A DNA stretch of 39,485 bases from Paludibacteraceae bacterium. GTDB lineage: Bacteria; Bacteroidota; Bacteroidia; Bacteroidales; Paludibacteraceae. Position numbers and translations under genes: made by a program. Positions 1-39,485 of this stretch are shown here, piece by piece. The stretch's first letter is position 1; every line of letters starts with the position of its first letter. The DNA lies in assembly GCA_017447875.1 (NCBI GenBank), contig JAFSMP010000010.1, positions 1 to 39,485 of the forward strand, given 5' to 3'. The notes beneath the pieces are model-generated. The model saw only the letters and a program-made list of their open reading frames with translations, searched no databases and was not told the DNA's origin.

Positions 1-145
1 CATCGCAGTAGTCGGTGTAGCACTGGCGAGCTGCAACGTGACACGGACGGTGACAACCAGTTCGGAGTACTTCCAGAAAGGCGACACCACCGTAGTCATC
101 CAGACCAAGACCATCGAATCGTATGATGGCACGAAGAAACTCTAA
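1..145 (+). CDS. Small lipoprotein, C-terminal part (5' end outside window)
   Basis: The frame starting at base 2 is open to a TAA at 143-145 and gives about 47 residues. The visible part begins with a hydrophobic stretch ending in LASC, a good lipobox, so the mature protein would be a lipid-anchored peptide of about 37 residues starting at that Cys. It is rich in Thr and Val. I do not recognise a family. The next gene starts 26 bp downstream on the same strand, with no promoter between them, so the two are probably co-transcribed. The 5' end lies outside the window. Confidence 0.6.
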   Translation, partial: IAVVGVALASCNVTRTVTTSSEYFQKGDTTVVIQTKTIESYDGTKKL

Positions 146-171
146 GTTTAACCCTTTAAACCTTAACGAAA

Positions 172-549
172 ATGGCAAAAGTTGAATGGAGTGCCGGTAT
201 CGACTCCGTATCCGGCGCACTCTCAAAACCGAGCAAGAGCGGTCAACACTCTTGTACCAAAATGCTCCTCGGTACGCACCGTGTAGCAGCCACCCAGTCC
301 AGCGACTGCAACCGCCTGTACCTGCGTAAGAAAACCAAACGCTCCACTCCGGTGACGGAGAACGAGATCGGCGCACGCGCTCGCTTCACAGCCGTTCGCG
401 CAGCGGTAAAAGCCCGCAGTAAGAACCTGAGCACGATCTCTGCCGATCAGGCAGCCTTCGAGGCACAGAAGAACCTTGCCGACGGCAAGACCACCTTCAA
501 CGCTTACCTCTGGCAAGTCTGCGGCGAAGAGTACGATGCGCAGCATTAA
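172..549 (+). CDS. Conserved small protein of unknown function (125 aa)
   Basis: An ATG start follows the lipoprotein gene by 26 bp, and a strong terminator follows the stop, so this is the last gene of a unit. The protein is soluble: no signal peptide or membrane segment. The N-terminal half has a VSGALSKP segment, a SCTKM patch and a Cys/Arg stretch ending in RLYLRKKTKR. The C-terminal half (about 65-120) looks helical and charged and ends YLWQVCGEEYDAQH. From memory it resembles small hypothetical proteins common in Bacteroidales, some of them in phage-like or repeated contexts, but I cannot name a family or function. The opposite-strand ORFs here are shadows. Confidence 0.65.
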   Translation: MAKVEWSAGIDSVSGALSKPSKSGQHSCTKMLLGTHRVAATQSSDCNRLYLRKKTKRSTPVTENEIGARARFTAVRAAVKARSKNLSTISADQAAFEAQKNLADGKTTFNAYLWQVCGEEYDAQH

Positions 550-559
550 CTCTTTAACG

Positions 560-585
560 AAAAAAGCGTCTTCGGGCGCTTTTTT
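560..585 (+). terminator. Intrinsic terminator with UUCG tetraloop
   Basis: A perfect stem closes on a TTCG loop (571-574): GCGTC pairs with GGCGC (one G-T wobble), extended by A/T pairs on both sides and ending in a T run. It sits 11 bp after the stop of the 125-aa gene and before the next promoter. Confidence 0.9.
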
Positions 586-595
586 CTATTTTTTC

Positions 596-626
596 TTGCA
601 TATATGAAAAAAAAGCAGTACCTTTG
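596..626 (+). promoter_or_regulatory. Bacteroidota-type promoter for murF-alr
   Basis: TTG at 596-598 (-33 region) and TACCTTTG at 619-626 (-7 region) are separated by 20 bp. The spacer contains CATATATG and the segment AAAAAAAAGCAG, both shared with other promoters in this window. The start codon at 654 is 27 bp downstream. Confidence 0.85.
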
Positions 627-645
627 CGGTCGCAAAGGTTTTTTA
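620..645 (+). promoter_or_regulatory. Palindrome with T run overlapping the -7 element
   Basis: ACCTTTGCG (620-628) is followed after GT by its exact complement CGCAAAGGT (631-639) and six T residues. It overlaps the -7 box and likely start of the murF-alr transcript. It could be an operator or a very early attenuator; a 2-nt loop is tight for an RNA hairpin. Confidence 0.45.
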
Positions 646-653
646 TACGAACT

Positions 654-2486
654 ATGAAATTATCGGAGATAAAAAATGCAATCGGAGCGATCGCCACGGT
701 GACCGGCGGTGACGACCTGGATATACGGCATCTGCTCATAGACAGCCGTTTGTTGGGCAATGAACCGGAGAAGACCTTGTTCTTCGCCCTCAAGACCGAC
801 AAGAACGATGGTGCCAACTATATCCCCGAACTCCAATCCAAAGGAGTGCAGGCATTTGTGACCGGCGACGCGTTGGCCGCTTTACAGGCACTTGCTGCCT
901 ACGTGCGCTCACAATTCACCGGTACGGTCATCGGTATCACGGGTTCGAATGGTAAGACCGTCGTCAAGGAATGGCTCTACCAGCTCCTCAAAGAGGACTA
1001 CACCATCGTGCGTAGCCCCAAGTCTTACAACTCCCAGATCGGTGTGCCTCTCTCTGTATGGCAATTGGCAGATAGTCAAGCGCAACTGGCGATTTTTGAG
1101 GCCGGTATCTCGCAACCCGGTGAGATGGAGAAACTGGAGCGGATCATTCGCCCGACCATCGGTGTGATCACTTATATCGGGCACGAGCACGACGAGAACT
1201 TCGAGTCGCTGGACCGGAAACGCGCGGAGAAGAACAAACTCTTCGTCCACTCTACTACCGTCATCGAAGATCCGACCCACCAGAACGTACGCACCTGTGC
1301 AGCCGTTATGCGGGCACTCGGCTATGACGAAGAGACTATCGCCAGCCGAATCCTTCAGCAGACCCACGAGACCGTTCTTAAGGTCAACCTCTCGGCACTC
1401 GTGGATAACGTGCGTTATTTCCGTTCGAAACTGAAACCCACCACCAAACTGACCTGCATGGTCAAGGCCTTTGCGTACGGAGCGGGTAGTGTGGAAGTAA
1501 GCAAGGCGCTCCAGGCTTCGGGACTCGTCGACTACCTGGCGGTGGCCGTTGCGGATGAAGGAGTGGAACTGCGTCGCGCAGGAATAACCCTTCCTATCAT
1601 CATCATGGATCCCGAAGTAGCGGCGATGGATCTGATTCTCGAGAACAACCTCGAACCGAACGTCTATAGCCACCAATCGCTCAAGACCGTCATTGCTGCC
1701 GCACAAGCCAAAGGACTCGAATATGTGCCGATCCATATCAAGATCGACTCAGGCATGCACCGACTTGGTTTTTACAAGGAAGATATGCCTTGGCTCATCG
1801 ACCGTCTGACCCACCAGAAAGCGGTGCGCGTAGCCTCTGTCTTCTCGCATCTCGCTGGTTCCGACGAAGCCCAGTTCGACGACTTCACCCTCTCGCAGAT
1901 CAAGTACTTCGACTCCTGTGCCGAGGAACTGAAAGCCGGTCTACACGCCGCAGGGATGTCTGGCTCCGGAGCCTCTCCGGCGATCATCAAGCATATATGC
2001 AATAGTGCAGGAATTGAGAGATTTGCTGAGTATCAATTCGATATGTGCCGACTCGGTATCGGTCTCTACGGGTTCTCGTTCGCAGGCGCAAAACTGCGTA
2101 ACGTATGCACGCTGGAAACCACGATCCTCTCCGTCAAAACCGTCAAGGCGGGCGAGACGATCGGATACGGACGGCATACCACCCTCACCGAAGACCGCAC
2201 GATCGCTGTCATTCCTATCGGTTATGCAGACGGTTTTGACCGGCGTTTCTCCAACTACGGAGGTTCGGTATATGTGCGCGGCAAACGTTGTCCGGTGGTG
2301 GGCAATGTATGCATGGACCAGGCGATGGTCGATGTCACAGGCACCGATGCCCGACCCGGCGATGTCGTCGAAGTGTTCGGCGAACATATGCCGCTTGAGG
2401 AACTTGCCGACAAACTCGGAACGATCACCTATGAAATACTAACCTCCGTCTCCCGCCGTGTCCAACGTATCTATTTCTACGAATAA
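654..2486 (+). CDS. Bifunctional-type MurF/alanine racemase fusion with a shortened MurF part
   Basis: The 610-residue protein joins a MurF-like N-terminal part (about 1-240) to a full alanine racemase (about 241-610). In Bacteroidota the usual fusion is about 820 residues: MurF adds D-Ala-D-Ala to the peptidoglycan precursor and Alr makes D-Ala with PLP. The MurF part keeps the P-loop GITGSNGKT (94-102) and the segment around GHEHDENF. It then jumps from EKNKLF to NVRTCAAVMRALGYDE and directly to HETVLKVN, the start of Alr. About 60 residues of the central domain and the whole C-terminal domain are therefore missing. The Alr part looks intact: PLP lysine in VKAFAYGAG (K271), catalytic Tyr in IGYADGF (Tyr524) and GNVCMDQ. 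I chose ATG 654 because an in-frame TTG at 624 lies inside the promoter. Racemase activity is likely; MurF ligase activity is doubtful. Confidence 0.88.
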   Translation: MKLSEIKNAIGAIATVTGGDDLDIRHLLIDSRLLGNEPEKTLFFALKTDKNDGANYIPELQSKGVQAFVTGDALAALQALAAYVRSQFTGTVIGITGSNGKTVVKEWLYQLLKEDYTIVRSPKSYNSQIGVPLSVWQLADSQAQLAIFEAGISQPGEMEKLERIIRPTIGVITYIGHEHDENFESLDRKRAEKNKLFVHSTTVIEDPTHQNVRTCAAVMRALGYDEETIASRILQQTHETVLKVNLSALVDNVRYFRSKLKPTTKLTCMVKAFAYGAGSVEVSKALQASGLVDYLAVAVADEGVELRRAGITLPIIIMDPEVAAMDLILENNLEPNVYSHQSLKTVIAAAQAKGLEYVPIHIKIDSGMHRLGFYKEDMPWLIDRLTHQKAVRVASVFSHLAGSDEAQFDDFTLSQIKYFDSCAEELKAGLHAAGMSGSGASPAIIKHICNSAGIERFAEYQFDMCRLGIGLYGFSFAGAKLRNVCTLETTILSVKTVKAGETIGYGRHTTLTEDRTIAVIPIGYADGFDRRFSNYGGSVYVRGKRCPVVGNVCMDQAMVDVTGTDARPGDVVEVFGEHMPLEELADKLGTITYEILTSVSRRVQRIYFYE

Positions 2487-3219
2487 ACTGACGATCGGCT
2501 ATCGGGTACAAAATACCGACTACAAAGTCCAGACCGATCTCACTTTCTCGCTCAATGCCGGCGAGATGGTCTGCATGCTCGGACCGAACGGCTGCGGCAA
2601 ATCGACCCTCTTACGCACCCTCGCAGGTCTTCAACCCGCCCTCAGCGGCGAATATAGTCTTACAGGCGAAGCCGGTCCTACAGCACAGCGGTCCAAAGAC
2701 ATCGCTCTCGTTTTAACGGAGCGACTGTCTTTAGAAAACACGACCGTCCATGACGTCGTGGCGATGGGTCGCTACCCGTACACCTCGTTCCTTGGCGGCT
2801 TGACCGACAACGATGAGACTATCATCGCTGAGGCTTTACAGCAAGTCGGTTTCGAGAGTCTGTCAGTGGAACGGTCTTTTTTCAACGCACACTCTGACGG
2901 CGAGAAACAACGTATCCTCATTGCCAAAGCCCTTGCTCAGCAGACACCTATTATCCTCCTCGATGAACCGACCGCCCATCTTGACTTGCCGCATAGAATC
3001 CTCATCCTCCGCCTTCTTCGTAACTTAGCCCACGACCAAGGCAAAACCATCCTCATCTCAACCCACGAACTCGACCTTGCCCTCGCCCTCAGCGATCGCA
3101 TCCTCCTCATGACTCCCTCTCGCGGCATCCAACTCGACACTGCCGACAACCTAAAAAAAGCAAACGCTTTCACGTCTGCTTTCTCAATGGACATCTTCAA
3201 CCCGCTGGGCATAGAATAG
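2458..3219 (+). CDS. ABC transporter ATP-binding protein, FecE/iron-siderophore type
   Basis: The 253-residue ATPase starts at a GTG inside the end of murF-alr (29-bp overlap), so translation is probably coupled. Visible motifs are Walker A GPNGCGKST (42-50), a signature HSDGEKQR (145-152) where the family usually has LSGGQ or LSDGE, Walker B IILLDEPT (165-172), the D-loop HLD and the switch His in STHE (203). The LVLTER segment fits ATPases of the FecE/BtuD group, which power uptake of iron chelates or cobalamin with FecCD-type permeases. No permease or binding protein is nearby, so the partner must be elsewhere. The 3' end overlaps the opposite-strand methyltransferase gene by 36 bp. Confidence 0.85.
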   Translation: MSNVSISTNKLTIGYRVQNTDYKVQTDLTFSLNAGEMVCMLGPNGCGKSTLLRTLAGLQPALSGEYSLTGEAGPTAQRSKDIALVLTERLSLENTTVHDVVAMGRYPYTSFLGGLTDNDETIIAEALQQVGFESLSVERSFFNAHSDGEKQRILIAKALAQQTPIILLDEPTAHLDLPHRILILRLLRNLAHDQGKTILISTHELDLALALSDRILLMTPSRGIQLDTADNLKKANAFTSAFSMDIFNPLGIE

Positions 3220-3343
3220 AGTAGGCTTGCCGGCAACACGACAGCCGATCACATAAGCTGTACCACCATCCCGGAGGTGCAGTTTTTTCTTTAAGGCTTC
3301 AGGAGTCAGCGGATAATTACGCGTCAACACATTCGCCCGCTCA

Positions 3344-3371
3344 CCCCTAACCGCTAACCGCTCACCGTTAA
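3344..3371. repeat. Heptamer array, CCGCTAA family (4 units)
   Basis: The units read cccctaa, ccgctaa, ccgctca, ccgttaa on the plus strand. The array lies inside the methyltransferase gene, where it encodes the RINGERLAVRGER segment. The same (G/C)TAACC unit recurs at 30630, 31557 and 32657. Confidence 0.75.
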
Positions 3372-3550
3372 TTCGCCATACGCGTCCGGGGAAATCCGCT
3401 ACCAACTCTTCCGAACAATATAAATGCGTATTGACGTCCAATTTGTGAAGACCGAAACGCTCTGCTACCAACTTATACGCACCTGCTTTTAATATCGCCG
3501 CATTCGGCTCATATAGGAAAAGCATGTGCTTTTCCTGACCGTCCTTCGGA

Positions 3551-3606
3551 CTGTTAGACCGCTCCGCTGTAAGACCGTTACACTGTAGGACCGCTTCGCT
3601 GTTAGA
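3551..3606. repeat. 16-bp tandem repeat, CTGTWAGACCG family (3.5 units)
   Basis: Three units of 16 bp start at 3551, 3567 and 3583, and a half unit at 3599. Each begins CTGT(T/A)(A/G)GACCG. The array lies in the coding region of the methyltransferase. Its 11-bp core CTGTAAGACCG also occurs, inverted relative to the coding strand, inside mtaB near 34341. Confidence 0.75.
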
Positions 3607-3971
3607 TTCCTCCTCGCGAGTGAAGGTGAAAGCTTGGTCCTTTTTATCAAGGTCGATAGCGGTAATTTGCCCCGTACCTCCACTTAGCAGCAACAGTTCT
3701 TTGACTTCATTCTTGATGGCGACCACATAAATGTCCCATGTGACTGAAGACAAGGCATTGACTGCTTGCGTCAAGTCCAGCATGGGAGAGAGTTTAATCA
3801 GTATCCGTTTTCCGTGACCCAAAAGAGTAGGCAACAACTCTACCACATTGGGTGTGCAATCTTCGAGACGAAAGACCTTGCCTCCATGACTATCTCGCCT
3901 TGCTGGATCGAGGAAAATTAAATCGTACTGCCCTGCTGAGGCTAAGAACTCTTCGGCTGTAGAGTTATTAA

Positions 3972-3985
3972 TTTTGAATTTTGAA
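3972..3985. repeat. Heptamer duplication TTTTGAA x2 causing a frameshift
   Basis: Two exact, adjacent copies (3972-3978 and 3979-3985) read TTCAAAA on the coding strand. Deleting one restores the methyltransferase reading frame. The unit is the same as the GAAAATT array at 16916-16943 on the other strand. Confidence 0.85.
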
Positions 3986-4341
3986 TTGGAAGTTATGCTC
4001 CGCTATGCGACATAATTCCGCGTTCTGCTCTACATAATCTATCGAAGAAAAAGAATCGCTCAGAAAGTAGGTGTCTACTCCATACCCACCTGTGAGGTCA
4101 ACCATCTTTTCTCCGCTCACAAGGCTTGCTTTGAAGCGTGCAGCCAATTCCGACGAGCATTGCTCACAACTGAGGCGAATGGGATACCACCAATCCTCTA
4201 TTGCGGCAAAGGAGGGCAACTTATCCGCTGTCCGTTCACGACCTTCGACTTGCTGGAGAAACCACCGCCATTCGTCGTCCGTCAAGTGCTTGTATTTATT
4301 TCGCTGGAGCGCTAAGTCAAGGCTATTTACCATTTTTTCAT

Positions 4342-5442
4342 TTACCATTTGGTCATTTGACTCAATTTTGCTCCGTGGTAATAAAATGAAAGAATTTCTT
4401 CGTATGGATGTCCTTCCGACGCCATGACGGCTGCACCGATCTGGCAAAGCCCTGCGCCATGACCCCAGCCGTGGCCGGAGAGGGTAAAAGTTTGGCGCTC
4501 CGCGCTTGTTTGAAGGTTTGAAGGTTTGATAGTTGTTTTTTTTACTTCAAACCATGAACTATAAAGACAACTCTTGCTGAGCCAAAGACGAATCTTTAAT
4601 TCTTTGCCGATGATCTCTGTGTGCTTGGTTCCCACGATCTTGAGACTATCGATTCGTCCTGATGCACCGCGATGCAGAGGAATAAGGTCGATAATTTCAC
4701 CAAAATCTATTCCTGATTTAGTGCGTACTATCTCGCTGAGTTCTTCGGCGGTGTAGGTCACCTTCCAATCCCGGAAGTCTTTGGTCTCCTGATCGTAGTC
4801 GTTAAGAATAGAAGTGAGACGTGAGACCGCTTTGCTGTGAGAAGTGAGATCGCAATAATCGCACTTTACCGACTGAATATAGGGCACGTCGATATCTTCC
4901 CAGCAGGTGCGCCAGATCTCGGTGCGTCCGCCGCAACACTTGTAGTACCGGCAGTCACATATTTCTATTTTCTCATTTTCACATTTCCCTATTTTCTCAT
5001 TTATGAGAACTTGGCCTGCGGTTGCACGGACGGCTTCTACTGCCCGTTCATTCATTCTGCGCAGGCCCTCATACCGCTGACAGTGGTCATCGGCACAGAC
5101 ATCATACCCCTCATGGTTGGGTTTTTGCATCGCACGAATGGCCCAACTGCGACTAATCACCGCGTGTGCCTTCAGCAGTTCCATCGGGCTGTTGGCGTTC
5201 ATCTCAGACGAGATGACCGAACAGAGATAATCTTCGAGATCAATCGTGTTGATGGCGGTTTGCGTACCATCCGCATTGTCACGAATCTCGAGAGAACCGG
5301 CGAACTCTTGGTCTTCATGGCGATCCCAGTGAAAACCAATACCTATCCGCACGTTCTTTAGCACGAACGTGTTCTCCTTCTGTTCAAACTCGATATGAGG
5401 CGCAGTAAGAATACCTACTTTAATCTGGCGAGTAACTCCCAT
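4342..5442 (-). CDS. SpoIID/LytB domain protein
   Basis: The 366-residue protein has the SpoIID/LytB core: [18 protein letters not shown] followed by [13 protein letters not shown], and near the C-terminus the motif [20 protein letters not shown]. SpoIID is a peptidoglycan lytic transglycosylase in sporulating Firmicutes, and LytB is an amidase enhancer. In Bacteroidales the role is unproven, but acting on cell-wall glycan is a fair inference. I see no signal peptide at the annotated start, which is odd for a wall enzyme. The central part contains Cys pairs ([16 protein letters not shown]) and two repeat-derived stretches (4508-4531 and 4965-5002). The start ATG lies 28 bp inside the upstream glycosyltransferase gene, and the stop overlaps the methyltransferase start. 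Confidence 0.87.
4508..4531. repeat. 8-bp tandem array GTTTGAAG (3 units)
   Basis: The units gtttgaag, gtttgaag, gtttgata lie inside the SpoIID gene, just before its conserved C-terminal motif. They encode the low-complexity [11 protein letters not shown] segment. The total of 24 bp keeps the reading frame. The GTTTGA core is shared with the 10-bp array at 5961. Confidence 0.7.
4965..5002. repeat. 14-bp direct repeat, CTATTTTCTCATTT
   Basis: Two exact copies (4965-4978 and 4989-5002) start 24 bp apart, so the frame is kept. They lie in the SpoIID gene and encode the doubled motif ENEKIE / NEKIGK. The spacing and composition resemble the other short arrays here. Confidence 0.7.
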
Positions 5443-6743
5443 GTACGCAGACGATCTTTGTACCAGTTATTGCGGTTCATGGCGACGATGTCGCAGTTGG
5501 CGTCGGAGTTATCTTCCCATCGTCGGCAGTTATACACCACGTCGTAGATGCGTCCGATCGGGTAGTCCCGACTAATCCGCAAACCAACCGCATAGTCCTC
5601 ACCGTACTTCGTCGTCGGGTAGTTGATCGTGCGCAGCAGCGGCACATAGAACCCACGCGGAGCACCGAGTCCGTTGATTCGGAGCGCATTGTTACGCCCG
5701 TTATCGTCCGTCCACTCTCTATGATCGATCACACCAGGAGGAAGAATCTCACCCGACATATTGGTCAACTGATACGTGCCGATCACCATGCCGTAGTTAC
5801 CGCTCTCAAACGCATCAATGAATTTTTGCACAGTCGTCTCGTCAAAGTAGGTATCGTCGCTGTCCAACTGAATCGCGTATTTACCGCAACGCGGATCATG
5901 AATCGCCACATTCCAGTTACCACCTATCGCGTGCCAGGTGGGGTCTTGCGCAATATAAACGAGGTTTGATGTTGTTTGATGTTGTTTGAGGTCGTTTGAT
6001 ATGGTTTGAATGATTTCCGCTGTGCCGTCCGTCGAGTTGTCATCTACGACGATGACATTGAACGAGTAGGGTGCTCTTACTTTCTGGTTCAGCGCACTAT
6101 GTACCGCGTCCGCGATCGTCCGTGCACGGTTCTTACAAGGAATAATCACGCTCGCTGTCACCGGATAGTCCTCTGCTTGCGGCAACTCCTTATATTCACC
6201 CGGCTTCAGGTATGCACCCATTCGCTTCAAGTGCGCCGTGACGCATTGTTCCATCTCGATCTGTACCTGCCGATTTCGCGGATCGACATAGTCGAACAGT
6301 TTCTCACCGGACTTGCGGGTATCCGTCTCTACCTCATAGTACAAATATTCCGGAATATGCTCTAATTTCTCTGCCCGCAGACGAAGATCATACAATCCTG
6401 CAAACTCGTACTCCGTGTCCATCTGAGCAACTATCGCTTTTAATTTTTCCGTGTCCCAAAGCATCACTGCTCCGAAGTCAAAATCATCCCGCAATGCACC
6501 TATCTGATAGTCGATCACCGGCGCTTGCGTAACGGTGTCGCCTATCTTGGCAAAATGGTCCGCATACACCATCGTGGCACCGGACATCTCCAGCACTTGA
6601 ATCATTCGTTCTTGTCCCAGATACACCCATTTGATCTCGGGTTTGAGACAGATCATCGTGTATTTCTCTTCACTCTTTGCTGCGATCTCTTTAATCGCCT
6701 TCGTGCCGCACACGCGACCCGGTAAATAAAATGTGGATATCAT
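5415..6743 (-). CDS. Family 2 glycosyltransferase with an extra N-terminal domain
   Basis: The 442-residue protein has a GT2 (GT-A fold) domain from about residue 195: [13 protein letters not shown] (199-210), [10 protein letters not shown] (232-241) and the metal-binding QLDSDDTY (292-299), followed by [11 protein letters not shown] and [11 protein letters not shown]. Residues 1-190 form a separate region with no motif I recognise. There are no membrane segments. The sugar donor and acceptor cannot be read from the sequence. It overlaps the BadF kinase gene by 4 bp (ATGA) and the SpoIID gene by 28 bp, so the three are translationally linked. This suggests a shared role in cell-wall sugar metabolism. 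A 10-bp repeat array encodes the [14 protein letters not shown] loop (about 247-260). Confidence 0.87.
5961..6010. repeat. 10-bp tandem array, N3GTTTGANN type (5 units)
   Basis: Five consecutive decamers: gaggtttgat, gttgtttgat, gttgtttgag, gtcgtttgat, atggtttgaa. They lie inside the glycosyltransferase gene between the [10 protein letters not shown] motif and the acceptor region. The TTTGA core is at a constant position in each unit. Confidence 0.8.
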
Positions 6744-7603
6744 TCTGTTGTCGGAATTATTGCATCTTTATGGTATTCTTTGAGGCCCTCGATAGGATCT
6801 TTTAAGATGGTGCCCATCGGAACTCCTTCGGCCTTCATGGCTTCTTCGAGGATGGGTTTGTAGTAGTAAGCAATAGAGCCTACGAAACCGATCGGCGCGG
6901 TGGCTTTGTACTGCACCAAGTTTCTCCGCACGAACTGCACGAAATGGTCATACACGAGGGCATGGATCCGCGGGTCGTCCATATGGTCCGCGCAGAAAAG
7001 GGACAGACGTGCCAGGAATCGGTTCGGGAAGGGTTGCCGGTACACTTTCTCGATGATATCTGCCATCGAGGTCTCTTGCTCGCGGAAGAACGTCTCTTTC
7101 AGATCATCGCCCAACTGATTCTTAAGCAGGTCGCCTACGAGTCGTTTACCGAGCACCGCGGCCGAACCCTCATCGCCTAAGATGTAACCCAACGACGGTA
7201 CACACCAATCGATCGCTTCTCCGTTATAGAAACAACTGCCGGAACCCGTGCCTAAGATACAAGCCACACCTGCGTTATGCCCCAGCAAACCCCTTGCGGC
7301 TCCTAACATATCGCTCTCTACACTCACCTCGGCTTTCTTAAACACCCCTTCCAGTGCCTTTTTAACATACCCTTTCTTCTCCGGTGTACAGCCCGCACCA
7401 TAGAAGAAGACATGCGTCAGCGTGCCTGCCCAAAGGAGCGGAGCGATCTGCGGCAAGAGTTGGTTACAGATGCTGTTCCGCATCGCGTCTGAAGTCTGAA
7501 AAAGCGGGTTGATCCCATCGGTGAAGACATCCGAACACTGACCGCTCGCGGTCACTAAACACCAATGCACTTTCGTGCTTCCACTGTCGGCGATTAATAC
7601 CAT
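6740..7603 (-). CDS. BadF/BadG/BcrA ATPase family sugar kinase (N-acetylglucosamine kinase-like)
   Basis: The 287-residue protein has the ASKHA fold: phosphate-1 motif [10 protein letters not shown] (5-14), phosphate-2 motif ILGTGSGS (about 116-123) and the GDEGSA segment. In this family this pattern marks N-acetylglucosamine-type kinases, which phosphorylate amino sugars with ATP. It is the first gene of the leftward operon, with its own promoter at 7643-7674, and overlaps the glycosyltransferase start by 4 bp. Together with SpoIID and the glycosyltransferase it hints at reuse or turnover of cell-wall amino sugars. The substrate is inferred from the family. Confidence 0.87.
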
Positions 7604-7610
7604 AATGACA

Positions 7611-7638
7611 AATCAAAAATTAAAAATTACGAATTATG
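7611..7638. repeat. Heptamer array AATTAAA type (4 units) in a 5' leader
   Basis: The units aatcaaa, aattaaa, aattacg, aattatg lie between the promoter and start codon of the BadF kinase gene, so they are in its untranslated leader. Confidence 0.65.
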
Positions 7639-7642
7639 GGTG

Positions 7643-7674
7643 CAAAGGTACAAAAAAATAAGCAAATAAACAAA
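7643..7674 (-). promoter_or_regulatory. Promoter of the badF-GT-spoIID-methyltransferase operon
   Basis: Read on the minus strand: TTTG (7674-7671), 20 bp, TACCTTTG (7650-7643). The kinase start codon is 40 bp downstream. Confidence 0.8.
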
Positions 7675-7690
7675 ATAATCCGCTAAAAAA

Positions 7691-7722
7691 TTTGCATATA
7701 TGCAATTTTTGTAGTAATTTTG
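7691..7722 (+). promoter_or_regulatory. Promoter of the DUF4874/DUF4832 gene
   Basis: TTTG (7691-7694), 20 bp, TAATTTTG (7715-7722). The -33 box begins a perfect palindrome, TTGCATATATGCAA (7692-7705). Confidence 0.8.
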
Positions 7723-7741
7723 CACGCAAAATGGTTTTGAG

Positions 7742-9262
7742 ATGAAAAGAAAAGTGTGGATAGGGCTGTTTCTGCTGATAGGATGGCAGATGGCGATAGC
7801 GGCAACGAACGTGACATACACGGCCGATGAGACCACGATCTTCCGCAATCCCGAACGAGGGTTTACGGAGGAGTTGGGCGGTGAGACGATGCTCAAGGAC
7901 AGCCAGCCCTGCGTGGTGAAACCCGACTCGGATTGGTTCTTCTCGGAGACAGGCGATCGCGAGAGTCAGACGCTGGTCGTGCTGGTCTATTACCTGGGTA
8001 ACTACAAGACCAAAGACTTGTCGGAGAAGATATTGAAGGGTTTTGATGACGACATGGCGATCTTACGCAAGAAGGGGTTCAAATGCGTGTTGCGTTTCGC
8101 GTATGATTGGAACAGCAAGAATGATGCTGCGCTCAGTTATGCGAAGAAACATATCGCGAGTCTCAAACCGTACCTGGCGAAGAACGCAGATGTGATCTAT
8201 GTGTTAGAGACGGGTTTTGTCGGTCAATGGGGCGAGTGGTACTATAGTTCGCATTTCGGAAACGAGTCCCAGCATATGAACGATAACCGTCGTCAGGTGT
8301 TGACGGCGATGTTGGATGCTTGCCCGACGGACCGGTTCCTGTTGGTGCGTTATCCGTTGATCAAAACCGAGTATCTGGGCGATGAATCGGCCTTGACCTC
8401 TGAACAGGCGTTCACCGGTACCACCCGTGCACGGATAGGACATCATAACGATGCTTTTCTTAACGAATACGGCAATGACGGAACGTACGGTCGAGACGGC
8501 GATGGGCCGGAAGACGATCCGGTGTTAAGGCAGTATATTGCTCAAGAGACCCTCTATGTGCCGAATGGCGGCGAGACCAATGTGGAAGGATCTTCGTTGG
8601 CGAAGAAAGTGTACGCACAGGCGGAGTCGGAGATGAGTACCTACCACTGGTCCTTCTGCGGTTCGACTTATGCGGAGGCGGTGACGAAAAAATGGCGGGA
8701 TAACGGTATCTATGCGAACCTGGACCGCAAGATGGGATACCGCTATGAGTTAGTCTCTGCGTCTCTGCCTCAGACGGTGAAACAAGGCGGACAGACGCAG
8801 ATAGAGATCCGTATCAAGAATGTCGGCTATGCACCCTTGTATAATGCACGACCGGTGTATGTGGTGCTCAAAAACCAGCAGTCCGTCGTCCGTGTCCCGC
8901 TTGTATCAGATCCGCGCAGATGGTTGCCGAACGGTGAGACCACCGTCATCAGCGAGACGGTAACAATCCCGAGTGACGTACCTGTAGGCACTTATGACCT
9001 GTACCTCTATATGCCGGATGCTTATGCCTCTATCGCTGACGATCCGCGTTATGCCATCCGCTTTGCGAATGTCGGTACGTGGGATGCCGAGACGGGAATG
9101 AACCGCCTGAACGCCGGCATGCAAGTGACGGCTGGAGCAACGGCTATAGAGACGGTAAACAACGTAGAGTCGAACGGACAGAAGATCCTCCGAAACGGAC
9201 AACTGTATATCCGTAAGGCGGATAAAGTATATACCCTCATGGGACAAGAAGTGAAAAGGTGA
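7742..9262 (+). CDS. Secreted DUF4874/DUF4832 domain protein
   Basis: The 506-residue protein has a signal peptide (1-20, hydrophobic core then AIAA). The N-terminal domain (about 25-200) starts IFRNPERGF and contains VLRFAYDW and ETGFVGQWGEWYYSS, typical of DUF4874, a TIM-barrel-like domain related to glycoside hydrolases. The second domain (about 200-460) matches DUF4832, with RIGHHNDAFL, MGYRYEL and a beta-rich end (VGTYDLYLYMPD). The last 25 residues (ILRNGQLYIRKADKVYTLMGQEVK) resemble the short C-terminal sorting sequences of exported Bacteroidales proteins. A role in carbohydrate binding or cleavage at the cell surface is an inference. It overlaps the next gene by 4 bp (GTGA). Confidence 0.85.
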   Translation: MKRKVWIGLFLLIGWQMAIAATNVTYTADETTIFRNPERGFTEELGGETMLKDSQPCVVKPDSDWFFSETGDRESQTLVVLVYYLGNYKTKDLSEKILKGFDDDMAILRKKGFKCVLRFAYDWNSKNDAALSYAKKHIASLKPYLAKNADVIYVLETGFVGQWGEWYYSSHFGNESQHMNDNRRQVLTAMLDACPTDRFLLVRYPLIKTEYLGDESALTSEQAFTGTTRARIGHHNDAFLNEYGNDGTYGRDGDGPEDDPVLRQYIAQETLYVPNGGETNVEGSSLAKKVYAQAESEMSTYHWSFCGSTYAEAVTKKWRDNGIYANLDRKMGYRYELVSASLPQTVKQGGQTQIEIRIKNVGYAPLYNARPVYVVLKNQQSVVRVPLVSDPRRWLPNGETTVISETVTIPSDVPVGTYDLYLYMPDAYASIADDPRYAIRFANVGTWDAETGMNRLNAGMQVTAGATAIETVNNVESNGQKILRNGQLYIRKADKVYTLMGQEVKR

Positions 9263-11079
9263 AGAGTAGAAATATACTGATCATAGTGTGTGCAGTGCTG
9301 CTTGGAGCGAGTTGTGCGAACCGGGGTATCGGTCCGCAAGGAGGACCGCGAGACTCCGTGCCGCCTCAAGCACTCAAGTCCGTGCCGGAGAACGGGGCGT
9401 TGGAGTTTCAAGGAAACAAGATAGAGGTGACGTTCAGCGAGTATCTGCAACTGGATAACGTGAGTCAGAATCTCATTATGTCTCCTCCCCAGCAACGTCC
9501 GCCTGAAGTCAAAGTGCGCGGCAAGCATCTGCAGATCCATTTTGTGGATTCCTTACGGGACAGTACCACCTATACCCTGGATTTCGGAAATGCCGTCTGT
9601 GACTTCACGGAGAAGAATCCCTATCGCAACTATACCTTCGCTTTCTCTACGGGACCGGTGATAGACACCTTGGAGATCCGCGGACGGGTGTATGATGCAT
9701 GGACCCTCAATCCGCTCAACGGTATCTTCGTCGGTATCCATGATAACCTCGAGGACTCCGCTTTCACGACGCTTCCTTTTGCGCGTATCGGTCGTACGGA
9801 CTCCGCGGGTGTGTTCCGTATCGGTAACATGCGGGCAGGCACCTATCGTCTGTATGCCGTAGATGATATAAGCCGCGATTATCGTCTCACAGCCGGAGAG
9901 TCCTTCGCGTTCGCGGACAGTATGGTTTCTCCGGAAGTACATCCGCATTATCTGACCGACAGCTTGGGTAACGACAGCCTGATCGGTTATGACTATGGTC
10001 CTGCCGATCTGCTCTTATGGCTCTCCAAACCCGAGCAGCAGCGTTTATACCTTATGCGTGGCACACGCGAACAGCAACATCTGATCAAGGTCTATTTCTC
10101 CTCCTCTCCGGACAGCTTGCCTTCTTTCCGCGCGTTACGTCCTTCGGAGTGGGATTCCACCGCCACCGACTCGGGATGGGTCGACCCGATGCCGTATGTT
10201 CATGCCCACTATTCGATGCACCGTGATACGGTGACCTTATGGTTGACGGACAGCATCGCCATCCTGCAAGACTCGATGTTCTTTGAGACCCGTTACCGCC
10301 GCACCGACTCGTTGTATCAGTTGGAATGGGCTGTGGATACCATTCGGGCGATATACAGGGCACCGCGTATGTCCGCCAAGGCGCTCAAAGCCAAACGGCA
10401 TCGGGAGGCGAACCGTAAACTGGAACTCAAATCGAATGCATCCAAGAAATTCGAGATCTACGACACCTTGCGGATCACTTGCACCACACCCCTCATGACC
10501 ATCGAACGGGACTCGATCCATCTGTTCGAACGCAAAGACACGATCCTCAAACCCATGTCTTTCTCGATCATGCCGTGCGACACCCTACCGATGCAACTGA
10601 CCTTGCTCGCCTCTCTGGGAGCCGGCAAGCAGTATGAGTTGCAGTTGGATAGTGCTGCGATGCATGACGTCTATGGAGCACCGAGTAAGAAAGAGAAATA
10701 TGCCATCCAGGTCAAGACGCCCGAAGACTATTCGACCTTGCTGGTGAAGATCACTCCCTTCCGCTCCGACGCACGTATCCAAGTGCTGGATGCCAAAGAC
10801 AAGGTGTTGCGGGAGTTACCGGCCAAACCCGAAGGAGCGCTCTTCCGTTACCTCAAACCGGACGGATATTATCTGAAACTCTATATTGATTCCAACGGGG
10901 ATGGAAAATGGACTCCGGGTAACTGGGAAGAACATCGTCAACCCGAAACGGTCTATTATTTCCCGGAGAAGATCCAGACGAAGAGTAACTGGGATTTCGA
11001 AGAAGAATGGGACTATACAGCCGTCGAGCAGACGGCCGCCAAGCCCGAAGAACTAATCAAGGCTTCCTCCAAGAAATGA
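9259..11079 (+). CDS. Ig-like (Big_5) domain lipoprotein
   Basis: The 606-residue protein starts at a GTG overlapping the previous stop. The signal peptide ends in LGASC, so Cys19 is the lipidation site. Next come PQGGPRDSVPP and an Ig-like Big_5 domain (about 35-130; VTFSEYLQLDNVSQNL, DFGNAVCDFTEKN). A second beta domain (about 140-200) includes GVFRIGNMRAGTYRLYAVDD. The C-terminal region has a similar module (GALFRYLKPDGYYLKLYID) and the calcium-loop-like DSNGDGKW. This is a common Bacteroidota surface protein type of unknown role. It is co-transcribed with the DUF4832 gene. Its end overlaps pnuC, on the opposite strand, by 23 bp. Confidence 0.83.
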   Translation: MKSRNILIIVCAVLLGASCANRGIGPQGGPRDSVPPQALKSVPENGALEFQGNKIEVTFSEYLQLDNVSQNLIMSPPQQRPPEVKVRGKHLQIHFVDSLRDSTTYTLDFGNAVCDFTEKNPYRNYTFAFSTGPVIDTLEIRGRVYDAWTLNPLNGIFVGIHDNLEDSAFTTLPFARIGRTDSAGVFRIGNMRAGTYRLYAVDDISRDYRLTAGESFAFADSMVSPEVHPHYLTDSLGNDSLIGYDYGPADLLLWLSKPEQQRLYLMRGTREQQHLIKVYFSSSPDSLPSFRALRPSEWDSTATDSGWVDPMPYVHAHYSMHRDTVTLWLTDSIAILQDSMFFETRYRRTDSLYQLEWAVDTIRAIYRAPRMSAKALKAKRHREANRKLELKSNASKKFEIYDTLRITCTTPLMTIERDSIHLFERKDTILKPMSFSIMPCDTLPMQLTLLASLGAGKQYELQLDSAAMHDVYGAPSKKEKYAIQVKTPEDYSTLLVKITPFRSDARIQVLDAKDKVLRELPAKPEGALFRYLKPDGYYLKLYIDSNGDGKWTPGNWEEHRQPETVYYFPEKIQTKSNWDFEEEWDYTAVEQTAAKPEELIKASSKK

Positions 11080-11614
11080 TGCCGTAGATGCAGTTGGCGC
11101 ACCAGATCGTGTACTGCGTCACCATGAACCAATCACCAGCACGAATCCATAAGATCACACTTAAGATATCCACGGCGAGCCAGATGAACCAGTGCTCGCG
11201 ATACACGAGAATCATCAGTACCTGCGCCACAAGTGCAGGTACTGTCGTGAAGGCATCTAAATACGGCTGGGTATCATCGGTGTATGCAGCGAGTCCCCAT
11301 CCGACGAGCCATGAACCGAGTAGAGTCGTAACGATGATCAGCGCTATCACGGAAGGCTGCAAGCTGCGCGTCTCTACTTTCCACTTTCCACTTTCCACTT
11401 TCAACCGTTTACGCCATGCGTAAACTCCGTACACCATCGTGCCGAAATAATAGGCATTGATGGCTATCTCGCCGTAGAAACGCTGGGTGTAGCAGAGCCA
11501 AGTGTAGGTCAACACCTGCGCAAAACCGAAGGCGAAAGTGAGGATATTGCGTCGCGAAGCCAGCACGACGGAGCAGATCCCCAGACAGCAACTAATCAGC
11601 GATAACGCACTCAT
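11057..11614 (-). CDS. pnuC: PnuC-type nicotinamide riboside/mononucleotide transporter
   Basis: The 185-residue membrane protein has about seven hydrophobic segments and the family motifs LTFAFGFAQVLTYTWLCY, FYGEIAINAYYF and the C-terminal ILWIRAGDWFMVTQYTIW. PnuC proteins let NAD precursors (nicotinamide riboside) cross the inner membrane, trapped by later phosphorylation. No kinase or other NAD gene is adjacent. A heptamer array inserts the charged stretch KRLKVESGKWKVETRS into a loop after the YGVYAWRKR segment, probably cytoplasmic. Its start overlaps the DUF4837 stop by 4 bp, so it is downstream in the same unit. Confidence 0.88.
   Translation of the reverse strand: MSALSLISCCLGICSVVLASRRNILTFAFGFAQVLTYTWLCYTQRFYGEIAINAYYFGTMVYGVYAWRKRLKVESGKWKVETRSLQPSVIALIIVTTLLGSWLVGWGLAAYTDDTQPYLDAFTTVPALVAQVLMILVYREHWFIWLAVDILSVILWIRAGDWFMVTQYTIWCANCIYGIISWRKP
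11374..11401. repeat. Heptamer array CCACTTT (4 units) inside pnuC
   Basis: The units ctacttt, ccacttt, ccacttt, ccacttt read GAAAGTG-type on the coding strand, like the array after rpmF at 16803. They lie in the loop-coding part of pnuC. Confidence 0.8.
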
Positions 11615-12624
11615 CGTTCGTTAGGCATCTGCAAGGTATAGAGTACCGCCTCTAACTGCCGCATGGCATTACGTTTCTTCTGTCCGGCTGCGAAGAGGAA
11701 AGCTTCGGCCGTCACTATCCGTCCGTTGACTTGGTCAAGTCGCGTGAGACTCACGAACGGTCCACCCATCGCTTCGCCATCCAGGATCTTCCATAAGCCG
11801 CGGGTCTCGATAGCATAGAATCCACCTACAGTGTCCCGCAGTGCCGGCACGGAATGACTTACCGGCGGGAAATGTTTGTACTCCGTTCCCATATGACTGC
11901 CTTCCACCTGAGCGCTTACGATCTGACCCAGTACCGCATTACGCATGGCGATAATGGATTCGTTGCTGAACTGCTCTTGCGCCGTATACGGATAACTGTA
12001 CACAACGATATCCTTGCGCATCGGGCCTTTGTTATTGCAACACCAGAGGACATCTACTGAGTCACCGTTCACCGCTAAACGCTCCGCTTTCACTGTGACG
12101 AAATCTTCCGGGATAAGCAGGTCGTATCCTTGTTTATTCAGGTATGCGCGTGCGTCCTTATTCGTATTCGCGCGATAGAAACGGATCTGACGAGCCAGCT
12201 CTTCGCGAACGAACCATGTACGGATATTCTCTCCGTTCTCCGTCCACCATGCCGCAAACTGCTCCTCATCGTGAGCCTGAATACGAATCATTGCCTGAGG
12301 CGTGGACCATACATCACGGCTCTTCTTCGCTTGAACCTGCGTGTATTTGTGTCCGTCAATGTCAATCAGCAGGATATTCCGTGTCGATTTGAGAAAATCA
12401 TCGAACTGGGTCGTGGGCACAAAAGTCACGGTGAAAGTTGCCTCCATCTGAGGCAGACCGTACATGTCGGCGCCCATCGTGGCACATACAGGATCTTTCA
12501 CTGCGGCATTACCTACCACCAGACATTCGTAGATCGAACCGGTCGCGGAAGTAAGCAATCGCTCACTCTTACCACAACTCATCATTACCAGCGCTGTCAG
12601 CGCGAAAAATAGGATTCTTTTCAT
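11611..12624 (-). CDS. DUF4837 family lipoprotein
   Basis: The 337-residue protein starts at ATG 12624. An upstream in-frame start at 12669 would put translation inside the promoter. The signal peptide MKRILFFALTALVMMSC gives lipidation at Cys17. The rest matches the Bacteroidota family DUF4837: RNILLIDI near residue 80, the repeated MIRIQAHDEE / AWWTENGENI segment, ETRGLWKILDGEAMGGPFVS and a C-terminal QLEAVLYTLQ. The function is unknown. It is first in a two-gene unit with pnuC and has its own promoter. Confidence 0.87.
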   Translation of the reverse strand: MKRILFFALTALVMMSCGKSERLLTSATGSIYECLVVGNAAVKDPVCATMGADMYGLPQMEATFTVTFVPTTQFDDFLKSTRNILLIDIDGHKYTQVQAKKSRDVWSTPQAMIRIQAHDEEQFAAWWTENGENIRTWFVREELARQIRFYRANTNKDARAYLNKQGYDLLIPEDFVTVKAERLAVNGDSVDVLWCCNNKGPMRKDIVVYSYPYTAQEQFSNESIIAMRNAVLGQIVSAQVEGSHMGTEYKHFPPVSHSVPALRDTVGGFYAIETRGLWKILDGEAMGGPFVSLTRLDQVNGRIVTAEAFLFAAGQKKRNAMRQLEAVLYTLQMPNER

Positions 12625-12646
12625 ACTCAAAAACTGTTTGCGACTG

Positions 12647-12678
12647 CAAAAGTACAAAAAAAACATCATATATGCAAA
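12647..12678 (-). promoter_or_regulatory. Promoter of the DUF4837-pnuC unit
   Basis: Minus strand: TTTG (12678-12675), 20 bp, TACTTTTG (12654-12647). CATATATG again follows the -33 box. Confidence 0.78.
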
Positions 12679-12693
12679 AAAAAACAGTAAAAA

Positions 12694-12725
12694 TTTGCGT
12701 ATTTCAAAAAAAATGCTTAACTTTG
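12694..12725 (+). promoter_or_regulatory. Promoter of the AraC-family gene
   Basis: TTTG (12694-12697), 20 bp, TAACTTTG (12718-12725). The start codon is 42 bp downstream. The divergent promoter for DUF4837 lies 15 bp to the left. Confidence 0.78.
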
Positions 12726-12767
12726 CAGCCGAAATTTGAAAAAATAACCTAAATACAGTTTAAAGCC

Positions 12768-13625
12768 ATGACGCAATTCACGGATTTTATTTTTCTGACG
12801 GACGAGATCGAGGGGTTTAAGCAATGTCGTGAGACGCGCTCCGAGTCATCCACTACTGCTCTTTTATGTACCAAGGGTTACATAGATGTCTTTTACCGTG
12901 ATGAGATGATTCGCATCGAGAAGAATCAGTTGTTCGTCCGTGTGCCGAATGCGACCAAACTGGGCCCGTATGAGATATCGGAGGACTTCCAGTTTAAGAT
13001 GCTCTCTATTCCGATGTCTCTTTTTGAGGAGTTGATGTATGACCAGATGCGCGTGGAGCCGTACTGGTGGCAAAAGTTGGAGTTCCTTAAGAAGCATCCT
13101 ATCTTCCAGTTAAGCAGGGAGTCTATCGAGTATTATAATGTCTATTTCCATCTGCTGGAGTTGCAGTTGAAGGACCGGCCGAGCGATTATCGTTTGCATA
13201 TCATGAAACTGATTGCACGAGGTGCAACCATGGAGCTGCTCAATTATATGGACAAGGTAGTAACCTTCGATGAATCCGGTGTGGTTCGTGCGTCGGTGAA
13301 TACGAGCGATTATACCTTCAATACCTTCATGCAGTTGCTGCGCCAGTACCCGCATGCGCGTGAGGTACAATGGTACGCCGAGCGGCTGAGGATAACTCCC
13401 AAATATCTGTCGGAGATTTGCAAAGAGCGCAGTGGTAAATCGGCTAGTCAATGGATCGCCGAGATCACTGTGGCGGAGCTCAAAGAATATCTGCGTAATA
13501 CCACGATGCCTATCCATGAGATAGCCCGGGTAATGGAGTTCCCCAATGCCAGCTTCTTCTGCCAATACACCAAGAAGCATACAGGCCTTACTCCGAATCA
13601 CTATCGCAAAGCGAAGAAAGCATAA
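12768..13625 (+). CDS. AraC-family transcriptional regulator
   Basis: The 285-residue protein has an N-terminal cupin-like sensing domain (about 1-150; SSTTALLCTKGYIDVFYRDEMIRIEKNQLFVRVP) and a C-terminal pair of helix-turn-helix motifs (about 190-283). The second HTH region carries MPIHEIARVMEFPNASFFCQYTKKHTGLTPNHYRK, the classic AraC signature. Its ligand and targets are unknown. It is a single-gene unit with its own promoter and a terminator straight after the stop. The nearest divergent unit is DUF4837-pnuC, a possible but unproven target. Confidence 0.9.
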   Translation: MTQFTDFIFLTDEIEGFKQCRETRSESSTTALLCTKGYIDVFYRDEMIRIEKNQLFVRVPNATKLGPYEISEDFQFKMLSIPMSLFEELMYDQMRVEPYWWQKLEFLKKHPIFQLSRESIEYYNVYFHLLELQLKDRPSDYRLHIMKLIARGATMELLNYMDKVVTFDESGVVRASVNTSDYTFNTFMQLLRQYPHAREVQWYAERLRITPKYLSEICKERSGKSASQWIAEITVAELKEYLRNTTMPIHEIARVMEFPNASFFCQYTKKHTGLTPNHYRKAKKA

Positions 13626-13627
13626 AA

Positions 13628-13650
13628 AAAGCGTCCGGTCGGACGCTTTC
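13628..13650. terminator. Bidirectional terminator between araC-type gene and glyA
   Basis: The stem GCGTCC/GGACGC (13631-13636 and 13641-13646) with loop GGTC is flanked by A7 on the left and a T-rich run on the right, so it works on both strands. It is only 3 bp from both stop codons. Confidence 0.88.
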
Positions 13651-13653
13651 TTT

Positions 13654-14934
13654 TTACCAGGCAAATAGCGGATATCGGTTCATCTCCCGATTCACCTCGG
13701 CTCGTACAGAAGCGATGACCGCTTCGCTGGTAGGCTCTTGCAGCACACGGTCGATCAGTTCTACAATCCAGCCCATCTTGTCTTCTTTCAGCCCGCGCGT
13801 GGTGATAGCCGGCGTACCGAAACGCAGACCGCTCGTCTGGAAAGCGGAACGGCTGTCAAACGGAACCATATTCTTATTGGTCGTGATGTCAGCAGATACC
13901 AATGCCTGCTCGGCTACCTTACCGGTCAAGTCCGGATATTTGGTGCGCAGGTCAATCAGCATCGAGTGGTTGTCCGTACCGCCGGAGATCACCTTGTATC
14001 CCTTATCCATGAACGCTTGCGCCATAACCGCTGCATTCTTTTTCACTTGCTGTTGATATACCTTGAAATCGTCCGTCAATGCCTCCCCAAAAGCGACTGC
14101 TTTGGCTGCAATCACGTGCTCCAGCGGACCACCTTGTGTGCCCGGGAAGACCGCAGAGTCGAGTAGGGCACTCATCTTCTTGATCTCTCCCTTAGGAGTG
14201 GTTTTGCCCCACGGATTATCAAAATCCTTACCCATCAGGATGACACCTCCACGCGGACCACGCAAGGTCTTATGCGTCGTGCTCGTTACGATGTGGGCAT
14301 ACTTAAGCGGGTTATCCAACAAACCTGCTGCAATCAGACCTGCAGGGTGCGCCATGTCCACCATGAAGATCGCTCCTGTCTCATCCGCTACGCGTCGGAT
14401 ACGGGCATAATCCCATTCCCGACTATAAGCACTCGCACCTGCGATAATCAGTTTCGGCTTATGCGTACGCGCTTTCAACTCCAGGTCATCGTAGTCCACA
14501 CGACCCGTCTCTTCCTTCAGATCATATCCTATCGCATTGAACATCAGACCGCTGAAGTTAACGGCAGAACCGTGACTCAAGTGACCTCCGTGACTCAGAT
14601 TCAGTCCCATAAACGTATCACCCGCCTTGAGACAAGCCATAAACACCGCCATGTTTGCCTGTGCTCCACTATGCGGCTGGACGTTCACATACTCCGCGTT
14701 ATAGAGTTGTTTGAGCCGGTCACGCGCTATATTCTCTGCGATATCCACTACCTCGCATCCTCCGTAGTAACGGTGACCCGGGTAACCCTCTGCGTACTTG
14801 TTGGTCAGTACACTTCCCATCGCTTCCATCACTTGGTCACTCACGAAGTTCTCACTCGCAATCAACTCAATACCTTTCATCTGACGTTCCCGCTCTCGCT
14901 GAATGACGTCAAAAATCGCTAAGTCTCTATTCAT
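13654..14934 (-). CDS. glyA: Serine hydroxymethyltransferase
   Basis: The 426-residue PLP enzyme interconverts serine and glycine while charging tetrahydrofolate with a one-carbon unit. Visible motifs are [39 protein letters not shown], the aspartate segment [13 protein letters not shown], and [13 protein letters not shown], which holds the PLP-binding lysine. Length and order are standard. It is transcribed alone, from a promoter interlocked with that of pheS. Confidence 0.97.
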
Positions 14935-14961
14935 TAGACATCAATTTTTTAAAATTTGGCA

Positions 14962-14992
14962 CAAAGGTACAAAAAAATTTGCACATGTCAAA
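14962..14992 (-). promoter_or_regulatory. glyA promoter
   Basis: Minus strand: TTTG (14992-14989), 19 bp, TACCTTTG (14969-14962). The -33 box overlaps the span of the pheS promoter. Confidence 0.83.
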
Positions 14993-15009
14993 ATATTTTT
15001 GTAATTTTG
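14978..15009 (+). promoter_or_regulatory. pheS promoter
   Basis: TTTG (14978-14981), 20 bp, TAATTTTG (15002-15009). The -33 boxes of pheS and glyA face each other across the near-palindrome TTTGCACATGTCAAA (14978-14992). Confidence 0.83.
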
Positions 15010-15036
15010 CACGATTTTTTGATAAACTGTTGCTTT

Positions 15037-16077
15037 ATGGCATTAAAAGAGAATATACAAACATTGTTGGCGCAGGTGGATCAGATGAAGGCGACGAGTG
15101 CCGAGGAGTTGGAATCGCTGCGTATCAAGTACCTGAGTAAGAAAGGCGAGATCACGACGCTCTTCAATGAGTTCCGTACCGTACCAAACGATCAGAAACG
15201 GGAGTTGGGACAGATGCTGAACCAGCTTCGTCAGCAGACGGAGACCCGTATTAACGAACTCAAAGAGCAGTTCGAGGCGAAGAAAGCCGAGGCGGAGCGT
15301 TTGGACTTGACCCGTACGCCTGATCCGATCGCATTGGGTACACGTCACCCGCTGTCATTGGTGCGCGAAGAGATAGAGGATATCTTCTCCCGTATCGGTT
15401 TTACCATTGCGCAGGGACCCGAAGTGGAGGACGACAAACATGTTTACGGCATGTTGAACTTCGCACCGGAGCACCCGGCACGCGATATGCAGGATACTTT
15501 CTTCGTAGAGAAAGAGATCGGTGTGCAAAAACCGACGGATATACTGCTTCGTTCGCATACTTCGTCCGTGCAGACGCGCGTCATGACCAGCCAAAAACCG
15601 CCGATCCGTGTGCTCTGCCCGGGACGTGTTTACCGGAATGAAGCGATTTCTGCCCGTGCGCACTGTTTCTTCCATCAGGTAGAGGGTTTGTATATCGATA
15701 AGAATGTATCGTTTGCAGACCTGCGTGAGGCACTGCTGTATTTCAGCAAGGAGATGTTCGGCCCGGAGACGAAGATTCGTCTGAGACCATCGTATTTCCC
15801 CTTCACGGAGCCGAGTGCCGAGATGGATATCAGTTGTAACATCTGCGGCGGCACGGGTTGCTCGTTCTGCAAAGGCACCGGTTGGGTAGAGATTCTCGGC
15901 TGCGGCATGGTGGATCCGAACGTACTGGAGGCCTGCGGTATTGACAGCAAAGAGTATAGCGGATATGCCTTCGGTATGGGCGTGGAGCGTATCACCAACC
16001 TCAAATATCGCGTTAAAGACCTGCGTCTGTTCTCCGAGAACGACGTCCGCTTCTTACGCCAATTTGAGGCCTGCTGA
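15037..16077 (+). CDS. pheS: Phenylalanine-tRNA ligase alpha subunit
   Basis: The 346-residue protein starts at ATG 15037; a longer in-frame reading from 14956 would begin inside the promoter. The N-terminal coiled coil (about 1-90) binds tRNA. The class II catalytic core follows: GTRHPLSLVREEIEDIF, motif 2 around RPSYFPFTEPSAEMDISC and motif 3 GYAFGMGVERI. A Cys-rich insert (CNICGGTGCSFCKGTGW) is usual in Bacteroidota. It pairs with PheT to charge tRNA-Phe. pheT is not adjacent. Confidence 0.96.
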   Translation: MALKENIQTLLAQVDQMKATSAEELESLRIKYLSKKGEITTLFNEFRTVPNDQKRELGQMLNQLRQQTETRINELKEQFEAKKAEAERLDLTRTPDPIALGTRHPLSLVREEIEDIFSRIGFTIAQGPEVEDDKHVYGMLNFAPEHPARDMQDTFFVEKEIGVQKPTDILLRSHTSSVQTRVMTSQKPPIRVLCPGRVYRNEAISARAHCFFHQVEGLYIDKNVSFADLREALLYFSKEMFGPETKIRLRPSYFPFTEPSAEMDISCNICGGTGCSFCKGTGWVEILGCGMVDPNVLEACGIDSKEYSGYAFGMGVERITNLKYRVKDLRLFSENDVRFLRQFEAC

Positions 16078-16097
16078 TAATTTTTTTGCGAAAATCC

Positions 16098-16128
16098 TTG
16101 CATATATCAAAAAAAAGCAGTACCTTTG
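16098..16128 (+). promoter_or_regulatory. Promoter of the DUF177-rpmF run
   Basis: TTG (16098-16100), 20 bp, TACCTTTG (16121-16128). The spacer reads CATATATC then AAAAAAAAGCAG, almost identical to the murF-alr promoter. Confidence 0.85.
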
Positions 16129-16145
16129 CACCCGATTTTGCGTCT

Positions 16146-16586
16146 ATGAGCGAGCAGAACCACTATATCATCGACTTGAGGCGTTTGCCGATAGGCACGC
16201 ATGAGTTTGATATTCAGTTAGATGACGCGTTCTTCGAGGGCTTGGAGAAGTCCGAGATACTGCGCGGAAGGATAGGTTGCAAAGCGACGCTAAATCTCCG
16301 GGAGGAGGACTATCAGCTCACTATTGCGGTTCATGGAACTGTATTTGTTGTGTGCGATAGATGCCTCGATCCCATGCCCCTTGAAATAGAAGCTAATGAT
16401 GAATTGATGAATGATGAGCCGAAGGCTCCTAATGATGAAATCGATTTATCCTGGCTCGCCTATGAAATAGTAAGTATCAATATTCCGATCGTTCACTGTC
16501 ACCAAGCGGGTGAGTGCAACAAGCAGATGGAACTTCTCCTCCATGATCACCTATGTGACGAACCGGAACCCGAAGATAAAGTTTAA
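16146..16586 (+). CDS. DUF177 (YceD) family protein
   Basis: The 146-residue protein starts at ATG 16146, 17 bp after the promoter; an upstream in-frame start at 16086 lies before it. The family signature is CDRCLDPMPLEIEAN in the middle and CHQAGECN near the end, giving paired cysteines. DUF177 genes almost always sit directly upstream of rpmF, as here. YceD is linked to 23S rRNA and ribosome large-subunit formation in other bacteria. A short acidic repeat (NDELMNDEPKAPNDEID) lies in the second half. A heptamer array spans the stop codon. Confidence 0.88.
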   Translation: MSEQNHYIIDLRRLPIGTHEFDIQLDDAFFEGLEKSEILRGRIGCKATLNLREEDYQLTIAVHGTVFVVCDRCLDPMPLEIEANDELMNDEPKAPNDEIDLSWLAYEIVSINIPIVHCHQAGECNKQMELLLHDHLCDEPEPEDKV

Positions 16587-16608
16587 AGTAGAAAGTTTAA
16601 AGTTTAAA
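16581..16608. repeat. Heptamer array GTTTAAA (4 units) across a stop codon
   Basis: The units gtttaaa, gtagaaa, gtttaaa, gtttaaa begin within the last codons of the DUF177 gene and fill most of the gap to rpmF. Confidence 0.8.
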
Positions 16609-16621
16609 GAAGTAAAATATT

Positions 16622-16804
16622 ATGGCACATCCTAAAAGAAGACAAAGCCACACCAGACAAGCGAAACGTCGTACGCATGACGTAGTGAAAGCTCCGACTT
16701 TGGCAACATGCCCGAACTGTGGCGCACTGCACATCTACCACACTGTTTGCCCGTCTTGCGGTTACTATCGTGGTAAATTGGCAATTGAGCAAGCTGAAGC
16801 CTGA
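16622..16804 (+). CDS. rpmF: 50S ribosomal protein L32
   Basis: The 60-residue protein is standard for L32: MAHPKRRQSHTRQAKRRTHD at the N-terminus and a zinc-ribbon CPNC...CPSCGYYRG. It lies 35 bp after DUF177, its usual partner. The usual downstream fatty-acid genes (fabH/plsX) are not here; a pseudouridine synthase gene follows instead. Confidence 0.96.
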   Translation: MAHPKRRQSHTRQAKRRTHDVVKAPTLATCPNCGALHIYHTVCPSCGYYRGKLAIEQAEA

Positions 16805-16837
16805 GAAAGGTGAATGGTGAAAAGTGAAAGGTGAAAG
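16803..16837. repeat. Heptamer array GTGAAAG (5 units) after rpmF
   Basis: The units gagaaag, gtgaatg, gtgaaaa, gtgaaag, gtgaaag start at the rpmF stop codon. The nearby CTTTTCACC (16857-16865) could pair with the third and fourth units. Confidence 0.82.
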
Positions 16838-16901
16838 GTGTTTATACTCCTTTTGCCTTTTCACCTTATATTTAATTAACGCGCGTACGTGAGTACGTAT
16901 G

Positions 16902-16943
16902 TGACTCGGGAGAGTCAAAATTGAAAATTGAAAATTGAAATTT
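16902..16943. repeat. Small hairpin and heptamer array GAAAATT (4 units) abutting a start codon
   Basis: TGACTC/GAGTCA (16902-16907, 16912-16917) forms a 6-bp stem with loop GGGA and no T run. The heptamers caaaatt, gaaaatt, gaaaatt, gaaattt (16916-16943) then run straight into the ATG at 16944. The unit matches the one that breaks the methyltransferase gene. Confidence 0.82.
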
Positions 16944-17933
16944 ATGTTTGGTAACAATTCCAACAATGAAGGAGAACGCAGACCCCGTCCGCGTTTCCAC
17001 AGAGAAAGTGAGCCGGTATCGGCTCGTCCCAGATTCCGTCGCGAGGACGGAGAGAGTAGACCTAGACCGTATGGAGATCGTCCGTTCAATGGTGAGCGTT
17101 CGTTCAATGGAGAGCGTCCGAATCGTCCTAACCGTCCGTTTGGTGGTAAACCCAAACGTAACAACAATCTCTATTCGCCCCACAAACAGCAGGTGTATAA
17201 AGAGCAACACGAGGACCCGACGAAACCAGTTCGTCTGAATAAGTTCCTCGCGAACGCCGGTATCTGTTCCCGTCGTGAGGCAGATGATTTTATCCAGGCA
17301 GGAGTGATTACCGTCAATGGGGTAACCGTCGATAACTTAGGCGTTAAAGTGCTGCCGACAGATGACATCCGTTTTCATGACCAGCCCGTTCGTCGGGAGC
17401 GTAAGGTGTATATCCTGCTCAACAAGCCCAAGAACACCGTTACCACTACCGATGACCCGCAAGAGCGTCACACGGTGATCGATATCGTGCGTAATGCTTG
17501 TCCGGAGCGTATCTATCCGGTAGGTCGTCTGGACCGTAATACGACCGGTGTGCTGCTGCTCACCAATGACGGTGACCTGGCAGCCAAACTGACCCATCCG
17601 AAATTCCACAAGAAGAAGATCTATGCCGTAACGCTTGATAAGGAGTTGGAGGAGATTGATGAAGCCGTACTGCGTAACGGTGTCATCCTGGATGACGAGC
17701 GTATTGTACCCGATGCTTTGGAGTTCCCGAAAGCGGACCGCAAACATATCGGTCTTGAGATTCATTCCGGTCAAAATCGCGTCGTACGTCGTATGTTCGA
17801 GAAAGTGGGCTATAAGGTAGTGAACCTCGACCGCGTGTCTTTTGCAGGCTTGACCAAGAAGAATGTAGGCCGCGGCAAATGGCGTTTCCTTACGCCTAAA
17901 GAGGTGGCATTTCTTCAGATGGGACAGTTCTGA
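16944..17933 (+). CDS. RluB/RsuA-type pseudouridine synthase with a basic N-terminal tail
   Basis: The 329-residue protein starts at ATG 16944, right after a heptamer array. Residues 1-90 form a disordered tail rich in Arg, Pro, Asn and Gly (RPRPRF, RPFNGERSFNGERPNRPN). An S4 RNA-binding domain follows (about 95-155; VRLNKFLANAGICSRREADD). The catalytic domain has ILLNKPKNTVTT and GRLDRNTTGVLLLTNDGDL, where the Asp of RLD is the nucleophile. Enzymes of this group convert specific uridines in 23S or 16S rRNA to pseudouridine. The Arg-rich tail is common in Bacteroidota homologues. Confidence 0.9.
   Translation: MFGNNSNNEGERRPRPRFHRESEPVSARPRFRREDGESRPRPYGDRPFNGERSFNGERPNRPNRPFGGKPKRNNNLYSPHKQQVYKEQHEDPTKPVRLNKFLANAGICSRREADDFIQAGVITVNGVTVDNLGVKVLPTDDIRFHDQPVRRERKVYILLNKPKNTVTTTDDPQERHTVIDIVRNACPERIYPVGRLDRNTTGVLLLTNDGDLAAKLTHPKFHKKKIYAVTLDKELEEIDEAVLRNGVILDDERIVPDALEFPKADRKHIGLEIHSGQNRVVRRMFEKVGYKVVNLDRVSFAGLTKKNVGRGKWRFLTPKEVAFLQMGQF
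17079..17114. repeat. 18-bp tandem repeat in the Arg-rich tail
   Basis: Two 18-bp units (17079-17096, 17097-17114), identical at 16 positions, encode the doubled FNGERS/P motif. The period is a multiple of three, as expected for a protein-level repeat. Confidence 0.7.
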
Positions 17934-17952
17934 AAACGGAAAACGGAAAAGT
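17932..17952. repeat. Heptamer array GAAAACG (3 units) bridging two genes
   Basis: The units gaaaacg, gaaaacg, gaaaagt begin inside the stop codon of the pseudouridine synthase gene and run into the GTG start of the MMPL gene. The gap is made almost wholly of the array. Confidence 0.82.
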
Positions 17953-20900
17953 GAGACGACTTTATCACTATATATTATTTGCGGTGACGGTAGCGATGGC
18001 TGTCGTTTGCGGCATCATGGCTTTCCATGTGAATGTCAATGCCGATATGACGAAGTACCTGCCGGATGACTCGCAGATGAAACGCGGCTTGGAGATCGTC
18101 ATGTCCGAGTTCGGTTCTTCGGCGCAGATGTCGGGAACGGATGTCCATGTGATGTTCGAAGGCTTACGCCCCAATGAGATACCGGGTATCCGGACATTGT
18201 TAGACGGTTATCCTGATGTCAAAGGGGTGTCCTACCGTTATTCGACGGATAGTACCCATACCGTCTTTGATCTGGATGTGCCGAAATCGGTGGATCAGAA
18301 AGCCTTAGGCAAGCAGATAAGCAACCGCTTCGGTGGTAACTGCGTGGTGGAGACCAGTCAGGACGGAGCCACACCACCGGTGTCTGTCATGATCTTCGCA
18401 GCCGTGCTGATCATGGTCGTGCTTTTCACTATGGCGCAGAGTTGGTTCGAACCGATGATCATCTTAGTGACGGCCTTGTTGGCGATCGTACTGAATATGG
18501 GAACGAACGCTTTACTGCCGTCTGTATCCATCACTACGAATTTTATCGGCTCCATACTCCAAGCCGTCCTCTCGCTGGACTACTGTATCGTGATGCTCAA
18601 CCGCTACCGTCAGGAGCAGGATGAGCATACGGATCGAGCTACCGCAGGTATAGCGGCGAATAATGCCATTAAGAAAGCTGCACCTTCTATCCTCTCGTCG
18701 GCGTTGACGACCGTTGTAGGACTGCTCATGCTTTGTTTTATGCGCCTCAAAATAGGTGCAGACATGGGTATCGTGCTTGCTAAAGGTGTCGTTTGTTCGC
18801 TCATATGTACCTTCACCGCCATGCCGGCACTGATGTTATTGTTCCGCAAGACCATTAACTTCACCGCCAAGAAAGCTTATGTGCCTTCTACGGACCGTCT
18901 GGCGCTCTTTATCTCGCGGCATAAACTGCCTATGGCCATAGGAGCCGTGATCCTTTTCTTCGGTTCCTGGTATTTCAGTCGGCAAACGACGATCTTCTTC
19001 TCCGCTGCGGCAGAGTCGAAGATAGAAGAGGTGTTCCCCTCTCCCAATCCGTTTGTGCTGGTCTATGACACGCAGGATGAAGACTCGGTCTATACGCTGG
19101 TGGACAGCCTCTTAGCGCAACCCGGTATTGAGTCCGTCATCTCGTATCCGACACTGATGTCACGACCCCTGACTCCGGCCCAGATGGCGAGTCATGTGCA
19201 TTCGTTACTCACCGATTTCAAGGATATGATGCCCGAGGGAACGACCGTTCCGCCCGAGGCACTCGATATGGTTAATGCGGAAATGGTGCAACTGCTCTAT
19301 TATATGCAGTCTAAACCGAAAGAGCAGCAGTTGGCTTTCCCCGACATAGCGCGGTTCTTGCATTCGCATGTGGCCTCTAACCCGTTATTCGCTTCCTATC
19401 TGGACGAAGATATGAAAAAGCAGATAGCGGATCTGCAGTCGATGTTAGACCTCCCGGCTCCGGAAGAGGAGCCGGCCAAAGAGTCTCAGCATACTCAGAT
19501 TACTCAGAGTACTCCGAATACTCCGATCATCCCTGAACCTCTTGAAGATACGGTCATCCTCAAACGGGAGACCATAGCGCCTCTGACTTTAGGTCCTTCT
19601 CCTCTGATGATCAAAGAGGACTCATTGGCGATACCGGAAATGGAGATAGACAAGATAGCTGTCGTGCCGTTTATCCAACGACTGAACGCGAATCGTACTT
19701 CCGCTATCTCTGTGGAGATGTCCAAACTGACCGACACCATGGCGATCCGTTTGCCGATGAGCGTCAAGGAGATGTCGCTGTTTATCGGTTCGACACCCGT
19801 GCAGACACAGTTGGTATATGGTTATGCACCGGGTAAGGCAAAGAAACTAAGTCCGCTGCAATATGTGCACCTGTTGGTGGATGACTTGTTCAAGCGTCCC
19901 GGTTTGGCAGGAATGGTGTCGGAGGAGCAACGTACCCAACTCGGTCAACGTGCTTACCTCATGGATCTGGCGAACCGTAACGCATCGCTTACTCCCCATG
20001 ACCTGAATATCCTCATTCGTGCATTCGGCGTTGATGAGTTTGCGGACGATGAACTGATGGCCTTCGCCTATCCGCCGAAGAAAGAGACACCGCAGCTGGC
20101 TGTTTCTCCTGCTCAGATGAATACGCAAGAGATCGTGCAGTCGATTACGGATATCCAACGGACACTCCATAGCACGGACACCGCTCGCGTGGCGGCCGTT
20201 GAGACACAGATACGCGAACAAGCCAAAGTTCCGGTGCGCAAAGGACCTTCACGCGAAGATTTACAGGCCGAGTTATTCACCGAACTCGTGTTCGGTGGTA
20301 AGACCTATACCGCATCCCAAATGGCCTCTAAGTTGGCCCGTCTGATGAAGTTGTCGAACGTCAAGGCAGCGCCGGTCACCACCGCGCAGATGTCCTTGCT
20401 CTACGATTATTACGGTTCGGTACATAGCCGCTTCGATACGGTTCACCTGGGCTTTGGTCCTCTGCTGAACTTCCTGTGCGACACGTTCGTTTATGACCCG
20501 CGTCTGGCAGATGTGTTGCCGGATTCGGTGCAAGCGCAAGCTACCGATGTCAAGGCGCAGATGCAGGCCGGATTGGGACAGTTACGCAAGCAGGACCACT
20601 CCTTACTCGTAGTCCTCTCGTCCTTACCCAAAGAGTCGGAACAGACCTATGCTTTCGTCGATACACTCACTGCATTGGCAGATGCCCGCATGCCCCATGA
20701 CCATTATTATGTGGGCGAGTCCGTGATGTACGCGGAGATGCGAGGCGGGTTCGATCATGAGATGAACGTAGTGACGCTGCTGACGATCCTTGCGATCTTC
20801 ATCATTGTCGCGATCACTTTCCGCTCGGTTATCGTGCCGACGATATTGGTGGTGACGGTGATGAGTGCGGTGTTTGTGAACGTCGTTGTGGCCGGCCTTG

Positions 20901-21271
20901 TTACGGGACAGATGCTCTATCTGGCCTATCTCATCGTGCAAGCCATCCTCATGGGTGCTACCATTGATTACGGTATCCTCTTCGCTAGTTATTATCGGGA
21001 GAACCGTAAGACGATGTTGCAGGTCGATGCCGTGTGTGCCGCCTATCGGGGTTCGATACGTACAATCCTGACCTCCGGCCTGATAACAGTCATAGGCCCC
21101 GGTGCTATGGCGCTGTTTATCGATGATCTGATGATCAGTAATATTGTCGGCTGTCTGGCGGTAGGAGCCTTTATGGCAATCGTGCTCACACTCACCGTCG
21201 TTCCGGCTGTCCTGGTAGCACTCGACAGATGGGTCGTTTATGGAAAGAATAATAGATATAATGGCGAATAA
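17951..21271 (+). CDS. MMPL/RND-family membrane exporter
   Basis: The 1106-residue protein starts at a GTG. The layout is typical of MMPL: one N-terminal membrane helix, a periplasmic domain (about 30-140), a five-helix bundle (about 145-305; the FIGSILQAVLSLDYCIVMLNRYR segment holds the conserved Asp-Tyr pair), another helix near 325, a very large periplasmic region (about 350-920) and a second bundle (about 930-1095; GATIDYGILFASYYREN). MMPL proteins move lipids or hydrophobic molecules using the proton gradient. The large periplasmic part contains the low-complexity TQITQSTPNTPIIPEP linker made by 9-bp repeats. The gene overlaps the next one. Confidence 0.88.
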   Translation: MRRLYHYILFAVTVAMAVVCGIMAFHVNVNADMTKYLPDDSQMKRGLEIVMSEFGSSAQMSGTDVHVMFEGLRPNEIPGIRTLLDGYPDVKGVSYRYSTDSTHTVFDLDVPKSVDQKALGKQISNRFGGNCVVETSQDGATPPVSVMIFAAVLIMVVLFTMAQSWFEPMIILVTALLAIVLNMGTNALLPSVSITTNFIGSILQAVLSLDYCIVMLNRYRQEQDEHTDRATAGIAANNAIKKAAPSILSSALTTVVGLLMLCFMRLKIGADMGIVLAKGVVCSLICTFTAMPALMLLFRKTINFTAKKAYVPSTDRLALFISRHKLPMAIGAVILFFGSWYFSRQTTIFFSAAAESKIEEVFPSPNPFVLVYDTQDEDSVYTLVDSLLAQPGIESVISYPTLMSRPLTPAQMASHVHSLLTDFKDMMPEGTTVPPEALDMVNAEMVQLLYYMQSKPKEQQLAFPDIARFLHSHVASNPLFASYLDEDMKKQIADLQSMLDLPAPEEEPAKESQHTQITQSTPNTPIIPEPLEDTVILKRETIAPLTLGPSPLMIKEDSLAIPEMEIDKIAVVPFIQRLNANRTSAISVEMSKLTDTMAIRLPMSVKEMSLFIGSTPVQTQLVYGYAPGKAKKLSPLQYVHLLVDDLFKRPGLAGMVSEEQRTQLGQRAYLMDLANRNASLTPHDLNILIRAFGVDEFADDELMAFAYPPKKETPQLAVSPAQMNTQEIVQSITDIQRTLHSTDTARVAAVETQIREQAKVPVRKGPSREDLQAELFTELVFGGKTYTASQMASKLARLMKLSNVKAAPVTTAQMSLLYDYYGSVHSRFDTVHLGFGPLLNFLCDTFVYDPRLADVLPDSVQAQATDVKAQMQAGLGQLRKQDHSLLVVLSSLPKESEQTYAFVDTLTALADARMPHDHYYVGESVMYAEMRGGFDHEMNVVTLLTILAIFIIVAITFRSVIVPTILVVTVMSAVFVNVVVAGLVTGQMLYLAYLIVQAILMGATIDYGILFASYYRENRKTMLQVDAVCAAYRGSIRTILTSGLITVIGPGAMALFIDDLMISNIVGCLAVGAFMAIVLTLTVVPAVLVALDRWVVYGKNNRYNGE
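19493..19528. repeat. 9-bp tandem array ACTCMGAWT (4 units) in the MMPL gene
   Basis: The units actcagatt, actcagagt, actccgaat, actccgatc are read as TQI TQS TPN TPI. The same unit recurs in the amidase gene and twice in the AddB-like gene, once in a different reading frame. Confidence 0.8.
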
Positions 21272-22115
21272 AGAAGAGAAATGGGATTTGACCATCACGC
21301 CGAAAGACAAATTGCTGGCGGTGGATTGGAAAGAGATATGGCGGTATCGCGATATGTTTGTGCTGTTTGTGGAGCGTAACTTCCGCACGGCGTACAAGCA
21401 GACGATCTTAGGTCCGCTATGGTTTATCATCACGCCGGTATTGTCCGTCATCGTTTATGTGACGGTCTTTGGCGGTATAGCGAACATCCCGACAGACGGT
21501 GTCCCGCCGATCTTGTTCTACCTGCTTGGTATATCCGTCTGGGGGTATTTCTCCAGCTGCTTGAGCGCCACCTCCAACTCGTTCGTGTCCAATGCGGATA
21601 TCTTCGGAAAGGTCTATTTTCCGCGAATCATTATGCCGTTAGTGGCCGTGACTACGAACCTCCTGTCCTTCGCGATCCAACTGGCGATATTCGCCGCATT
21701 CTATATCTGGTATGTGGCTACAGGAACGGAACTGGTCATTCATTGGCAGATCGTGCTTTTCCCCGTGCTTATCGTGCTGTTGGCATTTATGGCGGTAGGT
21801 TTCGGAATGATCTTCTCGTCTATGACGACCAAGTACCGTGACCTGCAGATCATGCTGGCGAAGATCATCTCGCTATGGGTCTATATCACGCCGGTCATCT
21901 ACCCGTTGAGTATGGTGACGAACGAGAAGTTACATCTGGCGATGAGTCTGAATCCGGTGACACCCGTCATGGAGGCGGTCAAGTACTCGCTGCTCGGACA
22001 AGGTCAGTTCAGTTGGCTTTGGCTCTGCTACAGCGCTGCATTCACCTTCGTACTCTTGATCTTCGGACTCATGTTGTTTAACAAAGTACAAAAATCCTTC
22101 ATGGATACCGTATAG
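21261..22115 (+). CDS. ABC-2 type polysaccharide-export permease (first of a pair)
   Basis: The 284-residue membrane protein has six expected helices and family motifs: ERNFRTAYKQTILGPLWFIITP, VFGGIANIPTDGVPPILFYLLG, NADIFGKVYFPRIIMPL and SSMTTKYRDL. This matches Wzm-type permeases that export polysaccharide or lipopolysaccharide O-chains with an ATPase (Wzt). I prefer ATG 21261, which gives MANKEEKWDL; ATG 21240 is also in frame and would add seven residues. It overlaps the MMPL stop and is followed after 1 bp by a paralogue. No ATPase gene is adjacent. Confidence 0.88.
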   Translation: MANKEEKWDLTITPKDKLLAVDWKEIWRYRDMFVLFVERNFRTAYKQTILGPLWFIITPVLSVIVYVTVFGGIANIPTDGVPPILFYLLGISVWGYFSSCLSATSNSFVSNADIFGKVYFPRIIMPLVAVTTNLLSFAIQLAIFAAFYIWYVATGTELVIHWQIVLFPVLIVLLAFMAVGFGMIFSSMTTKYRDLQIMLAKIISLWVYITPVIYPLSMVTNEKLHLAMSLNPVTPVMEAVKYSLLGQGQFSWLWLCYSAAFTFVLLIFGLMLFNKVQKSFMDTV

Positions 22116-22116
22116 T

Positions 22117-22974
22117 ATGGCAAAGACGCAAGAAAATTATTGGACGACAGAGATCTCACCGACCACGTTCTCGAAGGGCTTGGGTCTGCGTGAGTTATGG
22201 GCGAAGAAATACCTGATATGGCTCTTTGTCAAACGCGATATCACCGTGCAGTACAAGCAGACCATCTTCGGTATGGGATGGTACTTCATCTCGCCGCTCT
22301 TCACGATGTTCATGTATATCGTGGTCTTCGGCCGTATCGCCGGTATCCCGACGGATGATATCCCTCAACCTGTGTTTTACCTCAGCGGTATCTGTCTATG
22401 GGAGTATTTCTCCGAATGCCTCACTGCCGTCTCCGGTACGTTCCAGACCAATGCGAACCTGTTCGGAAAAGTCTATTTCCCGCGTTTGGTGTCGCCTGTT
22501 TCCGTGGTGGTCTCCAAGCAGTTCCGGTTCTCTTTGCAGTTAGCTACTTTCCTCTTTGTCTATCTGCTCTATGTGCTGCAAGGTGTTCATCTGTGCCCCA
22601 ACTGGTACTTGCTGCTCTTCCCGGTACTGATTCTGATGATTCAGTGTCTGGCCCTGGGACTCGGACTGATGATCTCGTCCATGACTACCAAGTATCGGGA
22701 TTTGACCAATTTCTTCGGTGTCTTTGTCTCCCTTTGGATGTACGCCACACCGATCGTATATCCGCTCAGTTATGTCACCAATCCTACGCTGCATAAGATC
22801 ATGCTCTTTAACCCCATGACGGCGGTCATCGAGACCTTCAAATACGGAGCGTACGGAGCCGGAGAATTCAGTTGGACTTCACTCGGATACAGCGCAGCTA
22901 TCATCTTCGTGCTGCTCATCACCGGTATAGCGATGTTCAACCGCAAACAGAAATATTTTATTGACACCATTTAA
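22117..22974 (+). CDS. ABC-2 type polysaccharide-export permease (second of a pair)
   Basis: The 285-residue protein is a clear paralogue of the preceding permease: KRDITVQYKQTIFGMGWYFISP, VFGRIAGIPTDDIPQPVFYLSG, NANLFGKVYFPRLVSPV and SSMTTKYRDL align without gaps. It starts 1 bp after the first permease stops, so the two are made together. They probably form a heterodimeric channel. The missing ATPase must be encoded elsewhere, or an existing Wzt is shared. The substrate is unknown, but the neighbours (amidase, MlaD, MMPL) all work in the cell envelope. Confidence 0.88.
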   Translation: MAKTQENYWTTEISPTTFSKGLGLRELWAKKYLIWLFVKRDITVQYKQTIFGMGWYFISPLFTMFMYIVVFGRIAGIPTDDIPQPVFYLSGICLWEYFSECLTAVSGTFQTNANLFGKVYFPRLVSPVSVVVSKQFRFSLQLATFLFVYLLYVLQGVHLCPNWYLLLFPVLILMIQCLALGLGLMISSMTTKYRDLTNFFGVFVSLWMYATPIVYPLSYVTNPTLHKIMLFNPMTAVIETFKYGAYGAGEFSWTSLGYSAAIIFVLLITGIAMFNRKQKYFIDTI

Positions 22975-22988
22975 TACATAAGATCCGT

Positions 22989-24050
22989 ATGCGAAAGTGT
23001 ATCTATATATTGCTGGTTCTGCTTTGGAGCCTACCGATGATGGCAGACAAGGCTTATACGGTCGTGCTTGATCCCGGACACGGCGGTAAAGACCCGGGCG
23101 CGGTGGGGAAGTTCTCCAAAGAGAAGGACCTCAACCTCAAGTTAGCCTTGCAGGTGGGACAGTTGATCACTAAGCAGTATCCGGATGTGAATGTCGTCTA
23201 TACCCGTTCCACGGATGTCTTCATCCCTTTGCAGACCCGGGCGGATATCGCGAATAAGAACAATGCGGATCTGTTCATTTCTATCCATACCAATTCGGCT
23301 GAAGCCAAGTCACCGTGCGGTGTGGAGACCTTCATCCTCGGTACGGACCGTATGGAGGCGAACCTGGACGTGGCGATGCGTGAGAACGCCGTGATGAAGT
23401 TAGAGTCGGATTATAAAACTACCTACCAGGGCTTTGACCCCAACTCTATCGACTCCTATATCATGTTCGAGTTGATGCAGAATAGTTATATGGATCAGTC
23501 TCTGCGTTTTGCCGAGCAAGTACAGCAACGCTTCGTGGGACATCTCAACCGAGGAGACCGAGGCGTGCGACAAGCGGCATTCTGGGTCTTGCTCAAAACG
23601 GCTTGCCCTTCTATCCTTTTTGAGATGGGATTTATCTCCAATCCGGAAGAAGAGAAATTCCTTAATAAGGAGACCTCTATGGCACAGATGGCGAACGCAC
23701 TCGTCAATGCTTTTGCCGCATACACCCATCGGGAGTCGGTAAAGAAAGAGACCCTGTCCGTTGAACCGGCAACGCAGACTCCGGATACGCTGAGTACTCC
23801 GAGTACTCCGGTTGTTCCGAATACGCCATCTGCTCCGGTCACCCTCTTCGCCATCCAACTATGTGCATCGAAAGCACCGCTCGCTCCCAATGACCCGAAA
23901 CTCAAAGGCGAACCCTGCGAGTGTATCCAGGTCAACGGATGGTATAAATATTACACCGCAGCCAATCCGGACCGTGCGAAAGTGATGGAGGCACGCAAAC
24001 GCCTCTTACCGCTCTTCCCGGACTGCTGGGTTATCAAAATTGAAAAATAA
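22989..24050 (+). CDS. N-acetylmuramoyl-L-alanine amidase (Amidase_3) with SPOR-like C-terminus
   Basis: The 353-residue protein has a signal peptide (about 1-19). The Amidase_3 domain (about 23-240) shows the zinc ligands: His in LDPGHGGKDPGA, Glu in AMRENAVM, His in SIHTNS and the catalytic Glu in LFEMGFISNPEEE. It cuts the bond between MurNAc and the stem peptide, usually at division. A Pro/Thr linker (PDTLSTPSTPVVPNTPSAPV) made by 9-bp repeats leads to a C-terminal SPOR-like domain (about 283-353), which would bind denuded septal glycan. The order amidase then MlaD is common in Bacteroidota. Confidence 0.92.
   Translation: MRKCIYILLVLLWSLPMMADKAYTVVLDPGHGGKDPGAVGKFSKEKDLNLKLALQVGQLITKQYPDVNVVYTRSTDVFIPLQTRADIANKNNADLFISIHTNSAEAKSPCGVETFILGTDRMEANLDVAMRENAVMKLESDYKTTYQGFDPNSIDSYIMFELMQNSYMDQSLRFAEQVQQRFVGHLNRGDRGVRQAAFWVLLKTACPSILFEMGFISNPEEEKFLNKETSMAQMANALVNAFAAYTHRESVKKETLSVEPATQTPDTLSTPSTPVVPNTPSAPVTLFAIQLCASKAPLAPNDPKLKGEPCECIQVNGWYKYYTAANPDRAKVMEARKRLLPLFPDCWVIKIEK
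23778..23822. repeat. 9-bp tandem array ACTCCGAGT (5 units) in the amidase gene
   Basis: The units actccggat, acgctgagt, actccgagt, actccggtt, gttccgaat encode the Thr/Pro linker between the amidase and SPOR-like domains. Confidence 0.78.
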
Positions 24051-24055
24051 AAGTT

Positions 24056-24967
24056 ATGAAACACGCACGTGAGATAAAAGTAGGAGTATTGGCAGCTGTA
24101 TGTCTGTTCTTGCTCATTTTCGGATTTAACTTCCTCAAGGGTGTTAATATCTTCTCGCCAACCAACAGTTATCATGCTGTCTATGCCCACTTGCATGGAC
24201 TCGAAGAACAAGCAGCCGTCTATATCCGTGGACATAAGGTGGGGCAGGTTGATGCCATCCGGTATGACTTCAAGCAAGATAGCGCTTTCACCGTCGATAT
24301 ATCCATCTTCAAGGATATCGTTCTGCCGCAAGGCACGGTGCTCGCCCTCATCTCCGACGGACTCTTGGGTGGTATGGCGCTCGAACTGCAGTTCCCCGAC
24401 CAATCACCCATCTCTAATAACCAATTACCCATAGAGAGAGGCACCTTCCTCACTACCACCTATGTACCCGGACTCGTGGAGAGCGTACAAACGAATGTGC
24501 TGGCGCATATCGATCAAGCCCTGTTGGATGTTGATGCACTGGTTGCGGAACTCAAGACCCAGGTAGAAGGCGAGCATCTGAAAAACACCCTCGAGAACGT
24601 AGACCGTATCTCCTCTGACCTCACCGGTGTCTCTGCAGATCTCAAGCAACTGATGAAGACACAAGTACCGTCCATCGTGCATAATGCCGATACTGCAGTG
24701 GCTAACTTCAATATAATTGTGGCGGATCTCAAGGAAGCGAACCTCAAACAAACCTTCGCACGGGTCGATACAGCCGTTGGTGGATTAAACAATATCATCA
24801 CGGACGTACGGGATGAGAAAGGTACATTGGGACAGTTGATATACAATAAATCCCTCTACAACCATATCGATGCGACCGTCATCTCCGCCGACTCTCTGCT
24901 CACCGATCTGAAGGCTCACCCCAAACGGTACGTACAATTCTCTTTGTTTGGTAAAAAAGATAAATAA
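24056..24967 (+). CDS. MlaD family (MCE domain) lipid-transport protein
   Basis: The 303-residue protein has one N-terminal membrane helix (about 10-28), then an MCE domain (about 36-115; VYIRGHKVGQVDAIRY, LISDGLLGGMALEL). The long C-terminal part (about 150-300) is helical and likely coiled coil, ending VQFSLFGKKDK. MCE proteins form rings that shuttle phospholipids between the membranes. It lies 5 bp after the amidase gene, and a strong terminator follows. The matching MlaE/MlaF genes are not here. A heptamer-derived loop (DQSPISNNQLPIERG) sits at the edge of the MCE domain. Confidence 0.9.
   Translation: MKHAREIKVGVLAAVCLFLLIFGFNFLKGVNIFSPTNSYHAVYAHLHGLEEQAAVYIRGHKVGQVDAIRYDFKQDSAFTVDISIFKDIVLPQGTVLALISDGLLGGMALELQFPDQSPISNNQLPIERGTFLTTTYVPGLVESVQTNVLAHIDQALLDVDALVAELKTQVEGEHLKNTLENVDRISSDLTGVSADLKQLMKTQVPSIVHNADTAVANFNIIVADLKEANLKQTFARVDTAVGGLNNIITDVRDEKGTLGQLIYNKSLYNHIDATVISADSLLTDLKAHPKRYVQFSLFGKKDK
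24400..24434. repeat. Degenerate heptamer array CCAATYA/CCCATNN (5 units) in mlaD-like gene
   Basis: The units ccaatca, cccatct, ctaataa, ccaatta, cccatag have an overall 21-bp period (3 x 7), which keeps the reading frame. Confidence 0.55.
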
Positions 24968-25037
24968 TTTGTTCCACAAGAAGGTAAATAAGATATTTAT
25001 TTCTTTGTATATTTTCTAAACAAGGATAATTTTCAAC

Positions 25038-25080
25038 AACTCGTAACACTGCGAAAAACTGCATGTTACGAGTTTTTTTT
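25038..25080 (+). terminator. Strong intrinsic terminator after the mlaD-like gene
   Basis: The 11-bp arms AACTCGTAACA (25038-25048) and TGTTACGAGTT (25064-25074) are perfectly complementary, with a further TGC/GCA pairing inside and a run of T residues to 25080. Confidence 0.9.
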
Positions 25081-25241
25081 ACAAAAAAAAATCACCAAGT
25101 CTTGCAGATTTCAAATCTCCTATAAATCAACAAGTTAAGTGTTGATAACTTGCTTAAGTCATTGATAATGTGTAGCTTGCTTATAATATACTTAAAATAC
25201 GGCAGTTACAACCGGGTTCGAAAATCGGCATTGAACCAAAA

Positions 25242-25273
25242 TTTGGTCATGTCAAAAAAAAGCAGTACCTTTG
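25242..25273 (+). promoter_or_regulatory. dnaA promoter
   Basis: TTTG (25242-25245), 20 bp, TACCTTTG (25266-25273). The spacer ends with AAAAAAAAGCAG, as in the murF-alr and DUF177 promoters. Confidence 0.85.
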
Positions 25274-25293
25274 CACTCGTTTTCGACTAAACG

Positions 25294-25321
25294 GAAAACA
25301 GAAAATTGAGAACTGAAAACT
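25294..25321. repeat. Heptamer array GAAAANN (4 units) before the dnaA start
   Basis: The units gaaaaca, gaaaatt, gagaact, gaaaact end 5 bp before the dnaA ATG, in the leader where ribosomes load. Confidence 0.72.
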
Positions 25322-25326
25322 AAAAA

Positions 25327-26694
25327 ATGACAACATCACTAACACAACAATGGGCACAGTGTCAGACCATCTTGGCTGATAACTTGACGGCAAGTGCATA
25401 CCAGACATGGTTTGCGCCCATCGTACCCTTGCAGTATGCAGAGGGCGTGTTAGTGCTGCAAGTCAAATCGCAGTTCGTGGCGGAGTATATCGAAGAGAAC
25501 TATATTCCTCTTCTATCGAGCGCGATCATACGCGTATTTGGCGCGGGTACGCGTCTCGAGTACCGCATACTCATCGACTCCACTTCCGATACCGGAACCC
25601 GTATTCCCTCCAACGGAGCACCTGCGAAGAGTCAATGGGTGATGCCGGTTGAGCGGTCTAACAATGATGACCTGCCACAACTCAATGAGTTATATACCTT
25701 CGATTCATTTATTGCCGGAGAACCTAATAAACTGGCTCGTACTGCCGGTATGGCAATTGCCAAACAACCCGGATACACGGCCTTCAACCCTCTGTTCATC
25801 TATGGTGGTAGCGGAGTAGGGAAGACCCACCTCGCTTGTGCGATCGGACATCAGGTGCAGGCGTTGCACCCGCAGGCACGCGTGTTATACGTGAGTGCGA
25901 ATACCTTTAAATTACAGTTCCAGGACGCACGCAAAGAGAACCGCATTCCGGATTTCCTCAATTTCTATCAGTCGGTGGATGTACTCATCCTCGATGATAT
26001 ACAGTATTTCGCAGGACTCAAAGGTACGCAGGACACTTTCTTCCATATCTTCAATTACCTCCAGCAGAGTCGCAAACAGTTGATCCTCACCTGCGATCGG
26101 CCGCCTGTGGAACTCAAGGATATCGAAGAACGACTGCTCACTCGTTTCAAATGGGGTTTGGCAGCGGAGATAGCACGACCGGACTATACCTTGCGCAAGA
26201 GTATCCTCTTGTCTAAGATGCACAGGGATGGTATCACCCTCTCAGATGAGATCGTGGAGTTCATCGCTACCAACGTACGGGACTCCGTACGCGACCTCGA
26301 AGGTATCTTGGCATCCCTTTTGGCGCACTCTACCTTGACGGACAAAGAGATCGACCTGCCTTTGGCAGAACAGGTGGTGAGCCATATCGTGGCGTTGCAA
26401 CCTCAGACGACAACCGTGCAGGATGTCATCTCCGCCGTCGCGCAACATTTCAATATCCCGGAGAAAGCAATCATGGCGCAAAACCGCTCCAAAGAGATCA
26501 CGCAGGCGCGTCACGTAGCGGCATACCTGAGCAAACAACTCACCGACAGTTCCCTTAACGAGATCGGTTTCCGTATGGGTAAACGAACCCATGCTACCAT
26601 CTTGCACTCGATCACTTACATTCGTGAGGCCATAGAGTTCGATCCTGTATTACGCCAGCATATAGCGCAACTGCAATCGGCTTTGCAGCACTAA
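25327..26694 (+). CDS. dnaA: Chromosomal replication initiator DnaA
   Basis: The 455-residue protein has the N-terminal interaction domain (about 1-80; WFAPIVPLQY), a variable linker, the AAA+ domain with Walker A GGSGVGKTH (160-168) and Walker B VLILDDIQYF, and domain IV. The latter carries the signature SKEITQARHVAAYLSKQL and GKRTHATILHSI, which reads DnaA boxes. It opens the origin and loads the helicase. It has its own promoter and starts a run with the AddAB-like genes. The next gene starts 11 bp after its stop. Confidence 0.97.
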   Translation: MTTSLTQQWAQCQTILADNLTASAYQTWFAPIVPLQYAEGVLVLQVKSQFVAEYIEENYIPLLSSAIIRVFGAGTRLEYRILIDSTSDTGTRIPSNGAPAKSQWVMPVERSNNDDLPQLNELYTFDSFIAGEPNKLARTAGMAIAKQPGYTAFNPLFIYGGSGVGKTHLACAIGHQVQALHPQARVLYVSANTFKLQFQDARKENRIPDFLNFYQSVDVLILDDIQYFAGLKGTQDTFFHIFNYLQQSRKQLILTCDRPPVELKDIEERLLTRFKWGLAAEIARPDYTLRKSILLSKMHRDGITLSDEIVEFIATNVRDSVRDLEGILASLLAHSTLTDKEIDLPLAEQVVSHIVALQPQTTTVQDVISAVAQHFNIPEKAIMAQNRSKEITQARHVAAYLSKQLTDSSLNEIGFRMGKRTHATILHSITYIREAIEFDPVLRQHIAQLQSALQH

Positions 26695-26705
26695 CCGATA
26701 CACCC

Positions 26706-29700
26706 GTGATAGACATTCGTCACCCACTGAACGTCTGCCGTGCCTCGGCCGGTACCGGTAAGACATATACTTTAGCAGCCTATTATGTCGGGCTGCTCTT
26801 GTCGGGTGAGGACTACCGCTCTATCCTCGCTGTCACGTTCACCAACAAAGCGACGGCGGAGATGTCCGAACGTATCATCGGTTATCTGTATGGTATCTCG
26901 CAAGGACAAGAACGTGCTTTTCTTTTGCGCGCGCGTGATTTCATGATCCGCCATCAGGATGCCACCGATGAACAACTGGCTCAGCGGGCAGGCGAGTGTT
27001 TCCAAGCCATGCTGATGGACTTCGACAACGTGCATATATGCACTATCGACTCCTTTCTCCAGTCCTTGCTCACCGGTTTGGCAGGCGTGCTGCGAATGAG
27101 TACCGGTCTGACTACCGAACTCGACATCGACCATGTCATCCGCCAGGCGGTCGATCAACTGCTTACCACGCATCTTAGCGAAGCTGATCGGGCGATACTC
27201 GAAGATTATATGCTGCTCAAACTCGATGAGCAGAGTCATTGGGACGTGCGGCAGTCTCTCTGCGCCATGGCGAAGGAACTCTATAACGAGTCGGTGCAGA
27301 TGCTCGATGCGGACGGCCGTATCCTCTTCGATGCGGCCTCTATTGCACGCCGACGGGAAACACTTGAACAGCGTTGGCTCTCCGACCCGGACTTGGCGGC
27401 CCTCAAAGCACTGCTGGCGCGGTGTAATCCCGAGTCCTACAACCGCTATACCACTACCGCCTACGAGCGGCTCAAACAGAGTGTGGCAGATCCTTCTACC
27501 CTCAATGCCAAAGATCGTTTCCGCGGCGTGAGTGACAAGAGTTGTAATGCCAAAGAGATGGCGCAGGCTACCGAACTGGCTGCACGCGTCGCTCGCACCT
27601 ATAACACCATCCAACTCACGCTCCGTTTCAGTCGTGATATGGAGCTCATGGCATCTCTGCGAGACCTCATCCAAACCAACCTCGCCGAAGCCAACTGTGC
27701 CCTCTTGGCGCAGACCGCTTCCACGCTCACCCAAGCCCTCCATGACGGCGATGCGGACTTCATCCTGGAGAAAGCAGGCATCCGTTACCGGCATGTGCTG
27801 ATGGATGAGTTCCAGGATACCAGCCGTCTCCAGTGGACGGTTATTAACCGCCTGCTGCAAGACCTGCTGGCAGGCGAAGGACACACGCTGCTCATCGTAG
27901 GAGATATCAAACAGTCCATCTATCGTTGGCGCAACGGTGACTGGTCGATCATGGCATCCCTTGGTGCAGACGAGGCGCATTACAGTGAGTCTATCAACAG
28001 CGCCTTCCCGAACCTCGTACGGAACTACCGAAGCAGCGAGCAGGTGGTGAACTTCAACCTCTCGCTCTTCGACCATATCATCGCGTCCTATCCCTATGAG
28101 ACGGAGAAAGAACTGATCGCCTCCATCTACGGCGAGGGATTCACACCCGAGACCCTAACTACCTTCTACCAGGCCGATAAGAAACCCGGTGGATACGTCC
28201 GTTTTCGGGCGATTCCTAAGGCGACCAAAGAGGACCTGGCACTCGACATGTTCGATGCCATCGAAGACCTGCTTGCCAAAGGTGTACAACCTTCCGACAT
28301 GATGATCCTTGTGCGGGAGAAGAAAGAAGCCGCCCTCATCTGTGACCTCCATGCGACTATAGACTATCCGTATTTGTCGCAGACCAATCTGGTATCTGCG
28401 GATAGTTTCCTGCTTGAGGCATCCGAAGCGGTGCGCACCATCATCGCAGGACTCAAGGTTCTTGTGCATGACGATCCTGTCGCGGCGCAGTATATCTTGA
28501 TGGTCACCGAACAAGCGAATAGCATCACGCGTCTGAAACAAGCCGTGAGCGGCAAGACTCCGCTGTACGAAGCCGTGTGTGAGGTCATGAAGATACTTAT
28601 CTGTGATGAGAACGGCCAATATGCCGGTACCGAGACCGCCTATATCAACAGTCTGCTGGACCGTACCCGTGCGTATGTCAGTGCATACGGCAGTCATATG
28701 TCGGATTTTCTCATCTATTGGGAGGACACGCTTCATGCTAAACCTATCCCGGCTGCGGCAACCGATGCCATCCGTATTCTGACAGTCCATGCCTCCAAGG
28801 GACTACAGGCACAGACGCTCTTCGTGCCGTTCTGTACCTGGACCAAAGAGGCATCACGACATCCTGAGAAGATATGGTGCGAAGTAGCACCGACGCTGGA
28901 AGCAGGCAATGACTACGTGCCGGTTCAGGATGGCAACGAGATGGCGGAGTCGGACTACCAGACCGAGTACGAGGCGGAACACCTCAATATGCGCATAGAC
29001 AACCTCAACATGCTTTATGTCGCCCTCACCCGTGCCGAAGATAACCTCTTCATCTCCACCACCTATCCCGTCACCTCCAAAGGCGTCATGGGTACCTGCA
29101 ACCATGTCGGGCGCTACATCATGGACTTCCTCGGTGTCGACGAATACGAAGTAGGCGAACCCGTTATTAAAGGAGTGAAAGAGTTAAAGAATGAAGGGGA
29201 AAAGGAAACAGCTGAACTATGGGCTAACGACTCCCAAGTGCGTTTTGTGCAGTCGCAGGAAGGTGCACTATACACCGACTTAGGCAACGAAGCCTACCGG
29301 CGTGTGGCACGTATGGACTTCGGTAACCTCTGCCATGAGATCTTCGCCCATCTGCGCAAAGCCGATGAATTGGATCAGGTGCTCCATACGTTCCTCAGCA
29401 GCGGAGAGATAGCGTCTGAAGAGCAGTTCCAGGAGATACGTGCTCTCATCTCATCCGCATGGGAAGGTAGCGACGAGATGCGGGATTGGTTCACCGCGCC
29501 TTGGCAACTCAAACTGGAGCAAGCCATCTATATCGATCATCGGGAATTGCGTCCTGACCGTGTCATGATCAACCCCGTCACCAATGAGGCAATCGTGCTC
29601 GATTATAAGTTCGGTCATTGGGAAGACAAATATAAGGTGCAGGTGAGCGAATATATGGAAGCCCTGCGACGTATGGGATATAGTCCCGTCCGCGGTTACC

Positions 29701-29753
29701 TCTGGTTCGCACAAAAGAATAAGTTAGTAGAAATATCAAATATTAAATCTTAA
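26706..29753 (+). CDS. UvrD/RecB-like helicase-nuclease (AddA-type)
   Basis: The 1015-residue protein starts at a GTG. It is a superfamily 1A helicase: Walker A RASAGTGKTYTL (about 12-23), motif Ia AVTFTNKATAEM, Walker B HVLMDEFQDTSRLQW, motif III VGDIKQSIYRWRNGD, motif V ILTVHASKGLQAQTLF and motif VI YVALTRAEDNLF. The C-terminal end has a RecB-type nuclease (AIYIDHRELRPDRVM, then AIVLDYKFG and QVSEYMEAL). With the next gene it forms the AddAB-like pair that processes double-strand breaks for recombination. A large opposite-strand ORF inside it is a shadow. Its last codons are made by a heptamer array. Confidence 0.92.
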   Translation: MIDIRHPLNVCRASAGTGKTYTLAAYYVGLLLSGEDYRSILAVTFTNKATAEMSERIIGYLYGISQGQERAFLLRARDFMIRHQDATDEQLAQRAGECFQAMLMDFDNVHICTIDSFLQSLLTGLAGVLRMSTGLTTELDIDHVIRQAVDQLLTTHLSEADRAILEDYMLLKLDEQSHWDVRQSLCAMAKELYNESVQMLDADGRILFDAASIARRRETLEQRWLSDPDLAALKALLARCNPESYNRYTTTAYERLKQSVADPSTLNAKDRFRGVSDKSCNAKEMAQATELAARVARTYNTIQLTLRFSRDMELMASLRDLIQTNLAEANCALLAQTASTLTQALHDGDADFILEKAGIRYRHVLMDEFQDTSRLQWTVINRLLQDLLAGEGHTLLIVGDIKQSIYRWRNGDWSIMASLGADEAHYSESINSAFPNLVRNYRSSEQVVNFNLSLFDHIIASYPYETEKELIASIYGEGFTPETLTTFYQADKKPGGYVRFRAIPKATKEDLALDMFDAIEDLLAKGVQPSDMMILVREKKEAALICDLHATIDYPYLSQTNLVSADSFLLEASEAVRTIIAGLKVLVHDDPVAAQYILMVTEQANSITRLKQAVSGKTPLYEAVCEVMKILICDENGQYAGTETAYINSLLDRTRAYVSAYGSHMSDFLIYWEDTLHAKPIPAAATDAIRILTVHASKGLQAQTLFVPFCTWTKEASRHPEKIWCEVAPTLEAGNDYVPVQDGNEMAESDYQTEYEAEHLNMRIDNLNMLYVALTRAEDNLFISTTYPVTSKGVMGTCNHVGRYIMDFLGVDEYEVGEPVIKGVKELKNEGEKETAELWANDSQVRFVQSQEGALYTDLGNEAYRRVARMDFGNLCHEIFAHLRKADELDQVLHTFLSSGEIASEEQFQEIRALISSAWEGSDEMRDWFTAPWQLKLEQAIYIDHRELRPDRVMINPVTNEAIVLDYKFGHWEDKYKVQVSEYMEALRRMGYSPVRGYLWFAQKNKLVEISNIKS

Positions 29754-29765
29754 ATTTTAAATTTG
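29731..29765. repeat. Heptamer array AAATNTN (5 units) joining the AddA- and AddB-like genes
   Basis: The units aaatatc, aaatatt, aaatctt, aaatttt, aaatttg run through the stop codon of the first gene (29751-29753) and supply the TTG start of the second (29763). Confidence 0.8.
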
Positions 29766-32555
29766 CAATCATTTTTACGTCATACCGCCGAGTCCATCTT
29801 GGAATCCCTGGATTGGAAACAGTTGAGTCGCACGACCCTCGTGCTTCCCTCCCATCGTGCGGGTTTGGTACTCAAAGAGGAGTTACTGCGCTTGCAGCAG
29901 GAGCATCATGCGCAAGCCGTATGGGCTCCCTCTGTGCAGACACTCACCCAACTGCAAGATGCCCTCAGCCCCCTCTATACGGAAGACGAACTGTTCACCA
30001 TCATCCGGCTCTATAAAATTTATCAGAATAATCCGATTAATCAGATTAATCCGAATAATTTGATGCCATTGGATCTATTCCTCGGTTGGGGTCGTCAGAT
30101 GCTAGCCGACTTCACGAACATAGATGCTTCTATGCCGGCATCCGAAGTACCGAACTTCTTTGCCAACACCATCGCTGCCCATGAACTAAGCGAATGGCAT
30201 CTCGATCCCGAAACTGAAGACCGCCTAAGACGATTAATAAGTCCAACGTCCAATATCCAATATCCAATATCCAATGACTCTGTCAAGAGTCAATACGAGA
30301 TCCTTTGGCGCCAGCTCTACGACTTCTACCAAGCCCTGCGCTCGGAGATGGACGCGGAGCAGAAAGGCTATGCCGGCATGCGGCAGCGGGCGGTTATCGA
30401 GCATTGGGAAGATGAGTCCATCCAATCCCAGATTGCAGGTCGAACGTATATCTTCGTCGGCTTTAACTACCTGCTCCCCGTAGAACGGGAACTCATGGAG
30501 CATTTGCGTGATGCCGGTCAGGCGCAGTTCTACTGGGACTACGTGCCGGAATTTACCACCAACACGAAGGCTTTCTCCTTCGCCCAACAGAATCATACCC
30601 TCTTGGGTGGCACGAACATCCAACCACCCGTAACCGGTAACACGTCACCCGTAACCCTTATTCAATGCAGTTCCCGCGAGGCGCAGGCGCAGTACGTGCA
30701 CCGCTGGTTGCAATCGAACTACACGGCTAAGGGACAGAAAGTGGGTGTCGTCATCTGCGACGAGACGATTTTGGAACCCGTCATATACACCTTACCTGCT
30801 ATCACCTTACCCGGTGAGGAAGCACCGACACCGATTAATATCACCAAAGGTTTTCCGCTCCGTAACACCGCTGTCTATGCGAATGTCCTCTCATGGCTCG
30901 CAGACTCCGCACTTGGTAAAGCGGATGACCTCGTCGCACCCGAAATTATCGACCGACTCATCGAGTCAGTCCTTTCCAAAAACTCAGAATCCTCAGATTC
31001 TTCCGAGTACTCCGATTCTTCTGAGTCTCTCTCTTGGAAAGAGCTCCTCATCCTCGAGTCCGAGTACCAGGTGCGCAAGCTCGCTAACCAACTGCGTCAG
31101 ATCATGACGGAAGGAATCGGTGTACCCTTCACGCTGAGGCTGCTGCGTCTGCTCTTCCGCCGTATGATGGAAGCCGTCACTATGCCTTTCCATGGTGAAC
31201 CCGTCACCGACGTGCAGGTCATGGGTGTTCTGGAGACCCGTCTGCTGGATTTTGACCGACTCTTGCTGCTCAATGTCGAAGAAGGGGTGTTACCGCAACA
31301 TCAGAACGACAGTTCCTTCATCCCTTATTACCTGCGTAAAGCTTACCATATGCAGACCCCGGACGAACGGGCAACGGTCTATGCGTACAACTTCTTCCGG
31401 CTTATCCACCGCACCCACCAAGCGACGATCCTCTATGCGGATGCCGGCACCTCCGACAGCGCTAAAGGTATGTCCCGCTTCGTGATGCAGATGCTTTATT
31501 CCCCTGCCTTCGACATCACTCGTTCGACCTTGCAGGAACCGAGCACTCTGTCCCCCGTAACCCGTACCCCGTACCCCGTAACCCTTACCGCGTCGCTTTT
31601 GTCAACCTTGACCAAGGACGACCACGGCATCCTGCGCAAAGCGGACGGACATCGTTTCCGCCTCTCGCCCAGTGCCCTCAATACCTTTATTGGGTGTCCC
31701 CGCAGTTTCTATCTGCAATATATCCTGGGCTTGCAACCTCAGGAACCCGAAGAGGTCATCTTCGAGGCGGCTACTATGGGCTCCTTTGTCCACCATGCGA
31801 TGGAGTTTATCTACCGCACCTACCTGCATTGCGATAATACGCATCCCGTGCGTATCACGCCCGAAGCTATCGATGCGATTCTGACTGACGATACCAAACT
31901 GCAAACCGCCCTTATGGCAGCCTATGAAGGCACTCCTTACTTTCCCGAAAACCATACAGGCGAAAACGTGATTATCAAAGGTTACATCCGTAATATCTTA
32001 GAGCGTGACCGCGAAGATGCCAAAGTCGGTCTGCAGATGCTGCTGCTCGAGCAAGACCGCTCTTTCCCTGTCGTGCTCGATGGGATAGGGGAGATACTCA
32101 CCGGTGGAATTATCGACAGACTCGATATCTACGGTCCCGAAGGACATAAACACCTACGGGTGGTCGATTATAAGTCCGGTTCCTACTCCGATACCACCCA
32201 TCTCAAGCGTATGTCGGCTAACTGGGATGAACTCATGGAGAGTGAAGAAAAAGGATACGTGCGGCAGACACTCATCTATAGTCATGCGGTGCAACAACAC
32301 GGAACGCAAGGTCTTCCCATCGAACCTCATCTCTATTTCTGCCGACGCAAACTGACCGATATCGTCACCACCATTGACGTCCAGAACGAGACCGTGCATG
32401 ACTATGCCGCGATCCGCCAACCCTTCTACGATGCCTTGTGTGCCAAGATGGCGCAGGTGCTCACTACCACTGATTTCCCGCAATGCGACGAAGACAAGTG
32501 TCCGTCTTTCTGTCCTTTCTTCGACCTCTGCGGACGTAAAAAAGCAGACTACTGA
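29763..32555 (+). CDS. PD-(D/E)XK nuclease family protein (AddB-type)
   Basis: The 930-residue protein begins at a TTG created by the upstream array. An inactive helicase-like region fills the first two thirds (TTLVLPSHRAGLVLKEEL, VVICDETILEPVIYTLP, LLLLNVEEGVLPQ). The C-terminal nuclease domain has the hallmark GGIIDRLDIYG and RVVDYKSGSY. Cys in FIGCPRSFYLQY and three in CDEDKCPSFCPFFDLCGR suggest the AddB-type iron-sulfur cluster. It partners the AddA-like helicase. Five short-repeat arrays lie inside this gene, all in linker-like stretches (QNNPINQINPNN, SPTSNIQYPISND, PPVTGNTSPVT, NSESSDSSEYSDSSES, SPVTRTPYPVT). No other gene in the window has as many. Confidence 0.88.
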   Translation: MQSFLRHTAESILESLDWKQLSRTTLVLPSHRAGLVLKEELLRLQQEHHAQAVWAPSVQTLTQLQDALSPLYTEDELFTIIRLYKIYQNNPINQINPNNLMPLDLFLGWGRQMLADFTNIDASMPASEVPNFFANTIAAHELSEWHLDPETEDRLRRLISPTSNIQYPISNDSVKSQYEILWRQLYDFYQALRSEMDAEQKGYAGMRQRAVIEHWEDESIQSQIAGRTYIFVGFNYLLPVERELMEHLRDAGQAQFYWDYVPEFTTNTKAFSFAQQNHTLLGGTNIQPPVTGNTSPVTLIQCSSREAQAQYVHRWLQSNYTAKGQKVGVVICDETILEPVIYTLPAITLPGEEAPTPINITKGFPLRNTAVYANVLSWLADSALGKADDLVAPEIIDRLIESVLSKNSESSDSSEYSDSSESLSWKELLILESEYQVRKLANQLRQIMTEGIGVPFTLRLLRLLFRRMMEAVTMPFHGEPVTDVQVMGVLETRLLDFDRLLLLNVEEGVLPQHQNDSSFIPYYLRKAYHMQTPDERATVYAYNFFRLIHRTHQATILYADAGTSDSAKGMSRFVMQMLYSPAFDITRSTLQEPSTLSPVTRTPYPVTLTASLLSTLTKDDHGILRKADGHRFRLSPSALNTFIGCPRSFYLQYILGLQPQEPEEVIFEAATMGSFVHHAMEFIYRTYLHCDNTHPVRITPEAIDAILTDDTKLQTALMAAYEGTPYFPENHTGENVIIKGYIRNILERDREDAKVGLQMLLLEQDRSFPVVLDGIGEILTGGIIDRLDIYGPEGHKHLRVVDYKSGSYSDTTHLKRMSANWDELMESEEKGYVRQTLIYSHAVQQHGTQGLPIEPHLYFCRRKLTDIVTTIDVQNETVHDYAAIRQPFYDALCAKMAQVLTTTDFPQCDEDKCPSFCPFFDLCGRKKADY
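30024..30059. repeat. 9-bp tandem array CMGAWTAAT (4 units)
   Basis: The units cagaataat, ccgattaat, cagattaat, ccgaataat encode QNN PIN QIN PNN in the AddB-like gene. Confidence 0.8.
30243..30277. repeat. Heptamer array CCAATAT (5 units)
   Basis: The units ccaacgt, ccaatat, ccaatat, ccaatat, ccaatga; three are exact. They encode PTSNIQYPISND in the AddB-like gene. Three units (21 bp) equal seven codons, so triple expansions are frame-neutral. Confidence 0.85.
30630..30657. repeat. Heptamer array GTAACCS (4 units)
   Basis: The units gtaaccg, gtaacac, gtcaccc, gtaaccc encode PVTGNTSPVT in the AddB-like gene. Confidence 0.75.
30982..31026. repeat. 9-bp tandem array in a shifted reading frame (5 units)
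   Basis: The units actcagaat, cctcagatt, cttccgagt, actccgatt, cttctgagt match the MMPL and amidase arrays, but are read one base out of register, giving a Ser/Asp/Glu linker instead of Thr/Pro. Confidence 0.78.
31557..31584. repeat. Heptamer array GTACCCC/GTAACCC (4 units)
   Basis: The units gtaaccc, gtacccc, gtacccc, gtaaccc encode PVTRTPYPVT in the AddB-like gene, 900 bp after a closely related array. Confidence 0.8.
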
Positions 32556-32557
32556 CT

Positions 32558-33451
32558 ATGATACAATATTACAACGTTGCCAACCATCTGTTTGCCATTG
32601 AAGCATCAGAATCGCAGATCGCGCAGTTAACTAACTACGCGCCCTTCCTCTCTCCCGTAACCGGTAACCCCTCACCTTTATTCACCATCCGTGTGAACGA
32701 TGGTGAAGCTCCTTCTTTAGAGGATTGGTCCCACGTCTATACCGACACCTCCGACGACGACATGCCGCGTATCGAGATGTACCGTAAGGACGGTGCTTGG
32801 CTCTTCCGGGTCTCGATGTCCCGCGAAGGAGAGATAGTAAGTGTGATGGAGTGTACGTCCGATTGGAGCGAGGTGAATCTGTATATGTGCACCGACTGCA
32901 CACGCTTTGCGATCGACAATGCCGCGATGCTAGTCTATGCCTTTGCAACGGCAGACAAGAAGACCCTGCTCTTCCATTCGTCCGTCACTGTGCTTTATAA
33001 CTACGCCTATATGTTCCTCGGACATTCCGGCACCGGTAAGAGCACCCATTCACGGCAATGGAAAGCCGCCTTCCCTGATGCCGAACTGATCAATGATGAT
33101 AACCCTGCGGTGCGTATTGAGAATGGGGTGGTGCAGGTCTATGGTACGCCCTGGAGCGGCAAGACACCCTGTTACAAGAACACCTCTGCACCCGTTGCTG
33201 CACTCGTGCAACTGGCGCAGGCACCGCAGAACGAGATACATCGCTTGCGCATGACGCAAGCCTATCCCTATATTCTGGCATCCGTCAGCGGACTCAAAGT
33301 ATTACCGGAAATGATGGACCGACTTTATGAGTCCATCGCCGAACTGTTGGAACTGACTCCTGTCTATAAATTAGAATGTCTGCCTAATCCTGAGGCGGCA
33401 CAGTTATGCGCTCAAACGTGTTCACCTTCGTCCGATCATACGGACAACTGA
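32558..33451 (+). CDS. HprK-like P-loop kinase family protein
   Basis: The 297-residue protein has a beta-rich N-terminal half (about 1-140) and a C-terminal P-loop domain with Walker A LGHSGTGKSTHSRQW (about 153-167), followed by INDDNPAV and VYGTPWSGK. This pattern matches HPr kinase/PEP-carboxykinase-like proteins. In Bacteroidota these are often of unknown role, and some lie near peptide-modification genes. No HPr or peptide precursor gene is visible here. It starts 2 bp after the AddB-like gene, so it is probably co-transcribed. Its last 68 bp overlap mtaB on the other strand; the end (CAQTCSPSSDHTDN) is not conserved-looking. Function unknown. Confidence 0.78.
   Translation: MIQYYNVANHLFAIEASESQIAQLTNYAPFLSPVTGNPSPLFTIRVNDGEAPSLEDWSHVYTDTSDDDMPRIEMYRKDGAWLFRVSMSREGEIVSVMECTSDWSEVNLYMCTDCTRFAIDNAAMLVYAFATADKKTLLFHSSVTVLYNYAYMFLGHSGTGKSTHSRQWKAAFPDAELINDDNPAVRIENGVVQVYGTPWSGKTPCYKNTSAPVAALVQLAQAPQNEIHRLRMTQAYPYILASVSGLKVLPEMMDRLYESIAELLELTPVYKLECLPNPEAAQLCAQTCSPSSDHTDN
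32657..32670. repeat. Heptamer pair GTAACCS
   Basis: The units gtaaccg and gtaaccc encode the SPVTGNPSP stretch of the HprK-like protein, the same unit as in the neighbouring AddB-like gene. Confidence 0.6.
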
Positions 33452-34700
33452 CCTTGATATAGTTCTCTGTGAACCCGTACATAAGGCCGTCTTTCTTGGA
33501 CGACTCCCATAGCACGATCGCTTCATAGCCTTCGTGCTCTTTATAGAATTGTTCCGTCTTATGCGCACTGATCGCATGTAGCACCTTACTGCGGCGTTCC
33601 CGTTCTTTGAGCGGCACCACCTCCAGATCCATCTCTAACATACGCGTGTTGGCGCGTTCCGAATAGGTGAACACATGTAACTGACTCACCGGCAACGACT
33701 CGATGAAATCGACATATTCCGTCCAGCACTCCTTCGTCTCTCCGCGTACGCCGACCATACAATCGACTCCGATGAACGCATGAGGCATCACGGTTTTGAT
33801 ATGTGCTACGCGCTCTGCGAATAGTTCCCGTGTGTACCGCCTACCCATGATCTTTAGCACCGTGTTACTGCCGCTCTGCAAGGGGATATGAAAATGCGGT
33901 GCAAAATGCCGGCTACCCGCCACAAAATCAATGATCTCATCGCTCAGCAAGTTCGGTTCGCAACTCGATATCCTGATGCGATATTCGCCTGTTAAGGCAT
34001 CTAATGCCCGTATAAGCTCAATGAAATGTTCGCCTGTCGAACGCCCGAAATCCCCGATATTGACACCGCTCAGAATGATCTCCTTTGCGCCGCCATCTAT
34101 CGCTTCTTGTGCCTGTTTTACTAATGACGCCATCGACGGGTTCCGACTCTTACCGCGTGCCAAAGGAATCGTGCAGTAACTGCAGAAATAGTTACATCCG
34201 TCCTGTACCTTCAGAAAACACCGCGTCCGGTCATCCTTACTGTACGCCCCGTGAAAATCCTCCACCTCCCGAATAGGAGAACAGGATATCTTACAGTCGT
34301 CAGACGGTCTGTCAGTGAAACGGTCTGTCAGTCCGCAGGACGGTCTTACAGCGTTAGCGGTCTGCTCGAGTTCATCTATGAACTCAAGCAAATGGAATTT
34401 TTCGTTTTGCCCAAGCACATAATCCACCCCCTCTATCTCTGCAATCTGACCCGGTTGCAACTGCGCATAGCAACCCGTCACGATCAATATCGCATGCGGG
34501 TTCTGTCTCCTTACACGATGAATCATCTGCCGGTCTTTATGATCCGCAGTATCGGTCACGGAGCAGGTGTTGATGATGCATATATCTGCCTCTTCCCCTT
34601 GTTTGGCGCGCGTATGTCCACGCGCCATCAAGGCCTTCGCCAACGCACTGCTCTCCGCAAAATTGAGCTTACATCCTAATGTGGTGAATTGAATCGTCAT
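33384..34700 (-). CDS. mtaB: tRNA t6A37 methylthiotransferase MtaB
   Basis: The 438-residue radical-SAM enzyme turns t6A at position 37 of tRNAs into ms2t6A. The N-terminal UPF0004 domain has TLGCKLNFAES, INTCSVTDTAD and TGCYAQLQPG (three cluster cysteines). The radical-SAM core has CNYFCSYCTIPLARG (CxxxCxxC). HIPLQSGSNTVLKIMGRRYT and the C-terminal TRAM-like region follow. I chose ATG 34700 because it gives the usual MTIQFTTLGCK start; an upstream in-frame start at 34730 runs through the terminator hairpin. A 16-bp-type repeat array inserts RPSCGLTDRFTDRPSDD between the domains. Confidence 0.93.
   Translation of the reverse strand: MTIQFTTLGCKLNFAESSALAKALMARGHTRAKQGEEADICIINTCSVTDTADHKDRQMIHRVRRQNPHAILIVTGCYAQLQPGQIAEIEGVDYVLGQNEKFHLLEFIDELEQTANAVRPSCGLTDRFTDRPSDDCKISCSPIREVEDFHGAYSKDDRTRCFLKVQDGCNYFCSYCTIPLARGKSRNPSMASLVKQAQEAIDGGAKEIILSGVNIGDFGRSTGEHFIELIRALDALTGEYRIRISSCEPNLLSDEIIDFVAGSRHFAPHFHIPLQSGSNTVLKIMGRRYTRELFAERVAHIKTVMPHAFIGVDCMVGVRGETKECWTEYVDFIESLPVSQLHVFTYSERANTRMLEMDLEVVPLKERERRSKVLHAISAHKTEQFYKEHEGYEAIVLWESSKKDGLMYGFTENYIKVSCPYDRTKVNTFERITVPPQD
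34305..34363. repeat. Array of CGGTCT(G/T) units in mtaB, CTGTWAGACCG family
   Basis: CGGTCT occurs at 34305, 34321, 34341 and 34358, with spacings of 16, 20 and 17 bp. The unit CGGTCTTACAG (34341-34351) is the exact complement of CTGTAAGACCG in the methyltransferase array at 3567. Confidence 0.72.
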
Positions 34701-34715
34701 GTTTCTTTTATAATA

Positions 34716-34744
34716 AACCCCGTAAATCATTGATTTACAGGGTT
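34716..34744 (-). terminator. Hairpin terminator of the interrupted tRNA gene
   Basis: AACCCCGTAAATC and GATTTACAGGGTT pair over 13 positions with one mismatch and a 3-nt loop. Read on the minus strand it follows the tRNA 3' end by a few bases and leads into TTTATTATAAAAG. mtaB starts just downstream on the same strand. Confidence 0.75.
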
Positions 34745-34746
34745 AG

Positions 34747-34793
34747 GGTGGAATGTGGGGCTCGAACCCACGACACTCGGAACCTCTAATCCG
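34747..34793 (-). other. tRNA 3' half without a 5' half; probable att site
   Basis: On the minus strand this stretch has a perfect T arm (34771-34755): 5-bp stem GTGGG/CCCAC around loop TTCGAGC. It is preceded by GTGTC, a normal variable region, and followed by ATTCCAC, a plausible acceptor 3' strand. Further 5' the similarity stops near the anticodon loop (34793-34775), where no proper 7-nt loop forms. There is no D arm or acceptor 5' strand upstream. This is what remains after an element integrates into a tRNA gene. The tRNA identity cannot be set from this half. Confidence 0.7.
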
Positions 34794-34799
34794 TTTTCG

Positions 34800-34980
34800 T
34801 AACTTGCTGTTTTTCAGCAGTTTAACAAAATCAGTTTACTATCTTTTTTCCCCCTCTCGGGACATTTTTGGGACACTTTTCGAAATTCGGGGGAAAGATT
34901 TTTACCTAATCTAAATATCAGTATTTCAAAGAGTTACGCGCTTTGCGGGGATAACTCGGGGAAAGCTTTTGGGGAAAGCA
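34800..34980. other. Non-coding element end with candidate integrase-binding repeats
   Basis: I see no gene here. TGCTG-T5-CAGCA (34805-34819) is a small inverted repeat. GGGACA occurs at 34859 and 34870, 11 bp apart (one helix turn). GGGGAAAG occurs at 34890, 34958 and 34971. Such repeats near an att site could be integrase or excisionase arm sites; this is inference. Confidence 0.4.
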
Positions 34981-35007
34981 GTTCCGAGTGTTGCGCGCGC
35001 GCGAACT

Positions 35008-35367
35008 TTATTTATTCTTATAGAGAGTCATTTCTTCCTCTCGTAGCTCAACAATCTTTTCCAAGTTCTTGATGCGCTCTTCCTGATCTTGGATGAGCTT
35101 CTTTTGCGTGTCTATGATAGTACGCATGTAAACTGTTACCGGGGTGTTCTCGGTAAGTTTCTGCTCCTCATCTTCTACAAAGAAGTAATCAATAGGCACA
35201 CCAAAGAATTTGGCCATCTGCTCCAACGTGTGCGCTGTCGGATTAGAATTCTCACCCAAGAGATTTGACACGGAACGTTTCCGGTTGCCATAAAGCAGTT
35301 CACTTAGGTCTGCTGTGGGTCTTCCTGTCTCTTTGAGCAAGTTTTTGACGATTTGACCGCTAAACAT
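35008..35367 (-). CDS. XRE-type repressor with C-terminal coiled coil
   Basis: The 119-residue protein has a helix-turn-helix domain (about 1-65): VKNLLKETGRPTADLSELLYGNRKRSVSNLLGENSNPTAHTLEQMAKFFGVPIDYFF, the usual XRE pattern. Residues 80-117 form a strongly charged coiled coil (QKKLIQDQEERIKNLEKIVELREEE), probably for dimerisation. It faces away from the replication genes of the element, as phage and ICE repressors do. A palindrome (35388-35404) lies just upstream of its start and may be its operator. Confidence 0.82.
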   Translation of the reverse strand: MFSGQIVKNLLKETGRPTADLSELLYGNRKRSVSNLLGENSNPTAHTLEQMAKFFGVPIDYFFVEDEEQKLTENTPVTVYMRTIIDTQKKLIQDQEERIKNLEKIVELREEEMTLYKNK

Positions 35368-35387
35368 TGCTTTTTCAATTTTCAGTT

Positions 35388-35404
35388 TAATATCTACGAT
35401 ATTA
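35388..35404. promoter_or_regulatory. Operator-like palindrome TAATATC-TAC-GATATTA
   Basis: Perfect 7-bp inverted arms lie around a 3-bp spacer, 20 bp upstream of the XRE gene start. This suggests autoregulation by the repressor. Confidence 0.5.
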
Positions 35405-35458
35405 CAAAAATTCCGTCTAAAAAATGTGCATTTATATTAGCGTTTTTTCGCTCATATA

Positions 35459-35490
35459 TTTGCGTATATGAAATTTTTGTTGTAATTTTG
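35459..35490 (+). promoter_or_regulatory. Rightward promoter of the element
   Basis: TTTG (35459-35462), 20 bp, TAATTTTG (35483-35490). It would drive the two small ORFs and the primase, starting 27 bp before the first ATG. The sequence closely resembles the chromosomal promoter at 7691. Confidence 0.78.
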
Positions 35491-35516
35491 CTGCAAAATT
35501 AGTAAAAATTTTTGAT

Positions 35517-35729
35517 ATGAACAAATTTTCGCCGGAAAAAATTGAAAATTTTCGCATTTTTTATGTCGAACTGCACAAAAATAAGGTAAAAACGCAGTTT
35601 CGGGATCAAATGTGCAAGGCTACCGGATGGGCGTACTCCACTTTCTATCGCAAAATGAAGTACGGCAACGTGTACCGTGATGAAGCACCTATAGTTAAAT
35701 CAGTCATTGAAAACTTTCAGAAGCAATGA
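35517..35729 (+). CDS. Small HTH-like protein of the element (70 aa)
   Basis: The basic 70-residue protein has MCKATGWAYSTFYRKMKYG in its middle, which reads as a DNA-recognition helix pair. It is the first rightward gene after the promoter, in the position where Cro-like or excisionase-like proteins are found. I do not recognise a named family. It overlaps the next gene by 4 bp (ATGA). The AT-rich codons differ from the chromosomal genes. Confidence 0.65.
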   Translation: MNKFSPEKIENFRIFYVELHKNKVKTQFRDQMCKATGWAYSTFYRKMKYGNVYRDEAPIVKSVIENFQKQ

Positions 35730-36028
35730 AAAAAGCAAGCAAACCAACCAAGAAACGTGATTTCTTTATCTTTGAAGAATGGCTTCCTGCACTGCAGAAG
35801 CTGGACGGCTTCTCTCTCCTTGCAGTTGAGTTCAAAAGGAACAGCAACGGCTTCGTAAAGAAGATCAAGGGTCTGGTGTTTGAGGAATATGAAAACTACC
35901 TCGGCACAATGAAGATAGTCAATAAGCGGCATGTATCTGTATATTGGACGCATACAGGCGTATGTTATAGATGTAGCAAGCACGTGCGCGCGGAGCAGTT
36001 CGATGTCACGCAATATCTGGAGCAGTAA
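35726..36028 (+). CDS. Unknown element protein (100 aa)
   Basis: I do not recognise this 100-residue protein. It starts with a basic tail (KKASKPTKKRD), continues with FIFEEWLPALQKLDGFSLLAVEFKR, and has a CYRC pair near the end (CYRCSKHVRAEQF). There is no membrane segment. It is tightly packed between the HTH-like gene (4-bp overlap) and the primase gene (2-bp gap), so it probably helps element replication or its control. Confidence 0.6.
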   Translation: MKKASKPTKKRDFFIFEEWLPALQKLDGFSLLAVEFKRNSNGFVKKIKGLVFEEYENYLGTMKIVNKRHVSVYWTHTGVCYRCSKHVRAEQFDVTQYLEQ

Positions 36029-36030
36029 CT

Positions 36031-39000
36031 ATGTACTCAGAAGAGTTTATTGAACGAGTCCGCTCCAATACCAACATCCAACGCGTTTTTGAAGCCAAAG
36101 GCATCACTCTCCATAAGTCCGGTGCCGATTTGGTATGCAAGTGCCCGTTCCATGCAGACAAGAGTCCGTCTCTGCATGTGAACGTCTCTAAAGGTCTCTG
36201 GAACTGCTTCGGATGTGGCGAAGGAGGCGATGCAATTCAGTTCGTGCGAAGGGCATACGGTTATTCGTTTCGTGAAGCTGTTGAACATCTTGCGAATGCG
36301 GCCAACATCCCTATCGAGCAAGAAAGGCAGCTCACTCAAGCAGAGATTGAGGAGCAGCACAAGCGCGAAGTCCTTCTCAATGCGATGGATGTCGTGGCTG
36401 ATTTCTATGTCACTACCCTATGGGACGATAAGAGCGAAGAAGCGAAGAAAGCCTTAGAGGTCGCTTCTGATCGCTGGGATAAGGAATTCCTTCAGCAATA
36501 CCGTATCGGCTATGCGCCGAACAAGTCCGACGCTCTTATCCAGTATGCCTATACCAAAGGTATCTCCGCCGAACTGCTCTTGGAACTGGGCATGGCCAAG
36601 TATAATAAGAAAGGCAAGCTCGCGGATGCCTTCCGGGGACGGATCATGATTCCTATACGCAATCGCTCCGGAAGATACGTTGCCTTTACCGGCAGAACCC
36701 TCTCCACAGGCGATGATATCCCCAAGTACCTAAACAATACTACCACGCCGCTTTTTGACAAAGATACTGCGGTCTTTGGCTTGGACGTGGCTGCAGGCCC
36801 GGCTATCCGTGCAGATGTCATGTACTTGGTTGAGGGTGCGCCGGACGTGCTCCGCTTGCACCTAATCGGCGTCAAGAACACCGTTGCATGTCTTGGCTCG
36901 GCTTGGACAGAGAACCAACTTCGGATGCTTAAGCATTGCACTACCAAGTTGTGCTTCATTCCGGATGCAGATCCACCCAATCAGGAAGCAACCAATATCC
37001 GTGATAAACATGGTATTGGCATCCAAGCCGTCATCAAGAATGCGAAGAAGGCCCTATCATTGGGCTTTTCGGTGATGGTCAAGGAGATTCCGGTCGGAGA
37101 GTCGCATGAGACCAAGCATACAAAGTACTTCAAGCAAGACCCGGATTCGTACTTCGTTTCCATGGACCGGTTCAACGCTACTGGAGAAAAGGATTTTATC
37201 ATCTGGTATGCAGGAAAGATACTCAACACCAACCAAGCCGCCTCCGCGAATGCTAAAGCAATCGACGAGTTGGCTGAACTCATCGCAGAACAGGATATCG
37301 AATCGCAGATACCGGTCTATATCGACGCGCTCCATGAAATCTATCCTGGACGTCAGACATGGAAGAAAGCCATTGACAAGGCTATCGGAGAGCACGCGAA
37401 ACAGACCCTGTCAAAGGTGGTGGATGGTATTGACATCCTCAGTGAGTTTGGCTTCGTGGAGCGGCACAATGCCTACTATACATCTTCCAATGGCGCTACT
37501 GTCAAGTGGTCTAACTTTACACTCGTACCACTCTTTCATGTGCGAGATAATAATTCCGCACTGCGCCTATATAGGATGAAGAATGAGGATGGCGTAGAAC
37601 TCACGATCGAGTTCCAGCAGGAAGAACTCACTTCCCTTGCTCGTTTCCGGGCAAAAGTGGAGAGCCAAGGCAACTTTGTGTGGCTCGTGGGTGAAAGCCA
37701 ACTCACAAAGCTGAAGCAATTCCTCTATAAGGCTACCGAGACAGCAGAACTGATAAAACAGTTAGGCTGGAACCAAAGAGGCTTCTATGCCTTTGGAAAT
37801 GGTATTGCTTTCAATGGCTCCTGGTATAAGGTTGATACGTTAGGCATTGTGCGCCTTCCGGAAAACATGGGCAACTATTACCTACCGGCATTTTCAGAAG
37901 TGCATGTCACAGAAGATGGTGTTGATAACTACAATGATTTTGACAGACGCTTCATCCATGATAACCGAAGCACTGTCTCATTGCATGAATACACTTCCAA
38001 AATGGTTGCCGTGTTCGGAAACAAAGCCATCGTCGGTATCTGCTTCTATCTGGCTACGCTATTCCGTGATATCATCCTCCGGGAAGTGTCCGGTTTTCCT
38101 ATCCTCAACCTGTTTGGTCCGAAAGGATCTGGTAAAACCGAACTCGGCCATTCATTGATGGCGTTCTTTATGTCCTACAACAAAGCACCCAACCTTACCA
38201 CCTCCACGCTCCCTACAATAGCTGAAGCAGTCGGACAGGTTGCCAATGCGCTCATTCACTTGGATGAGTTTAAGAACAATCTCGATACGGAGAAGTTCGA
38301 GTTCTTAAAAGGTCTCTGGGATAGTGTCGGCAGAAGCCGCATGAACCTCGATACCGGCAAGAAGCGGGAAACATCCAAGGTAAACTGTGGCGTTATCGTG
38401 TCCGGGCAGGAACTGGCCAGCCGCGATATAGCTTTGTTTTCTCGATTCGTGTTCCTCTCTTTTGATACCTCGCAGTTCTCCAAAGAGCAGCTGCATGAGA
38501 TGGAACAGTTCCGTGAGATCCGCAAACGCGGGTGCTCACATCTGACGCTTGATATTATCAAATTAAGGCCGCAGTTTGAGCAAGGTTTTCAGCAGACATA
38601 CTACGATGTTACCAACCAACTGTCAAAGCAGTTTGAGGATGCGATTGAAGGTCGTATCTTAGGTAACTGGGCGATTATAATAGCTGCCTTCAAAACCTTG
38701 GAGAATTATCTCAATCTGCCGTTCGATTACACAACAGTCTATGGCGATTGTTGTGCGCTGATGGAGGTGCAGAACATGTACTGTCGTGAAAATAATGAGA
38801 TTGCCAAGTTCTGGAAAACGCTTTCCCTGCTTGTCAATAAGGGCATCCTGTATGAAGGTTGCGATTTTCACATTAAGTACATGGATAAGATCCTGCTTAA
38901 GGTCGATAGCAAAACCAACACCACTCGGTCGCTCGAATGCGTCAAGCCGGTGCTCCTCATCCGTAATACTGTCTTTGATGAGTATAAGGATTATTGCGTA

Positions 39001-39282
39001 TCGCATAACGAGTCTTATCTATCTGCACCTTCTCTAAGGCAATATCTTAAAGCATCGAAGGATTATATTGGAACCAAAGCAAAGGAGGCCTTTACTCCTA
39101 TGATAAACGGTCAGCCTATATATCAGGAGAAATCCGATAAACAAGGCGTGGCATACAAGGAGAAAGCCCGCTATGTGGGTGAAGCCCTTTGCTTTGATTA
39201 CAGCATGACTTGCGAGCTATACGAGTTCTCCCTCGCATCCACGAACATTATTGAAGAGTCTGCCGATGACGATGGAGAATAA
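36031..39282 (+). CDS. Primase-helicase fusion (CHC2 zinc finger, TOPRIM, P-loop ATPase)
   Basis: The 1083-residue protein starts with a DnaG-type zinc finger (about 30-66; C38, H41, C59, C62 in CPFH...CFGC). The TOPRIM primase core follows (about 195-340): GRIMIPIRNRSGRYVAFTGR, YLVEGAPDVLRL with the catalytic Glu, and CFIPDADP with the metal-binding Asp pair. After a long middle region comes a helicase-like ATPase: Walker A LFGPKGSGKTELG and Walker B LIHLDEFKNN. Such fusions start DNA replication of phages, satellites and mobilisable elements. It is the largest gene of the element and ends its visible operon. Confidence 0.88.
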   Translation: MYSEEFIERVRSNTNIQRVFEAKGITLHKSGADLVCKCPFHADKSPSLHVNVSKGLWNCFGCGEGGDAIQFVRRAYGYSFREAVEHLANAANIPIEQERQLTQAEIEEQHKREVLLNAMDVVADFYVTTLWDDKSEEAKKALEVASDRWDKEFLQQYRIGYAPNKSDALIQYAYTKGISAELLLELGMAKYNKKGKLADAFRGRIMIPIRNRSGRYVAFTGRTLSTGDDIPKYLNNTTTPLFDKDTAVFGLDVAAGPAIRADVMYLVEGAPDVLRLHLIGVKNTVACLGSAWTENQLRMLKHCTTKLCFIPDADPPNQEATNIRDKHGIGIQAVIKNAKKALSLGFSVMVKEIPVGESHETKHTKYFKQDPDSYFVSMDRFNATGEKDFIIWYAGKILNTNQAASANAKAIDELAELIAEQDIESQIPVYIDALHEIYPGRQTWKKAIDKAIGEHAKQTLSKVVDGIDILSEFGFVERHNAYYTSSNGATVKWSNFTLVPLFHVRDNNSALRLYRMKNEDGVELTIEFQQEELTSLARFRAKVESQGNFVWLVGESQLTKLKQFLYKATETAELIKQLGWNQRGFYAFGNGIAFNGSWYKVDTLGIVRLPENMGNYYLPAFSEVHVTEDGVDNYNDFDRRFIHDNRSTVSLHEYTSKMVAVFGNKAIVGICFYLATLFRDIILREVSGFPILNLFGPKGSGKTELGHSLMAFFMSYNKAPNLTTSTLPTIAEAVGQVANALIHLDEFKNNLDTEKFEFLKGLWDSVGRSRMNLDTGKKRETSKVNCGVIVSGQELASRDIALFSRFVFLSFDTSQFSKEQLHEMEQFREIRKRGCSHLTLDIIKLRPQFEQGFQQTYYDVTNQLSKQFEDAIEGRILGNWAIIIAAFKTLENYLNLPFDYTTVYGDCCALMEVQNMYCRENNEIAKFWKTLSLLVNKGILYEGCDFHIKYMDKILLKVDSKTNTTRSLECVKPVLLIRNTVFDEYKDYCVSHNESYLSAPSLRQYLKASKDYIGTKAKEAFTPMINGQPIYQEKSDKQGVAYKEKARYVGEALCFDYSMTCELYEFSLASTNIIEESADDDGE

Positions 39283-39298
39283 ATATAGCCCGCTTCCC

Positions 39299-39331
39299 AC
39301 GTGGAGGTTGTTGACATTGCTTCCTCCACGT
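39299..39331. other. Hairpin after the primase gene
   Basis: ACGTGGAGG (39299-39307) and CCTCCACGT (39323-39331) form a perfect 9-bp stem with a 15-nt loop. There is no T run after it, so it is not a standard terminator. Confidence 0.7.
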
Positions 39332-39348
39332 ATCAGTTTAATATCAAA

Positions 39349-39426
39349 GAGGAAGCCTGCTCGGGAGGGTCGGCTCCTCGCCCTTATCTGCTTAGGAGGA
39401 AGCCTGCTCGTGAGAGTCGGCTCCTC
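39349..39426. repeat. Two near-identical 31-nt hairpin repeats
   Basis: Copies at 39349-39379 and 39396-39426 differ at two positions. Each folds as GAGG (bulged A) AGCC ... GGCT CCTC with an inner CTC-NN-GAG stem. The differences keep the inner stem, since they fall in its loop and just outside it. The copies start 47 bp apart. Confidence 0.75.
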
Positions 39427-39461
39427 CCCTCTCTGCCAACAATCAAAACTTTTATGCATAT

Positions 39462-39485
39462 ATGGAAAACTTTCAATTGTTAATC
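39462..39485 (+). CDS. Possible start of the next element gene (partial)
   Basis: An ATG at 39462 opens a frame reading MENFQLLI to the window edge. It is preceded by TGCATATATG, like the upstream parts of other promoters here. Similar N-termini occur in small HTH proteins of Bacteroidales elements, but eight residues cannot prove a gene. Confidence 0.3.

What the first reader, a model, noticed from the sequence alone, without database searches (positions are those of the whole stretch)
3344..32670. Dispersed heptanucleotide tandem arrays across the chromosomal part
At least 15 arrays with a 7-bp unit are visible (3344, 3972, 7611, 11374, 16581, 16803, 16916, 17932, 24400, 25294, 29731, 30243, 30630, 31557, 32657). 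They fill short gaps between genes, abut or create start and stop codons, and sit in linker segments of proteins. Units fall into families (GAAANNN, AAATNTN, CCAATAT, STAACCS), and neighbouring arrays share a family. I saw none in the integrated element at 34745-39485. Heptameric short repeats are known in cyanobacteria (STRR elements), but I know of no described equivalent in Bacteroidales. A 7-bp period, rather than 3 or 6, inside coding DNA argues for a DNA-level process such as polymerase slippage or templated addition.
Basis: partly seen in the sequence, partly recalled or inferred. Interest (0 to 1): 0.78.

Follow-up and report, generated by a model that had tools for sequence, protein, structure and literature searches.

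The report
Dispersed seven-base repeats filling protein linkers
In a group of rumen bacteria, short runs of a repeated seven-letter DNA word are scattered between genes and inside the loose linkers of proteins, and different lineages favour different words, which suggests that some DNA-level process keeps writing and swapping them.

Summary
In detail: the window has 8 exact period-7 runs (shuffle mean 0.10) and 13 of the 15 listed arrays are found independently. In 36 related Paludibacteraceae loci there are 97 exact period-7 runs in 643 kb, against 4 of period 6 and 10 of period 8. In 20 other Bacteroidales families there are 5 in 360 kb.

New here: arrays lie in gene gaps and in unconserved linkers, and one linker is reused by many species with different units. 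Between species about 91-95% identical, 14 of 36 array sites are unchanged, 21 are replaced or absent on one side, and 1 is a plain multiple-of-7 indel. In coding DNA, length differences are multiples of 3 at 24 of 24 differing sites. Unit families are lineage-specific: (AANGGCG)x3 has 49 and 92 matches in two sister genomes and 0-2 in 14 others, although the single heptamer is about equally common in the four genomes checked.

This works like cyanobacterial or Xanthomonas heptamer repeats, not like hypermutable microsatellites. Best explanation: rare DNA-level events write heptamer patches, probably with existing arrays as donors, and selection on frame and stops filters them. The machinery is unidentified.

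The parts
3337..3371 (.). Imperfect heptamer array, unit CCGCTAA (STAACCS family), inside the open reading frame 3184-3846(-) of a PG_1098-like gene
   Evidence: TRF 5.0 copies, 78% matches; 22 of 28 lag-7 matches; ORF and Pfam hits
3970..3987 (.). Heptamer array AATTTTG, 2.6 exact copies, at the place where the two halves of the PG_1098-like gene lie in different frames
7610..7629 (.). Heptamer array AAATTAA in the gap between the genes at 6740-7603(-) and 7742-9262(+)
11376..11402 (.). Exact heptamer array ACTTTCC, 3.9 copies, inside pnuC (11057-11614, minus); encodes LKVESGKWKVE
16395..16417 (.).
   Evidence: 11% indels; 10 of 16 lag-7 matches
16577..16609 (.). Heptamer array TAAAGTT spanning the stop codon of the YceD-like ORF (16086-16586)
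16805..16840 (.). Heptamer array GAAAGGT in the gap before the RluD-like gene
16917..16940 (.). Exact heptamer array AAAATTG, 3.4 copies, overlapping the start of ORF 16935-17933
17932..17950 (.). Exact heptamer array GAAAACG, 2.7 copies, in the short gap between the RluD-like and MMPL genes
24395..24432 (.). Weak, degenerate heptamer stretch inside the MlaD-like gene (18 of 31 lag-7 matches); below the TRF threshold
25289..25334 (.). Degenerate array AAACTGA running over the dnaA start codon at 25327
29731..29762 (.). Heptamer array AAATATT spanning the addA stop and the gap to addB
30249..30275 (.). Exact array TCCAATA, 3.9 copies, in an addB linker; encodes SNIQYPISN; L005, L013 and L035 also have arrays at this site
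30626..30657 (.). Array ACCCGTA in an addB linker; encodes PVTGNTSPVT; 8 species have arrays at this site
31554..31593 (.). Array CCCGTAA in an addB linker; encodes SPVTRTPYPVT; L005, L013 and L035 also have arrays at this site
32653..32676 (.). Weak array of the same ACCCGTA family in ORF 32558-33451; encodes SPVTGNPSP
   Evidence: 12 of 17 lag-7 matches; not reported by TRF

Best explanation
These are short dispersed heptamer tandem arrays, like the STRR elements of cyanobacteria. They are written by rare DNA-level events that lay down or replace a patch of mostly about 18-37 bp in 7-nt register. They are kept where they do little harm, in gene gaps and disordered protein linkers. Shown: the period-7 excess, the sites, the frame and stop filtering, the whole-array replacements, the lineage-specific unit families and the fixed-plus-wobble unit positions. 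Inferred: the patch is copied during replication or repair, often from an existing array of the same genome (ectopic short-patch template use), so that common families become commoner; arrays then also grow by 7n block duplications. Selection afterwards removes frameshifts and in-frame stops.
For: Period-7 excess in window and clade. The size excess at lag 7 is flat from 18 to 37 bp, highest at 30-33 (72 seen, 0 in shuffles), and drops above 38, unlike lags 6, 8, 9 and 11, which are largest in their shortest occupied bin. Same linker, different unit in different species (AddA, AddB; MtaB). At 36 orthologous array sites 14 are unchanged and 1 is a plain multiple-of-7 indel; 9 carry clearly different unit families on the two sides. 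Coding length differences are multiples of 3 at 24 of 24 sites, non-coding 4 of 13. Whole-genome counts show lineage-specific families while single-unit seeds are similar in the four genomes checked. Unlinked arrays share units within a genome above label shuffles. Seven-fold block growth: lag-2 likeness of the AATNTCC wobble letter 54 of 87 against 33.6 expected, and clean +14 and +21 insertions.
Against: No donor-recipient pair was identified. The dispersed matches cover only the array and not its flanks, so copying from a particular donor is not shown. Ectopic copying alone does not say why the period is 7, nor why some unit positions never vary. 9 of 48 differing arrays do continue a local flank seed of 5 or more bases and in-place expansions exist, so part of the process is local slippage. 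The G289 stretches were picked because they held AANGGCG matches, which inflates; with G288 instead (first row) the same-unit excess is 1.42% against 0.93% (maximum of 300 shuffles 1.48%), although the within-one-mismatch excess still exceeds every shuffle. All genomes are assemblies from metagenomes or similar; no reads were seen.
Confidence: 0.45

Rival explanations
1. Purely local replication slippage. The polymerase slips back about 7 nt on sequence already at the site (the contact-length idea attributed to Mrazek 2007), arrays grow unit by unit, and selection for frame, stops and hydrophilic peptides creates the apparent families.
For: Heptamers are the commonest unit among 5-11 nt repeats in most genomes and a 7-nt polymerase contact was proposed (introduction of PMC4679880; passages of PMC4692102). 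Seeds of 5 or more bases in conserved flanks at 9 of 48 differing arrays, against 0.3% for swapped flanks. Clean +14 and +21 insertions. 14- and 21-bp periods are also in excess. Coding and non-coding families differ by stop content.
Against: Most differing arrays have no flank seed. The multiple-of-7 indel class has 1 of 36 sites. Single AANGGCG and AATNTCC are about equally common in the genomes with and without those arrays. The wobble letter of adjacent AANGGCG units is no more alike than drawn at random, 26 of 70 against 23.8. Short arrays do not outnumber 30-33 bp ones.
Confidence: 0.27
2. Functional arrays. Each family is a set of binding sites for a lineage-specific DNA- or RNA-binding protein, and selection spreads and keeps the sites.
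For: Core-plus-wobble positions as in protein recognition: AANGGCG positions 1 and 4 never vary in 91 units while position 3 varies in 54. Lineage-specific vocabularies. The proposed role of TAACTGA repeats in Beggiatoaceae is regulatory (abstract passages of PMC4679880).
Against: 162 of 259 arrays lie in coding DNA, in linkers that differ between species. Several families coexist in one genome. Sites are lost or switched between close species. No protein was looked for or found.
Confidence: 0.12
3. A dedicated templated writer, such as a telomerase-like or diversity-generating reverse transcriptase with an RNA template, adds the heptamers.
For: Fixed and wobble template positions, independent wobble letters in adjacent units, family dispersal without matching seeds.
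Against: The reverse transcriptase domain RVT_1 was found in only 3 of 15 genomes (G296, G297, G299) and not in G000, G288, G289, G292-G295 or G104. The assemblies are incomplete and one domain model was used, so other polymerases are not excluded. Many families per genome would need many templates.
Confidence: 0.05
4. Allelic exchange. Arrays differ between close species because recombination imports linkers from other lineages; the arrays themselves are old.
For: Sites are shared across the genus and families are shared between sister genomes.
Against: Flanks of many replaced arrays stay about as identical as the genome average, some within a few bases of the array. It moves the question of origin elsewhere.
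Confidence: 0.08
5. Chance or assembly artefact.
For: All sequences are draft or metagenome assemblies; some contigs begin inside arrays.
Against: Same imperfect arrays at the same place in independently assembled species; excess over shuffles; coding frame respected.
Confidence: 0.03

Closest known systems
STRR heptamer repeats of cyanobacteria (Calothrix, Nostoc)
   Same: Dispersed tandem arrays of 7-bp units with several families in one genome (three heptamer kinds reported for Calothrix PCC 7601, passage of PMC4692102). STRR details beyond that are recalled.
   Different: Different phylum and unit sequences. Here 162 of 259 arrays are in coding linkers and site-by-site family switching between close species is seen; I did not check whether STRRs do that.
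(GGGANTN)n heptamers of Xanthomonas and GGGGA(C/T)T of Nostoc (PMC4692102, passages read)
   Same: Heptamer with fixed and wobble positions; [quoted passage not shown] extensive length and sequence variation between closely related species at the same intergenic places.
   Different: G-rich single family with quadruplex potential and discussed as intergenic; here many families, not G4-like, often inside genes.
TAACTGA direct repeats of Beggiatoaceae, some Cyanobacteria and five Bacteroidetes (PMC4679880, introduction and passages read)
   Same: 7-bp tandem repeats, 2-6 copies per set in BOGUAY, sporadic distribution that includes Bacteroidetes.
   Different: One unit, mostly just upstream of start codons; related heptamers rarely or never repeated. 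Here a changing vocabulary and coding sites.
Tandem repeats of Borg elements (PMC9879509; abstract, section 2.1.3 and first part of the Discussion read)
   Same: Fast-evolving repeats in gaps and in genes, encoding disordered protein segments; flanking partial repeats.
   Different: Borg units are essentially unique to each region, perfect, and divisible by three in genes. Here the period is fixed at 7, units are imperfect and shared across sites.
Hypermutable simple sequence repeats (contingency loci)
   Same: Tandem repeats that can sit in genes and at starts.
   Different: Copy-number steps are rare here and the hosts include housekeeping genes (addAB, mtaB, pnuC).
Rickettsia palindromic elements inside genes (recalled, not read)
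   Same: Small dispersed DNA kept in frame in variable protein regions.
   Different: Those are palindromic and not tandem.

Membership tests
Heptameric STRR-type dispersed repeats | 7-bp unit in short tandem arrays, in excess over other periods | tested here: met
Heptameric STRR-type dispersed repeats | Many unlinked copies of the same unit in one genome | tested here: met
   (counts are overlapping 21-base matches, not arrays)
Heptameric STRR-type dispersed repeats | Mainly intergenic location | tested here: not met
   97 of 259 arrays non-coding or at gene edges, an enrichment over 5-11% of the sequence, but 162 of 259 are coding
Heptameric STRR-type dispersed repeats | Shared ancestry with cyanobacterial STRRs | not tested
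   No cyanobacterial genome was compared
Hypermutable microsatellite / contingency locus | Frequent gain or loss of single repeat units | tested here: not met
   1 of 36 sites scored as a multiple-of-7 indel; species-level comparison, strains not available
Hypermutable microsatellite / contingency locus | Phase variation of surface genes | not testable with these tools
   No reads or expression data; one housekeeping-type gene is out of frame at an array
Diversity-generating retroelement or telomerase-like writer | Reverse transcriptase in the genome | tested here: not met
   RVT_1 in 3 of 15 genomes; absent from the window's assembly and from G288 and G289; assemblies incomplete
Borg-type tandem repeats | Unit unique to each region and length divisible by three in genes | tested here: not met
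   Period 7 in genes and shared units

The most novel reading that the evidence does not exclude
A trans-acting writing process holds a small lineage-specific vocabulary of heptamers, each with fixed and free positions, and overwrites about 30-bp patches of the chromosome with it. Protein linkers across the genome are thereby rewritten in the current dialect of the lineage, faster than point mutation changes their flanks.
Probability: 0.15. Interest if true: 0.9.

Novelty: new variant of a known kind. Interest (0 to 1): 0.6.

Why it matters
How dispersed heptamer repeats spread in bacterial genomes has been open since they were described in cyanobacteria (recalled; PMC4692102 says no detailed literature on heptameric repeats existed). 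This clade offers close species pairs in which sites are unchanged, switched or filled, which makes the mechanism testable. It also shows a source of new protein linker sequence: DNA with a period of 7, read in three frames, kept only if free of stops and in frame.

Tried and rejected
Strand bias: the G-rich strand of arrays agreed with the third-position GC skew in 86 of 119 cases (72%), but random 30-mers with a G-C imbalance did so in 3915 of 5901 (66%), so no replication-strand signal is claimed.

A single common motif for all arrays: weak; the families are better described one by one.

Local flank seeds as the sole origin: 9 of 48, so not general.

Reverse transcriptase.

Short-patch illegitimate recombination as a named mechanism: recalled only. 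One search found 4 papers holding the terms, and the one opened (PMC5312590) showed only reference-list passages, so it is not cited as evidence.

Rows dropped: pairs with poor collinearity were left out of the patch count (9 of 13 aligned pairs used), and three of those nine pairs share L008, so the patches are not independent. In one search the L010/L011 alignment was poor. 9 ragged arrays were dropped. One search kept 32 (AddA) and 34 (AddB) of 37 loci. In one search my linker pattern gave lag scores for only 7 of 28 MtaB linkers, none of them a heptamer array and one of them the window's own; the MtaB arrays cited come. One search used 145 of 162 coding arrays. One search dropped units with more than 3 mismatches, its AAAGTCG group overlaps the AANGGCG group, and one of its five families (AACCCGT) showed no position effect (p=0.16). 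One search had one mistyped array and was redone; its source list was cut off.

Full report
What was checked. The window is contig 26 of a 2.25 Mb draft genome (G000, 70 contigs, 77% complete). Its nearest named relatives are Paludibacteraceae and Bacteroidales metagenome genomes, several named for ruminant gut samples (family placed in Bacteroidales).

The excess is real. At 10 or more matched bases the window has 8 exact period-7 runs, against 0.10 on average and at most 1 in 30 dinucleotide shuffles; periods 2-6 have none. TRF finds 13 of the 15 listed arrays and one more; 24400 and 32657 are weak. In 36 related named loci (643 kb) period 7 has 97 runs, period 5 one, 6 four, 8 ten, 9 nineteen, 14 fifty-two and 21 sixty. 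Ten loci outside Bacteroidota have 1 in 179 kb. The rest of the window's genome sample has 15 in 256 kb. Twenty stretches from other Bacteroidales families have 5 in 360 kb, in 3 of 20 stretches. Twenty stretches from the same family have 17 in 335 kb, in 6 of 20, so the trait is patchy there (two of these stretches were wholly masked and one is from the same genus). One common unit, TTGAAAG x3, is in 11 of 80 other family genomes and 2 of 147 other phylum genomes. Density varies within the genus, from 3-5 arrays per 100 kb in G290 and G291 to 22-26 in G288, G289, G292 and G293.

Where arrays lie. With greedy ORF calls in ten genomes, 97 of 259 TRF arrays are non-coding or at gene edges, while non-coding DNA is 5-11% of the sequence; 162 are coding. 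Within coding arrays the tandem unit carries a stop in 42 of 162 on the sense strand and 68 of 162 on the antisense strand; non-coding arrays carry one in 62 of 97 and 57 of 97. In AddA (32 orthologs) and AddB (34) the array-encoded residues sit in unconserved columns: mean consensus fraction 0.28 and 0.32, against 0.71 and 0.72 elsewhere (residues are not independent). The peptides are richer in S, N, Q and K and poorer in hydrophobic residues than their host genes (145 arrays).

Sites are reused. One AddA linker has arrays in 9 species and one AddB linker in 8, including the window, with different units. The MtaB linker before SPIRE holds arrays of six different units in L005, L035, L022, L008, L014 and L020. 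The window's own MtaB linker has no heptamer array. Other fillers occur in the same linkers, such as a hairpin-like stretch in L011 and L012.

How arrays change. Over 164 kb of aligned sequence from three species pairs (G288/G289 94.7% identical, G290/G291 93.7%, G292/G293 90.6%) there are 36 array sites: 14 unchanged, 1 with a multiple-of-7 indel, 12 with arrays on both sides but different sequence, and 9 with an array on one side only by my threshold. On inspection 9 of the 12 are clearly different families, one is the same family with substitutions, and two are related units with a length change. Some flanks are less alike (0.69-0.82) and some 'other' sides still look weakly heptameric. Across nine pairs, 42 divergent patches were found; 18 hold period-7 sequence on one or both sides and 24 do not. 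39% of patch sequences pass the lag-7 score, against 1% of conserved controls. Deduplicated differing sites: in coding DNA 24 of 24 length differences are multiples of 3 (6 are zero), non-coding 4 of 13; 5 of 37 are non-zero multiples of 7. Clean insertions of 14 and 21 bases exist. Flank seeds of 5 or more bases: 9 of 48 arrays, against 0.3% with swapped flanks. So local expansion happens but does not explain most differing arrays.

Array size. Excess lag-7 segments (1,086 kb, controls shuffled in 60-base windows) number 57, 55, 47, 72, 38, 20, 5 and 5 in bins 18-21, 22-25, 26-29, 30-33, 34-37, 38-44, 45-60 and above 60, with controls at most 3. Lags 6, 8, 9 and 11 are largest in their shortest occupied bin.

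Lineage-specific families. Whole-genome matches in 16 genomes: (AANGGCG)x3 with one mismatch, 49 in G288, 92 in G289, 0-2 in each of 14 others. (AATNTCC)x3, 160 and 63, 0-16 in others. (AAGAGTC)x3 with three mismatches, 24, 19, 9 and 35 in G292, G293, G300 and G301, 28 in G104, 0-5 in others; its reversed control is itself rich in G295, G298 and G299 (46, 38, 29), which is another family and not a clean control. (ACCCGTA)x3, the window's AddB family, 37 in G000, 141 in G288, 51 in G296, 48 in G301, 34 in G289, 0-16 in others; its reversed control has 23 in G290. These are overlapping matches, not arrays. Single AANGGCG occurs 0.68, 0.84, 0.69 and 0.73 times per kb in the G288, G289, G293 and G000 stretches, and AATNTCC 0.50, 0.53, 0.63 and 0.53. 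So seed abundance does not explain the families. Same-unit pairs more than 5 kb apart within a genome: 3.4% against 1.2% after label shuffling in a ten-genome set (maximum of 300 shuffles 1.8%). With G000, G288 and G293 only it is 1.42% against 0.93% (maximum 1.48%), and within one mismatch 8.2% against 5.7% (maximum 7.2%). Between the sisters G288 and G289 no difference is seen.

Fixed and wobble positions. In 23 arrays (91 units) near AATGGCG in G288 and G289, mismatches per position are 0, 2, 54, 0, 6, 10, 19; in 15 arrays (56 units) near AATCTCC they are 0, 0, 1, 19, 2, 8, 1; the AACCCGT family shows no significant position effect (p=0.16). The wobble letter of neighbouring AANGGCG units is no more alike than chance (26 of 70 against 23.8, p=0.32). 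For AATNTCC in G288 next neighbours show a weak excess (58 of 132 against 50.8, p=0.09) and second neighbours a strong one (54 of 87 against 33.6), which points to 14-bp block duplication (45 listed places of a cut list). Part of the interruptions in AACCCGT arrays may reflect avoidance of in-frame TAA, read by eye.

A case in the window. The PG_1098-like gene on the minus strand is in two frames that meet at the AATTTTG array 3970-3987. Its relatives have matches in 34 of 41 genomes (window's own included), with open frames of 373-506 aa at the main hits against 272 here, and a variable linker at the same place. A true frameshift, a mixed population or an assembly error cannot be told apart.

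Mechanism. The data fit rare events that write a heptamer patch, keep or replace what was there, and are filtered by selection. Existing arrays are the most economical donors because families are lineage-specific without matching seeds, but no donor-recipient pair was shown. RVT_1 was found in 3 of 15 genomes and not in the window's assembly or in G288, G289, G292-G295. The choice of 7 agrees with the polymerase-contact idea reported from Mrazek 2007 (PMC4679880 introduction) and remains inference.

Known or new. Heptamer repeats are known in cyanobacteria, Xanthomonas and Beggiatoaceae, and Borg repeats show the protein-linker side. Full-text searches of an open-access library showed, in the listings I saw, no description of such arrays in Paludibacteraceae; subscription papers are mostly not in it. 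I call it a new variant of a known kind.

Noticed in passing
window 3184-4447 (minus strand): PG_1098-like gene in two frames that meet at the AATTTTG array 3970-3987; relatives mostly have one open frame there.
   Followed up: partly
L011 17624-17758, L012 8556-8690 (MtaB linker); L179 (PG_1098-like linker): The same kind of linker is filled in some species by a hairpin-like GC-rich stretch (CCCCCTAAAGGGGG type) instead of heptamers.
   Followed up: no
window 3551-3606 and 34218-34394; L013 7960-8118: A different repeat word (CTGTAAGACCGC type, 16-bp period at 3551) fills linkers in this species and in L013.
   Followed up: no
L035 13286-13313 and upstream: A palindromic stretch (AATCTGATTAATCAGATT) sits directly beside a new heptamer array.
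   Followed up: no
L036, G002/L036 alignment patch at column 15340: About 117-bp in-frame-length expansion of a CTACGGAAC-type repeat (period near 9) absent from its sister L002.
   Followed up: no
L083 1-27; G104:C15:3-23; G104:C17:4-31; G289:C29:6-33: Several contigs begin within or a few bases from a heptamer array, so arrays may break short-read assemblies and be undercounted.
   Followed up: no
window 36031-39282: 1083-aa protein with CHC2 zinc finger, DNAG_N and Toprim domains (primase-like) in the putative integrated element.
   Followed up: no
G296:C18:31850-32446, G297:C30:9729-10331, G299:C1:122485-123039: Reverse transcriptase domains in three of 15 genomes tested.
   Followed up: no
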